Assembly (NCBI GenBank): GCA_017654935.2
Contig: CM065700.1
Span: 49,632,491 to 49,696,490 of the forward strand
Direction of reading: 5' to 3'
From: Phymorhynchus buccinoides
Taxonomy: Eukaryota; Mollusca; Gastropoda; Neogastropoda; Raphitomidae
DNA length: 64,000 nt
Shown: positions 1-64,000 of the stretch, one piece after another
How the letters are laid out: every line of letters begins with the position of its first letter
Position numbering within the stretch: position 1 is the first letter of the stretch
Translations under genes and position numbers: made by a program
The notes under the pieces: generated by a model
The model's database searches: none
What the model was told of the DNA's origin: nothing
The model's input: only the letters and a program-made list of their open reading frames with translations

Positions 1-252
1 CAGCCTGCAGGTAGTTGATATTATCCCTGGTGTTTATCTGTCTGTACATGCAGTCAGCCTGCAGGTAGTTGATATTATCCCTGGTGTTTATCTGTCTGTA
101 CATGCAGTCAGCCTGCAGGTAGTTGATATTATCCCTGGTGTTTATCTGTCTGTACATGCAGTCAGCCTGCAGGTAGTTGATATTATCCCTGGTGTTTATC
201 TGTATATGCAGTCAGCCTGCAGGTGGGCGATAGTTGATTTTATCCCTGGTGT
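1..252. repeat. 54 bp tandem array seeded by the NDUFS8 stop-codon region
   Basis: Units start at 1, 55, 109 and 163, with a diverged one near 213. Each repeats, in the minus direction, the last codons (...CTGCAGGC, then a TAC ATG TAC AGA TAA-like end) and the first 3' UTR bases. The genuine copy continues into exon 6. Units carry a small duplication (GTCTGT) relative to the genuine end. Confidence 0.9.
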
Positions 253-384
253 TTATCTGTACATGTAGTCGGCCTGCAGGTTGGCGGCGATCTCGGCCTC
301 CCATTTGTCTCCATTGCTCAGCAGTTTCTCCTTGTTGTAGAGCAACTCCTCGCGGGTCTCCGTAGAGTATTCAAAGTTGGGACC
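253..384 (-). CDS. NDUFS8: NDUFS8 coding exon 6 (C-terminus and stop)
   Basis: 44 codons: [20 protein letters not shown] through [14 protein letters not shown] and TAA (255-253). The acceptor CCCTCTAG lies at 392-385. The last codons, the stop and the start of the 3' UTR recur in the 54 bp array at 1-252, so the 3' UTR begins as tandem repeat and continues off the window. Confidence 0.97.
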
Positions 385-3300
385 CTAGAGGGGAAAAGAT
401 AATAATAATAATAAGCATCTAGTGCGCTTAATCTTAAAACAAAGCCCTAAGCGCTTACAAAATAAGTATTTATATAGACAAATCAATATCAACTTCAAGG
501 AACATAAATTGAAATAAATCGCACACACAAAATCAAGCCCACAGGTGCGCACACAGACACACACACACAAAATGAGGCTTTACACTACTTCTTGGCACAC
601 ACAGATACACACAAAATGAGGCTTTACACTACTTGGCGACACGAAAGGCTGATCATTTTAGGACTGAATCGACCATGTCACCTAGTGATGAGTCAGGGGC
701 AGAGAATTTTCTGTAGCTGTTTGTGACAGGCAAGGGTGATAATCTTATGTAGGTGGCGCACGCGTCTTGGTGCACGAGACCGGGGCAGAGAATTGTCAGT
801 ATAAAGCCTCATAGATGCGAGACAGGGGCAGAGAATTGTCAGTATAAAGCCTCATAGATGCGAGACAGGGGCAGAGAATTGTCAGTATAAAGCCTCATAG
901 ATGCGTCAATTCAATGGAAGTTCATGAACAGAAATAACAGTTTCCTAAAAGTGTTCTAGCATACAGGGTTCTTTTTCGATCGCTCAGACAGTTTCCTGTC
1001 AATTATGAGCGCAGATGCGGCATGCTGCCGTTATAATAATAATAATAATACTGAGCATTTATATAGCGCTTTACTCCCTTTGCAGGGAGCTCAAAGCGCT
1101 TTACATAGACAATAAAACACAAATAAGTCGTTATACACATAAGACTCAATTATGCACCTAATTAAGAAATAATTAGGCCCAGCATGTCCGACTTCAACTG
1201 GAGGAAATGTTTTTGAAAATTGTTTTTTTTTTAAAGGCAGGAGAATGGATCGGAAAGTCAGAAAGATAGTAGATGACAGCAAGCAAAGGAAAAAGGCAGT
1301 CAAAGAGAGTGACAGATTAGAGGAAGTTACAAGCACAGAACTTCCAGAAGGTGGGGGAACTATTTATACAAGACTCTCCGAAAGTAGAACTTTCTCTCAA
1401 TCCTGAAATGACAGGATGGGTGGGGATAGTGTTAGAATTGCATATCTATCATCTTGCTTTAGGCTGCCATCAATGTTGTGTACAGGATGGGTGGGGATGG
1501 TGTTAGAATTGCATATCTATCATCTTGCTTTAGGCTGCCATCAATGTTGTGTACAGGATGGGTGGGGATAGTGTTAGAATTGCATATCTATCATCTTGCT
1601 TTAGGCTGCCATCAATGTTGTGTACAGGATGGGTGGGGATAGTGTTAGAATTGCATATCTATCATCTTGCTTTAGGCTGCCATCAATGTTGTGTACAGGA
1701 TGGGTGGGGATAGTGTTAGAATTGCATATCTATCATCTTGCTTTAGGCTGCCATCAATGTTGTGTACAGGATGGGTGGGGATGGTGTTAGAATTGCATAT
1801 CTATCATCTTGCTTTAGGGCTGCCATCAATGTTGTGTACAGGATGGGTGGGGATGGTGTTAGAATTGCATATCTATCATCTTGCTTTAGGCTGCCATCAA
1901 TGTTGTGTACAGGATGGGTGGGGATGGTGTTAGAATTGCATATCTATCATCTTGCTTTAAGCTGCCATCAATGTTGTGTACAGGATGGGTGGGGATGGTC
2001 TATCATATCATCTTGCTTTAGGCTGCCATCAATGTTGTGTACAGGATGGGTGGGGATGGTGTTAGAATTGCATATCTGTCATCTTGCTTTAGGCTGCCAT
2101 CAATGTTGTGTACAGGATGGGTGGGGATAGTGTTAGAATTGCATATCTATCATCTTGCTTTAAGCTGCCATCAATGTTGTACACAGGATGGGTGGGGATA
2201 GTGTTAGAATTGCATATCTATCATCTTGCTTTAAGCTGCCATCAATGTTGTGTACAGGATGGGTGGGGATAGTGTTAGAATTGCATATCTCTCATCTTGC
2301 TTTAGGCTGCCATCAATGTTGTGTACAGGATGGGTGGGGATAGTGTTAGAATTGCATATCTATCATCTTGCTTTAGGCTGCCATCAATGTTGTGTACAGG
2401 ATGGGTGGGGATAGTGTTAGAATTGCATATCTCTCATCTTGCTTTAGGCTGCCATCAATGTTGTGTACAGGATGGGTGGGGATAGTGTTAGAATTGCATA
2501 TCTATCATCTTGCTTTAGGCTGCCATCAATGTTGTGTACAGGATGGGTGGGGATAGTGTTAGAATTGCATATCATCTTGCTTTAGGCTGCCATCAATGTT
2601 GTGTACAGGATGGGTGGGGATGGTGTTAGAATTGCATATCTATCATCTTGCTTTAGGCTGCCATCAATGTTGTGTACAGGATGGGTGGGGATGGTGTTAG
2701 AATTGCATATCATCATCTTGCTTTAGGCTGCCATCAATGTTGTGTACAGGATGGGTGGGGATGGTGTTAGAATTGCATATCTATCATCTTGCTTTAAGCT
2801 GCCATCAATGTTGTGTACAGGATGGGTGGGGATAGTGTTAGAATTGCATATCTATCATCTTGCTTTAGGCTGCCATCAATGTTGTGTACAGGATGGGTGG
2901 GGATGGTGTTAGAATTGCATATCTATCATCTTGCTTTAAGCTGCCATCAATGTTGTGTACAGGATGGGTGGGGATGGTGTTAGAATTGCATATCATCTTG
3001 CTTTAGGCTGCCATCAATGTTGTATACAGGATGGGTGGGGATGGTGTTAGAATTGCATATCTATCATCTTGCTTTAAGCTGCCATCAATGTTGTGTACAG
3101 GATAGTGTTAGAATTGCATATCATCTTGTTTAGGCTGCCATCAATGTTGTGTACAGGATGGGTGGGGATGGTGTTAGAATTGGATGGGTATCATCTTGCT
3201 TTAGAATTGCATATCTATCATCTTGCTTTAAGCTGCCATCAATGTTGTGTACAGGATGGGTGGGGATAGTGTTAGAATTGCATATCTCTCATCTTGCTTT

Positions 3301-6300
3301 AAGCTGCCATCAATGTTGTGTACAGGATGGGTGGGGATAGTGTTAGAATTGCATATCTATCATCTTGCTTTAGGCTGCCATCATCAATGTTGTGTACAGG
3401 ATGGGTGGGGATAGTGTTAGAATTGCATATCTATCATCTTGCTTTAAGCTGCCATCAATGTTGTGTACAGGATGGGTGGGGATAGTGTTAGAATTGCATA
3501 TCTATCATCTTGCTTTAAGCTGCCATCAATGTTGTGTACAGGATGGGTGGGGATAGTGTTAGAATTGCATATCTATCATCTTGCTTTAGGCTGCCATCAA
3601 TGTTGTGTACAGGATGGGTGGGGATAGTGTTAGAATTGCATATCTATCATCTTGCTTTAAGCTGCCATCAATGTTGTGTACAGGATGGGTGGGGTTAGTG
3701 TTAGAATTGCATATCTATCATCTTGCTTTAAGCTGCCATCAATGTTGGCAGAAATGTTTGATGGAGAAAGACAGGTTAGAGGAAGTTACAAGCACAAAAC
3801 TTCCAGAAGGTGAAGGAACTATTTGCATGAAACACCCCTCGGCATCCCCATGGGGAGATAACTTACTTCAACGATGGCGTCGACAGGGCAGGCCTCCTGG
3901 CAGAAGGTGAGTGAACTATTTGCATGAAACACCCCCCGGTATCCTCACGGGGAGATGAACAACTTACTTCAACGATGGCGTCGACAGGGCAGGCCTCCTG
4001 GCAGAAGGTGAGTGAACTATTTGCATGAAACACCCCCCGGTATCATCACGGGGAGATGAACAACTTACTTCAACGATGGCGTCGACAGGGCAGGCCTCCT
4101 GGCAGAAGGTGAGTGAACTATTTGCATGAAACACCCCCCGGTATCCTCACGGGGAGATGAACAACTTACTTCAACGATGGCGTCGACAGGGCAGGCCTCC
4201 TGGCAGAAGGTGAGTGAACTATTTGCATGAAACACTCCCCGGTATCCTCACGGGGAGATGAACAACTTACTTCAACGATGGCGTCGACAGGGCAGGCCTC
4301 CTGGCAGAAGCCGCAGTAGATGCATTTCGTCATGTCAATGTCATAGCGCGTCGTGCGTCGGCTGCCATCAGCTCGCGGCTCCGCTTCAATCGTGATGGCC
4401 TGAGCAACAGACAGAGAATGCTCACGACGGAAATGCTGATATGGAACAAGACAACCTTGAAAAGAACAAAACAGAATCGTAGCCAACCTTCTGGTGGTAA
4501 CTCCATTCCTTTACATTAGGACTGGAGACCACAAACATTGTGTGCGGAGGAAGCATTTACCCTCATGCACAAGTTCGCACATGATATTCCGATATATTTG
4601 TGTCTTCATTAGTTAAGCCAAACCAGCAAAAGACTCACGCCTTATCTCAAAATTATGACAATCCTCCTCATGATTACCTGTGCGGGGCAGATGGCCTCAC
4701 ACAGTTTGCAGGCGATGCAGCGCTCCTCCCCTGAAGGGTAGCGCCTCAAAGCGTGCTCCCCTCGAAAGCGAGGTGACAGAGGTCCTTTCTCAAAGGGGTA
4801 GTTGATGGTGGCCGGCTCCTTGAATATGTGGCCCAACGTGATGCCCAGACCTGGGAATAATGTAAGATATCATGTTAGTAATGTCCATCATCATCACCAT
4901 CATCATCATCATAACTCAGGGACCCTCTCAAAGGGGTAGTTGAATATGTGGCCCAACGTGATGCCCAGACCTGGGGATAATGTAAGATATGTTAATAATA
5001 TCCATCATCATCATCGCCATCACCATCATCATCATAACTCAGGGACCCTCTCAAAGGGGTAGTTGAATATGTGGCCCAACAAGATGCCCAGACCTGGGGA
5101 TAATGTAAGATATGTTAATAATATCCATCATCGTCAAAATCACCATCATTATCATCATAACTCAGGGTCCCTCTCAAAGGGGTAGTTGAATATGTGGCCC
5201 AACGTGATGCCCAGACCTGGGGATAATGTAAGATATCATGTTAATAATGTCCATCATCGTCATCATCATCATCATCATAACTCAGGGGTAGTTGAATATG
5301 TGGCCCAACGTGATGCCCAGACCTGGGGATAATGTAAGATATCATGTTAATAATGTCCATCATCATCACCATCATCATCATCATCATAACTCAGGGACCC
5401 TCTCAAAGGGGTAGTTGAATATGTGGCCCAACGTGATGCCCAGACCTGGGGATAATGTAAGATATGTTAATAATGTTCATCATCATCACCATCATCATCA
5501 TCACCATAACTCAGGAACCCTCTCAAAGGGGTAGTTGATGGTGGCCGGCTCCTTGAATATGTGGCCCAATGTGATGCCCAGACCTGGGATAATGTAAGAT
5601 ATGTTAATAATGTCCATCATCATCACCATCATCATCATCATCATCATAACTCAGGGTCCCTCTCAAAGGGGTAGTTGATGGTGGCCGGCTCCTTGAATAT
5701 GTGGCCCAATGTGATGCCCAGACCTGGGGATAATGTAAGATATGTTAATAATATCCATCGTCATCACCATCATCATCATCATAACTCAGGGACCCTCTCA
5801 AAGGGGTAGTTGATGGTGGCCGGCTCCTTGAATATGTGGCCCAATGTGATGCCCAGACCTGGGGATAATGTAAGATATGTTAACCCTCTTGTGCCTGACG
5901 CTCTGTGCTCTCAATCACCTCTGAAATCCTAACCCAAGGGACGTCACTCCGTACAAAAGGCGGGGTAGCGTCAGAAAAATAATAAAATAAAATATACCCT
6001 ACCAGATTTTGTGTTTTTTTGTTTTGAATGTGTTGCCGAGATGTCTGTCTGAGTTGCAAAAGGAATTCCAAGATGTTATGGGGATGCATGGCTCCACAAA
6101 AAAAATCAAAATGCCAAAGTGTATTCGCAAACTGCATTCACTAGTCATTCACTGCCTACTTTTGCAGACTGTTGAAGCCTAAGACGACTGAAATGGAAAT
6201 GTAGATCAAAACCATTCACTTACCCTTTCACTTCACGATCTTATAATTCCTATCTTTCACAAAAAAGGGAATTTTCATCGCTGTCATCACTCAGTGGATG

Positions 6301-9300
6301 CAATAACGACTCATCATCCATGATGTAAAAGTCGGGAAAATGCCGATGTCAGTAACACGACTTCAAAAATTCGCATCGATCGAACAAAAACAAGCTCGCT
6401 GCCGAAATAGGTCAGAATACACTCTTTACTCATCACTTCGCGATCTCATAAGTCCCATCTTTCACAAAAATAGGACTATTCATCGCTTTCCTCAGTCAAT
6501 GGACGCCATAACTGTTCGTCATCCATGTTGGAAATATTGCGAAAATGCCGAAGTCGGTCACTAATTTTCAAAAATTCATATCTTTCAAACCAATCGGCCT
6601 AGAAGCCATTGCAAGCAACAGGATGGAAGTGTAATCTATAGCGAAAGCGAGGCTGAAGCGCTCACGTGACTGCCATGTGATAGAAACAAAATGGAAGCGC
6701 CCAAACCGGCCACGTGGAATCCGTACGTTCCCGAACGTTCTAGATGTTTCCGATCCGATTTTTTTTTTAACGTTCACGACCGTTCACCGCACAAGAGAAT
6801 TAATAATGTCCGTCATCATCGTAACTCAGGGACCCTCTCAAAGGGGTAGTTGAATATGTACAGTGGCGTTGCTCCCATGCTGCCCATTCCGAGTCCCAAT
6901 TCACAGCCACACCTCCGCACGTTCAGGTTTCAAGAAACACTTTCAAAAAGATTTCCTCCAGCCGAAGTCGGACTGGCTGGGCCTATTTCTTAGGCGCACA
7001 ACGGCAGCATGACGCATCTGCGCTCATAATTGACAGGAAACTGAGCGATTGAAGAAGAAGATGATAACCGGCGCACACACACACACATACACTTAACATA
7101 ATGTGGGGGAGCAAAGCATCAGTTTATGTCCACAAAAGGCGGTAACTGCTCACCTCTGATGAGCTCGGTCCAGAACACGGTCTGCGACGCTCGGTCCATG
7201 ATGGGCTTCCAGTTCATGTCGGGGTCCGGATTGGCCACTTGCTCTGAAACACAGTGCACGCATTTCTTGATAATTGCTTCCCCAGCTGTTCTGGAAAACA
7301 TGGGTCACAGTTCTGTACATATGTGTATTTATGTATTCCAGCATAGGTTTTCACTTCCGTCTTTTTCCTTCCGTTTGCTCCCTTCGCACAATATTTGCAC
7401 ACAAAAACAACACCAAATCTTGGCAAGAATTTAAGGTGACAGATTTTTTTTGCTGTCCTATCTTCTGGGCCGTACAGTGGCGTTGCTCCCACGCCGCCCA
7501 TTCCGAGTCCCAATTCGCAGCCACACCTCTGCACGTTCAGGTCGCAGAATCCGAAACCAGCAGTCCAAGAGGAGCAAATCTATGTTAGGCCAAGGTGACG
7601 GATTTCACTAAACCAGTCAAACTAAGGTGATGAACACACTTAACATTTGATTATACAGTAAGTCAAATAAAAAATTAAAAAAGATGTTGTTGCTTCTTTG
7701 TTCATTCATTTGCAGCTTACTCTAAATGAAAATCCCCCATTTCTAACACAAGTAGAACTAGAAGTAGAAGCAAAAATTGTGTTGATTTTTTTTTTTTAAA
7801 TCATTAAATCAGGAAAAAGTTCCAACCAAATCTTTGAAGGGAGAACTCAGAACATGGCCTTATGGATGTTAATATTCATCTTAGTACTAATGCTTCAGTT
7901 ACTTTCCTTTAAAAAAAAATTAATTTTTAAAATAAAGTAAAGATGCTAAACACGACATGACAACTCACTGTAATGAGTCCTCTCTTGTCCCGCATAGAGA
8001 GGCCGCAGCACATTCCTCAGCAATGACTGGGCTGTTCACAGAGAGCAAAACAGTTCAGTTTTATAATAATGTGAAAAAAGGTCTGGTTTGGAACAAAAAT
8101 AACATTGATTAAAACAACAGCTATTGTGTTTTGATTTTTGTTAATGAATGAAAATGTCCCACTCCCAATGTCTCACATTCATGGAAAAACAAACATGCTT
8201 TTCCATGTACATTCACATCTTCCTGTTTATTTACAACTGCTAACATAGTCCAATTCCATGTAACCTACAATTTATTACAACCTACAGTGGAAACTCCCTT
8301 ATAAGACCTTCACAAATAATCCAAAGGGAGGTCATTTTAATACATACAAAGAAGGGCAATGTCTCGGAGAAGTAGGTCTTATGTGGGAGGGAGTCTTATA
8401 ATGGGAGGTTCCACTATAGTACACCTAAAGTGAAGATGTTGTGAACAAACCAGTTCAGATCAACACGACCTATGGCCTGATCATTGATCTGCATTATCAT
8501 ATCATAGTACATGTATCCATCTGGCATCTCGCTTCCCCTCCCTTGACCTAAATCTATCACCTTCCACCACTAACTCCTACCGAATAGTGGAATGGGCTTG
8601 TTCACACACGGGACCTGTTTTATGTCTCATCCCAAGGACTTTTTCCCCAACTGATGTCAGATACCCATTTACACCTGGGTGGAGTAAGAAAAATAGGAGT
8701 AGAGTGCCTTTCCCAAGGACACACCACTGCGACCCGAGCTGAATTCGAACCCTCACACAGTCACACTCGCAAACCTGACAAACCCCTGTATATATCAATA
8801 ATTGCCGATAAATGGCAGGTGGACATTACTAGGTAGGTAGGTAGGTAGGTAGGGACAAAACAAGCCGTAAAGCTTTTTCAAACAGTCCTATCTTTTATGA
8901 TTTTTCTGGTAAATGTTTCTTTTCGGTCAAGGTTGACGCGGCATAAATGTTCCTAATAAATTATTATTAGTCATAGCTTCTAAAAACTTCTAAAAATTTT
9001 GGTAATGTATCCAGACGATTTTTAAGCATATTAGTATGAGGTGCACATTTCATGTCAGTAGGCAATTCATTCCACATGTTAGTAATTCTGTTACCAAAAC
9101 AATTTTTTGTTATGTTAGTATTATATCTTTTAACAAAAACTTTACCATAGGCGTTTCTAGTCATATTGTATTGAGGAGATGAAAAGAAATTACTCCAGGA
9201 CAAATCCACATGATTACTGGAAGAAGAAGAAGATTACGAGCCAGTGACGCAACCAACTGAGCCACAGTGGCAGCTGGCTGTCTTTATCTCTCAATCTCTG

Positions 9301-10908
9301 TCACAGTCAGGCAATATTAAAAAAATTATTATTATTAACATTTCTTCCCCTCAACCCAAAACGGTACAAGTGCAGGTATAGTGCACGCGCACTATAACTT
9401 CACTTGCGACAAGTGCAGTTGTAGTGCACACGCACTATAACTTCACTTGAGCTCCAAGTGTCAAGTGTACTATCTGGGACAGAAAATATTGGTGATTTTT
9501 TTTAACGGAAAAAGTGATATTTTCATTCTTCAAATCCCCTATAGAGACAGCACTTTTTCCGTCTAAGATGGTTCAGATAGTGTTGTGAGGGGAAGAAATG
9601 TTAATATTGCCTCAGTCACAGCACACAGGTACATGGCATGTAAACTTTGGTTGGGCATGTCGCAGTCAAAATCGTCGCTCGTTCAAATCGGTCGCCCGCT
9701 ATTATGAGTGTGTATTTGCGACAACCACAAATTTCACTCTTGTCCCTTGTCCAGTAACAGTGTGCGAGCTAGAAAAAGATCTGGGGGTAACCTTTGACAA
9801 AGACCTTTCATTTGATATACACATCCAGAACTGCATCAATAAAGCAAACCAAATGATAGGATTGATTAAAAGAACATTTATCAGTATTGATCATGATATT
9901 TTTATTAAATTATACAAAGCTTTAGTTAGACCGCACTTAGAATATGGCAACATTATCTGGGCTCCAAAATTTAAGTACCAGTCAATAGCAATTGAAAGGG
10001 TGCAGCGTAGAGCTACAAAACTTGTTAAAGCATACAAAATCATGGATTATTACCACAGATTACAGTACCTTAATTTATTTTCACTTAAAGGAAGGAGAAC
10101 AAGGGGAGATCTTATAGAAACTTATAAAATATTCAACAATCATGTGGATTTGTCCTGGAGTAATTTCTTTTCATCTCCTCAATACAATATGACTAGAAAC
10201 GCCTGTGGGAAAGTTTTTGTTAAAAGATATAATACTAACATAAGAAAAAATTGTTTTGGTAACAGAATTACTAACATGTGGAACGAATTGCCTACTGACG
10301 TAAAATGTGCACCTCATACTAATATGTTTAAAAATCGTCTGGATACATTACCAAAATTTATAGAAGTTTTTAGAAGCTATGACGAATAATGATTTATGAG
10401 GAAAATTTATGCCGCATCAACCTTGACCAAAAAGATACATTTACCAGAAAAATCATAAAAGATGGGACTGTTTGGAAAAGCTTTACGGCTTGTTTTGTCC
10501 CTACCTACCTACCTACCTTTACTGTAACCATTTTTCCGTACTCCAATCTAACCCTAGCCCTAGCTCAATGTCACAAATACACACTCTCATAGTAGCGGGC
10601 GACCGATTTGAACGAGCGACGATTTTGACTGCCACAGGGCATAGCAAAACTACACCTGTGCACATTATTCAATAATGATTAAATCATTATTGAATCAACT
10701 GCACATTTTATAACCTTCAAATTCAATCAGGAATAAATCCAATTTAAAATAAAGAAAACGATAACAAGGCGAGCATATTGTGCTGTAGCAGACAGAAATG
10801 TACAGTGGCATTTCAATGAGGAGATAAATAGAAACAAAAGTTTAAGGAATTCTCTGCAATAATGCTCCTACCGTTGGATCTTGCACAGAAAAGTTTGACC
10901 GACGCCAT
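253..10908 (-). CDS. NDUFS8: NDUFS8, complex I 23 kDa iron-sulfur subunit, complete in six coding exons
   Basis: Coding exons in transcription order are 10908-10872, 8031-7969, 7243-7154, 4850-4678, 4399-4271 and 384-253. They sum to 624 nt, giving 207 residues, close to the usual metazoan length of about 210. All introns are GT-AG and all phases fit (1,1,1,0,0). Residues 1-34 are Arg-rich and Asp-free with a single Glu, as expected of a mitochondrial presequence. The core carries two ferredoxin motifs, [12 protein letters not shown] (Cys 108/111/114/118) and [12 protein letters not shown] (Cys 147/150/153/157), which bind clusters N6a and N6b in the peripheral arm of complex I and pass electrons towards ubiquinone. 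The protein acts on the matrix side of the inner membrane. The C-terminus QADYMYR and block [20 protein letters not shown] are hallmark family sequence. The oddity is that exons 4, 5 and 6 each have an edge copied into a tandem array. Family identity is essentially certain; exon 1 rests on phase, position and composition. Confidence 0.96.
395..500. repeat. Dispersed AATAAT / TATAGCGC short interspersed element, copy 1
   Basis: An AATAAT run, then GCGCTTAATCTT...AGCGCTTAC and ATTTATATAG. It shares the AATAATAAT, TTTATATAGCGC and CAAAGCGCTTTAC pattern with copies at 1033-1110, 21105-21170, 27700-27775 (reverse) and 28915-28990. The GCGC ends make it partly palindromic, so it could be a MITE or a SINE tail. 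Confidence 0.55.
640..905. repeat. Dispersed element (inverse of 29985-30182) with a three-fold 44 bp tandem repeat
   Basis: The 655-800 segment is an inverted, diverged copy of the segment at 29985-30182 (shared blocks include the reverse of CCTGTCACGAACTAG and the AGAGAATT...GCCTCAT motif). GGGCAGAGAATTGTC...GATGCGAGACA is repeated three times from about 783 to 905. Confidence 0.6.
985..1380. repeat. Dispersed element S4 interrupted by an AATAAT-type element
   Basis: TTTCCTGTCA..ATGAGCGCAGATGCG..CATGCTGCCGT at 990-1030 and GAGAGTGACAGATTAGAGGAAG..TACAAGCACAGAACTTCCAGAAG at 1295-1350 are parts of one family, intact at 60690-60930. Here an AATAAT/TATAGCGC element (1033-1110) sits between the two halves. 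Other fragments are at 3748-3835, 6866-7065 (reverse) and 7476-7560. Confidence 0.6.
1411..3747. repeat. 71 bp minisatellite, about 33 units, NDUFS8 intron 5
   Basis: The unit runs from GATGGGTGGGGATAGTG through GCATATCTATCATCTTGC to GTTGTGTACAG. Most units differ only at GATAG/GATGG and TTTAGG/TTTAAG, with occasional deletions (for example near 2000, 2570 and 3100). 71 is not a multiple of three, so the short ORFs here are accidental. The array is flanked on both sides by fragments of dispersed element S4. Confidence 0.95.
3748..3840 (+). repeat. Fragment of dispersed element S4
   Basis: GAGAAAGACAGGTTAGAGGAAG and ACAAGCACAAAACTTCCAGAAG match the blocks at 1295-1350 and 60870-60900. Confidence 0.55.
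3861..4270 (-). repeat. 101 bp tandem array carrying the 3' edge and donor of NDUFS8 exon 5
   Basis: Plus-strand ACTTAC donors (GTAAGT in the gene) recur at 3861, 3962, 4063, 4164 and 4265, exactly 101 bp apart. Each unit holds the last ten codons ([10 protein letters not shown]), a donor, 71 bp of intron-like sequence and CTTCTGCCAG, which reads as a 3' splice acceptor just before the ten codons. Confidence 0.95.
4271..4399 (-). CDS. NDUFS8: NDUFS8 coding exon 5 (second 4Fe-4S motif)
   Basis: Encodes [20 protein letters not shown] and then the second cluster motif [18 protein letters not shown]. 43 codons, phase 0 at both ends, acceptor TGCTCAG, donor GTAAGT (4270-4265). The last ten codons plus donor are duplicated four times downstream at 101 bp spacing. 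Confidence 0.98.
4678..4850 (-). CDS. NDUFS8: NDUFS8 coding exon 4 (first 4Fe-4S motif)
   Basis: Encodes [20 protein letters not shown], the invariant [18 protein letters not shown] block and the first cluster motif [14 protein letters not shown]. It enters in phase 1 at TTCCCAG and leaves in phase 0 at GTAATC. Its 5' half with the acceptor is copied eight further times upstream in the intron (4851-5879). Confidence 0.98.
4851..5879 (-). repeat. Tandem array carrying the acceptor and 5' edge of NDUFS8 exon 4, with CAT microsatellites
   Basis: Eight extra copies of the acceptor-exon start (GATGCCCAGACCTGG) occur near 4964, 5087, 5210, 5315, 5438, 5577, 5717 and 5852. Unit lengths are 105-140 bp. 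Units contain a variable CAT/ATC microsatellite and end in the exon sequence for YPFE. The three rightmost units and the genuine exon keep an 18 bp block (GGTGGCCGGCTCC...) that the other five have lost, a deletion between short TTGA repeats. One final truncated unit lies beyond the inserted element at 6804-6865. Confidence 0.92.
5884..6799. mobile_element. 916 bp TTAA-flanked element (piggyBac- or Kolobok-type MITE)
   Basis: TTAA at 5880-5883 and 6800-6803 flanks CCCTCTTGTGC at the left end and an inverted GCACAAGAGAA at the right end. Neighbouring array units show the unoccupied site (GATATGTTAATAATGTCC) with a single TTAA, so this is a target-site duplication proven by internal comparison. 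Inside, a segment of about 160 bp is duplicated (about 6225-6385 and 6425-6590). A minus-strand ORF at 5880-6137 (85 codons) has no recognisable transposase motif. Confidence 0.85.
6866..7065 (-). repeat. Reverse copy of dispersed element S4
   Basis: CCGAAGTCGGACTGGCTGGGCC, GGCGCACAACGGCAGCATGACGC and TCATAATTGACAGGAAACTG match, in reverse, the 985-1200 and 60690-60760 copies. A short GAAGAAGAAG stretch and a (CA)n run (7073-7088) follow. Confidence 0.55.
7154..7243 (-). CDS. NDUFS8: NDUFS8 coding exon 3 (N-terminus of mature protein)
   Basis: Encodes [20 protein letters not shown] and then [10 protein letters not shown], matching the DRA..T..WTEL.RG segment of NDUFS8. The acceptor is TTTCAG, the donor is GTGAGC, and the phase is 1 at both ends. 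Confidence 0.95.
7244..7968 (-). other. NDUFS8 intron 2
   Basis: An S4-like fragment (7476-7560: GTGGCGTTGCTCCCACGCC) matches 6865-6930. The rest is AT-rich unique sequence with no coding signal. Confidence 0.6.
7969..8031 (-). CDS. NDUFS8: NDUFS8 coding exon 2 (rest of presequence)
   Basis: The exon reads [20 protein letters not shown] plus split codons. The acceptor CAG at 8034-8032 gives the phase-1 junction needed by exon 1. A second AG five bases further in (after 8027) would be phase 0 and would not fit exon 1. The donor is GTGAGT at 7968-7963. It is Arg-rich and amphipathic. Confidence 0.82.
8285..8416. mobile_element. 132 bp TA-flanked MITE (Tc1/mariner-like termini)
   Basis: CAGTGGAAACTCCCTTATAAGACC at the left end is mirrored by GGTCTTATGTGGGAGG and AATGGGAGGTTCCACTA at the right, with TA on each side (8283-8284, 8417-8418). 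It is the same family as the large element at 62025-63308. Confidence 0.8.
8581..8775 (-). mobile_element. tRNA-type SINE remnant (B box plus conserved central domain)
   Basis: In the minus direction GGTTCGAATTC (a pol III B box) is followed by GTGTCCTTGGGAAAGGCACT and CCACCCAGGTGTAAATGGGT, a domain that recurs in many invertebrate SINEs. A separate A-box-like TGGCTCAGTTGG lies at about 9258-9269 on the same strand beyond an intervening LINE fragment, so the SINE may have been split by insertion. Confidence 0.5.
8829..9215 (-). pseudogene. 5'-truncated non-LTR retrotransposon, reverse-transcriptase C-terminal fragment
   Basis: The minus-strand frame reads [18 protein letters not shown] through [15 protein letters not shown] to LEVFRSYD, then a 3' UTR ending in a (CCTA)n tail (plus strand TAGG repeats at 8831-8852). 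It is a close inverted relative of the copy at 9756-10517. Confidence 0.85.
9300..9620. repeat. Fold-back element with arms at 9300-9352 and 9576-9620
   Basis: CAGTCAGGCAATATT...AACATTTCTTCCCCTCA at the left is mirrored by TGAGGGGAAGAAATGTTAAT and ATTGCCTCAGTCACAG at the right. The loop contains two direct copies of a palindromic GTGCACGCGCACTATAACTTCACTTG-like block (about 9379-9450) and AAAAAGTG / CACTTTTT arms. Confidence 0.65.
9621..10668. mobile_element. Inverted-repeat element interrupted by a LINE 3' fragment
   Basis: Arms of about 100 bp (9625-9725 and 10568-10665) are reverse complements: GTCAAAATCGTCGCTCGTTC and GATCGGTCGCCCGCTA-type blocks on the left mirror TAGCGGGCGACCGATTTGAAC and CGAGCGACGATTTTGAC on the right. 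Between them sits the LINE fragment, suggesting a DNA-type fold-back element that later received a LINE. Confidence 0.65.
9756..10517 (+). pseudogene. Non-LTR retrotransposon 3' end with open RT C-terminal domain
   Basis: The open frame to 10389 contains [49 protein letters not shown] and MWNELPTD, standard blocks of the CR1/Jockey-type RT thumb region. A 3' UTR and (CTAC)n tail end it at 10500-10517. It is 5'-truncated, lacking the catalytic FADD region and endonuclease, so inactive on its own. It is arranged tail-outward as an inverted pair with 8829-9215. Confidence 0.88.
10668..10694. repeat. Perfect 27 nt palindrome
   Basis: TTCAATAATGATT - A - AATCATTATTGAA: a 13 bp arm on either side of one base, just outside the inverted-repeat element. 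Confidence 0.85.
10872..10908 (-). CDS. NDUFS8: NDUFS8 coding exon 1 (start codon, presequence)
   Basis: ATG at 10908-10906 opens [12 protein letters not shown] and ends in phase 1 at a GTAGGA donor (10871-10866). The split codon joins exon 2 to give Ala13. The peptide is short and basic, as expected for a mitochondrial targeting signal. A CCAAT box and an ETS motif lie just upstream. Confidence 0.8.
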
Positions 10909-10920
10909 TTTTGCAACAAG

Positions 10921-10935
10921 ACCAATCGGAAGTTT
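10921..10935 (-). promoter_or_regulatory. Probable NDUFS8 core promoter: CCAAT box plus ETS/GABP-like motif
   Basis: CCAAT (10922-10926) directly abuts CGGAAGT (10927-10933), 14-25 bp upstream of the minus-strand ATG. GABP (NRF-2)-type ETS sites and CCAAT boxes next to the start are common in promoters of nuclear genes for respiratory-chain subunits. There is no TATA box. The transcription start is not visible from sequence; a palindromic TCACGTGA E-box lies further out at 11162-11169. Confidence 0.45.
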
Positions 10936-11356
10936 GGAAATCCCTAAATTGAGTTATTCCTATTTTGACTGAATAACTTTCCCCATTTGACAACGTCGAC
11001 TTATTTAGTTCTTGGCAACACTTAGAACTTGAATTTCCATCAAAGTTTCATTTGATAACGCTTCTTCATAATTTAGTAGATTAAGAATTAATATTTGATT
11101 TTATTTGCTTTTAATTCCTATTTGGTATTATTCTTATTCGGAATAGACCAGTTTGTTGTCATCACGTGATTGTGCCCAGTTGCAGAAAACGCTCCACCAT
11201 CTAATTTTACTTTCACTGCGCCCAACTTACTTGAAAAATCGTGGTTAGCTCATCATGCTCACAATATCTGGTAATGAATTTTTCGTTTCGTTTGACACGA
11301 TGCAGAGTTTCTGAAAATGCTTGAATTTATAACTGCAAGAAATAAGTTGAGTGTAG
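10936..11356. other. Intergenic spacer upstream of NDUFS8
   Basis: AT-rich, with an E-box palindrome TCACGTGA at 11162-11169 and no ORF of note. It is part of the 2.5 kb divergent interval between the NDUFS8 start and exon 1 of the plus-strand gene. Confidence 0.5.
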
Positions 11357-12975
11357 GTGTTGACTGCAAAAACTTGCATGCTTCAACATGTTCAAGATTT
11401 AACCGGATTTCTTTCTTGTTCAAATGTCTTTGTACTGGTGAATTCATGTTCATATGTAAGATTAAGACAAAATGTTTCTGTTTCAAACAGATCTAGTGCT
11501 GTAACAAATCTATATCTATGCATTAATGAAGTGGTCAGAAACACCTGGAACCTACGTTTTAATACTGCAAAGTGCAAAGTTCTGCACATACTGACATAGG
11601 AAGAAATAACCCTTGCAATGACTATGTCATGTAAAATGAAGGGGTGAATTCTAATTTAGCAAAGTGTAATGAAAAGAAAGATTTGGGTGTAATTTTTGAC
11701 AGCGATTTAAGTTTTGAGCAGCACATCCAGGGTGCAATTAGAACAAAATGCTAACAACATGCTTGGTATTTATAATAATATAATTAAAACTAGAAGAGTA
11801 TAGACAAGGTGGAAGCAATCCAACGCAGGGCTGCCAGATTTGTCTTAAATAGATCTATACCACAGGACAGCCAGCGTTACCGACATGCTACAGAGGCTCA
11901 GATGGAATCCACTGCAGCAACGCCGACAAGCCACCAAACTCACCATGCTGTTTAAAATACTTAATGGCATGGTAGTGTGAACAGGAGCAAAGTCATACCT
12001 CAGCCAGAGCAGCAACGCAGGGGTCATTCACAACAGCTCATCATCCCTCAGTGTCGGACGCAGTACCGTCAAATCTCCTTTTTTCCACGAACAATCAAGG
12101 AGTGGAATGACCTGCCAACACCCGCAGTGGAGGCCAGAACTCCAGAGAGCTTCGCAGCCGGAGTCTGGAAGTTCCTCAAAGGACACCCGCCTGCTGCGGC
12201 TGGTGGCCCCCTCAGGGGTCATCAGTCTAACAACCAAGCAAAAGCCCCCCCCCCCCTCCCTACCCCCCTCCCCTGCAGATTCCCATCAAGCTAGGCGTTT
12301 TCCTTTTGTCCGTCCTCTCTCCTCTTTCTTTAATCTTCGGCCTCTTGGCCCTTTCTTCCGGCATATGTGGATGAACCTCCCCGGTTCCGTGGCATAATAA
12401 TCAGTGTGTTGATTGTGGCTACGTACTGCGAAGAAGAAGAAAAAGAAGAAAGGACTTTTACTTTTTTAGATAAAAATACATTTCTGTACTTATGTAAAGG
12501 TCCTGTGAGACTTCATATAGAGTATGGTACATGTAATGTCATTTGGCATCCATATCTTAAAAGGCAATCAGTTCTTATAGAAAAGGTTGAAAGAAGAGCA
12601 ACAAAGTTAGTACATTGTATGCAAAACTTAAGTTATAAAGAAAAGTTAGAATATCTTAACATTCCTTCTATAAAAGCAAGAAGAATTCGGGGAGATCTTA
12701 TTCAAATATTTAAGATTTTCAATCATGTGGATGACTTAAGTGTACAAGATTTTTTTCAAAATACCATTTTTTAGTTTTTATTATAACCTAACCAGAAACA
12801 GTATTAATAAAATATTCATAGAATACAGCCATACTAACAAAAGAAAGTTCTGTTTCAGTAACCATGTTGCACCTTTATGGAACTTGTTACCTACTAACAT
12901 CAAGTGTGCACAAGATATTAACACCTTCAAAGATCAAATTGACACTTGGCAATATTTTATTGATATAAAATATGA
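11357..12975 (+). pseudogene. Decayed LINE (family A) RT fragment split by a second LINE
   Basis: The left part reads NTWNLRFNTAKCKVLHI (11543-11595) and NEKKDLGVIFDSDLSFEQHIQ (about 11668-11735). The right part resumes at about 12455 with FLDKNTFLYLCKGPVRLHIEYG, KVERRATKLV and WNLLPTNIKCA to about 12975. The text is interrupted exactly where a different LINE fragment (11797-12453) lies. Stops and frameshifts are present. Confidence 0.8.
11797..12453 (+). pseudogene. LINE (family B) 3' fragment inserted into family A
   Basis: AIQRRAARFVLNRS (about 11817) and, after a frameshift, FFPRTIKEWNDLPTPAVEA and FAAGVWKFLKGHP (12079-12190) mark an RT C-terminus. Its 3' UTR ends CCCGGTTCCGTGGCATAATAATC..GTTGATTGTGGC and a (GAA)n tail at 12430-12453. 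The same 3' end occurs alone at 61793-61899. Confidence 0.75.
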
Positions 12976-13015
12976 ATATGAGAATATGATGAATAAACTC
13001 ATCACTAAAGACTGA

Positions 13016-13441
13016 GTTAGCACAATTTGACCTTGCATGACCTTATACATTTATCAAAACAATGGGACATTCATCGAATCAAAACCCGAATCAGGGCTAT
13101 GTGCAAGTCACACGTCACATGTCCCCATTTCCTGAATCCTGAATAATGCAGCAAAAAAGTGTTAACATATAAATTCCATGTATCTGATGTGATCTAAAAA
13201 CAAAATATTTGCTTGAGAGTTGAGGCTGAAGTTAAGAGTTTGTACATGAGTGTTTGTGTGTGCACGCATTGATTATGTCATGAACTTCTCTGTCCAGTCA
13301 ACTAATTAAGCTACAACCTGTCCTCTCTTCTCACCCCTTCCCCTTCCACCATCACCCACACATCCTAGATTTTCCCTGAGAATCTTTATGATAACCCATT
13401 GTTATGCTGAATTACAGGTGTGTAGCCAGTGTAGAAACAGA
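13016..13441 (+). other. Upstream region of the membrane-protein gene
   Basis: No TATA box is evident. A pyrimidine-rich stretch lies at 13320-13365, and possible acceptors at 13418 and 13440 would fit a 5' UTR exon further upstream. Confidence 0.35.
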
Positions 13442-13537
13442 ATGGCGGACCTGCCCATCGCTGCCATCGTCTGCATCGCTGTTGGTCTCTACCTGTTGGT
13501 GATGATTGGTGTCATTCTGCTGTGCTACTGTCTCAAG
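13442..13537 (+). CDS. Membrane-protein gene exon 1 (start codon and transmembrane helix)
   Basis: ATG at 13442 was chosen because the helix follows at once and AG acceptors at 13418 and 13440 could mark a 5' UTR junction. An in-frame ATG lies further upstream at 13388. 32 codons end CYCLK at donor AAG|GTAGGT. Five further copies of the helix-donor segment follow downstream. Confidence 0.72.
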
Positions 13538-16500
13538 GTAGGTGCCCCTAACCCTAACCCTAACCCTAACCCTAACCCTAACCCCATCATCTGCATCACT
13601 GTTGGTCTCTACCTGTTGGTGATGATTGGTGTCATTCTGCTGTGCTACTGTCTCAAGGTAGGTGCCCCTAACCCTAACCCTAACCCTAACCCTAACCCCA
13701 TCATCTGCATCACTGTTGGTCTCTACCTGTTGGTGATGATTGGTGTCATTCTGCTGTGCTACTGTCTCAAGGTAGGCGCCCCTAACCCTAACCCTAACCC
13801 TAACCCCATCATCTGCATTGCTGTTGGTCTCTACCTGTTGGTGATGATTGGCGTCATTCTGCTGTGCTACTGTCTCAAGGTAGGTGCCCCTAACCCTAAC
13901 CTTAACCCTAACCCTAACCCCATCATCTGCATCGCTGTTGGTCTCTACCTGTTTGTGATGATTGGCGTCATTCTGCTGTGCTACTGTCTCAAGGTAGGTG
14001 CCCCTAACCCTAACCTTAACCCTAACCCTAACCCCATCATCTGCATCGCTGTTGGTCTCTACCTGTTGGTGATGATTGGCATCATTCTGCTGTGCTACTG
14101 TCTCAAGGTAGGCACACTTCTACCATACTGCTGTGTTCCTGTATTGTTTGTAATGTTGTATAATAAATTATTTGCAACAGTATTACTACTATTAGAATAT
14201 CATGGTGCAGCTTAGTCTTTTGTGGATGACTATGACTGTATGAGTATGACTCGGAAACTGGTGGGGGGCGGCATAAATTTGCATTGGCACTAGTTCTGCA
14301 ACCAAAGGGATTGGTTGGCTTTTGGGGAACCTTCCCCAAAGCCGGTGGTCCTCAAATCCCTTTGCCCGAGGGAATGGGGATGTACCCTGGGCAAGGCATC
14401 TCCACTATAAATGAATCTTAGCCCAGCCTGTCAGAATAGCAGCTGCTCCCTCTACTATCTGGCTGTCATAGTCACAAACGACAGACTGAGAAATTGCTCC
14501 CTGATAAATTCAGGTTACCCTCACCAGAGAGTGTGTCATTGCTAGTGCAGCACCACTTTTTGTGTTTTGGGCTTCAGGGTTCATCAATAGAAGTTTATCA
14601 ATGAAGGAACAAAATTCACTGTTGATGTGGTGTAAATGTGCGGGGTCAGGGCTGATGCTCCGGGGAGTCTTAACTGCTGTGTGAAGAAGGAGGGGGCTCA
14701 GTTCACTGTTGATGTGGTGTACATGTGCAGGGTCGGGGCTGATGCTCCGGGGAGTCTTAACTGCTGTGTGAAGAAGGAGGGGGCTCAGTTCACTGTTGAT
14801 GTGGTGTACATGTGCAGGGTCGGGGAGTCTAACTGCTGTATGAAGAAGGAGGGGGCTCAGTTCACTGTTGATGTGGTGTACATGTGCAAGGTCGGGGCCG
14901 GTGCTCTGGGGAGTCTAACTGCTGTGTGAAGAAGGAGGGGGCTCAGTTCACTGTTGATGTGGTGTACATGTGTAGGGTCAGGGCTGATGCTCTGGGGAGT
15001 CTAACTGCTGTGCGAAGAAGGAGGGGGCTCAGTTCACTGTTGATGTGGTGTACATGTGCAGAGTCGGGGAGTCTAACTGCTGTGCGAAGAAGGAGGGGGC
15101 TCAGTTCACTGTTGATGTGGTGTACATGTGCAGGGTCGGGGCCGGTGCTCTGGGGAGTCTAACTGCTGTGCGAAGAAGGAGGGGGCTCAGTCGTGTGAGT
15201 GCTGTCTGGCCTTGGCCGAGGCCTGTAACTGCTGTAAGGGACCCTCACTCAATTCATGCCTCAAGTCATGCTGCCCTGATAAAAAGGTCAGTGTGAGTGA
15301 GAGAGAGAGAGAGGGGGGGGGGGGAGGGGGGGGGGGGGGGGGGGCAGAGAGAGAGAGACAGAGTGTGTGTGTGTGTAATAGTAATAATAGTACAGTAGTA
15401 GTCTCAAGCCCTATTGCTCAAACAAAAAGGTTGACCAGTGTGTAAGAGACAGACAGACAGGGTTTATGTGTGTTTGTGGTTGCTTGCATGCTCATGGCTA
15501 AATACACATACTCATAGGCAGAGTGCTTACACACACCTTTAAGCACACATGCAAGTCTGCCCGCACTGACTCACACACTTACACACACATGCAAGCACAC
15601 ATGCAAGTCTGCCCGCACTGACTCACACACTTACACACACATGCACGCACACATGCAAGTCTGCCCACACTGACTCACACACTTACACACACATGCATGC
15701 ACACACGCACATATATGAAAGGCACACACACACCAAAAGTGTGCTTCAGTCCTTTCATTCTGAACTTCTTTTGTTTCTTGGTGCTCATTTTCACACCAAG
15801 GTGTTTTAGTTTTCAACTGATGTGTTTTATCCTTTCAGATGTCATGTTTAGACATCATCATGTGTTTTATCCTTTCAGATGTCATGTTTAGACATCATCA
15901 TGTGTTTTATCCTTTCAGATGTCATGTTTAGACATCATGTGTTTTATCCTTTCAGATGTCATGTTTAGACATCATCATGTGTTTTATCCTTTCAGATGTC
16001 ATGTTTAGACATCATCATGTGTTTTATCCTTTCAGATGTCATGTTTAGACATCATGTGTTTTATCCTTTCAGATGTCATGTTTAGACATCATGTGTTTTA
16101 TCCTTTCAGATGTCATGTTTAGACATCATGTGTTTTATCCTTTCAGATGTCGTGTTTAGACATCATGTGTTTTATCCTTTCAGATGTCATGTTTAGACAT
16201 CATCATGTGTTTTATCCTTTCAGATGTCATGTTTAGACATCATCATGTGTTTTATCCTTTCAGATGTCTTGTTTAGACATCATCATGTGTTTTATCCTTT
16301 CAGATGTCATGTTTAGACATCATGTGTTTTATCCTTTCAGATGTCATGTTTAGACATGTTTCATCATGTGTTTTATCCTTTCAGATGTCATGTTTAGACA
16401 TCATCATGTGTTTTATCCTTTCAGATGTCATGTTTAGACATCATCATGTGTTTTATCCTTTCAGATGTCATGTTTAGACATCATGTGTTTTATCCTTTCA

Positions 16501-19500
16501 GATGTCATGTTTAGACATCATCATGTGTTTTATCCTTTCAGATGTCGTGTTTAGACATCATGTGTTTTATCCTTTCAGATGTCATGTTTAGACATCATGT
16601 GTTTTATCCTTTCAGATGTCATGTTTAGACATCATCATGTGTTTTATCCTTTCAGATGTCATGTTTAGATCATCATGTGTTTTATCCTTTCAGATGTCAT
16701 GTTTAGACATCATCATGTGTTTTATCCTTTCAGATGTCATGTTTAGACATCATCATGTGTTTTATCCTTTCAGATGTCATGTTTAGACATCATCATGTGT
16801 TCATGTTTAGACACATCATGTGTTTTATCCTTTCAGATGTCATGTTTATAGACATCATCATGTGTTTTATCCTTTCAGATGTCATGTTTAGACATCATCA
16901 TGTGTTTTATCCTTTCAGATGTCATGTTTAGACATCATCATGTGTTTTATCCTTTCAGATGTCATGTTTAGACATCATGTGTTGTATCCTTTCAGATGTC
17001 ATGTTTAGACATCATGTGTTTTATCCTTTCAGATGTCATGTTTAGACATCATCATGTGTTTTATCCTTTCAGATGTCATGTTTAGACACATCATGTGTTT
17101 TATCCTTTCAGATGTCATGTTTAGACATCATGTGTTTTATCCTTTCAGATGTCATGTTTAGACACATCATGTGTTTTATCCTTTCAGATGTCATGTTTAG
17201 ACATCATGTGTTTTATCCTTTCAGATGTCATGTTTATCACATGTGTTTTATGTTTCAGATGTCATGTTTATCCTTTTCAGATGTCATGTTTAGACACATC
17301 ATGTGTTTTATCCTTTAGACATGTTTCATCATGTGTTGTATCCTTTCAGATGTCATGTTTAGACATCATGTGTTTTATCCTTTCAGATGTCATGTTTAGA
17401 CATCATCATGTGACATGTGTTTTATCCTTTCAGATGTCATGTTTACACATCATGTGTTTTATCCTTTCAGATGTCATGTTTAGACATCATCATGTGTTTT
17501 ATCCTTTCAGATGTCATGTTTAGACATCATGTGTTGTATCCTTTCAGATGTCATGTTTAGACATCATGTGTTTTATCCTTTCAGATGTCATGTTTAGACA
17601 TCATCATGTGTTTTATCCTTTCAGATGTCATGTTTAGACATCATGTGTTTTATCCTTTCAGATGTCATGTTTACACATCATGTGTTTTATCCTTTCAGAT
17701 GTCATGTTTAGACATCATGTGTTTTATCCTTTCAGATCAGATGTCATGTTTAGACATCATCATGTGTTTAGACATCATCATGTGTTTTATCCTTTCAGAT
17801 GTCATGTTTAGACATCATGTGTTTTATCCTTTCAGATGTCATGTTTAGACACATCATGTGTTTTATCCTTTCAGATGTCATGTTTAGACATCATCATGTG
17901 TTTTATCCTTTCAGATGTCATGTTTACACATCATGTGTTTTATCCTTTCAGATGTCATGTTTAGATCATCATGTGTTTTATCCTTTCAGATGTCATGTTT
18001 ATGTGTTTTACATGTCATGTGTTGTTTTATCCTTTCAGATGTCATGTTTAGACATCATGTGTTTTATCCTTTCAGATGTCATGTTTAGATGTCACATCAT
18101 GTGTTTTATCCTTTCAGATGTCATGTTTAGACATCATCATGTGTTTTATCCTTTCAGATGTCATGTTTATACATCATGTGTTTTATCCTTTCAGATGTCA
18201 TGTTTAGACATCATCATGTGTTTTATCCTTTCAGATGTCATGTTTAGACATCATGTGTTGTATCCTTTCAGATGTCATGTTTATACATCATGTGTTTTAT
18301 CCTTTCAGATGTCATGTTTAGACATCATGTGTTTTATCCTTTCAGATGTCATGTTTAGACATCATGTGTTTTATCCTTTCAGATGTCATGTTTACACATC
18401 ATGTGTTTTATCCTTTCAGATGTCATGTTTAGACATCATCATGTGTTTTATCCTTTCAGATGTCATGTTTAGACATCATCATGTGTTTTATCCTTTCAGA
18501 TGTCATGTTTAGACATCATGTGTTTTATCCTTTCAGATGTCATGTTTAGACATCATCATGTGTTTTATCCTTTCAGATGTCATGTTTAGACATCATCATG
18601 TGTTTTATCCTTTCAGATGTCATGTTTAGACACATCATGTGTTTTATCCTTTCAGATGTCATGTTTAGACATCATCATGTGTTTTATCCTTTCAGATGTC
18701 ATGTTTAGACATCATCATGTGTTTTATCCTTTCAGATGTCATGTTTAGACATCATGTGTTTTATCCTTTCAGATGTCATGTTTAGACATCATGTGTTTTA
18801 TCCTTTCAGATGTCATGTTTACACATCATGTGTTTTATCCTTTCAGATGTCATGTTTAGACATCATCATGTGTTTTATCCTTTCAGATGTCATGTTTAGA
18901 CATCATCATGTGTTTTATCCTTTCAGATGTCATGTTTAGTCACATCATGTGTTTTATCCTTTCAGATGTCATGTTTAGACATCATCATGTGTTTTATCCT
19001 TTCAGATGTCATGTTTAGACATCATCATGTGTTTTATCCTTTCAGATCATCATGTGTTTTATCCTTTCAGATGTCATGTTTAGACATCATCATGTGTTTT
19101 ATCCTTTCAGATGTCATGTTTAGACACATCATGTGTTTTATCCTTTCAGATGTCATGTTTAGACATCATCATGTGTTTTATCCTTTCAGATGTCATGTTT
19201 AGACATCATGTGTTTTATCCTTTCAGATGTCATGTTTAGACATCATCATGTGTTTTATCCTTTCAGATGTCATGTTTAGACATCATCATGTGTTTTATCC
19301 TTTCAGATGTCATGTTTAGACATCATCATGTGTTTTATCCTTTCAGATGTCATGTTTAGACATCATCATGTGTTTTATCCTTTCAGATGTCATGTTTAGA
19401 CATCATCATGTGTTTTATCCTTTCAGATGTCATGTTTAGACATCATCATGTGTTTTATCCTTTCAGATGTCATGTTTAGACATCATGTGTTTTATCCTTT

Positions 19501-22302
19501 CAGATGTCATGTTTAGACATCATGTGTTTTATCCTTTCAGATGTCATGTTTAGACATCATCATGTGTTTTATCCTTTCAGATGTCGTGTTTAGACATCAT
19601 GTGTTTTATCCTTTCAGATGTCATGTTTAGACATCATGTGTTGTATCCTTTCAGATGTCATGTTTAGACATCATCATGTGTTTTATCCTTTCAGATGTCA
19701 TGTTTAGACATCATGTGTTGTATCCTTTCAGATGTCATGTTTAGACATCATGTGTTTTATCCTTTCAGATGTCATGTTTAGACATCATCATGTGTTTTAT
19801 CCTTTCAGATGTCATGTTTATGTGTTTTACATCATGTGTTTTATCCTTTTTCATGTTTAGACATCATATCCTTTCAGATGTCATGTTTAGACATCATGTG
19901 TTTTATCCTTTCAGATGTCATGTTTAGACATCATGTGTTTTATCCTTTCAGATGTCATGTTTAGACATCATGTGTTTTATCCTTTCAGATGTCATGTTTA
20001 GACATCATGTGTTTTATCCTTTCAGATGTCATGTTTAGACATCATGTGTTTTATCCTTTCAGATGTCATGTTTAGACATCATGTGTTTTATCCTTTCAGA
20101 TGTCATGTTTCATGTGTTTTATCCTTTCATCATCATGTGTTTTATCCTTTCAGATGTCATGTTTAGACATCATGTGTTTTATCCTTTCAGATATCGTGTT
20201 TAGACATCATCATGTGTTTTATCCTTTCAGATGTCATGTTTAGACATCATGTGTTTTATCCTTTCAGATGTCATGTTTAGACATCATGTGTTTTATCCTT
20301 TCAGATGTCATGTTTATGTCATGTTTATACATCACATCATGTGTTGTATCCTTTCAGATGTCATGTTTAGACATCATGTGTTGTATCCTTTCAGATGTCA
20401 TGTTTAGACATCATGTGTTGTATCCTTTCAGATGTCATGTTTAGACATCATCATGTGTTGTATCCTTTCAGATGTCATGTTTAGACATCATGTGTTTTAT
20501 CCTTTCAGATATCGTGTTTAGACATCATGTGTTTTATCCTTTCAGATGTCATGTTTAGACATCATGTGTTTTATCCTTTCAGATGTCATGTTTAGACATC
20601 ATGTGTTGTATCCTTTCAGATGTCATGTTTAGACATCATGTGTTGTATCCTTTCAGATGTCATGTTTAGACATCATCATGTGTTTTATCCTTTCAGATGT
20701 CATGTTTAGACATCATCATGTGTTTTATCCTTTCAGATGTCATGTTTAGACATCATCATGTGTTTTATCCTTTCAGATGTCATGTTTAGACATCATGTGT
20801 TTTATCCTTTCAGATATCGTGTTTAGACATCATCATGTGCCAGTGTTGTGCGTCCGATGGAACGACATTGTGCGATGTGAGTAATTAATGTTGTCTGTGT
20901 GTAGTTCACTGATTTATTGCATATGTGCTGTTCCCTAATTTCTAATTTCGCTTTTTGAAAATCCAATCCAAGCTTCATGTGGCAATGCTGTGTTCACATT
21001 GTTCCATGCTTCACTTTTTGTTCAGTTTCAAAATATCACTCTCTTATCACTTTTTGGAGAAACAGATGTAAATCCTTCTTTCACATTTTTATCCAATCAT
21101 TATTAATAATAATAATTAATAATGCTTATATAGCGCATAATCTTGCAAAGCAACTCAATGCGCTTTTCACTAAATTATTGCCTATGATACATTTTCGAAA
21201 ACAAACAAACTTTTGCTTTGGTTGCATAAACGCGCATATTTTATTTGATCTTTGAGAGTTAGAAAAGTGTGTCCTTTGTTCTATTTCTTCTTTATATTAT
21301 AAAAGAATTGGATAGTTTTTGAAGCTGTAGAATGTGTGTCACTTTAGTGTGCAATGAAAATATGAATAAAGTCTGGGGGGTTTTGTTTTATTATTTTAAG
21401 TTTTCATGTCAATTTTTTTTATACATGACACTATTTAAAATTAGTATCTATTAAACATGAATCGCATACTCCCATTTTACAATATTGTTGTCATCCATTA
21501 TCCATTCACATTTCACTCACATCACTGTTGTTCTATTCACTTGAACACTGTTGCCAGTTGTCTGCATGTAATGATGTTCATCTTTCATTTCTCTCATCAC
21601 GCTTTCTTCTTCCTCATTTCTCCCACATCACTGTTATTCTATTCACTTGAACACTGTTGCCAGTTGTCTGCTGGTAATGATGTTCACCTTCGTCTTTCAT
21701 TTCTCTCATCACGCTTTCTTCTTCCTCATTTCACTCACATCACTGTTATTCTATTCACTTGAACACTGTTGCCAGTTGTCTGCTGGTAATGATGTTCACC
21801 TTCGTCTTTCATTTCTCTCATCACGCTTTCTTCTTCCTCATTTCACTCACATCACTGTTATTCTATTCACTTGAACACTGTTGCCAGTTGTCTGCTGGTA
21901 ATGATGTTCACCTTCGTCTTTCATTTCTCTCATCACGCTTTCTTCTTCCTCATTTCTCTTTTTTTATCTTTCTGGCTCATCCACCCAAAATCAAGAGGAA
22001 CTACATGTAGATCACAAAAGTAGTGTTAAAAAATATCTAAATTCTGTCTTCTGCTGCTGACTGTGTTTTGACATGCGTGTTGATTGAAGGCTTTGTGTTT
22101 TGGTGACAGACGTTGCGAAGTTAATATTGTGCTGTTGTTTGTCTTATTAAGAAAACAATGCATGTGTTCAGCTGTCCTGTTTGGCTTTGGCTTCTTTTTG
22201 CTTTAAATAAATGTTCTTTTTTTGGTCTTGCCACATTTAGCTGTTTTAATTTCTACTTTTGGACTGACAGAAACGCACAAAACACACACACACTCACACA
22301 CA

Positions 22303-22369
<67 letters not shown>

Positions 22370-22479
22370 TCAAGACTCAAGAATACTTTATTGTCTCATA
22401 AACATGAGAAATTAGTTTGTGGCACAACATAAGCACATACATTAAGAACATAATAATTAGACATACCAACACATAAAGC

Positions 22480-22529
<50 letters not shown>

Positions 22530-25265
22530 GATAAAATCTCTCATCATTTTACAGTATAATTTTAGCATCAGGGTTTGGCTTTGCTTCATTTTTTTTAGAT
22601 AAGGACTTCATTCACCAGTTCTAAAATGTTCCTCTTCTTTTTTTTTGTAACTTCGTTTTTTCAAAATTCTTGATGGCGTTTAGCATTTGCTACTTTTGCT
22701 AGTTTTCTTTATTTCTATCTTTTGGTTTTAATCTTTTTGTACATTTGTATTGCTTTCAGTTTCACCATAATAGTTCTTTTTTTTTAAAATACATGCAGGT
22801 ATATGTCATGCACTCATAATTTTTGTGTGTATATGGACATATACATTTTAATATACATGCAAGGTTTTACACACACACACACGCATTCACACTCACACTC
22901 GCACAGGTTTGACCTAAACATTTGCCTTTTTCTGACCAACCTCTTGGGAGTGTTTTGATGGATTTGAAGGCTTGCTGAAACATTTAACAAAGCACAAGAA
23001 AGGGTTGATAACAGGCAGTTTGCCATTCCTAAAAAACCCATCTGACTTTTCCTTGTGTTTTAATAGCAGCAGGTTTGTTTATAGCCAACAGCTGGAGTAG
23101 AAATGAATGATTTATCCTTAGCCCTTTCACCACCAGTGTCGCATTTTAGCACCTCAATGGTTTAACACCCATGTCACTCAAAGGCATCAAATCAGGGCCT
23201 CTTATCCAAAGACCCTATTTTCTTCATTTTGGGAGGTATGGATAGCAGACCTGTTTACCCTCCCAGTTTTGCCGGAATTATCCCGGGAATTTGCAAAAAT
23301 TCTGGGTAAAATAATAAATTCCGTGTGAACGCTGAAAATCCCGGGATTTTGAAAAAACGTCTATTATTTGTTTCGTTTGTATGAAAAGACGCAAGGGTTG
23401 TAGTTTTGCGCCAAACATGTTGTCAGGCAAGTCAACCGTAGGTGGCAAGCGCCAGAAATCTTCGACAAACGACAGCAGTGATATGGTGAAACGGCCAAAA
23501 GTGAAGCAGAAGTTTTCTCAAAAGTATTTCAAAGTGCCAGAAATAACAAGTTCGCGTTTGGGAGACGAGCATGCACACTGCAAGTACTGCAACGTGGACT
23601 TCGAAATTTCGCATGGTGGCATAAGCGACATTGCGATGTGAATTCTGGTTTTTATTCTCAAATTCCGGGGTTTTCTGTGGCAAATTCCTTGTTCATTTAA
23701 GGGTAAACAGGTCTGGGATAGGCCTAATGTTATATGTCACAGAGGAATTTACAATATTGCAGACATTTTATTTTCTCTACCCAGTTACGTTGAATGGTAT
23801 TTTGTGGCTAAAAAATGACTGGCGGCGAAACGGTTAATCACTCTGTGTGTCGCCTTGGCTTATAATTAAGGCTATGTCAGACCAATTGACATAGGCTAGA
23901 ACACCAAGGCTACATCAAAATGCTGCTGTGCTATGCATAATTATGTGGGGATTATCTTTAGCCATGACAAGCTCCTAGCATAACATCTTCAGTCTCCAAA
24001 ATCCTGTGAAGCCTGACTGTGGCTGCCCACGTGGCGGGGTAGTCAAAAACGTTCACACACATAATGTTCTCATCCCTAGCTGATGCACTTGCACTTCGGG
24101 TTGGGATGATCCCTGGAGTCTTTCACCAGGGTTCGTCAACAACAACAATCTGTGTGTGAATTGCTAATTGTTGTCCAGTGACATTGTTGTTTGTTGTGTC
24201 TGTTCATGCTGACAATAACATCCTTATGTGAAAGTCATACAATCTTAATTGTTATGTTTTTACATTGTTGTTTGTTGTGTCTGTTCATGCTGACAATAAT
24301 ATCCTTATGTGAAGGTCATACAATCTTAATTGTTATGTTTTTACATTGTTGTTTGTTGTGTCTGTTCATGCTGACAATAATATCCTTATGTGAAGGTCAT
24401 ACAATCTTAATTGTTATGTTTTTGCATTGTTGTTTGTTGTGTCTGTTCATGCTGACAATAACATCCTTATGTGAAAGTCATACAATCTTAATTGTTATGT
24501 TTTTGCATTGTTGTTTGTTGTGTCTGTTCATGCTGACAATAACATCCTGATGTGAAGGTCATACAATCTTAATTGTTATGTTTTTGCATTGTTGTTTGTT
24601 GTGTCTGTTCATGCTGACAATAACATCCTGATGTGAAAGTCATACAATCTGAATTGTTATGTTTTTACATTGTTGTTTGTTGTGTCTGTTCATGCTGACA
24701 ATAATATCCTTATGTGAAGGTCATACAATCTTAATTGTTATGTTTTTGCATTGTTGTTTGTTGTGTCTGTTCATGCTGACAATAACATCCTTATGTGAAG
24801 GTCATACAATCTTAATTGTTATGTTTTTGCATTGTTGTTTGTTGTGTCTGTTCATGCTGACAATAACATCCTGATGTGAAGGTCATACAATCTTAATTGT
24901 TATGTTTTTACATTGTTGTTTGTTGTGTCTGTTCATGCTGACAATAACATCCTGATGTGAAAGTCATACAATCTGAATTGTTATGTTTTTACATTGTTGT
25001 TTGTTGTGTCTGTTCATGCTGACAATAACATCCTGATGTGAAGGTCATACAATCTGAATTGTTATGTTTTTACATTGTTGTTTGTTGTGTCTGTTCATGC
25101 TGACAATAACATCCTGATGTGAAGGTCATACAATCTGAATTGTTATGTTTTTACATTGTTGTTTGTTGTGTCTGTTCATGCTGACAATAACATCCTGATG
25201 TGAAGGTCATACAATCTGAATTGTTATGTTTTTGCATTCTTTCACTTTTCTCCTACCAATCCTTT

Positions 25266-25297
<32 letters not shown>

Positions 25298-28200
25298 CCC
25301 ACCAAAAGGGGACGGACTTCATTTTTTTTTTCTCTTGCTAAATTGTTGCGCATGTCGATATAATGCAGAGTTTTGTGTCCATGAATAAAGGCATGCATGC
25401 GTGCATATATGTACACACACATGCGCACATGTGCTGCTCACGCTTTAACCATATAATAATAGTTTAAAACTTCTTTTTTTTAATAGGTATATATGTCAAA
25501 CACTCATGACTTTGTAAGTATGTGGACATATACATGTCGATATTGCATGCAAGATTTCACACATCCACACACACACGCATGTTTCCGACAATGACTGCCA
25601 GATAGCAGAGGGGGCAGCTGCTAGTCAAGCGTGCTGGGCTACAATTTGTTTATAGCGGATAATCCTTGCCCAGGGTACATCCACACTCAGCCAAAGGGAT
25701 TTGAGGATGAGAGTTGGCGTTGGGGAAAGTCCTCAAAGGCCAACTGATCCCATTGGCTGCAGCACCAGAGCCGGTGCAAATACCGAGTGCAAAGAGAGTC
25801 ATAGTCTTCCACGAAAGACTAAGCTGTATCACCATATTCCAATACTGTAGAACATCGGATACATTACAGCTCTCATTTACTGTTGGCCCTTTCTACAAGC
25901 TAATGCCAACCAATGATAACAGTGATTTGAGTAAAAGGCCAACTGTATTCCAATCGTTATGTCCTTTTAGTAGTCCTCTTTGCTAGTCTGTGCCAGCTAG
26001 TTCAGCTTGTTTAGACACTGAGAGTTTTCTTGCTTCTTTCTGATAGTCTGGATCCAGTAGATTTGACAACTTTATTATCCAAATAATATTGTTATCATTT
26101 CTGCCAATACGTATTTGAACTTTGAACAGGCAAGGATGTCGTGGGTTCGGGTGGAGTTACATTAACCCCTTCACTGCCAGACAAACGTTAGAGAAACTAT
26201 CTTCTTTATTATTACAAATTGAAGAAGAGACCTGTTAGACTCAATCTGAACAAAATGGTCTGGAGATGTCTTTCCTGACTCATCTAAAGCAAAAACCATC
26301 ATTCCAGGGCTATGACATGACAAGTGATGACATCATCAGCGACATCACACCCCCGGTGGTAGTCACACGTGGCCAGGCAGTGAAGGGGTTAATCATTTTG
26401 TGACGCTGGCAAAGTGTAATTCCTGCGCGGAGCGAGATAAGTGGCAAACTGTGGACAGGCAGGGGTTAATCATTTTGTGACGCTGGCAAAGTGTCATTCC
26501 TGCGCGGAGCGAGATAAGTGGCAAACTGTGGCCAGGCAGGGGTTAATCATTTTGTGACGCTGGCAAAGTGTAATTCCTGTGCGGAGCGAGATAAGTGGCA
26601 AACTGTGGCCAGGCAGGGGTTAATCATTTTGTGACGCTGGCAAAGTGTAATTCCTGCGCGGAGCGAGATAAGTGGCAAACTGTGGACAGGCAGGGGTTAA
26701 TCATTTTGTGACGATGGCCAAGTGTCATTCCTGCGCGGAGCGAGATAAGTGGCAAACTGTGGACAGGCAGGGGTTAATCATTTTGTGACGCTGGCCAAGT
26801 GTCATTCCTGCGCGGAGCGAGATAAGTGGCAAACTGTGGACAGGCAGGGGTTAATCATTTTGTGACGCTGGCCAAGTGTCATTCCTGCGTGGAGCGAGAT
26901 AAGTGGCAAACTGTGGACAGGCAGGGGTTAATCATTTTGTGACGCTGGCCAAGTGTCATTCCTGCGCGGAGCGAGATAAGTGGCAAACTGTGGACAGGCA
27001 GGGGTTAATCATTTTGTGACGCTGGCCAAGTGTCATTCCTGCGCGGAGCGAGATAAGTGGCAAACTGTGGACAAGCCTGTGAAGGGGCCGGGCTATGGAT
27101 TGGTTTGACCGTGTGACGACTAATTCGACAAAACAGGTCCAATCGGATTCCCCCAAGGTGAAGCTCACCGAGGCTTTCACTTAATGTTTCGAGTTTCATT
27201 GGCTGCTGCTAGGTCATGTGACTCCAGGATTTGCATAGTGCTATCGCACATTCACACGTGCGTGCGTGTGACATCATCACAAATAAATCAACTGAGCAAG
27301 CACTCACTTATGTGCCAGAGCAGGTGCCTTACCAGTTTCACAAAAGGGTGGGGGTGGAGGTTCCCGGTTAGACATAGTGTTGATTGAGAGTCAGGTCCAA
27401 TGTTCCGTGCTATTCTCTAACTGTGCTTGTGCCTTTGTTCGATTGTCTGTGTTTGTGGCTGACTGTGGGTGTTGTCTGTTGTTTGTGGCTGACTGTGTGT
27501 GTTGTCTGTGTTGTGGCTGACTGTGCCTGTTGTCTGTGTTTGTGGTTGTTCCCCAGAAACTTATGACGGCCCACACGTGAAACTCACTGAAAGATTTTTA
27601 AGGGGTCAAATTTTTTTGGGTCTGAAACGCAATGTCATTTCGGCGGAAATTTGCCTTTCTGTGAACAATTCCCATGCCTGATGTTTCTAATATATCCTTT
27701 AGTATAAAAAATGTAAAGCGCTTAGAGCTTTGATGAATAGGCGCTATAAAAATGTTCTTAATAAATAAATAAATGCTCTGTATTTTTAGCCAGAAACTCA
27801 AACTGACTGTGCGTGTTGTCTGTGTTTGTGTTTGTTCCCCAGAAATGCTATGAGTATGGCAATCAAACACAGACTCCCCCCTAGCCTCTGATTCTCCTCC
27901 TCCTCCTCCTCCTCCCCCACCCAAAAGTAGATAATGGGATGTAAGTATGACGCTCTTATTTTCACTTTGCTCTTTGCTTGTCTCTGCTTGCCCCTTCAGA
28001 AGACTAGGGTGCATACCAATACATCCACACACTGATACCTTCAGAAGACTAGGGTGCATACCAATACATCCACACACTGATACCTTCAGAAGACTAGGGT
28101 GCATACCAATACATCCACACACTGATACCTTCAGAAGACTAGGATGCATACCAATACATCCACACACTGATACCTTCAGAAGACTAGGGTGCATACCAAT

Positions 28201-30621
28201 ACATCCACACACTGATACCTTCAGAAGACTAGGGTGCATACCAATACATCCACACACTGATACCTTCAGAAGACTAGGATGCATACCAATACATCCACAC
28301 ACTGATACCTTCAGAAGACTAGGATGCATACCAATACATCCACACACTGATACCTTCAGAAGACTAGGATGCATACCAATACATCCACACACTGATACCT
28401 TCAGAAGACTAGGATGCATACCAATACATCCACACACTGATACCTTCAGAAGACTAGGATGCATACCAATACATCCACACACTGATACCTTCAGAAGACT
28501 AGGATGCATACCAATACATCCACACACTGATACCTTCAGAAGACTAGGGTGCATACCAATACATCCACACACTGACGCTGAGTTACAGATCTCCATGGTA
28601 ACCATCAAACTCAGCATACATATGTGTTTCCAATCAGCCATTGAAGCTGGTAAAGTCAACCTGCAGACAAAGTGAAGTGGCCTTGTGAAATGATTGTACA
28701 TTGGATGATGTAATATTTATAGTAATCATTTCTCAGTTTGTCGAAAACCCCTCGCATTGTGCGAAAAGACAATGTTCAGATGCAGATTGATTAGACTAGC
28801 ATTTCTACAAGAATAGTATTGTGTAAAACAATTGCTGTTTTATTTTTTCCTCATTGGAGCTAGCTTTTCTACCCTTCAGAAGTGCACATGAGATAGTGTG
28901 GGATCCATGGGTGTAATAATAATAATAATAATTAATAACATTTATATGGCGCAGTATCCTGACAACAGCTCAAAGCGCCTTACAAATACAACGCATATAC
29001 AAAACACACATGAACATGATAATACAGGCACGTAATACTACTATTTAAATACACAATAGAACACCAGGACATACAGATCATATAAGATACATATAAATAT
29101 ACACATGCACAATGTGTAGCCCTCCATCAGATTGCACGCAGATCTAGTAGGGAGTGGATGTATTGGTACAATCCCCAAATGTAGCGCTCTTTCTTCTTGT
29201 GTACCTTTCTGCTTGAAGCTTTGCTTTAGGATGAATCTGCCTTTTGTGTATATCCTTCCTTTTGTGAGCAAAGGGTGGGGTGGGGCAGCTTGCTTGTAAC
29301 GTTTGGTGTGTGTGTGCTTTCAGTTTTCGCTAAGAAAATGAATATGGTGTGTGCAAGCAAGTACCGGTAGCTTGTTGCTTTTTTGATTTAGTTGTGGTTT
29401 GATAACTTTGCCGTGCGTGTGTGAACTAATGCTTGAATTTTATTAATTTGGTGATGACATTTTTTTCTTTTGTGTAGCGAAGTAAGTTTGATTAATTTAG
29501 ATAAAGAATGCAAGAAAAAAGTCCTCCTTTTGTTTTTTTCAATACGCAATACTTTTTTGTTTAGTATGTGTGGCTTGGCTTCATTTGTGTTTTCATTATC
29601 ATTGGTTTATCTTTGATTAGAAAAGATTGGCCGCCTTGACTTAAGGCTGTTTCAGACCAACTGACATAGGCTAGAACACCGAGGCTTCATCAAAATGTTG
29701 TTATGCTATGCATAGTTATGCGGGGATTGTCTTTTAGCCATGACAAGCTCCTAGCATAACATCATCAGTCTTTAAAATCCCCCGAAGACACTGCCCACAT
29801 GGCAGGGTAATCAAAAACGGTAACATACATAGTGTTCTCATCCCTAGCTGATGCATTTGTACCATAGTGTGCTTTGGCTGTTGGGATGATCCCTGGAGTC
29901 TTTAAGCCAGGGTATGACAACAACAACAAGGAAAAGACTGGTGATATTTTGTCAATAAATCTTTCTGTATCCGATTGATCCGATTGAATGAGGCTTTATG
30001 CCGAACATTCTCTGCCGCTGTCTCCAGACCTGAGATGCGAATGCCACCTACTTAAGATTATTGCCCTTGCCTGTCACGAACTAGTAATATATAGCCACAG
30101 AAAATTATCTGCTCCTGACTCGTCACCAGGGGGCATCGGCAGTTCGGGCCTAAGATTATCGCCCTTTCGTGTGGGCAAGGAGTAGTATAATGCCTGATTG
30201 ATTTGAATCTCTTTCAAAGTGTTTCTGTCACATTCTAACAACAAAAATAAAGGAACAGAAAAAAGGAAAAAAAGGGACGGGGGGGGGGGGGGGGGGGGGG
30301 GGGGGATTATGCTTTTTTTTCACTTGCCTTTTTGTTGTCTTTGTCTTTTTGCTGTTGTTGCTGTTGTTGTTGTTGTTTGTTTCACCCTGCACTTAACTTG
30401 TTGATCTGATATGTGCAATTGTTTTCATCTCAAAAGCTGCTGAAAATATGTTTGAAACATACGACCCAGTTTTGATATGGTATGTCAAAACATTCGTTAC
30501 CAAAATGCTGTCATTTTTGTGTGTGCTTATTTCTAAATGTGAAGTGGATGAAACGCCTCGGTTTCTTTGTATTTTAGTTTGTGTGTCCATCGATGCATGT
30601 CTGTAAACCTATCTGATTCTG

Positions 30622-30681
<60 letters not shown>

Positions 30682-30707
30682 CTCTCTCTCTCTCTCTCTC
30701 TCTCTCT

Positions 30708-30785
<78 letters not shown>

Positions 30786-30787
30786 CC

Positions 30788-30827
<40 letters not shown>

Positions 30828-31116
30828 AAAACCTAAAACTTGTATGTTACACATTCAACTGAAAACCATGCTCTTTATTTTTTATTAGTTTGTGGTGTCC
30901 CTGGAAATATTTTCATAACCACTTTAACTCACACTAACACTTTTCAGTTTGTATTTGTTTTTGTTACTTGCTGTGTAGAGGTTACGTCAAAGTGTGTGTA
31001 TTTTGTTTTTGTTAGCAGGCATGTATTTTGTTTGCTCTTTCAAAAATATTGCCAACCATTCCAACTAATATAAATGTTGTGTTTATTTGATTGTTTGGCT
31101 AGGATTGTGTGTTAGT

Positions 31117-31161
<45 letters not shown>

Positions 31162-32965
31162 TTTAGCCTTATGAGCTTTTCATGAGAACTACTTACACGT
31201 GATCATTTTTCAAAAATCATTTGCCCATATGAATTTTTCCTTGGTGGAGGTTTGCATAGCATTGGTGTTTGGGTTTTGTCGTTGTTGAGTTTAGTTGTAG
31301 TTGTTGCTGCTGCTTTGCCCATACAAAACATATGAACAGCTGAATGTGTATCAGGCATGAGAATTGTCAGAAGATCAGAGGATTAAGAATTTCTGACAGA
31401 GGATTGGCTTCTCTTGTCAGAGGTTTTGCCTTTTTATTCAGTGTTATCCTTTGTGTTAAATAGCATTGTAAAGTGATTTATCACTATATTAAGCCTTTTT
31501 GGTGGTGTAGGGAACTCATTTCAGTGTTGTCCCTCTTGACGACCCGTTTACCGCAGTTTTCAGGGAATTGGACTTCAGACTATTCTGATGCCTGATGTAG
31601 TCAATGAACTGTACAACACATATGAACAGCTGACTGTGTAGTCAATGAACTGTGTGTTGTAGCACCTTACACATATCGTGCAGAACTGTACAACACATAT
31701 GAACAGCTGACTGTGTAGTCAATGAACTGTGTGTTGTAGCACCTTACACATATCGTGCAGAAACTGTACAACACATATGAACAGCTGACTGTGTAGTCAA
31801 TGAACTGTGTGTTGTAGCACCTTACACATATCGTGCAGAACTGTACAACACATATGAACAGCTGACTGTGTAGTCAATGAACTGTGCGTTGTAGCACCTT
31901 ACACATATCGTGCAGAAACTGTACAACACATATGAACAGCTGACTGTGTAGTCAATGAACTGTGTGTTGTAGCACCTTACACATATCGTGCAGAACTGTA
32001 CAACACATATGAACAGCTGACTGTGTAGTCAATGAACTGTGTGTGGTAGCACCTTACACGTATCGTGCAGAACTGTACAACACATATGAACAGCTGACTG
32101 TGTAGTCAATGAACTGTGTGTTGTAGCACCTTACACATATTGTGCAGAAACTGTACAACACATATGAACAGCTGACTGTGTAGTCAATAAACTGTGTGTT
32201 GTAGCACCTTACACGTTGTAGCACCTTACACATATTGTGCAGAAACTGTTTTCTTTGGGGGAGTTTTACTCATTTTAGTGTGACTTCAATTAACTTCATG
32301 CTTTTTTATGTGACTTCAATTAACTTCATGCTTTTTTGTATGTGACTTCAATTAACTTCATGCTTTTTTTCTGAGCCGTAACATAACATTTAATTTAGAA
32401 CTAGCGCAACGCCTAGTACTAGCAATGCACCATACTAGTAACACCTAGTAACGGTAACGGCAAGTACTGGTAACGCTGAGTACAGCAAATTTGAAGCGAT
32501 TCGGTTAAGAAACGGCGGAGTTATAAGGCCCCGTTTCCCGTTGGCGCTGCTCTTGAGAGTGACGCGTTCTCCCGATTCTCTTCAAATTTGCTGCTAGGCG
32601 TTGCCCGGGCCATAGCAAGCCTCACAGCAAATTTGAATCAATTCGGTTAAGAAACGGCTGAGTTATGCGTGAAAAGGTGAAGCGGCGTATAGCGCGCGCG
32701 TTTCTGAACCGATTCGCTTCCGGTTTGGCACAACGATAGTCACCGTCCCCGGTCATCTACCTGCCAAATTCGAAGGCAATCGGCCCAGAAACACCGGAGC
32801 TACAGGCGCCGAAAGGCCGTCGGATGCGCGTTTCGCGCATTTGCCGAACCGCGCAAATGACACGGCCGCCTCGGTTGCCATTGCCATCGCCCCGTTAGGG
32901 CTCACAGCAAATTTGAAGCGAATCGGTCAAAAAACGGCGGAGTTATAAGGCCCGTTTCGTGTTTC

Positions 32966-33035
<70 letters not shown>

Positions 33036-35538
33036 CACAGTTGGCTTTTTACTATATGATTATGGATTGTCACTCAGGAGCTTTCGCACATCAAAACATT
33101 AGACAACATTGACCACTCTCATCACTCTTTACTATCAAAACAATAGACAACATTGATCACTCTCGTTACTCTTTACTATCAAAACAATAGACAACATTGA
33201 TCACTCTCATTACTCTTTACTATCAAAACAATAGACAACACTGACCACTCTCATCACCCTTTACTATCAAAACAATAGACAACATTGACCACTCTCATCA
33301 CTCTTTACTATCAAAACAATAGACAACATTGACCACTCTCATCACTCTTTACTATCAAAACAATAGACAACATTGACCACTCTCATCACTATTTACTATC
33401 AAAACAATAGACAACACTGACCACTCTCATCACTCTTCACTATCAAAACAATAGACAACACTGACCACTCTCATCACCCTTTACTATCAAAACAATAGAC
33501 ATTGACCACTCTCATCACTCTTTACTATCAAAACAATAGACATTGACCACTCTCATCACTCTTTACTATCAAAACAATAGACAACATTGACCACTCTCAT
33601 CACTCTTTACTATCAAAACAATAGACAACACTGACCACTCTCATCACTCTTTACTATCAAAACAATAGACAACACTGACCACTCTCATCACCCTTTACTA
33701 TCAAAACAATAGACAACACTGACCACTCTCATCACTCTTTACTATCAAAACAATAGACAACACTGACCACTCTCATCACTCTTTACTATCAAAACAATAG
33801 ACAACATTGACCACTCTCATCACTCTTTACTATCAAAACAATAGACAACATTGACCACTCTCATCACTCTTTACTATCAAAACAATAGACAACACTGACC
33901 ATTCTCATCACTCTTTACTATCAAAACAATAGACAACACTGACCACTCTCATCACTCTTTACTATCAAAACAATAGACGACATTGACCACTCTCATCACT
34001 CTTCACTATCAAAACAATAGACAACACTGACCATTCTCATCACTCTTTACTATCAAAACAATAGACGACATTGACCACTCTCATCACTCTTCACTATCAA
34101 AACAATAGACAACACTGACCACTCTCATCACTCTTTACTATCAAAACAATAGACAACACTGACCACTCTCATCACTCTTTACTATCAAAACAATAGACAA
34201 CACTGACCACTCTCATCACTCTTTACTATCAAAAGAATAGACAACACTGACCACTCTCATCACTCTTTACTATCAAAACAATAGACAACACTGACCAAGT
34301 CTTACTGTTGAAGGATACATTTTCTACTTTTTCAAAATGAACTTGCAATAATAATAAAAAAGTTTTTGTTTATGTGGGTTCACCATGGGCTATGATGATA
34401 TGTGAAGTGATGTGGGTTCACCATGGGCTATGATGATATGTGAAGTGATGTGGGTTCACCATTGGCTATGATGATATGTGAAGTGATGTGGGTTCACCAT
34501 GGGCTATGATGATATGTGAAGTGATGTGGGTTCACCATGGGCTATGATGATATGTGAAGTGATGTGGGTTCACCATGGGCTATGATGATATTTTGAAGTT
34601 TGTTGTTGTTGCTTTTTCCCCATTATAAATGTGTTTTAAGTTTGACCTAAGCCTGAAACACTGCCAGTATGTTTAATAATCTTTGTCGTGGCTGATTGTC
34701 GATGTTTTCGTTCTGTGATTGTCTGCCTTCCTCTGTGTCTGTTTGTCCGTCTTTTGTCTGTCACTATATTGTCCATTTATTTATTCATTTTCTCCCACAG
34801 AGCCTGTGCTGCCGCTCCTGCCGCAGAGACAGCCCAGAGACCTGTAACTGCCTGTGTCTGGAGATCCGCCTTCGCTCCACCCAGCACTCAACGGACGACC
34901 AGTCCAAGCTCCCCCCCTCCACCAGCGCGGCCAAGGTCAAGCAGGCCTGGATGGCCGACCGCCCTGCCCTGTTCCACGGGATCCCCATGCTGCCCGACAT
35001 GCCCGGAGCAGACGGATACCGGATCTGGAACAACAACGACCCCAAGGATCTGCAGCTGGATCTGGGCTGGTTCCGGAGTCCCGCCGCCTTTCCTGTGTCC
35101 ACCCACCCCATCGACACCAACCGGTCGGAAACGTCGGGGGATTTTGTCCCGACGTCCACGCCCAGGTTTCATCAGGGCCGCACGCAGCTCTTCATTCGCC
35201 CCGGGGTTCATTCGGCGGGGCGGGTCATCGCTAAGAGACAGCTGGGTCATCAAGGGTCATGGTCGCCTCCCATTGGTCGGCGTTGGTCGTCGAAGAGACG
35301 GTCATCCAGGAGAGTGCGTTCCCCTGTCCACACGCAGCAGCAGCAGCAGCGGGCGGGGCACCGCAGGAGGTCGTCGCTGCGAGCAGGGGGCGGTGTGCGG
35401 GCCGCTTCTCGCAGACATTCGCACAGGGAGCGGGGCATGCCTTTGTCGCACCAGGGGGAGGAAGAAGGGGAGGAGGATGGCTATTACGATAATGTGCGAG
35501 ACAGGAAGAGAGAGTCCAGGCATTTTGTTAGAGAGTGA
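13442..35538 (+). CDS. Unrecognised single-pass membrane protein with CC-rich cytoplasmic segment, four exons
   Basis: Exons 13442-13537, 15134-15286, 20814-20876 and 34801-35538 join in phase 0 throughout into about 349 residues. Residues 1-32 start MADLPIAAIV and contain one hydrophobic helix (about 6-30) ending CYCLK. Residues 33-104 plus the start of exon 4 hold repeated CC pairs (SNCC, CECC, ACNCC, KSCCP, CQCC, SLCCRSC, CNCLC). The long tail is hydrophilic: Pro/Ser-rich, then strongly basic with SR-like stretches and a Gln run, then acidic EEEGEEDGYYDN and RESRHFVRE. Lack of a cleavable signal and juxtamembrane Cys pairs suggest a palmitoylated or metal-binding adaptor, which is inference. 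I do not recognise the family. Support is consistent splice sites, phase-0 fit, and Cys-rich composition shared by exons 2-4. Exons 1-3 each seed a tandem array. Confidence 0.72.
13538..14107 (+). repeat. Tandem copies of the exon 1 helix plus donor, joined by (CCCTAA)n telomere-type repeats
   Basis: Donors AAG|GTAGG follow 13537, 13657, 13771, 13879, 13993 and 14107. Spacings are 120, 114, 108, 114 and 114 bp, all multiples of six because the length variation is in CCCTAA hexamers. Each unit encodes ATC...GTTGGTCTCTACCTG..CTCAAG (helix VGLYLLVMIGVILLCYCLK) followed by VGAPNPNPNP. The frame is open from 13388 to 14215. Confidence 0.95.
14215..14510 (+). repeat. Dispersed element S2, copy 1
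   Basis: Blocks TGGATGACTATGACTG, AACCTTCCCCAAAGCC, CTCAAATCCCTTTG, GATGTACCCTGGGCAAGG and CAGCTGCTCCCTCTACTATCTGGC reappear in reverse at 25585-25815. Confidence 0.65.
14588..15133 (+). repeat. Tandem array carrying the acceptor and 5' edge of exon 2
   Basis: Six upstream copies plus the genuine edge start at about 14643, 14730, 14817, 14888, 14974, 15060 and 15134. Units are 72-87 bp and contain TGTACATGTGCAG (acceptor), the GGTCGGGG..AGTCTAACTGCTGTG exon start and GAAGAAGGAGGGGGCTCAG. A 14-15 bp GCTGATGCTCTGGG block is absent from the short units. Confidence 0.9.
15134..15286 (+). CDS. Membrane-protein gene exon 2 (Cys-rich)
   Basis: 51 codons, phase 0, from acceptor GTGCAG (15128-15133) to donor AAG|GTCAGT. 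It encodes GRGRCSGESNCCAKKEGAQ then SCECCLALAEACNCC and SCLKSCCPDKK. An alternative start after CTCAG at 15191 is also phase 0 but has a purine-rich tract, so is less likely. The 5' edge is duplicated seven-fold upstream. Confidence 0.72.
15300..15380. repeat. Simple sequence after exon 2 donor: (GA)n, G-runs, (GT)n
   Basis: (GA)n, then G13-A-G18, (GA)n and (GT)n starting 13 bp after the donor. G-runs of this size can form G-quadruplexes on the coding strand. Confidence 0.9.
15526..15716. repeat. 56 bp tandem repeat, about three and a half units
   Basis: The unit contains GCAAGTCTGCCC(G/A)CACTGACTC and ACACACTTACACACACATGC. Confidence 0.85.
15820..20813 (+). repeat. 5 kb minisatellite of 37/40 bp units, about 130 copies of the exon 3 acceptor edge
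   Basis: The unit is TGTGTTTTATCCTTTCAG + ATGTCATGTTTAGACATCA(TCA). The two lengths differ by one TCA. Every unit carries a textbook polypyrimidine-AG acceptor followed by sequence matching the first 24 nt of exon 3 (ATATCGTGTTTAGACATCATCATG). Variants include TTGTATCC, ATCGTG and composite junctions near 16800, 17250, 18000, 19840 and 20310. ORFs reading MSCLDIIMCFILSDV are a consequence of the unit. Confidence 0.97.
20814..20876 (+). CDS. Membrane-protein gene exon 3 (21-residue Cys-rich exon at the end of the 5 kb array)
   Basis: The last TTTTATCCTTTCAG of the array is followed by 63 nt in phase 0 reading ISCLDIIMCQCCASDGTTLC plus Asp, then donor GTGAGT at 20877. CC-rich content and the phase-0/phase-0 fit with exons 2 and 4 support it. 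Its first 24 nt and acceptor are the unit of the preceding minisatellite. Confidence 0.65.
20884..21500 (+). other. Start of the last intron, with an AATAAT-type element
   Basis: Unique AT-rich sequence. An AATAATAATTAATAATGC..TATATAGCGC..CAATGCGCTTTTC element lies at 21105-21170. No coding signal. Confidence 0.5.
21500..21960. repeat. 112 bp tandem repeat, about four units
   Basis: The unit includes CACATCACTGTTATTCTATTC, CACTTGAACACTGTTGCCAG and CTCATCACGCTTTCTTC. The first unit is diverged, later ones nearly identical. The strand is pyrimidine-rich. Confidence 0.92.
22280..22528. repeat. Two (CA)n microsatellites (22285-22367 and 22484-22527)
   Basis: Long pure CA runs separated by about 115 bp of unique sequence. 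Confidence 0.95.
22530..23117. other. AT-rich intronic sequence
   Basis: Short CA/CG motifs at 22870-22905; otherwise nothing recognisable. Confidence 0.4.
23246..23715. mobile_element. 470 bp DNA transposon derivative with perfect 15 bp inverted termini
   Basis: CAGACCTGTTTACCC (23246-23260) and GGGTAAACAGGTCTG (23701-23715) are exact inverted repeats, and GGATAG occurs directly outside both ends (23240-23245 and 23716-23721). Sub-terminal sequence is also partly palindromic (AATTCCGGG/CCCGGGAATT types). CAG...CTG ends suggest hAT-like, but hAT elements make 8 bp duplications and only 6 bp match here, so the superfamily is open. Confidence 0.75.
23381..23641 (+). pseudogene. Zinc-finger-like N-terminal fragment of a transposase inside the 470 bp element
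   Basis: 86 codons with QKFSQKYFKVPEI and CKYCNVDFEISHGGISDI. The C-x2-C...HGG.SDI pattern resembles the BED-like finger at the N-terminus of hAT-related transposases and host proteins derived from them. The frame stops right after, so no catalytic domain remains. Confidence 0.5.
23851..24149 (+). mobile_element. SINE-like dispersed element S1, full-length copy
   Basis: About 300 bp starting CGCCTTGGCTTATAATTAAG, with GACAAGCTCCTAGCATAACATC, GGCTGCCCACGTGGCGGGGT, AATGTTCTCATCCCTAGCTG and GATCCCTGGAGTCTT, ending in a (CAA)n tail. Other copies: 29631-29929 (+), 49424-49570 (+, truncated), 53767-54066 (-), 63391-63555 (-, truncated). Confidence 0.8.
24186..25235. repeat. 81 bp minisatellite, about 13 units
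   Basis: The unit runs from CATTGTTGTTTGTTGTGTC through CTGACAATAACATCC to CATACAATCTTAATTG. 81 is divisible by three, so one frame stays open (MLCLFMLTI repeats), most likely by chance. Positions CTTATG/CTGATG and CTTAATT/CTGAATT vary in blocks, showing multi-unit duplication. Confidence 0.95.
25266..25301. repeat. Poly-C tract directly after the 81 bp array
   Basis: About 28 consecutive C, then TCCCCCACC. G-rich on the opposite strand. Confidence 0.9.
25585..25815 (-). repeat. Dispersed element S2, copy 2 (reverse)
   Basis: Reverse-complement blocks of the 14215-14510 copy: GCCAGATAGCAGAGGGGGCAGC, CCTTGCCCAGGGTACATC, CAAAGGGATTTGAGG and GGGGAAAGTCC. Confidence 0.65.
26166..26388. mobile_element. 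223 bp TTAA-flanked MITE with CCCC...GGGG ends (piggyBac-like)
   Basis: TTAA (26162-26165) then CCCCTTCACTGCC. Right end GGCAGTGAAGGGG then TTAA (26389-26392). A perfect 13 bp inverted terminus and TTAA duplication are the piggyBac-type signature. No coding capacity. Confidence 0.85.
26374..27075. repeat. 77 bp tandem array seeded at the right end of the TTAA MITE, about nine units
   Basis: The unit includes GGCAGGGGTTAATC, ATTTTGTGACGCTGGC, CCTGCGCGGAGCGAG and AAACTGTGGACA. The GGCAGGGGTTAA part is the MITE's right terminus with TGAA deleted plus the TTAA duplication, so the repeat unit spans the element-flank junction. Confidence 0.88.
27076..27990. other. Intronic sequence with short TGTGGCTGACTG repeats and an AATAAA-type element
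   Basis: TGTGGCTGACTGTG(G/T/C) imperfect repeats lie at 27455-27545. AAAGCGCTTAG..GGCGCTATAAAAATG and AATAAATAAAT at 27700-27775 are a reverse copy of the AATAAT/TATAGCGC family. CTCCTCCTCCTCC lies at 27895-27912. No exon recognised. Confidence 0.5.
27995..28577. repeat. 45 bp minisatellite, 13 units, open on both strands
   Basis: The unit CCTTCAGAAGACTAGGGTGC + ATACCAATACATCCACACAC + TGATA varies only at GGGTGC/GGATGC. 45 is divisible by three and contains no stop in one frame of each strand, giving 15-residue repeat ORFs both ways. No start context, homology or splice structure supports translation. Confidence 0.95.
28915..28990 (+). repeat. AATAAT / TATAGCGC-type element
   Basis: AATAATAATAATAATTAATAAC, TTTATATGGCGCAG and CTCAAAGCGCCTTAC. 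Confidence 0.6.
28991..29630. other. Intronic sequence without recognised features
   Basis: T-rich on the plus strand. 29140-29180 (GGAGTGGATGTATTGG) weakly resembles the reverse of the 45 bp repeat unit (CCAATACATCCAC). Confidence 0.4.
29631..29929 (+). mobile_element. SINE-like dispersed element S1, copy 2
   Basis: Same order of blocks as 23851-24149, ending ..GGTATGACAACAACAACAAG. Confidence 0.8.
29985..30185 (+). repeat. Dispersed element S5, inverse of 640-905
   Basis: GAGGCTTTATGCCGAACATTC, CCTGAGATGCGAATGCCACC and CTTGCCTGTCACGAACTAG match the reverse complement of 650-800. Confidence 0.6.
30279..30306. repeat. Poly-G tract
   Basis: About 26 consecutive G on the plus strand. Confidence 0.9.
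30625..30826. repeat. 200 bp (CT)n tract with C-runs
   Basis: A pure pyrimidine strand, capable of triplex (H-DNA) formation. A (GA)n tract (31119-31158) lies 300 bp downstream in the opposite sense. Confidence 0.95.
31605..32245. repeat. 78 bp minisatellite, about eight units
   Basis: The unit contains CTGTACAACACATATGAACAG, CTGACTGTGTAGTCAATGAAC and GTAGCACCTTACACATATCG. A related single GAACAGCTGAATGTGTA lies at 31333, suggesting the pre-amplification sequence. Confidence 0.93.
32268..32366. repeat. 29-32 bp repeat, three units
   Basis: TGTGACTTCAATTAACTTC + ATGCTTTTT(T). Confidence 0.9.
32400..32965. repeat. GC-rich block of degenerate repeats around a CAGCAAATTTGAAGCGA motif
   Basis: CACAGCAAATTTGAA(G/T)C(G/A)A followed by TTCGGTTAAGAAACGGC(G/T)G and AGTTATAAGGCCC occurs near 32482, 32633 and 32904. 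A diverged relative (CTGCCAAATTCGAAGGCAAT) lies near 32761, and an inverted partner CTTCAAATTTGCTG at 32581. CpG density is far above the neighbourhood. The origin is unknown. Confidence 0.6.
32966..33034. repeat. Poly-C (33) followed by (CA)n
   Basis: A C-run abutting CACACA at 33000, directly after the GC-rich block, resembling a 3' tail. Confidence 0.9.
33085..34297. repeat. 44 bp minisatellite, about 27 units
   Basis: The unit runs from TATCAAAACAATAGACAACA(C/T)T to GACCACTCTCATCACTCTTTAC. Two units near 33500-33545 lost ACAACA. Variants are scattered along the array. Confidence 0.95.
34370..34592. repeat. 38 bp tandem repeat, six units
   Basis: GTGGGTTCACCATGGGCTATG + ATGATATGTGAAGTGAT, ending about 200 bp before the exon 4 acceptor. 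Confidence 0.93.
34801..35538 (+). CDS. Membrane-protein gene exon 4 (terminal exon, long hydrophilic tail, stop)
   Basis: A strong acceptor (TTCATTTTCTCCCACAG) precedes a 245-codon GC-rich exon beginning SLCCRSCRRDSPETCNC and ending RHFVRE-TGA. GC and CpG content are far above the surrounding AT-rich intron, and the frame stays open. It includes PGADGYRIWNNNDP, a basic Arg/Ser region with QQQQQ, and an acidic patch with YYDN. The 79 bp around the stop codon is duplicated directly downstream. Confidence 0.82.
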   Translation, partial: SLCCRSCRRDSPETCNCLCLEIRLRSTQHSTDDQSKLPPSTSAAKVKQAWMADRPALFHGIPMLPDMPGADGYRIWNNNDPKDLQLDLGWFRSPAAFPVSTHPIDTNRSETSGDFVPTSTPRFHQGRTQLFIRPGVHSAGRVIAKRQLGHQGSWSPPIGRRWSSKRRSSRRVRSPVHTQQQQQRAGHRRRSSLRAGGGVRAASRRHSHRERGMPLSHQGEEEGEEDGYYDNVRDRKRESRHFVRE

Positions 35539-35668
35539 GTGTCGGGCGGCCACGAGTCGTGTGGGTCTGGCGTATCTAGGTCATTAGGAAGAGAGAGTCC
35601 AGGCATTTTGTTAGAGAGTGAGTGCCGCGCGGCCACGAGTCGTGTGGGTCTGGCATATCTAGGTCATT
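35507..35668 (+). repeat. 79-80 bp direct duplication spanning the stop codon of the membrane-protein gene
   Basis: AGGAAGAGAGAGTCCAGGC...GTTAGAGAGTGAGTG and GGCCACGAGTCGTGTGGGTCTGG recur at about 35507-35585 and 35587-35668. The second copy includes the stop codon context in the 3' UTR. Confidence 0.9.
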
Positions 35669-35843
35669 TTGGCGAGGCGTTTTTCACTTTATTATAAAGG
35701 TTAGTTCAGTTTTCCAGAAGTGCAGTTGCCTCTTTTTGCTATCTGGAGGTCAGTTCAATGCATCTCTCTGCCCCCCTCTCTCTTCCTCTCTCTCTATTTA
35801 TTTCTCTCACACACACACATCAAAGTACAGTTACTCTGTGTTG

Positions 35844-35849
35844 AATAAA
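35844..35849 (+). terminator. Candidate polyadenylation signal AATAAA
   Basis: AATAAA lies 306 bp after the TGA of exon 4, followed by a T-rich stretch (35860-35885). It is the first canonical hexamer after the stop on this strand. Confidence 0.45.
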
Positions 35850-36599
35850 TTGAATGTCATTTTTTCTGGTTTAACCTTTTTTCATTCCTGTCCTAATGTT
35901 GGTTATCTCCCCCCCCCCCTATCCTTTTTATGCGTCTCGTTTCTTTATTTGGATAATTGATGTCTAAGCAGAGTGACAGGGAACTGCAAATGCTGCAATC
36001 TATTTCTTGCCAAACAAGGCCTCAGCGTTCCTGAGTCCACAGTGTGTTTTGTGTGTGTTTTGTTGTTAGATCTGAACCCAACTGTGCATAGAATAGACAG
36101 TACAGAAATGTGTCTCTTATTTATCTGCTGTAAGTTCTGAATAGCATCGCCATCACTGCTGCTGACATTTAAAAAGAGAAGAGAGAAAGAGGAATAAATC
36201 GCAAACAAGTAAACTCAGGATTATCAGGTGGAAATATTCAAGTTATCCGTCCATTTTGCTTTGTTTTACATATTGTTTTAAACCATGATGTTTGTGATGA
36301 TGGTGGTTGTCTACTGCAAGAAGAGAGAAGAAGAAGATTATTTATTTCATTCATTTCTATTCATGTCCTGTTGCAATTTGGCATCTTTGTACATTGCAGG
36401 GCTGATAACATTGACTGGAACTGTGTGTGTTTGTGTGTGTGCACACGTGCGTGCGTAAGTACATGTGCGCACAAATTGTTAGTGTACTGTAGTAGTAATT
36501 TAAACTGTGTATTTTAAAAAATCAATTTTGTTTCTGTATCCATACCATTTTTACAATACAGTGAGTGAATCAGTTTTGCTGATATTAAATTGTTTACTC
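35850..36599. other. Spacer downstream of the membrane-protein gene
   Basis: Short C-run and GT-rich stretches (36421-36455) only; no coding or mobile signal recognised. Confidence 0.4.
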
Positions 36600-39195
36600 T
36601 GTAGACCAGAGAGACAAAGAATTGAAGGCCTGGTTTATTCTTGGAATGCTTCTCCAGTTTAGAAAGGCAAAGAATTGAAGGAAGGCCTGGTTTATTCATG
36701 GAATGCTTCTCCGGTTTAGAAAGGCAAAGAATTGAAGGCCTGGTTTATTCATGGAATGCTTCTCCGGTTTAGAAAGGCAAAGAATTGAAGGCCTGGTTTA
36801 TTCATGGAATGCTTCTCCGGTTTAGAAAGGCAAAGAATTGAAGGAAGGCCTGGTTTATTCATGGAATGCTTCTCCGGTTTAGAAAGGCAAAGAATTGAAG
36901 GAAGGCCTGGTTTATTCATGGAATGCTTCTCCGGTTTAGAAAGGCAAAGAATTGAAGGAAGGCCTGGTTTATTCTTGGAATGCTTCTCCAGTTTAGAAAT
37001 GCAAAGAATTGAAGGAAGGCCTGGTTTATTCATGGAATGCTTCTCCAGTTTAGAAAGGCATAGAATTGAAGGAAGGCCTGGTTTATTCATGGAATGCTTC
37101 TCCGGTTTAGAAAGGCAAAGAATTGAAGGCCTGGTTTATTCATGGAATGCTTCTCCGGTTTAGAAAGGCAAAGAATTGAAGGAAGGCCTGGTTTATTCTT
37201 GGAATGCTTCTCCAGTTTAGAAAGGCAAAGAATTGAAGGCCTGGTTTATTCATGGAATGCTTCTCCAGTTTAGAAAGGCATAGAATTGAAGGAAGGCCTG
37301 GTTTATTCTTGGAATGCTTCTCCAGTTTAGAAAGGCAAAGAATTGGAGGAAGGCCTGGTTTATTCATGGAATGCTTCTCCGGTTTAGAAAGGCAAAGAAT
37401 TGAAGGAAGGCCTGGTTTATTCATGGAATGCTTCTCCAGTTTAGAAAGGCATAGAATTGAAGGAAGGCCTGGTTTATTCATGGAATGCTTCTCCAGTTTA
37501 GAAAGGCATAGAATTGAAGGAAGGCCTGGTTTATTCATGGAATGCTTCTCCGGTTTAGAAAGGCAAAGAATTGAAGGAAGGCCTGGTTTATTCATGGAAT
37601 GCTTCTCCGGTTTAGAAAGGCATAGAATTGAAGGAAGGCCTGGTTTATTCTTGGAATGCTTCTCCAGTTTAGAAAGGCAAAGAATTGGAGGAAGGCCTGG
37701 TTTATTCATGGAATGCTTCTCCGGTTTAGAAAGGCAAAGAATTGAAGGAAGGCCTGGTTTATTCATGGAATGCTTCTCCGGTTTAGAAAGGCATAGAATT
37801 GAAGGAAGGCCTGGTTTATTCATGGAATGCTTTCCGGTTTAGAAAGGCATAGAATTGAAGGAAGGCCTGGTTTATTCATGGAATGCTTCTCCGGTTTAGA
37901 AAGGCATAGAATTGAAGGAAGGCCTGGTTTATTCTTGGAATGCTTCTCCAGTTTAGAAAGGCATAGAATTGAAGGAAGGCCTGGTTTATTCTTCGAATGC
38001 TTCTCCAGTTTAGAAAGGCATAGAATTGAAGGAAGGCCTGGTTTATTCATGGAATGCTTCTCCAGTTTAGAAAGGCAAAGAATTGAAGGAAGGCCTGGTT
38101 TATTCATGGAATGCTTCTCCGGTTTAGAAAGGCATAGAATTGAAGGAAGGCCTGGTTTATTCTTGGAATGCTTCTCCGGTTTAGAAAGGCAAAGAATTGA
38201 AGGAAGGCCTGGTTTATTCATGGAATGCTTCTCCAGTTTAGAAAGGCAAAGAATTGAAGGAAGGCCTGGTTTATTCATGGAATGCTTCTCCAGTTTAGAA
38301 AGGCATAGAATTGAAGGAAGGCCTGGTTTATTCATGGAATGCTTCTCCGGTTTAGAAAGGCAAAGAATTGAAGGCCTGGTTTATTCATGGAATGCTTCTC
38401 CGGTTTAGAAATGCAAAGAATTGAAGGAAGGCCTGGTTTATTCATGGAATGCTTCTCCAGTTTAGAAAGGCAAAGAATTGAAGGAAGGCCTGGTTTATTC
38501 ATGGAATGCTTCTCCAGTTTAGAAAGGCAAAGAATTGAAGGAAGGCCTGGTTTATTCATGGAATGCTTCTCCGGTTTAGAAAGGCATAGAATTGAAGGAA
38601 GGCCTGGTTTATTCTTGGAATGCTTCTCCGGTTTAGAAAGGCAAAGAATTGAAGGAAGGCCTGGTTTATTCATGGAATGCTTCTCCAGTTTAGAAAGGCA
38701 AAGAATTGAAGGAAGGCCTGGTTTATTCATGGAATGCTTCTCCAGTTTAGAAAGGCATAGAATTGAAGGAAGGCCTGGTTTATTCATGGAATGCTTCTCC
38801 GGTTTAGAAAGGCAAAGAATTGAAGGCCTGGTTTATTCATGGAATGCTTCTCCGGTTTAGAAAGGCAAAGAATTGAAGGAAGGCCTGGTTTATTCATGGA
38901 ATGCTTCTCCGGTTTAGAAAGGCAAAGAATTGAAGGAAGGCCTGGTTTATTCATGGAATGCTTCTCCGGTTTAGAAAGGCAAAGAATTGAAGGAAGGCCT
39001 GGTTTATTCATGGAATGCTTCTCTGGTTTAGAAAGGCAAAGAATTGAAGGAAGGCCTGGTTTATTCTTGGAATGCTTCTCCAGTTTAGAAAGGCATAGAA
39101 TTGAAGGAAGGCCTGGTTTATTCATGGAATGCTTCTCTGGTTTAGAAAGGCATAGAATTGAAGGAAGGCCTGGTTTATTCATGGAATGCTTCTCA
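36600..39195. repeat. 57 bp minisatellite, about 45 units, open on both strands
   Basis: The unit runs from AAGGCCTGGTTTATTCATGG through AATGCTTCTCCGGTTTAG to GAAAGGCAAAGAATTG. Its length is 3 x 19, giving 19-residue repeat ORFs on both strands (MNKPGLPSILCLSK.. minus; RPGLFMECFSGLE.. plus). Units lacking AAGG (53 bp) break the frames at several points. Variants CAGTTT/CGGTTT, CATAG/CAAAG and TCATGG/TCTTGG form higher-order groups. Confidence 0.96.
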
Positions 39196-39282
39196 AGTTT
39201 CCTGTGCTTTTTATCATCATCTAACGATCTTTGAAACAAACCTGTCCTCATATTCAAACAAAGCTGATCCTTTGTTCCCCGC

Positions 39283-40140
39283 ATTGGTTATGCTGTGTCA
39301 CTGGTGGTATGAGTGCATGTCTCATTGGTTATGCTGTGTTACTGATGGTGTGAGTGCATGTCTCATTGGTTATGCTGTGTTACTGATGGTGTGAGTGCAT
39401 GTCTCATTGGTTATGCTGTGTTACTGGTGGTGTGAGTGCATGTCTCATTGGTTATGCTGTGTCACTGGTGGTGTGAGTGCATGTCTCATTGGTTATGCTG
39501 TGTCACTGATGGTGTGAGTGCATGTCTCATTGGTTATGCTGTGTCACTGGTGGTGTGAGTGCATGTCTCATTGGTTATGCTGTGTCACTGGTGGTATGAG
39601 TGCATGTCTCATTGGTTATGCTGTGTCACTGGTGGTGTGAGTGCATGTCTCATTGGTTATGCTGTGTCACTGGTGGTGTGAGTGCATGTCTCATTGGTTA
39701 TGCTGTGTTACTGATGGTGTGAGTGCATGTCTCATTGGTTATGCTGTGTCACTGATGGTGTGAGTGCATGTCTCATTGGTTATGCTGTGTCACTGGTGGT
39801 GTGAGTGCATGTCTCATTGGTTATGCTGTGTCACTGGTGGTATGAGTGCATGTCTCATTGGTTATGCTGTGTCACTGGTGGTGTGAGTGCATGTCTCATT
39901 GGTTATGCTGTGTCACTGGTGGTGTGAGTGCATGTCTCATTGGTTATGCTGTGTTACTGATGGTGTGAGTGCATGTCTCATTGGTTATGCTGTGTTACTG
40001 GTGGTGTGAGTGCATGTCTCATTGGTTATGCTGTGTCACTGGTGGTGTGAGTGCATGTCTCATTGGTTATGCTGTGTCACTGGTGGTGTGAGTGCATGTC
40101 TCATTGGTTATGCTGTGTCACTGGTGGTATGAGTGCATGT
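39283..40140. repeat. 41 bp minisatellite, about 21 units
   Basis: GGTTATGCTGTGTCACTGGTG + GTGTGAGTGCATGTCTCATT. Multi-unit periodicity is visible (CTGATGG and GGTATGAG variants recur about every six to seven units). Confidence 0.95.
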
Positions 40141-41368
40141 TTAATATGTGTGTTGGCTTGCACAATATTCCCTGGAGTAATGCTGCCAGAATGGCTGTTT
40201 GCTGTCATTGATTTTTGCATTATTGTCCTTTGATCTGATTTCTTATTGTCATTATTAAGGAATACCCTGAGATGTGTAAACATTATTTCATAAACCTAAC
40301 TGCCTGAAGTCGGTTGAAAGTATGGGAAAACAGCTGTGATGGTGTTTTAAAAATATTGCTGATGTTTTGTTTATGTTGCTTCATTGTTAAAATGTGAGTG
40401 TTTGTGTGTCTTTTTGTTTGCGAGCATTCCCACTAAGGTTTACACATGTGAAGAACCATTGAAGTTGTGTTGTGTGTGACGTTGCATGGTTTATTGATTC
40501 TGTTTACACATGTGAAGAACCATTGAAGTTGTGTTGTGTGTGACGTTACATGGTTTATTGATTCTGTTTACACATGTGAAGAACCATTGAAATTGTGTTG
40601 TGTGTGACGTTGCATGGTTTATTGATTGTTTGTTTCACTTTGTTCTAAAGCGTCGTGTTATTACTTTTTAACGATTTTTAGTGGGTGACATAGACTTTTC
40701 TGAATGATTGGTTTTAATTTGATCACTCGCAAAACGATTCAAACGTTAAGCTTAGAATGGAGTTTGGTCTGTTTGACTTTGCAACGAATGGCTGTTTACA
40801 TTCCAATAATTTCGTCAGTCACATCTCCATCACTCAGTGTTTTGTTTCCAGTGGATGATCATATCTCTGTGTGATCGTTCAGAGTTCAGAGGTTAACTTT
40901 CCTTCTGATCGCAGCTTATAGCCACCGGGGTATGTCAGATGGTTTGTTGTAGGATGGTTTGCTCTGTTAATGATAACACTGTTACATGCATGCTTTTTAC
41001 CGTCTTCACTTTCATGCTATTCATGCACCCCAGCCAGGTGGCTAGTGATACATGTGCAGGTACAACTTGTGACTGAAATCACTCAACAGATAACAATGTT
41101 ATTTCTTTATGAAAAACTAGAGGTGCTCATTTGGGGGCAGTGTATGAACGAGTGTGGCTATTTGAACATTTCTGCGATCAATGGGTTCGGTCAATGGTCT
41201 TCTAGTGCCTTTATTTCCTGTTCTTTGTAACCTTCTCTGCCAAGTCATTTTTCAAGAGAGCTAAACACGATTACCTACATTACTAACTGCGTTAAATCAA
41301 CGGAAATGCACCGATATCAGCTATGAAAACAGACAACCATGGGGAAAATGTTTCCCGGTGCACACCTG
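40141..41368. other. Spacer with a three-unit 61 bp repeat
   Basis: GTTTACACATGTGAAGAACC...GTGACGTTGCATGG repeats three times at about 40438-40630. The rest is unique AT-rich sequence without recognised coding potential. Confidence 0.55.
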
Positions 41369-41665
41369 CAACAATGACGTAAGGCAACGTCATGACTCAC
41401 ATCTGCTGCGCTGATAATGACGTAAGGCAACGTCATGACTCACATCTGCTGCTCTGACAATGATGTACGGCAACGTCATGACACACATCTGCTGCGCTGA
41501 CAATGACGTAAGGCAACATCATTACGCACATCTACTGCGCTGACAATGACGTCCGGCAACGTCATGACACATCTGCTGCGCTGACAATGATGTAAGGCGA
41601 CGTCATGACACACATCTGCTGCACTGACAATGACGTAAGGCAACATCATGACACACATCTGCACC
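41369..41665. repeat. 43 bp tandem array of inverted CRE half-sites, seven units
   Basis: The unit is CAATGACGTAAGGCAACGTCATGACACACATCTGCTGCGCTGA (described in parts: TGACGT, six-base spacer AAGGCA, ACGTCA, then a CATCTGCTGCGC tail). TGACGT and ACGTCA are inverted CREB/ATF half-sites. Some units carry TGATGT or ACATCA substitutions. Confidence 0.85.
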
Positions 41666-41864
41666 CGTGGCAATAGAAGAGTTTAAAAAATTCAGGCCAA
41701 GGTTTTCTCCCTTGGTGAAGGTTTGCACTGGGTCTATGAGTGACTTAGTTGCTGATTTCACCACCACGTGGTGACAAACTCAAGTGGGGCTAATCCTAGT
41801 GATATCCTTTGTTGGGGATAGAGAGAGGGAGTGAGAGGAGTGCTAAGTTGATCATTAATTTCTA

Positions 41865-43230
41865 TTGGTACGACTATAGAGAGAACATGGTGATGGTCAT
41901 GTTTTGTGTGTCTATGGTACGACTATAGTGAGAACATGGTGATGGTCATGTTTTGTGTCTATGGTACGACTATAGAGAGAACATGGTGATGGTCATGTTT
42001 TGTGTGTCTATGGTACGACTATAGTGAGAACATGGTGATGGTCATGTTTTGTGTCTATGGTACGACTATAGAGAGAACATGGTGATGGTCATGTTTTGTG
42101 TGTCTATGGTACGACTATAGTGAGAACATGGTGATGGTCATGTTTTGTGTCTATGGTACGACTATAGAGAGAACATGGTGATGGTCATGTTTTGTGTCTA
42201 TGGTACGACTATAGTGAGAACATGGTGATGGTCATGTTTTGTGTCTATGGTATGACTATAGTGAGAACATGGTGATGGTCATGTTTTGTGTCTATGGTAC
42301 GACTATAGAGAGAACATGGTGATGGTCATGTTTTGTGTGTCTATGGTACGACTATAGTGAGAACATGGTGATGGTCATGTTTTGTGTGTCTATGGTACGA
42401 CTATAGTGAGAACATGGTGATGGTCATGTTTTGTGTCTATGGTATGACTATAGTGAGAACATGGTGATGGTCATGTTTTGTGTCTATGGTACGACTATAG
42501 AGAGAACATGGTGATGGTCATGTTTTGTGTGTCTATGGTACGACTATAGAGAGAACATGGTGATGGTCATGTTTTGTGTCTATGGTACGACTATAGTGAG
42601 AACATGGTGATGGTCATGTTTTGTGTGTAAGGTACGACTATAGAGAGAACATGGTTATGGTCATGTTTTGTGTGTATGGTACGACTATAGAGAGAACATG
42701 GTGATGGTCATGTTTTGTGTCTATGGTACGACTATAGTGAGAACATGGTGATGGTCATGTTTTGTGTCTATGGTACGACTATAGAGAGAACATGGTGATG
42801 GTCATGTTTTGTGTCTATGGTACGACTATAGAGAGAACATGGTGATGGTCATGTTTTGTGTCTATGGTACGACTATAGAGAGAACATGGTGATTTCATGT
42901 TTTGTGTGTCTATGGTACGGCTATAGTGAGAACATGGTGATGGTCATGTTTTGTGTCTATGGTACGACTATAGAGAGAACATGGTGATTTCATGTTTTGT
43001 GTGTCTATGGTACGACTATAGAGAGAACATGGTGATTTCATGTTTTGTGTGTCTATGGTACGACTATAGAGAGAACATGGTGATGGTCATGTTTTGTGTC
43101 TATGGTACGACTATAGAGAGAACATGGTGATTTCATGTTTTGTGTGTCTATGGTACGACTATAGAGAGAACATGGTGATTTCATGTTTTGTGTGTCTATG
43201 GTACGGCTATATTAAAACATGGTAATGGTG
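41865..43230. repeat. 45-49 bp minisatellite, about 29 units
   Basis: The unit runs from TCTATGGTACGACTATAG(T/A)GAG through AACATGGTGATGGTCATG to TTTTGTG(TG). A variant losing GG from GATGGTCATG (GATTTCATG) is confined to the right third, showing directional homogenisation. Confidence 0.95.
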
Positions 43231-43504
43231 ATGTTCATGTGTTATGTGTCTATGCTATATTGCATTGGGGATGCTGGCAGGTAATGATCGATATTCTAAA
43301 TGTTATCATGTTCCGTCCAGTTTGTGCCTATTAATTGCTTGTAAATAAATTTATATAAATAAATTTCATTTGGATTTGTCTGCAGACTGCAACATTTTAT
43401 CGTAAAACTGTTGTGAACTTATTGGCATTATTATGAATTAGTTTATTCTTGAAATTGCGCATGCACATACTTGCATTCTCTTGTGCACTTAACACTTCCG
43501 TGAC

Positions 43505-44085
43505 GGGAGCCTTCAAATGAAGGCCTAGCCAGGCAACACCCACTGCCCGGAGCCTTCAAATGAAGGCCTAGTAAGCCAGGCAACACCCACAGCCCGGAGC
43601 CTTCAAATGAAGGCCTAGCCAGGCAACACCCACTGCCCGGAGCCTTCAAATGAAGGCCTAGCCAGGCAACACCCACTGCCCGGAGCCTTCAAATGAAGGC
43701 CTAGTAAGCCAGGCAACACCCACAGCCCGGAGCCTTCAAATGAAGGCCTAGCCAGCCAGAGCAACACCCACAGCCCGGAGCCTTCAAATGAAGGCCTAGC
43801 CAGGCAACACCCACTGCCCGGAGCCTTCAAATGAAGGCCTAGCCAGGCAACACCCACTGCCCGGAGCCTTCAAATGAAGGCCTAGCCAGGCAACACCCAC
43901 TGCCCGGAGCCTTCAAATGAAGGCCTAGCCAGGCAACACCCACTGCCCGGAGCCTTCAAATGAAGGCCTAGCCAGGCAACACCCACAGCCCGGAGCCTTC
44001 AAATGAAGGCCTAGCCAGGCAACACCCACTGCCCGGAGCCTTCAAATGAAGGCCTAGCCAGGCAACAGCCACAGCCCGGAGCCTT
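43505..44085. repeat. 43 bp hairpin-forming minisatellite, about 14 units
   Basis: The unit holds the palindrome GCCTTCA-AA-TGAAGGC, then CTAGCCAGGCAACACCCAC(T/A)GCCCGGA. Three units have insertions (TAAGC or CAGA). Confidence 0.93.
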
Positions 44086-44178
44086 CAGTCATAGGTTGCA
44101 CGGTTTGTTGCACGGTCTGTTGCACGGTCTAAGGTACAAAACTCATTATTCTAGCAGACTTTTCTTGTTGATTTTACA

Positions 44179-44560
44179 GTTACTTCCCTTGCATAGTGAA
44201 GCGAAAATGGTGTTCGTCTGCAGTCGAAATTTGAAGACTTTTTGCATGAAAAATGTCAAAAATGAGAGGTCTGAGAGCCGAAGAGATTCTCAGTTTGTTT
44301 GAACGTGACGAAGTTACTTCCCTTGCATAGTGAAGCGAAAATGGTGTTCGTTTGCAGTCGAAATTTGAAGACTTTTTGCATGAAAAATGTCAAAAATGAG
44401 GTCTGAGAGCCGAAGAGATTCTCAGTTTGTTTGAACGTGATGAAGTTACTTCTCTTGCATAGTGAAGCGAAAATGGCGTGGTTCGTTCGTCTGCAGTCGA
44501 CATTTGAAGATATATTTGCATGAAAAATGTCAAAATGAGAGGTCTGAGTGCCAAAGAGAT
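44179..44560 (+). repeat. Three tandem copies (about 133 bp) of the start region of an acidic ORF
   Basis: Copies start GTTACTTCCCTTGCATAGTGA at 44179, 44313 and 44445. Each includes GCATGAAAAATGTCAAAAATG, GAGGTCTGAG.GCC and AAGAGATTCTCAG. Only the third runs into a longer open frame. A TTGATTTTACAG acceptor-like site precedes the first copy. Confidence 0.85.
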
Positions 44561-44834
44561 TCTCAGGTTGTTTGAACGTGACGAAGATGAGCGTACTGCT
44601 CACAATCAGTCCGGTTTGGGGGATGAAAGTAGTGAAAATAATGCAAGTACCGATGAAACAGAACAGTCTGTGCCCAGCGTGAGTGAGAATGTGACAGCAA
44701 GAAGTGTTGTTATCGGCAGAAATGTTCGATCTCATCGCGGAGTTCGATCTCAAAGTCAAGCAGCCTGTGCAGTAAATCGTTCATGCAATATTTTCACAAA
44801 GCATAAAATTGAATTAAGCATCCATTTTTCATGA
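44520..44834 (+). CDS. Acidic 104-codon ORF, possible N-terminal fragment of a piggyBac-like transposase
   Basis: MKNVKMRGLSAKEILRLFER then an acidic, Ser/Asn-rich stretch (DEDERTAHNQSGLGDES) and a basic end (RNVRSHRGVRSQSQ). The short helix followed by an acidic region is typical of piggyBac-family N-termini, but no DDD catalytic core follows before the stop. It could equally be a host exon. Codons are less repeat-like than the flanks. No terminal TTAA inverted repeat was found around it. Confidence 0.3.
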   Translation: MKNVKMRGLSAKEILRLFERDEDERTAHNQSGLGDESSENNASTDETEQSVPSVSENVTARSVVIGRNVRSHRGVRSQSQAACAVNRSCNIFTKHKIELSIHFS

Positions 44835-44884
44835 AATACACACAGTTTGGTGCATAACAGACTTCATTTAGGCTCTAAACAATG

Positions 44885-45180
44885 GTTTGGTCACAAGCAG
44901 TCAACCAACAATCTTTCCAGTGCAGCCTCAGGCCAGCACAGTGGTTTCACTGACGCAATGCAAGTCACAAAGAGTTATGCACACACACACACACACACGT
45001 TGTCACCAACAATCTTTCCAGTGCAGCCTCAGGCCAGCACAGTGGTTTCACTGACGCAATGCAAGTCACAAAGAGTTATGCACACACACACACACACTGT
45101 CACCAACAATCTTTCCAGTGCAGCCTCAGGCCAGCACAGTGGTTTCACTGACACAGTGCCAGTCACAAAGAGTTATGCAT

Positions 45181-45218
<38 letters not shown>

Positions 45219-45305
45219 TCACCAACAATCTTTCCAGTGCAGCCTCGGGCCAGCACAGTGGTTTCAGTCACAATGAGTTCGACACACACATACACACACA
45301 CGTTG
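44885..45305. repeat. About 105 bp tandem repeat with internal (CA)n, four units
   Basis: CCAACAATCTTTCCAGTGCAG, CCTCAGGCCAGCACAGTGG and GTCACAAAGAGTTATGCAC followed by a CA run of variable length. Confidence 0.9.
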
Positions 45306-45924
45306 TCACCATTGTGTTTATTTGCATATCAAACCTCTTGGATACAAGTGAATACGTACATTAATTATTGGAGAAAAAAAATCTTTTTATCACTCTGTTA
45401 TCGCTACATTCCTCTTTCTGACACGATCCAAACTTAACACGTGATAAACAACACATCTTGTACAACTTTCCTACACACTACTGCTTCAACACAGTACAAT
45501 ACCGTTCTGTACGGTACTGGTTCTAAATCTACGCGTCACTCGGTAAGAACGAAACTCTTCAACAGTCAAAAGGCTGTGTGCACCTGTACGAAAACCTGTC
45601 CACAATCCACAGGGAAAAAAATGTGTAAGTAAGAAATATGAATATGTGTCACATACACACGAAAACCCATCTGCATGTCCCATCCCGGGTGATCCGCTGA
45701 TTTCTGACTTTCTTTTGGCAGATGGGTTTCCGTAGGGAAGTTTTTGTAAATGTGCACACAGCCTAAAAAAGCGTCAACACTAATTGTCCATTTTTCACAA
45801 TCGCTAAACATCACAGTCAGTTTTTCACCGTTATGAAATAACCTGCTCAACTATTAATAAAGCAAACAAAAATTACTTGGTGAGTTAATACTACTTTTTC
45901 CAAGAAATAAGTGAAATCTAACCA
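45306..45924. other. Spacer without recognised features
   Basis: AT-rich; no repeat structure or coding potential recognised. Confidence 0.4.
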
Positions 45925-48400
45925 AGCAGGATAACTGTGATGACACAGTAGCCAGTGTCCACTTCAGGCCACACACATTGGGCTATTCATTGTCCATGCC
46001 GGTCCAAGCAGGATAACTGACGATACAGTAGCCAGTGTCCACTTCAGGCCACACACATTGGGCTATTCATTGTCCATGCTGGTCCAAGCAGGATAACTGA
46101 CAATACAGCAGCCAGTGTCCACTTCAGGCCACACATTGGGCTATTCATTGTCCATGCCGGTCCAAGCAGGATAACTGACAATACAGCAGCCAGTGTCCAC
46201 TTCAGGCCACACACATTGGGCTATTCATTGTCCATGCCAGTCCAAGCAGGATAACTGTGATGATACAGTAGCCAGTGTCCACTTCAGGCCACACACATTG
46301 GGCTATTCATTGTCCATGCCGGTCCAAGCAGGATAACTGACATACAGCAGCCAGTGTCCACTTCAGGCCACACACATTGGGCTATTCATTGTCCATGCCG
46401 GTTCAAGCAGGATAACTGACAATACAGCAGCCAGTGTCCACTTCAGGCCACACACATTGGGCTATTCATTGTCCATGCCGGTCCAAGCAGGATAACTGAC
46501 ATACAGCAGCCAGTGTCCACTTCAGGCCACACACATTGGGCTATTCATTGTCCATGCCGGTCCAAGCAGGATAACTGACAATACAGCAGCCAGTGTCCAC
46601 TTCAGGCCACACACATTGGGCTATTCATTGTCCATGCTGGTCCAAGCAGGATAACTGACAATACAGTAGCCAGTGTCCACTTCAGGCCACACACATTGGG
46701 CTATTCATTGTCCATGCCGGTCCAAGCAGGATAACTGACATACAGCAGCCAGTGTCCACTTCAGGCCACACACATTGGGCTATTCATTGTCCATGCCGGT
46801 CCAAGCAGGATAACTGACAATACAGTAGCCAGTGTCCACTTCAGGCCACACATTGGGCTATTCATTGTCCATGCCGGTCCAAGCAGGATAACTGTGTGAC
46901 AATACAGCAGCCAGTGTCCACTTCAGGCCACACACATTGGGCTATTCATTGTCCATGCCGGTCCAAGCAGGATAACTGTGTGACAATACAGTAGCCAGTG
47001 TCCACTTCAGGCCACACACATTGGGCTATTCATTGTCCATGCCGGTCCAAGCAGGATAACTGACAATACAGCAGCCAGTGTCCACTTCAGGCCACACATT
47101 GGGCTATTCATTGTCCATGCCGGTCCAAGCAGGATAACTGACAATACAGTAGCCAGTGTCCACTTCAGGCCACACACATTGGGCTATTCATTGTCCATGC
47201 CGGTCCAAGCAGGATAACTGACAATACAGCAGCCAGTGTCCACTTCAGGCCACACACATTGGGCTATTCATTGTCCATGCCGGTTCAAGCAGGATAACTG
47301 TGACGATACAGCAGCCAGTGTCCACTTCAGGCCACACATTGGGCTATTCATTGTCCATGCCGGTCCAAGCAGGATAACTGACATACAGCAGCCAGTGTCC
47401 ACTTCAGGCCACACACATTGGGCTATTCATTGTCCATGCCGGTCCAAGCAGGATAACTGACAATACAGCAGCCAGTGTCCACTTCAGGCCACATACATTG
47501 GGCTATTCATTGTCCATGCCGGTCCAAGCAGGATAACTGACAATACAGCAGCCAGTGTCCACTTCAGGCCACACACATTGGGCTATTCATTGTCCATGCC
47601 GGTCCAAGCAGGATAACTGTGTGACAATACAGCAGCCAGTGTCCACTTCAGGCCACACATTGGGCTATTCATTGTCCATGCTGGTCCAAGCAGGACAACT
47701 GACGATACAGTAGCCAGTGTCCACTTCAGGCCACACATTGGGCTATTCATTGTCCATGCCGGTCCAAGCAGGATAACTGACAATACAGTAGCCAGTGTCC
47801 ACTTCAGGCCACACACATTGGGCTATTCATTGTCCATGCTGGTCCAAGCAGGACAACTGACGATACAGTAGCCAGTGTCCACTTCAGGCCACACATTGGG
47901 CTATTCATTGTCCATGCCGGTCCAAGCAGGATAACTGACAATACAGCAGCCAGTGTCCACTTCAGGCCACACATTGGGCTATTCATTGTCCATGCCGGTC
48001 CAAGCAGGATAACTGTGATGATACAGCAGCCAGTGTCCACTTCAGGCCACATACATTGGGCTATTCATTGTCCATGCCGGTCCAAGCAGGATAACTGACA
48101 ATACAGCAGCCAGTGTCCACTTCAGGCCACACACATTGGGCTATTCATTGTCCATGCCGGTCCAAGCAGGATAACTGACATACAGCAGCCAGTGTCCACT
48201 TCAGGCCACACACATTGGGCTATTCATTGTCCATGCCGGTCCAAGCAGGATAACTGACAATACAGCAGCCAGTGTCCACTTCAGGCCATACATTGGGCTA
48301 TTCATTGTCCATGCCGGTCCAAGCAGGATAACTGACAATACAGCAGCCAGTGTCCACTTCAGGCCATACATTGGGCTATTCATTGTCCATGCCGGTTCAA
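45925..48400. repeat. 80 bp minisatellite, about 31 units
   Basis: The unit runs from GGTCCAAGCAGGATAACTGAC through AATACAGCAGCCAGTGTCC to GGGCTATTCATTGTCCATGCC. Length varies 75-84 by small indels (ACAC, TGTG, AA). Confidence 0.96.
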
Positions 48401-49423
48401 GTTTGTGTCTTGACTTTCCACTAATATTTGTGTACAAAGAACCAATGAAGTATTACAGTATTCCCCAATGTAATACATGGACAAAACCAACAGCGCAATA
48501 TTCTATGGGACTGTAGAACATTGACATTTTCAGTGGATATATGCCTCTCTCCACTTTTTGTACGAAACATTAAACAAACCTTAACTGGATTGAGTTTCTC
48601 TAGATAACGGTCGCCGCGCGAATAACGCTTACGCCAAATGGGGCCTAAGAAACACGTTAGAAAACGTTTGCGGAAGAATATTACAAGCTCTTGTCTATTG
48701 GTCTACAATTTTTTAAAATTTTAAACAAACTTTAATGGACCAATCAACAACAAGAAACGTATTCACCCCCTACTAGTTCCGGATAGGTCGCCGCTTGCTC
48801 GGTGTTTGGCCAGAACAAAACACCACGCGAACTATCGGCAAACGAAGGGTGTTTCTTAGACCGTTTTTCGCTGACGCTACGTAACGTTGGCCCTTGTAAA
48901 ACGGCCCCCATTGCTGGTTCAAGCATAGTGTTTCTGGACTTGCCTTTTTCCTGCTAGCTTTTCAAATGACAATGTGACCATACAGGAAGCATGAGATATT
49001 AACGCGACGAAGAAAACTGACCCAAAATAATGAAGTTAGCAAAGTGATTAAAAATAGTGAAAAGTTTATTTGGAAAAAAAGTCAGATAAAAAAAAAATTA
49101 ATTCTTTGAAATCCATGCTGTTAGTAATAGTATACTGTTAGTGTTATGCTTAAAAATCCTAACTAATGTAAGTTCTGTAGAAACATCCTGAGTGAATATC
49201 AGAGACTTACTGTGAAGACATTATATAACGGTTAATCATGCACACCACAACACATTGCTAGCAAACCAATTAGTATGTATTCTGCAGTTTCACTTTCTTC
49301 AGCACTATTCTAAAAACATCTAGCGGTTTCATGAACACTAGCGGTTTCATGAACAAGACGCACAACAGAGTCGGATGCTTACTATTCAACAGAAGGACCT
49401 CAAATTAGCAACAAGTCCTCCAA
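48401..49423. other. Spacer with a possible fold-back element (about 48640-48865)
   Basis: GGCCTAAGAAACAC (48642) is mirrored by GTGTTTCTTAGACC (48848), and ATTGGTCTAC (48699) by GGACCAAT (48736), nested symmetrically around an A/T-rich centre. The rest is unique. Confidence 0.5.
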
Positions 49424-49570
49424 AGTCGGAGTGTGGCTGCCCACGTGGCGGGGTAATCAAAAACAGTCACGCACGCAATGTTCTCATCCCAAGCTGGTGC
49501 GTTTGTACCAGTGTTCAAATGCGTCGGCTGTTGGAATAATCCCTGGAGTCTTTAAGCCAGGGTACAACAG
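49424..49570 (+). mobile_element. SINE-like element S1, 5'-truncated copy
   Basis: Starts AGTCGGAGTGTGGCTGCCC and ends GTCTTTAAGCCAGGGTACAACAG. It shares its truncation point with the 63391-63555 copy. Confidence 0.75.
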
Positions 49571-49721
49571 AATAAGAGGCCAACACTGACGATCTAAACA
49601 TTTATGCCCATAACAAAACAAAGCAAATTTCAGGTAAGGAGGAAAAATTCATTTTTTCCCCCTTTGTTTTAATCCAGCATTTATTATCAGCAATCATTCT
49701 TTTCTTGCAGATATAAAAGAG

Positions 49722-49893
49722 TACCGTATTTTACGGACTATAAGGTCATACTTTTTCCCCAGACTGAGACCCCTGCGCCTTATAATGTGACTGATAATAT
49801 TGTAAGAAAATATAATAACAACATCTGGTTTGTGTACGATTTGGAGGGTGCGCCTTATAATAAGGTGCGCCTTGTAGTCCGAAAAATATGGTA
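49722..49893. mobile_element. 172 bp fold-back MITE with TACCGTATTTT.CGGACTA termini
   Basis: TACCGTATTTTACGGACTA at the left is mirrored by TAGTCCGAAAAATATGGTA at the right. Sub-terminal TATAAGG and GTGCGCCTTATAA blocks repeat inside (GCGCCTTATAAT occurs twice). It resembles short TACCGTA-ended MITEs seen across animals. Confidence 0.75.
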
Positions 49894-49914
49894 TAAATGA
49901 TTATGTTTTGCATC

Positions 49915-51130
49915 CCCCTCCCTTTTCCCAAAGGGGTATAGGCTGTGAACCACAGACCTCCACACTGCCCTAGGCAGTGCCTTTGCCTCTGGCTGGTTCT
50001 TTTCCCAAAGGGGTATAGGCTGTGAACCAGAGACCTCCACACTGCCCTAGGCAGTGCCTTTGCCTCTGGCTGGTTCTTTTCCCAAAGGGGTATAGGCTGT
50101 GAACCAGAGACCTCCATAGTGCCGTAGGCAGTGCCTTTGCCTCTGGCTGGTTCTTTTCCCAAAGGGGTATAGCCTATAGGCTGTGAACCAGAGACCTCCA
50201 CACTGCCCTAGGCAATGCCTATGTCTCTGGCTGGTTCTTTTCCCAAAGGGGTATAGGCTGTCAACCACAGACCTCCACACTGCCCTATTGCCTTTGTCTC
50301 TGGCTGGTTCTTTTCCCAAAGGGATATAGGCTGTCAACCACAGACCTCCACACTGCCCTATTGCCTTTGTCTCTGGCTGGTTCTGTTCCCAAAGGGGTAT
50401 AGCCTATAGGCTGTCAACCACAGACCTTCACACTGCCCTAGGCAATGCCTTTGCCTCTGGCTGGTTCTTTTCCCAAAGGGGTATAGCCTATAGGCTGTCA
50501 ACCACAGACCTCAACACTGCCCTAGGCAATGCCTTTGCCTCCGGCTGGTTCTTTTCCCAAAGGGGTATAGCCTACAGGCTGTCAACCACAGACCACACTG
50601 CCCTAGGCAATGCCTTTGTCTCTGGCTGGTTCTTTTCCCAAAGGGGTGGTATAGCCTATAGGCTGTCAGCCACAGACCACACTGCCCTAGACAATGCCTT
50701 TGCCTCTGGCTGGTTCTTTTCCCAAAGGGGTATAGCCTATAGGCTGTCAACCACAGACCTCAACACTGCCCTAGGCAGTGCCTTTGTCTCTGGCTGGTTC
50801 TTTTCCCAAAGGGGTGGTATAGCCTATAGGCTGTCAACCACAGACCACACTGCCCTAGGCAATGCCTTTGTCTCTGGCTGGTTCTTTTCCCAAAGGGGTG
50901 GTATAGCCTATAGGCTGTCAACCAATGACCACACTGCCCTAGACAATGCCTTTGCCTCTGGCTGGTTCTTTTCCCAAAGGGGTATAGCCTATAGGCTGTC
51001 AACCACAGACCTCAACACTGCCCTAGGCAGTGCCTTTGTCTCTGGCTGGTTCTTTTCCCAAAGGGGTGGTATAGCCTATAGGCTGTCAGCCACAGACCTC
51101 CAGTCCCCTAGGCAATGCCTTTGTCTCTCG
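49915..51130. repeat. About 84 bp minisatellite, 14-15 units
   Basis: The unit includes CTGGCTGGTTCTTTTCCCAAA, GGGGTATAGCCTATAGGCTG (itself palindromic AGCCTATAGGCT) and ACTGCCCTAGGCA(A/G)TGCC. Left units lack the AGCCTAT block. Confidence 0.94.
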
Positions 51131-52300
51131 CTGGTTCCATGTTTTCACCAATACTGTTGTTTTCGTTTCCCAGCTTAAACGCTCTGGGGGCACAGCCAGT
51201 GCCATGTGAACATTTAGCATGGGCTTGGGTGGGAAGATTGCGTGCATGGCTGCTTCTAACTGAATGCAAGGGAACAGTTAAACGCTACTCCGTCTCTGGA
51301 CAATACACAGGGCAGAACAATCGTCGCCACAATCCTTCATTGCCGTGCGGCGCACACAATCTAACCAACCCATTCGCTTAAATGCAGAGCTTCAGGACAC
51401 TTCCATCTCTATGTAAATGCAGTAGATCTACTGATACCCGAGTAATAAAGAGATGGCAAGCAATCATAGTTCTGAACCTTTAACAAACCACAGCTTGCTG
51501 TCAAAGCCCCTGTATCGTGTATTAAAAATGTTTGGGTTTTTTTTTAAACAAAGGCCAATTTATGTTTCAAACCACAGAAAATGACAAAGATCAAAAAAAG
51601 TTAGGTATTGCTAATATAATCTGAACTTTGTAATACTAGATGAAAAAAAGGGGGCGGGTACAAGAGAATGCAGAGGAAGATATGGTGGAAGATATGGTGG
51701 ATGGGAGAGAAAAAAGGTAAAACTATAGCAAATAAAGTAACTAGAAACTTTGCCCGCTTCTTTTCTCAGCTGTATAGTCACCCTTTTGCTTTATGCAACA
51801 CTCTCATGTGTCTTAACAATAACAAAGAAGACATGCAATCTAGCATTAACTCAACAACAACAACAACACGCATTGCTACCGATCTCTACACGTTCCCACA
51901 AATACACCAAAGCACAACACTGCAAACACAGGAAAACATATTCTAACAGAGAACAGAATGTGAATCCTAAGACACGCACTCACTCTTTCTCGGCAATGTT
52001 TGTCAAAGTTGATTCCATGCAAAATCCGGCAAGTTTTGCAAACATTTCACAAAATTATTCTAAAATAAATTCTTCATATACTTCCACAACAACAAAAAGT
52101 CTGACTTGTTCAAAAACTTGTGAATTTTTGTAGTTGCGACGCAAGTTCATAAATGCATTAATTATCAGAACACGCACACACACTCTCTCTCCAGGCCAAA
52201 TAGCACAAAAAAGCAAACCTCAGCTTAACAATTGTTCTTCTTTAGTGTGTTTTTCTCCTCCTCCATAAGAAAGCACTGATTATGTTTCTTAATGTTCTCC
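51131..52300. other. Unique spacer
   Basis: Two overlapping ORFs of 92-127 codons (51668-52133) lack recognisable motifs and have AT-rich composition; I do not call a gene. CAACAACAACAACA at 51851-51866. Confidence 0.4.
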
Positions 52301-52305
52301 GATGA

Positions 52306-53550
52306 ATCACACACACACACACAAGCATGCACATATGGACACACACACACACACACATACAAGCATGCACATATGGACACACACACACACACACACACAC
52401 ACAAGCATGCACATATGGACACACACACACACATACAAGCATGCACATATGGACACACACACACACACACATACAAGCATGCACATATGGCACACACACA
52501 CACACACATACAAGCATGCACATATGGACACACACACACACATACAAGCATGCACATACACACACACACACATACAAGCATGCACATATGGACACACACA
52601 CACACACACATACAAGCATGCACATATGGACACACACATACAAGCATGCACATATGGCACACACACACACACACATACAAGCATGCACATATGGCACACA
52701 CACACACACACACATACAAGCATGCACATATGGACACACACACACACACACATACAAGCATGCACATATGGCACACACACACATACAAGCATGCACATAT
52801 GGACACACACACACACACACACAAGCATGCACATATGGCACACACACACACACACACACACATACAAGCATGCACATATGGCACACACACACACACACAC
52901 ACACACAAGCATGCACACATATGGCACACACACACACACACACACACACATACAAGCATGCACATATGGCACACACACACACACATACAAGCATGCACAT
53001 ATGGCACACACACACACACACATACAAGCATGCACATATGGCACACACACATACACACAAGCATGCACATATGGACACACACACACACACACAAGCATGC
53101 ACATATGGCACACACACACACACACATACAAGCATGCACATATGGCACACACACACACACACATACAAGCATGCACATATGGACACACACACACACACAC
53201 ACATACAAGCATGCACATATGGACACACACACACACACACACACAAGCATGCACATATGGACACACACACACACACACACACAAGCATGCACATATGGAC
53301 ACACACACACACACACACATACAAGCATGCACATATGGACACACACACACACACACACACAAGCATGCACATATGGACACACACACACACACACATACAA
53401 GCATGCACATATGGACACACACACACACACACACACAAGCATGCACATATGGACACACACATACAAGCATGCACATATGGACACACACACACACACAAGC
53501 ATGCACATATGGACACACACACATACAAGCATGCACATATGGCACACACA
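52306..53550. repeat. (CA)n-based minisatellite with GCATGCACATATGG core, about 33 units
   Basis: The unit is (CA)n + TACAAGCATGCACATATGG(A). Units vary by two-base steps in the CA run. Long alternating purine-pyrimidine favours Z-DNA. All six frames contain long stop-poor stretches; none is coding evidence. Confidence 0.96.
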
Positions 53551-53766
53551 CACCTCAATGCGCACATGCATATACATGCACGCACACACGCAGGCAAGGA
53601 AAACATTGAATATGGACCCACTAAAACAATCCGTGGTGAACTATTTTTTTTACACTTTTCAATATAACTGGAATGTGCTAACTAACAGCTGAATATCTAT
53701 GCATGCACATGCACATGCACACACAACACACACCACAAGAATCGCAACAAGTACAGTGTCTGGAGT

Positions 53767-54066
53767 TTGTTGTTGTTGTCAAACCCTGGCTTAAAGACTC
53801 CAGGGATCATCCCGACAGCCAAAGCACTTGAACACTATGGTACAAATGCACCAGCTAGGGATGAGAACATGTGTGTGACTGTTTTCGATTACCCCGCCAT
53901 GTGGGCAGCTTTCGGAGGATTTTGGAGACTGATGATGTTATGCTAGGAGCTTGTCACGGCTAAAGACAATCCACGCATAACAATGCACAGCATAACACTT
54001 TGATGTAGCCTTGGTGTTCTAGCCTACGTCAATTGGTCTGACACAGCCTTAAACCAAGGCGAGGTG
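53767..54066 (-). mobile_element. SINE-like element S1, full-length reverse copy
   Basis: (TTG)n at the left (tail) through GACTCCAGGGATCATCCC, CCGCCATGTGGGCAGC, GATGTTATGCTAGGAGCTTG to CAGCCTTAAACCAAGGCG. Confidence 0.82.
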
Positions 54067-54824
54067 TCTGGAGTAAGGAAGGACCTCGTCTCTCACACAC
54101 ACACACCTCTCAGTATTTTTACACGCATTAAAAAAACCTGACATCTCTTCAACACTCTCACTGCAGTAATTGGCCACTGCGGGGGGGGGGGGGAGGGGGG
54201 GGGGGATCACAGACTCAAACCAAACGTCTCCAACAACAAAACAAGTTGCCTGGACCACTGAGCAAAAAGAGCAAACAAATAACCAACATTAGCCTCACTG
54301 GGGCTATCCATCATACAGCAGCAATTATATGTTATCATTTCTACTATAAACATACAGTTTTCTATAAACATACAGTTTTGAGTGCTCTGTGTATTGTCCA
54401 CAATATCATATAGTCATCTAGACTATTTAACGCAATGGCTTAACAAGGGAGCTACACGCTTTCCTCCATCTACACCATTCAACTCACTTCATTCAAAAGT
54501 CGCTCTTAATGGTATTCATCAAAATGTCACCGCCCCATTTCACACCTGACTCCAAGCAAACAAAATCTGTGACATGCCTGCACAAGCATCCAATTTGAAA
54601 TAACCAACATGTATGCACACAAAAAAGAAAAACAAGCACACACACTCACAAATCATACATGTTGATCCACTATCGAACAAATCAGATTCCATTGTAAAAA
54701 TAATAATAATCTAGTGTTTTTTTAGCATCCTCATAACTTTATTTTTTCATTTTTCCTGCCTGTGTTCGCTCTCTCTCTCCCTCCCCCTTCTCTCTCTCAT
54801 TCCCTCCCACCCACCTTTCACTCA
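54067..54824. other. Spacer with G-tract
   Basis: G12-A-G11 at 54181-54205; otherwise AT-rich unique sequence. Contains the weak AATAAA candidate for CLUH. Confidence 0.45.
54738..54743 (-). terminator. Weak candidate CLUH polyadenylation signal
   Basis: TTTATT on the plus strand is AATAAA in the CLUH direction, about 1.4 kb after the stop and beyond the 85-97 bp array. I saw no closer canonical hexamer. If used, the whole 54.8-55.8 kb array would lie in the CLUH 3' UTR. Confidence 0.2.
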
Positions 54825-55800
54825 ACCTGCATTGTTCTTTCAACTTGTGCATGATGGTATGGAGCCCCCCCCTCTTTACATCACCACTTCACATCCCACC
54901 TTTCACTCAACCTGCATTGTTCTTTCAACTTGTGCATGATGGTATGGAGCCCCCCCCTCTTTACATCACCACTTCACATCCCACCTTTCACTCAACCTGC
55001 ATTGTTCTTTCAACTTGTGCATGATGGTATGGAGCCCCCCCCTCTTTACATCACCACTTCACATCCCACCTTTCACCCAACCTTTCATCCAACCTGCATT
55101 GTTCTTTCAACTTGTGCATGATGGTATGGAGCCCCCCCCTCTTTACATCACCACTTCACATCCCACCTTTCACCCAACCTTTCAGCCAACCTGCATTGTT
55201 CTTTCAACTTGTGCATGATGGTATGGAGCCCCCCCCTCTTTACATCACCACTTCACATCCCACCTTTCACTCAACCTGCATTGTTCTTTCAACTTGTGCA
55301 TGATGGTATGGAGCCCCCCCCTCTTTACATCACCACTTCACATCTCACCTTTCACCCAACCTTTCAGCCAACCTGCATTGTTCTTTCAACTTGTGCATGA
55401 TGGTATGGAGCCACCCCCTCTTCACATCACCACTTCACATCTCGCCTTTCATACAACCTTTCATCCAACCTGCATTGTTCTTTCAACTTGTGCATGATGG
55501 TATGGAGCCACCCCCTCTTCACATCACCACTTCACATCCCACCTTTCACCCAACCTTTCATCCAACCTGCATTGTTCTTTCAACTTGTGCATGATGGTAT
55601 GGAGCCACCCCCTCTTCACATCACCACTTCACATCCCACCTTTCACCCCACCTTTCAGCCAACCTGCATTGTTCTTTCAACTTGTGCATGATGGTATGGA
55701 GCCACCCCCTCTTCACATCACCACTTCACATCTCGCCTTTCATACAACCTTTCATCCAACCTGCATTGTTCTTTCAACCTGCGCATGGCGGTACAGAGCC
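54825..55800. repeat. 85/97 bp minisatellite, about 11 units
   Basis: The unit runs from TTCAACTTGTGCATGATGG through TATGGAGCCCCCCCTC to CACCTTTCACTCAACC and TGCATTGTTCTTTC. The two lengths differ by a 12 bp CAACCTTTCA(T/G)C duplication. Confidence 0.94.
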
Positions 55801-56106
55801 TCCCCCTCTTCACATCACCACTTCACCACTACACATCTCACTTTCTTCAAAGAAAAAGCCAACTCTGGTAATATATGTATTCGCTACCCCAAGAAGAAAC
55901 GACCGACTGACGAGAGAAAACCTCGTTTCTTCTCTCTCCCCTCCAAAAAACAACAAACACATGCGACAATTCAAACAGCAAAACCTTCTCTTTTTAACCA
56001 CAAACAAAATCTCACACATACACACAATCCAAACCATGAAAAACCCCAAAACATAAAGGCACAAGGGGGGTGGAAGGAGTGGGTGGGGTAGGAAGAGTTA
56101 TGGGCC
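55801..56106 (-). other. Probable CLUH 3' UTR
   Basis: Sequence immediately after the CLUH stop; A/C-rich on the plus strand, no ORF of interest. Confidence 0.45.
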
Positions 56107-56371
56107 TTAACGCCCCTCCCCCACCATCACTTGGGGAGCAGAGTTGTGCGCCGCCACGTTTCCATTGGGCAACGGAGGGACGACGTCGTCAACATCAAAC
56201 TCCATCTCTGTCCTTTCTGTCTTCTCCTTTTCCTCCATGGCGCCATCTTTCGACGATTCTGGTGATGATGATGACGATGACGCTTCCCCGTCAGGTTTAG
56301 AGTCATCCCCCTTGATGGCGGATGACTGGCGTTTGGACATCTCCTGCCGGAATTTGTCCAGCTCTTCTTGA
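56107..56371 (-). CDS. CLUH: CLUH terminal exon
   Basis: 88 codons including the stop: [18 protein letters not shown], a Ser run, acidic [16 protein letters not shown] and final VGEGR-TAA at 56109-56107. Acceptor CTGTCTCCAG at 56381-56372. A 63 bp array begins only about 8 bp inside the intron, within the polypyrimidine tract. Confidence 0.9.
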
Positions 56372-59300
56372 CTGGAGACAGAACAGAACTGACTCAAATC
56401 ACAACAGGGTCGGTTTAAAACAGGCCAGGGTTGGTTCAAAACAGAACAGGACTGACTCAAATCACAACAGGGTCGGTTTAAAACAGGCCAGGGTTGGTTC
56501 AAAACAGAACAGGACTGACTCAAATCACAACAGGGTCGGCTTAAAACAGGCTAGGATTGGTTCAAAACGGAACAGGACTGACTCAAATCACAACAGGGTC
56601 GGTTTAAAACAGGCCAGGGTTGGTTCAAAGCAGAACAGGGCTGACTCAAATCACAACAGGGCCGGTTAAAAACAGGCCAGGATTGGTTCAAAACAGAACA
56701 GGACTGACTCAAATCATAACAGGGTCAGTTTAAAACAGGCCAGGATTGGTTCAAAACGGAACAACACTCAAATCACAACAGGGTCGGTTAAAAACAGGCC
56801 AGGATTGGTTCAAAACGGAACAGGACTGACTCAAATCACAACAGGGTCAGCTTAAAACAGGCCAGGATTGGTTCAAAACGGAACAAGACTCAAATCACAA
56901 CTGGGTCGGTTAAAAACAGGCCAGGATTGGTTCAAAACGGAACAGGACTGACTCAAATCACAACAGGGTCGGCTTAAAACAGGCCAGGATTGGTTCAAAA
57001 CGGAACAGGACTGACTCGAATCACAACAGGGTCGGTTTAAAACAGGCCAGGATTGGTCAAAACAGAACACTTAGTGATTGGTTCAAAACAGAACAGGATT
57101 AATTCAAATCAGAACAGACTTGGTGATTGGTTCAAAACAGAACAGAATTGATTCAAATCAGATGGCAAATTAAAAAAATCAGAACAGGATTAATTCAAAT
57201 GGAACAAAATTTCCGAGACATATGTAATACAAATTCATAGTGTAATCTGTCCTACATTTATCTACATGTTTCTGCTCATTTCCATCCATTTCCTTCCTTG
57301 TGTTTGTTTCTAGGAACATGGAGAAACACACACACACACACAGATGCACACACCAAACAGACACAATCCCCCCCCCCCCCCACAAAAACAGTCACGCGCA
57401 CACACAAACACACACACACACAGATGCACACACCAAACAGACACAATCCCCCCCCCCCCCACACAAAAACAGTCACGCGCACACACAAACACACACAGAT
57501 GCACACACCAAACAGACACAATCCCCCCCCCCCCACAAAAACAGTCACGCGCACACACAAACACACACAGATGCACACACCAAACAGACACAATCCCCCC
57601 CCCCCACAAAAAGTCACGCGCACACACAAACACACACACACACACACAGATGCACACACACAAACACACACATGACATAAATTACCTGAGCTGTAGAAAG
57701 ACAATGCCGTTGATGACGTTCAGAGTTTCCAGAACACTTTGCAGAGAGGGCGTCTGAATCTGTGAACACACAGTGGAAGTTATCAAATTATCAATTCTGA
57801 TATCACTCACTGCAAAACTGCCACACATATTGCCTCTAGGTGAAAAGAAATTGAAAAACAGCAACAGTATGTTTAGAACCATTTCCTATCAGATCCAGAT
57901 TGAAAAACAGCAACAGTATGTTTAGAACCATTTCCTATCAGATCCAGATTGAAAAACAGCAACAGTATGTTTAGAACCATTTCCTATCAGATCCAGATTG
58001 GAAAAACAGCAACAGTATGTTTAGAACCATTTCCTATCAGATCCAGATTGAAAAACAGCAACAGTATGTTTAGAACCATTTCCTATCAGATCCAGATTGA
58101 AAAACAGCAACAGTATGTTTAGAACCATTTCCTATCAGATCCAGATTGAAAAACAGCAACAGTATGTTTAGAACCATTTCCTATCAGATCCAGATTGAAA
58201 AACAGCAACAGTATGTTTAGAACCATTTCCTATCAGATCCAGATTGAAAAACAGCAACAGTATGTTTAGAACCATTTCCTATCAGATCCAGATTGAAAAA
58301 CAGCAACAGTATGTTTAGAACCATTTCCTATCAGATCCAGATTGAAAAACAGCAACAGTATGTTTAGAACCATTTCCTATCAGATCCAGCAACAGTATGT
58401 TTAGAACCATTTCCTATCAGATCCAGATTGAAAAACAGCAACAGTATGTTTAGAACCATTTCCTATCAGATCCAGATTAGAAAAACAGCAACAGTATGTT
58501 TAGAACCATTTCCTATCAGATCCAGATTGAAAAACAGCAACAGTATGTTTAGAACCATTTCCTATCAGATCCAGATTGAAAAACAGCAACAGTATGTTTA
58601 GAACCATTTCCTATCAGATCCAGATTGAAAAATAGCAACAGTATGTTTAGAACCATTTCCTATCAGATCCAGATTGAAAAACAGCAACAGTATGTTTAGA
58701 ACCATTTCCTATCAGATCCAGATTGAAAAACAGCAACAGTATGTTTAGAACCATTTCCTATCAGATCCAGATTGAAAAACAGCAACAGTATGTTTAGAAC
58801 CATTTCCTATCAGATCCAGATTGAAAAACAGCAACAGTATGTTTAGAACCATTTCCTATCAGATCCAGATTGAAAAACAGCAACAGTATGTTTAGAACCA
58901 TTTCCTATCAGATCCAGATTGAAAAACAGCAACAGTATGTTTAGAACCATTTCCTATCAGATCCAGATTGAAAAACAGCAACAGTATGTTTAGAACCATT
59001 TCCTATCAGATCCAGATTGAAAAACAGCAACAGTATGTTTAGAACCATTTCCTATCAGATCCAGATTGAAAAACAGCAACAGTATGTTTAGAACCATTTC
59101 CTATCAGATCCAGATTGAAAAACAGCAACAGTATGTTTAGAACCATTTCCTATCAGATCCAGATTGAAAAAAGCAACAGTATGTTTAGAACCAACAGATC
59201 CAGATTGAAAAACAGCAACAGTATGTTTAGAACCATTTCCTATCAGATCCAGATTGAAAAACAGCAACAGTATGTTTAGAACCATTTCCTATCAGATCCA

Positions 59301-62300
59301 GATTGAAAAACAGCAACAGTATGTTTAGAACCATTTCCTATCAGATCCAGATTGAAAAACAGCAACAGTATGTTTAGAACCATTTCCTATCAGATCCAGA
59401 TTGAAAAACAGCAACAGTATGTTTAGAACCATTTCCTATCAGATCCAGATTGAAAAACAGCAACAGTATGTTTAGAACCATTTCCTATCAGATCCAGATT
59501 GAAAAACAGCAACAGTATGTTTAGAACCATTTCCTATCAGATCCAGATTGAAAAACAGCAACAGTATGTTTAGAACCATTTCCTATCAGATCCAGATTGA
59601 AAAATAGCAACAGTATGTTTAGAACCATTTCCTATCAGATCCAGATTGAAAAACAGCAACAGTATGTTTAGAACCATTTCCTATCAGATCCAGATTGAAA
59701 AACAGCAACAGTATGTTTAGAACCATTTCCTATCAGATCCAGATTGAAAAACAGCAACAGTATGTTTAGAACCATTTCCTATCAGATCCAGATTGAGTTA
59801 AGATCACAGATTGTTTTTTTTCTGAGAGTCAAGACATAAATAATGAAACACTACGGCGAAATGGACATTCTATGAACTAAACATGGTAACTACAGACGTG
59901 GAATGGTAATGCTCCTGTCTCTCTTATCAATCTCATTCACTTCTTTTTCTACAACACCACAGCTGGCTGAGATATACAGTTTTCATGTGTGTGTGCACAC
60001 GCATGTGTGCACACGCGCGTGTGTGTGTGTGTGTGTAAGAGCATGCATGCATGTGCGTACATGTGAGCATGTGTTGTTCCTGCAGAGGAGGAACAGTGAT
60101 ACCCCTGTCTCCCTTACAGACCTTGTTCCTCTTTCTATGAAGCACCACAGCCTGCTGTCATCAACTGTCATTTCTTTTTACAGACCTTGTTCCTCTTTCT
60201 GTGAAGCACCACAGCCTGCTGTCATCACTGTCATCAACTGTCATTGCTTCTTACAGACCTTGTTCCTCTTTCTGTGAAGCACCACAGCCTGCTGTCATCA
60301 CTGTCATCAACTGTCATTGCTTCTTACAGACCTTGTTCCTCTTTCTGTGAAGCACCACAGCCTGCTGTCATCAACTGTCATTTCTTTTTACAGACCTTGT
60401 TCCTCTTTCTATGAAGCACCACAGCCTGCTGTCATCACTGTCATCAACTGTCATTGCTTCTTACAGACCTTGTTCCTCTTTCTGTGAAGCACCACAGCCT
60501 GCTGTCATCAACTGTCATTTCTTTTTACAGAGCTTGTTCCTCTTTCTATGAAGCACCACAGCCTGCTGTCATCACTGTCATCAACTGTCATTGCTTCTTA
60601 CAGACCTTGTTCCTCTTTCTGTGAAGCACCACAGCCTGCTGTCATCAACTGTCATTTCTTCTTTGTCCATCACTCACACACTCAAAGAGTTTCCTGTCAT
60701 ATGAGAACAGATGCGTCATGCTGCCGTTGTGCGCCTAACTCGGCTAGGTATGTCCCGCTTCGGATGAAGAAAATCTTTGCAAGAATGTCTAGAACAAAGG
60801 CAGAAGAATGTGCCAGTAAGACAGAAAGATAGCAGATGACAGTCAGCACAGCCAAAGAGAGTGACAGACTAGAGGAAGCTACAAGCACAGAACTTCAAGA
60901 AGATGGGGGAACTATTTGCCCAAAAGATTCTACAGTATTCCCACAGGGAAATACAAAAGCTGTGCTAGTCAAGGTACCTGCAGAGGAGGGATGGTGATGC
61001 CCCTGTCCCCTTTGTAGATCTCGTTCATCTTCTTCTGCAGCACCACAGCCTGCTGGGTCAGGTGTTATTTCCCTGTTTGATCATTGTAAAACTGATAGTC
61101 AAGGTACCTGCAGAGGAGGGATGGTGATGCCCCTGTCCCCTTTGTAGATCTCGTTCATCTTCTTCTGCAGCATCACAGCCTGCTGGGTCAGGTGTTATTT
61201 CCCTGTTTGATCATTGTAAAACTGATAGTCAAGGTACCTGCAGAGGAGGGATGGCGATGCCCCTGTCCCCTTTGTAGATCTCGTTCATCTTCTTCTGCAG
61301 CACCACAGCCTGCTGGGTCAGGTGTTATTTCCCTGTTTGATCATTGTAAAACTGATAGTCAAGGTACCTGCAGGGGAGGGATGGTGATGCCCCTGTCCCC
61401 TTTGTAGATCTCGTTCATCTTCTTCTGCAGCACCACAGCCTGCTGGGTCAGGTGTTTGAGGCACTCGGAGCTCTCCTTGGTGCGCTCATGGTCCTCCCCC
61501 AGCTGGAAGGCCAGGAAAAGAATCAACCAGAAAACATGGACAACAATTCAGAGAACAAATGAACCTGAAGAACAACAGTTAAACAAAACGTCAGAAAAAA
61601 GATGGGCTGGAGATTGTGAGTCTGTTACGGCTTAATGGCCCTCGTTTTCCAAGTGGTTTCCAAGGCACCAGTCAACATTCTATTGGCCACTGCAACAACC
61701 ATGTTTTGCTAGAGTGAATGCCCTTGGTAGATGCTTGAGTGCTGACAAAACAAGGGCATAACACTCTCTCTGTTGTTTTATTTCTTCTCAGGCCTTGAGC
61801 CTTTCTTCCGGCAAAAGTGGTTTCGAACCTCCCCGGTTCCGTGGCATAATAATCAATGTGTTGATTGTGGCCACATACAGTCAAGAAGAAGAAGAAGAAT
61901 AACCCCATTTAAGGCCACTAAATGGCTGCCTTTCGCAAGAGTGAATGCCCTTTTCAGTACTGACCAGCAATGGATTCACTCTCTGTCAAGGGCGTTAATA
62001 AGCCTAGTTGCAGTGGCCAAAATACAGTGGAACCTCCCAATTAAGACCTTCCCTATAAGACCTTCCCTATTAAGGCTCCTTCTAAGATGTGACCCAAAAT
62101 ATTTTTGCCAATTTTTTCCCCCTTCATACCCACCTCCCTATAAGACCTTGAATGAATAATCAGCTCAAACAGGTCTTACTAGGGAGGGGTCTTACTAGGG
62201 AGGGGTCTTTCTAGAGAGGGGTCTAACAGGGAGAGGTCTTACTAGGGAGGGGTCTGACAGGGAGGGGTCTTACTAGGGAGGGGTCTAACAGAGGTGGACA

Positions 62301-64000
62301 CACAGTAGTCTGGGTATGAAGGGGAAAACACCTTGAAACATCAGCCAAAAGAGGTCTTACTAGGGAGGGGTCTTACAGGGAGGGGTCTTGCTAGGGAGGG
62401 GTCTTACTAGGGAGGGGTCTTACAGGGAGGGGTCTTACTAGGGAGGGGTCTTACAGGGAGGGGTCTTGCTAGGGAGGGGTCTAACAGAGAGGTGGACACA
62501 CAGTAGTCTGGGTATGAAGGGGAAAACACCTTAAAACATCAGCCAAAAGAGGTCTTACTAGGGAGGGGTCTTACAGGGAGGGGTCTTACAGGGAGGGGTC
62601 TTACTAGGGAGGGGTCTAACAGGGAGGTGGACACACAGTAGTCTGGGTATGAAGGGGAAAACACCTTGAAACATCAGCCAAAAGAGGTCTTACTAGGGAG
62701 GGGTCTTACAGGGAGGGGTCTTGCTAGGGAGGGGTCTTACTAGGGAGGGGTCTTACAGGGAGGGGTCTTACTAGGGAGGGGTCTTACAGGGAGGGGTCTT
62801 GCTAGGGAGGGGTCTAACAGAGAGGTGGACACACAGTAGTCTGGGTATGAAGGGGAAAACACCTTAAAACATCAGCCAAAAGAGGTCTTACTAGGGAGGG
62901 GTCTTACAGGGAGGGGTCTTACAGGGAGGGGTCTAACAGGGAGGTGGACACACAGTAGTCTGGGTATGAAGGGGAAAACACCTTGAAACATCAGCCAAAA
63001 GAGGTCTTACTAGGGAGGGGTCTTACAGGGAGGGGACTTACTAGGGAGGGGTCTTACTAGGGGGGGTCTTACAGGGAGGGGTCTTACTAGGGAGGGGTCT
63101 TACTAGGGAGGGGTCTAACAGGGAGGTGGACACACAGTAGTCCAGGTATGAAGGGGAAAACACCTTGAAACATCAGCCAAAAGAGGTCTTACTAGGGAGG
63201 GGTCTTACAGGGAGGGGTCTTACTAGGGAGGGGTCTAACAGGGAGGTGGGCACACAGTAGTCCAGGTATGAAGGGGGAAACATCTTGAATGATCAGCCAG
63301 TTCCACTGTAGCCCCAAAATAATTCACAAAGCATTTAATGCACGCTAAGGTAAGTTTTTGAAATCACAATCTATAAATAGCATAATTTATGTTGTTGTTG
63401 TCCCCTGGCTTAAAGACTCCAGGGATCATCCCAACAGCCGAAGCACTTGAACACTATGGTACAAATGCACCGGCTAGGGATGAGAACATTACGTGTGTGA
63501 CCGTTTTTGATTACCCCGCCACGTACGTAGGCAGCCACACTCCGACTTCGGAGGAAAACAGCATATGAAAATGGCTAAAGGAATGTGAAGCTTTGACAAT
63601 TTACAGGATTTCTTTCAAATCCTTGGAGTACTCTTATCAATGCCATTTCAAAATTTCATAAAATCACCAGATAAATTAAAAAACCCAAGGCAACTCACGG
63701 TTATCTAAAAGATACCGCTATGAAAGGCTGACCTGAAATCCACAAGGCATAGGTGATCGTCTGTGTCTGTCTGTCCGTCCCTCTCCCCCCTACCCCTTCA
63801 TCTCTCACAAGTAGAGGACTCATCTCTGTCTGTCTGTCTGTCTCTCCCCCTCTGTCCCCGATTCACTCACAGTTCTCTTATAGATGGTGAAGGCCTCTTT
63901 CTCGCTCTGAAGTGCCGCCCTGAAGTCTCCCCGACAGGAGTGAGTCCGTGCCACCAGATGATAGTTCATGGCCACCTTCAGACTGCCGGGGCCAAAGTAT
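56107..64000 (-). CDS. CLUH: CLUH, clustered mitochondria protein, C-terminal part (last four exons, runs off the window)
   Basis: Minus-strand exons 64000-63871 (partial), 61502-61368, 57759-57686 and 56371-56107 join with phases 0, 0 and 2 into about 200 C-terminal residues. The first two give the last TPR repeats ([64 protein letters not shown]). The third gives [17 protein letters not shown] and the last [15 protein letters not shown] followed by a low-complexity Ser/Glu tail. These are recognisable CLUH family blocks. CLUH is a cytosolic RNA-binding protein that binds mRNAs of nuclear-encoded mitochondrial proteins and affects mitochondrial distribution; the TPR region is thought to mediate protein contacts. 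Introns are crammed with arrays, one of which copies the 3' part of the TPR exon. Confidence 0.93.
56380..57065 (-). repeat. 63 bp array beginning in the polypyrimidine tract of the CLUH last-exon acceptor, about 11 units
   Basis: The unit runs from GACTCAAATCACAACAGGGTC through GGTTTAAAACAGGCC to AGGATTGGTTCAAAACGG and AACAGGACT. The exon-proximal edge GACAGAACAGAACTGACTC is the array's first unit. 63 is divisible by three, so the CLUH frame continues open into it ([17 protein letters not shown] repeats) if the acceptor is skipped. Confidence 0.93.
57325..57670. repeat. About 75 bp tandem repeat with poly-C and (CA)n, four units
   Basis: GATGCACACACCAAACAGAC + ACAATC(C)10-14 + ACAAAAACAGTCACGCGCAC + (ACACAA). 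It ends 15 bp from the CLUH penultimate-exon donor. Confidence 0.92.
57686..57759 (-). CDS. CLUH: CLUH penultimate exon
   Basis: 74 nt: [20 protein letters not shown] then FLQL plus two bases (phase 2). Acceptor TTCACAG at 57766-57760, donor GTAATT. It matches the conserved L..LN.INGI.F block near the CLUH C-terminus. Confidence 0.95.
57848..59795. repeat. 49 bp minisatellite, about 40 near-identical units
   Basis: The unit runs from ATTGAAAAACAGCAACAGTATG to TTTAGAACCATTTCCTATC and AGATCCAG. Nearly all units are identical; exceptions include truncations near 58386 and 59165-59195, single-base insertions near 57999 and 58478, and ACAGC/ATAGC changes. It is the most homogeneous array in the window. 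Confidence 0.97.
59900..60670 (-). repeat. Decayed copies of the CLUH TPR-exon 3' part
   Basis: 60081-60160 (CAGAGGAGGAACAGTGATACC, CCCTGTCTCCCTTACAGACC, CACCACAGCCTGCTG) is a diverged version of 61368-61450. 59903-59965 is a still older one (GGTAATGCTCCTGTCTC, CACCACAGCTGGCTG). From 60160 on, a shortened unit (ACAGACCTTGTTCCTCTTTCT + TGAAGCACCACAGCCTG + GTCATCAACTGTCATT) repeats about eight times with period 59-73. Confidence 0.82.
60690..60930 (+). repeat. Dispersed element S4, most complete copy
   Basis: GAGTTTCCTGTCATATGAG, AGATGCGTCATGCTGCCG, AAAGAGAGTGACAGACTAG and TACAAGCACAGAACTTCAAG in the order seen split at 985-1380. Confidence 0.6.
60971..61367 (-). repeat. 130 bp tandem array carrying the 3' part and donor of the CLUH TPR exon
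   Basis: AAGGTACCTG (donor edge) at 60971, 61101, 61231 and 61361, exactly 130 bp apart. In the gene direction each unit has CTGACCCAG (acceptor-like), 25 codons [20 protein letters not shown], then a GTACCT donor and 55 bp of intron. Confidence 0.95.
61368..61502 (-). CDS. CLUH: CLUH exon: end of TPR region
   Basis: 45 codons in phase 0, [20 protein letters not shown] through [17 protein letters not shown]. Acceptor CCTTCCAG at 61510-61503, donor GTACCT. The last 25 codons and the donor are copied three more times downstream at exactly 130 bp spacing. Confidence 0.95.
61503..62023 (-). other. CLUH intron with solo LINE-B 3' end
   Basis: 61793-61899 (GAGCCTTTCTTCCGGCAAAAG, CCCCGGTTCCGTGGCATAATAATC, GTTGATTGTGGCC, then (GAAGAA)n) equals the 3' end of the LINE at 11797-12453. 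Nothing else recognised. Confidence 0.7.
62025..63308. mobile_element. TA-flanked MITE inflated by an internal higher-order tandem array
   Basis: CAGTGGAACCTCCCAATTAAG at 62025 and CCAGTTCCACTG ending 63308 with TA on both sides (62023-62024, 63309-63310). It is the same family as 8285-8416. The interior (62170-63250) is an array of GTCTTAC(TA)GGGAGGGG modules, which are copies of the inverted sub-terminal sequence. They are grouped into blocks of 100-180 bp by GGTGGACACACAGTAGTCTGG..ATGAAGGGGAAAACACC. Confidence 0.85.
63391..63555 (-). mobile_element. SINE-like element S1, truncated reverse copy
   Basis: GTTGTTGTTG tail, GACTCCAGGGATCATCCC, GATTACCCCGCCACG, ending CACACTCCGACTTCGGAGG. Confidence 0.78.
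63871..64000 (-). CDS. CLUH: CLUH TPR exon (partial at window edge)
   Basis: 43 complete codons, [20 protein letters not shown] to [11 protein letters not shown], ending in phase 0 at donor GTGAGT (63870-63865). The 5' end lies beyond the window. Confidence 0.93.

Follow-up and report, generated by a model that had tools for sequence, protein, structure and literature searches.

Tandem arrays that copy exon edges into introns in the gastropod Phymorhynchus buccinoides: probable mirage-type minisatellites in four neighbouring genes

Tandem arrays whose units span exon-intron boundaries were found in four neighbouring genes of Phymorhynchus buccinoides, where 22 of 73 GT/AG junctions over 124 kb were present in additional copies and 20 of 39 exons had at least one copied splice edge. 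We regard these arrays as mirage-type minisatellites, with array births concentrated in and near exons, and with the copies apparently tolerated since the exon-proximal splice site is used. We give this reading a probability of roughly 0.7.

The window, that is the whole stretch of 64,000 bp that was analysed (C21:49632491-49696490), comes from an assembly of 2.119 Gb; the end of C21 is about 2 Mb away. Arrays found by TRF (unit length 25 bp or more) covered 32,477 of its 64,000 bases (51%), and the region around it consisted of 50-64% array in the joined stretches made up of the window and the flanking pieces L006-L010, L031 and L032. Thirteen coding exons and 21 splice sites were placed in the window. 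They belong to NDUFS8 (minus strand), to a gene for a cysteine-rich membrane protein (plus strand) and to the 3' part of a gene that we take to be CLUH (minus strand), an assignment backed by Pfam matches to eIF3_p135 and CLU in the upstream exons; gene names other than NDUFS8 are tentative and based in part on Pfam matches. A sequence-only reading of the window had described arrays adjacent to exons in these genes, and a TRF array was present at each place that it named. Eight of the 13 exons in the window contained an array border (NDUFS8 exons 4, 5 and 6, membrane-protein exons 1 to 4 and one CLUH exon), and two of the three coding ends were crossed by arrays, namely the stop codons of NDUFS8 and of the membrane-protein gene.

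To find copies of splice sites, a 30-base probe (15 exon and 15 intron bases) was taken from each of the 21 sites, and all places within 6 kb that matched it with at most six mismatches were collected. Six of the 21 sites in the window were copied into the adjoining intron, with 3 to 123 extra copies. At these six sites the extra copies were on the intron side, and comparison of TRF borders with exon edges indicated that the arrays include 26 to 89 nt of exon sequence. The earlier statement that seven exon edges are the seeds of arrays was therefore borne out for six edges with true splice-site copies, whereas at the seventh, NDUFS8 exon 6, it is the stop region that is copied.

In NDUFS8 (minus strand), the array over the end of exon 6 (1..281) copies the stop-codon region toward the 3' side, extends left of the window into L006 and includes no splice site; 29 nt of the coding part of the exon (253..384) lie within it. 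Exon 5 (4271..4399), which was matched by PDB chains, contributes 40 nt and its donor to an array of 5.1 units of 101 bp (3804..4310) with four extra donor copies. An array with a 123-135-bp unit (4820..5883) includes 31 nt of exon 4 (4678..4850) and its acceptor, which is found in seven extra copies. The repeated piece of exon 5 occurred at only five places in the genome, all of them in the authentic exon or in the array that copies it; introner elements, in contrast, are one sequence present in many genes, and this piece, one of 22 families, does not have that distribution.

The arrays of the membrane-protein gene (plus strand) differ widely in copy number. Exon 1 (13442..13537) provides 74 nt and its donor to an array with a 114-bp unit (13464..14113), which holds five extra copies and CCCTAA spacers. 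Upstream of exon 2 (15134..15286), an array with a 72-87-bp unit (14615..15191) carries the acceptor and 58 nt of the exon in five extra copies, and the acceptor and 26 nt of exon 3 (20814..20876) are repeated in 123 extra copies within an array with a 37-40-bp unit (15820..20839). In exon 4 (coding part 34801..35538) a two-copy duplication without a splice site runs across the stop codon (35503..35668); this stop-region case had been noticed before and was confirmed by TRF. The telomere-like CCCTAA runs (13546-14031) number four to six or more per unit, are partly interrupted and occur in every spacer of the exon-1 array, while CCCTAA runs of at least three repeats were found nowhere outside this donor array in the whole 124 kb. 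These spacers could be read as the trace of telomeric sequence inserted at a break before the array grew.

Only three relatives of the membrane protein were found (Babylonia areolata, 65% identity; Nucella lapillus, 62%; Littorina saxatilis, 59%). When the exons were joined at the exon-proximal sites, the protein differed from these orthologues by at most one residue at the array joins, so that in this case splicing at the proximal site would give the conserved protein. We infer that the proximal site also yields the proper protein in NDUFS8, CLUH and the DRG-like gene described below.

In CLUH (minus strand), the exon at 61368..61502 contributes 89 nt and its donor to an array of 3.8 units of 130 bp (60966..61456) with three extra copies; these exon and array positions correct the ones first given. 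The same intron holds copies of this exon piece of three ages, those of the array (98% identity), older ones at 60076..60641 (79-82.5%) and the oldest detected at 59882..59969 (74%). Copies with less than 87% identity were present at nine of the 39 exons over the 124 kb. Such differences in identity, in this intron and at the nine exons, indicate that duplication recurs or continues, and both repeated births and a single array with distal decay and proximal renewal would give copies of mixed age. At the last CLUH exon (coding part 56107..56371) a near-miss array (56378..57162) begins upstream of the exon, 6 nt from its edge. It had been described as an array at 56380 beginning within an acceptor tract; its start (56378) is indeed within the tract, but neither the exon nor the AG is copied. 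A further CLUH intron array, at 62171-63299, is complex and consists of GGTCTTACTAGGGAGG-type units and a longer higher-order unit, and a sequence similar to the GGTCTTACTAGGGAGG-type array stands alone at about 8320-8410.

Repeats of other kinds were also seen in the window. By reading, open frames at 9589-10389 and 12334-12774 resemble the ends of non-LTR retrotransposon reverse transcriptases, and 8880-9210 resembles an inverted partial copy of the former. A dispersed, non-tandem repeat (TTAAAGACTCCAGGGATCATCCC...) has at least three occurrences (53780-54070, 63390-63550 and 23980-24130), and 52308-53497 is an impure CA-rich repeat of 1.2 kb that is open in several frames on both strands.

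The analysis was extended by 60 kb of flanking DNA, in which exons were located by Pfam matches and reading. The left flank contained seven consecutive exons of a gene for a DRG-like GTPase (TGS, MMR_HSR1 and MMR_HSR1_Xtn), with six of 14 splice sites copied, one of them 49 times, and the right flank contained further CLUH exons. The 22 copied junctions are made up of the six in the window and 16 of 52 in the flanks; by type they are 8 of 36 donors and 14 of 37 acceptors. The nearest copy was 37-158 bp away at 20 of the 22 sites and 415 and 896 bp away at the other two. Some intronic copy was detected by BLAST for 24 of the 39 exons, and the centre of the exon was copied in seven, whereas copies of an entire exon were found for none of the 39 exons in the 124 kb.

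Near misses were counted as not copied (the last CLUH exon, the edges C10_1a, E1a and E4a, and L039, L047, L048 and L052 of the myosin set introduced below), and so were incomplete copies that did not pass the 30-base criterion set for all edges (D4d, D5d and E1d, and the donors of myosin L037 and L038). The D1 acceptor was suspected of being a chance match, but 27 of its 30 bases were identical on inspection and it was kept as a two-copy case. A separate feature of the left flank is found in L006 at 4330-5067. The end of a DRG-like exon is present there as a diverged copy with a GTGAGC donor, and next to it an 84-bp array repeats that donor; on our reading of this segment, it would be an array seeded by a copied exon edge.

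Most of the copied splice sites have kept their signals, as 305 of 313 decoy copies retain the authentic GT or AG. The decoy dinucleotides departed from the consensus of the copies at 7 of 612 positions compared with 97 of 3978 neighbouring intron sites (Fisher P = 0.04, an optimistic value, since copies within one array are not independent). The decoys are therefore without sign of purging, and the weak signal in the opposite direction may come from the non-independence of the copies. Slower change of the decoys is what one would expect if the copies had a function, as alternative splice sites, as repeated protein segments or as introns in the making. The open frame through the membrane-protein exon-1 array could be taken in the same sense: at 13310-14215 one frame is open for 301 codons through the entire array, with a transmembrane-like segment repeated. 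The orthologous proteins of Babylonia, Nucella and Littorina have no such repeats at the joins, however, and the distance to the nearest copy is divisible by three at 8 of the 22 sites, as by chance. Together with the optimistic Fisher value, these observations make functional copies very unlikely.

Whether exon edges are involved in arrays more often than by chance depends on the yardstick. With raw array coverage as the null, 10.2-10.5 of the 21 splice sites in the window were expected to be in arrays and six were observed. Array borders gave a different picture, with eight exons in the window holding a border compared with 2.1-2.2 expected; with a border expected in 27% of the exons that are not wholly covered, the binomial P for the eight observed was 0.0095. 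We did not accept coverage as the sole null, because a growing array increases the number of array positions while the number of authentic splice sites stays the same, and for the same reason a collapsed null, in which each array counts as one founding unit, is the fairer one. Under the collapsed null the 22 copied junctions compare with 9.6-12.6 expected from local intron (P between 7.5e-5 and 3.5e-3 in twelve settings). The GC content of exon edges was rejected as the cause, as a GC-matched expectation was 10.8 (P = 6.5e-4), and TRF with rotations gave 13 versus 4.6 for the first 53 edges (P = 0.0002). Copies beside a conserved exon might stay detectable for longer, but this was rejected as the sole cause, since young copies, with at most one mismatch, numbered 17 versus 8.5 expected (P = 0.003) and exact copies 12 versus 7.2 (P = 0.05). 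A distance table in which copied edges were divided by copy number understates the bins near the edge, and a family-wise comparison was used in its place.

For the last 20 kb a prediction was fixed beforehand, that about 30% of the edges would be copied if edges seed arrays and about 10% if they do not. The result, 4 of 20 edges (20%), fell between both predictions, and with a local expectation of 4.8 in this very array-rich neighbourhood, where edges were placed partly by eye, there was no local excess. We conclude that there is moderate evidence for an about twofold excess of copying at splice sites in the four neighbouring genes, and that the excess is absent in the last 20 edges. The claim that the arrays are hard to explain by random placement is upheld by the collapsed null and fails under raw coverage and in the replicate.

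The twofold excess, together with the GC-matched and rotation counts, is what would be expected if some process tied to exon edges, such as splicing, R-loops or breaks, started duplications there. Several results speak against such biased initiation. There was no excess in the 20-edge replicate, exact copies alone gave a smaller excess at the limit of significance, stop-codon ends are crossed as well, and donors are not favoured over acceptors. In the myosin genes described next, moreover, edges (22%) are hardly above near-exon intron (15.6%). Biased initiation at exon edges is on balance doubtful, and the narrower proposal that initiation is specific to splice sites is not supported, in view of the stop-codon ends, the involvement of both donors and acceptors and the near-exon intron value.

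Exons elsewhere in the genome were sampled from the myosin-head family, of which the best 20 of 68 exon matches were taken with 230 bp on each side; 36 of the 40 edges were usable (three were not located and one was masked), and they were placed partly by eye. In these best 20 of 68, all on other chromosomes, 8 of 36 edges (22%) were copied, in 7 of the 20 exons, and the copied edges lay in four neighbourhoods, on C1 (two), C3 and C29. Of the intron 40-230 bp from these exons, 34% was copied, or 15.6% when collapsed. Random DNA was represented by 20 interior stretches of other chromosomes, each from one arbitrary position and with 36% of the bases masked overall. In 168 pieces of 700 bp from these stretches 8.6% was copied (1.8% collapsed, the collapsed values for random interior DNA being 1.8-2.5%), and arrays occupied 12,605 of 127,114 readable bases (9.9%, compared with the 50-64% of the region around the window), two fifths of this being a single array. 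A cruder count of loci with any copied intron 30-mer gave a weaker contrast (13 of 20 myosin loci versus 56 of 168 random pieces).

Arrays thus appear to be concentrated around exons in this genome, beyond the region of the window. A pure chromosome-end effect was rejected, since affected myosin exons include some on C3 (83 Mb long) at 5.9 Mb and on C1 (106 Mb long) at 80 and 89 Mb. The description of the pattern as pervasive in the sequence-only reading agrees with its recurrence in the 60-kb flank and in the myosin genes. An alternative is that arrays arise evenly over the genome and that the ones spanning exon edges are simply those that can be tolerated. In the window this fits the raw coverage, where fewer splice sites lie in arrays than expected, but the scarcity of arrays in random interior DNA, compared with the 8 of 36 myosin edges, argues against it, and we consider plain overlap unlikely.

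Tandem arrays are error-prone in assemblies generally, and the repeats could in principle have been falsely multiplied. The copies differ from one another, however, with matches of 82-98% within the window's arrays at exon edges, several copy ages are present in one intron, and the pattern recurs on C1, C3, C21 and C29. It is therefore highly improbable that the arrays are an artefact, although the copy numbers themselves may be wrong in the assembly.

The events that would lead to mirage-type arrays can be pictured as follows. A segment of some 40-160 bp straddling an exon edge would be duplicated in tandem, probably by slippage or unequal exchange, and the copies would then be amplified toward the intron, with continuing turnover. 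Each copy would consist of the last or first bases of the exon and a decoy donor or acceptor, in line with the directly observed copies, their differing ages and their intact dinucleotides. The authentic exon-proximal splice site would be used, the decoys would be silent, and the copies would be removed with the intron, leaving the gene intact; in the membrane-protein gene it is the proximal joins that restore the conserved protein. Arrays of whole exons would be absent most simply because they would alter the protein and be selected against. With array births concentrated in and near exons, exon edges would often be involved, and the spread of the arrays over genes and chromosomes is a direct observation.

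The closest known system is the mirage minisatellites of amphioxus. Tandem duplications of intron-exon boundaries are reported there from the Adh3, globin, troponin C and PGBD5 genes, at donors or acceptors, with AG or GT copied in many units of 10-160 bp (PMC3087553, PMC3902484). In these reports, RT-PCR supports normal splicing (PMC3087553), a handful of genes is concerned and the mechanism is left open (PMC3087553, PMC3902484). The snail arrays resemble mirages in units that span the exon-intron boundary (22 of 73 junctions), in the duplication of both donors and acceptors, and in the distance to the nearest copy, for which only 415 and 896 bp are outside the amphioxus range. They differ in extent, since 20 of 39 exons are affected in the four neighbouring genes and 7 of 20 in the myosin sample, in having up to 123 extra copies, in the involvement of stop-codon ends and in the telomere-like spacer of one array. 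The match to amphioxus mirages is one of anatomy, and the assignment is qualified accordingly. A literature search, from which most subscription journals were out of reach, found no report of mirages in gastropods, and for the word mirage in the minisatellite sense it found only PMC3087553 and PMC3902484.

Two further systems are related. Intron gain by tandem duplication, a process reported from potato (PMC4974935), likewise takes its splice signals from a duplicated intron-exon boundary, but there the new intron is spliced, whereas the snail copies appear to remain within the intron. No gained intron was seen in the snail genes in the comparison with orthologous proteins. Variable internal tandem repeats of human segmental-duplication genes, in recent paralogues and in about 7% of the genes there, are minisatellite expansions inside genes that alter gene structure, as in the snail; the accessible portion of that report describes no systematic copying of splice sites (PMC2812944). 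For gastropods, the part of a Conus paper that was available mentions simple repeats in introns only (PMC3862624).

The snail arrays are probably best classed as mirage minisatellites that are very common here, in about half of the exons of four neighbouring genes. With mirages at about a third of the splice sites of these genes, a curiosity becomes a testable system. It opens the questions of how often exon edges seed arrays, of intron growth and origin by tandem duplication, for which it offers many replicates, and of how one acceptor is selected where up to 124 nearly identical ones share an intron. Genomes of this kind also call for caution, since exon edges may be misplaced in them by gene prediction and by the mapping of short reads. 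More tentatively, and with less confidence than in the classification itself, minisatellite birth could be aimed at transcribed exons genome-wide, with about a quarter of splice sites carrying tandem decoys and introns growing largely by copying their own exon edges. If so, exon-aimed births would continually supply alternative sites and new introns, and the spliceosome's choice of the authentic site from many near-identical ones could be studied there as a natural experiment.
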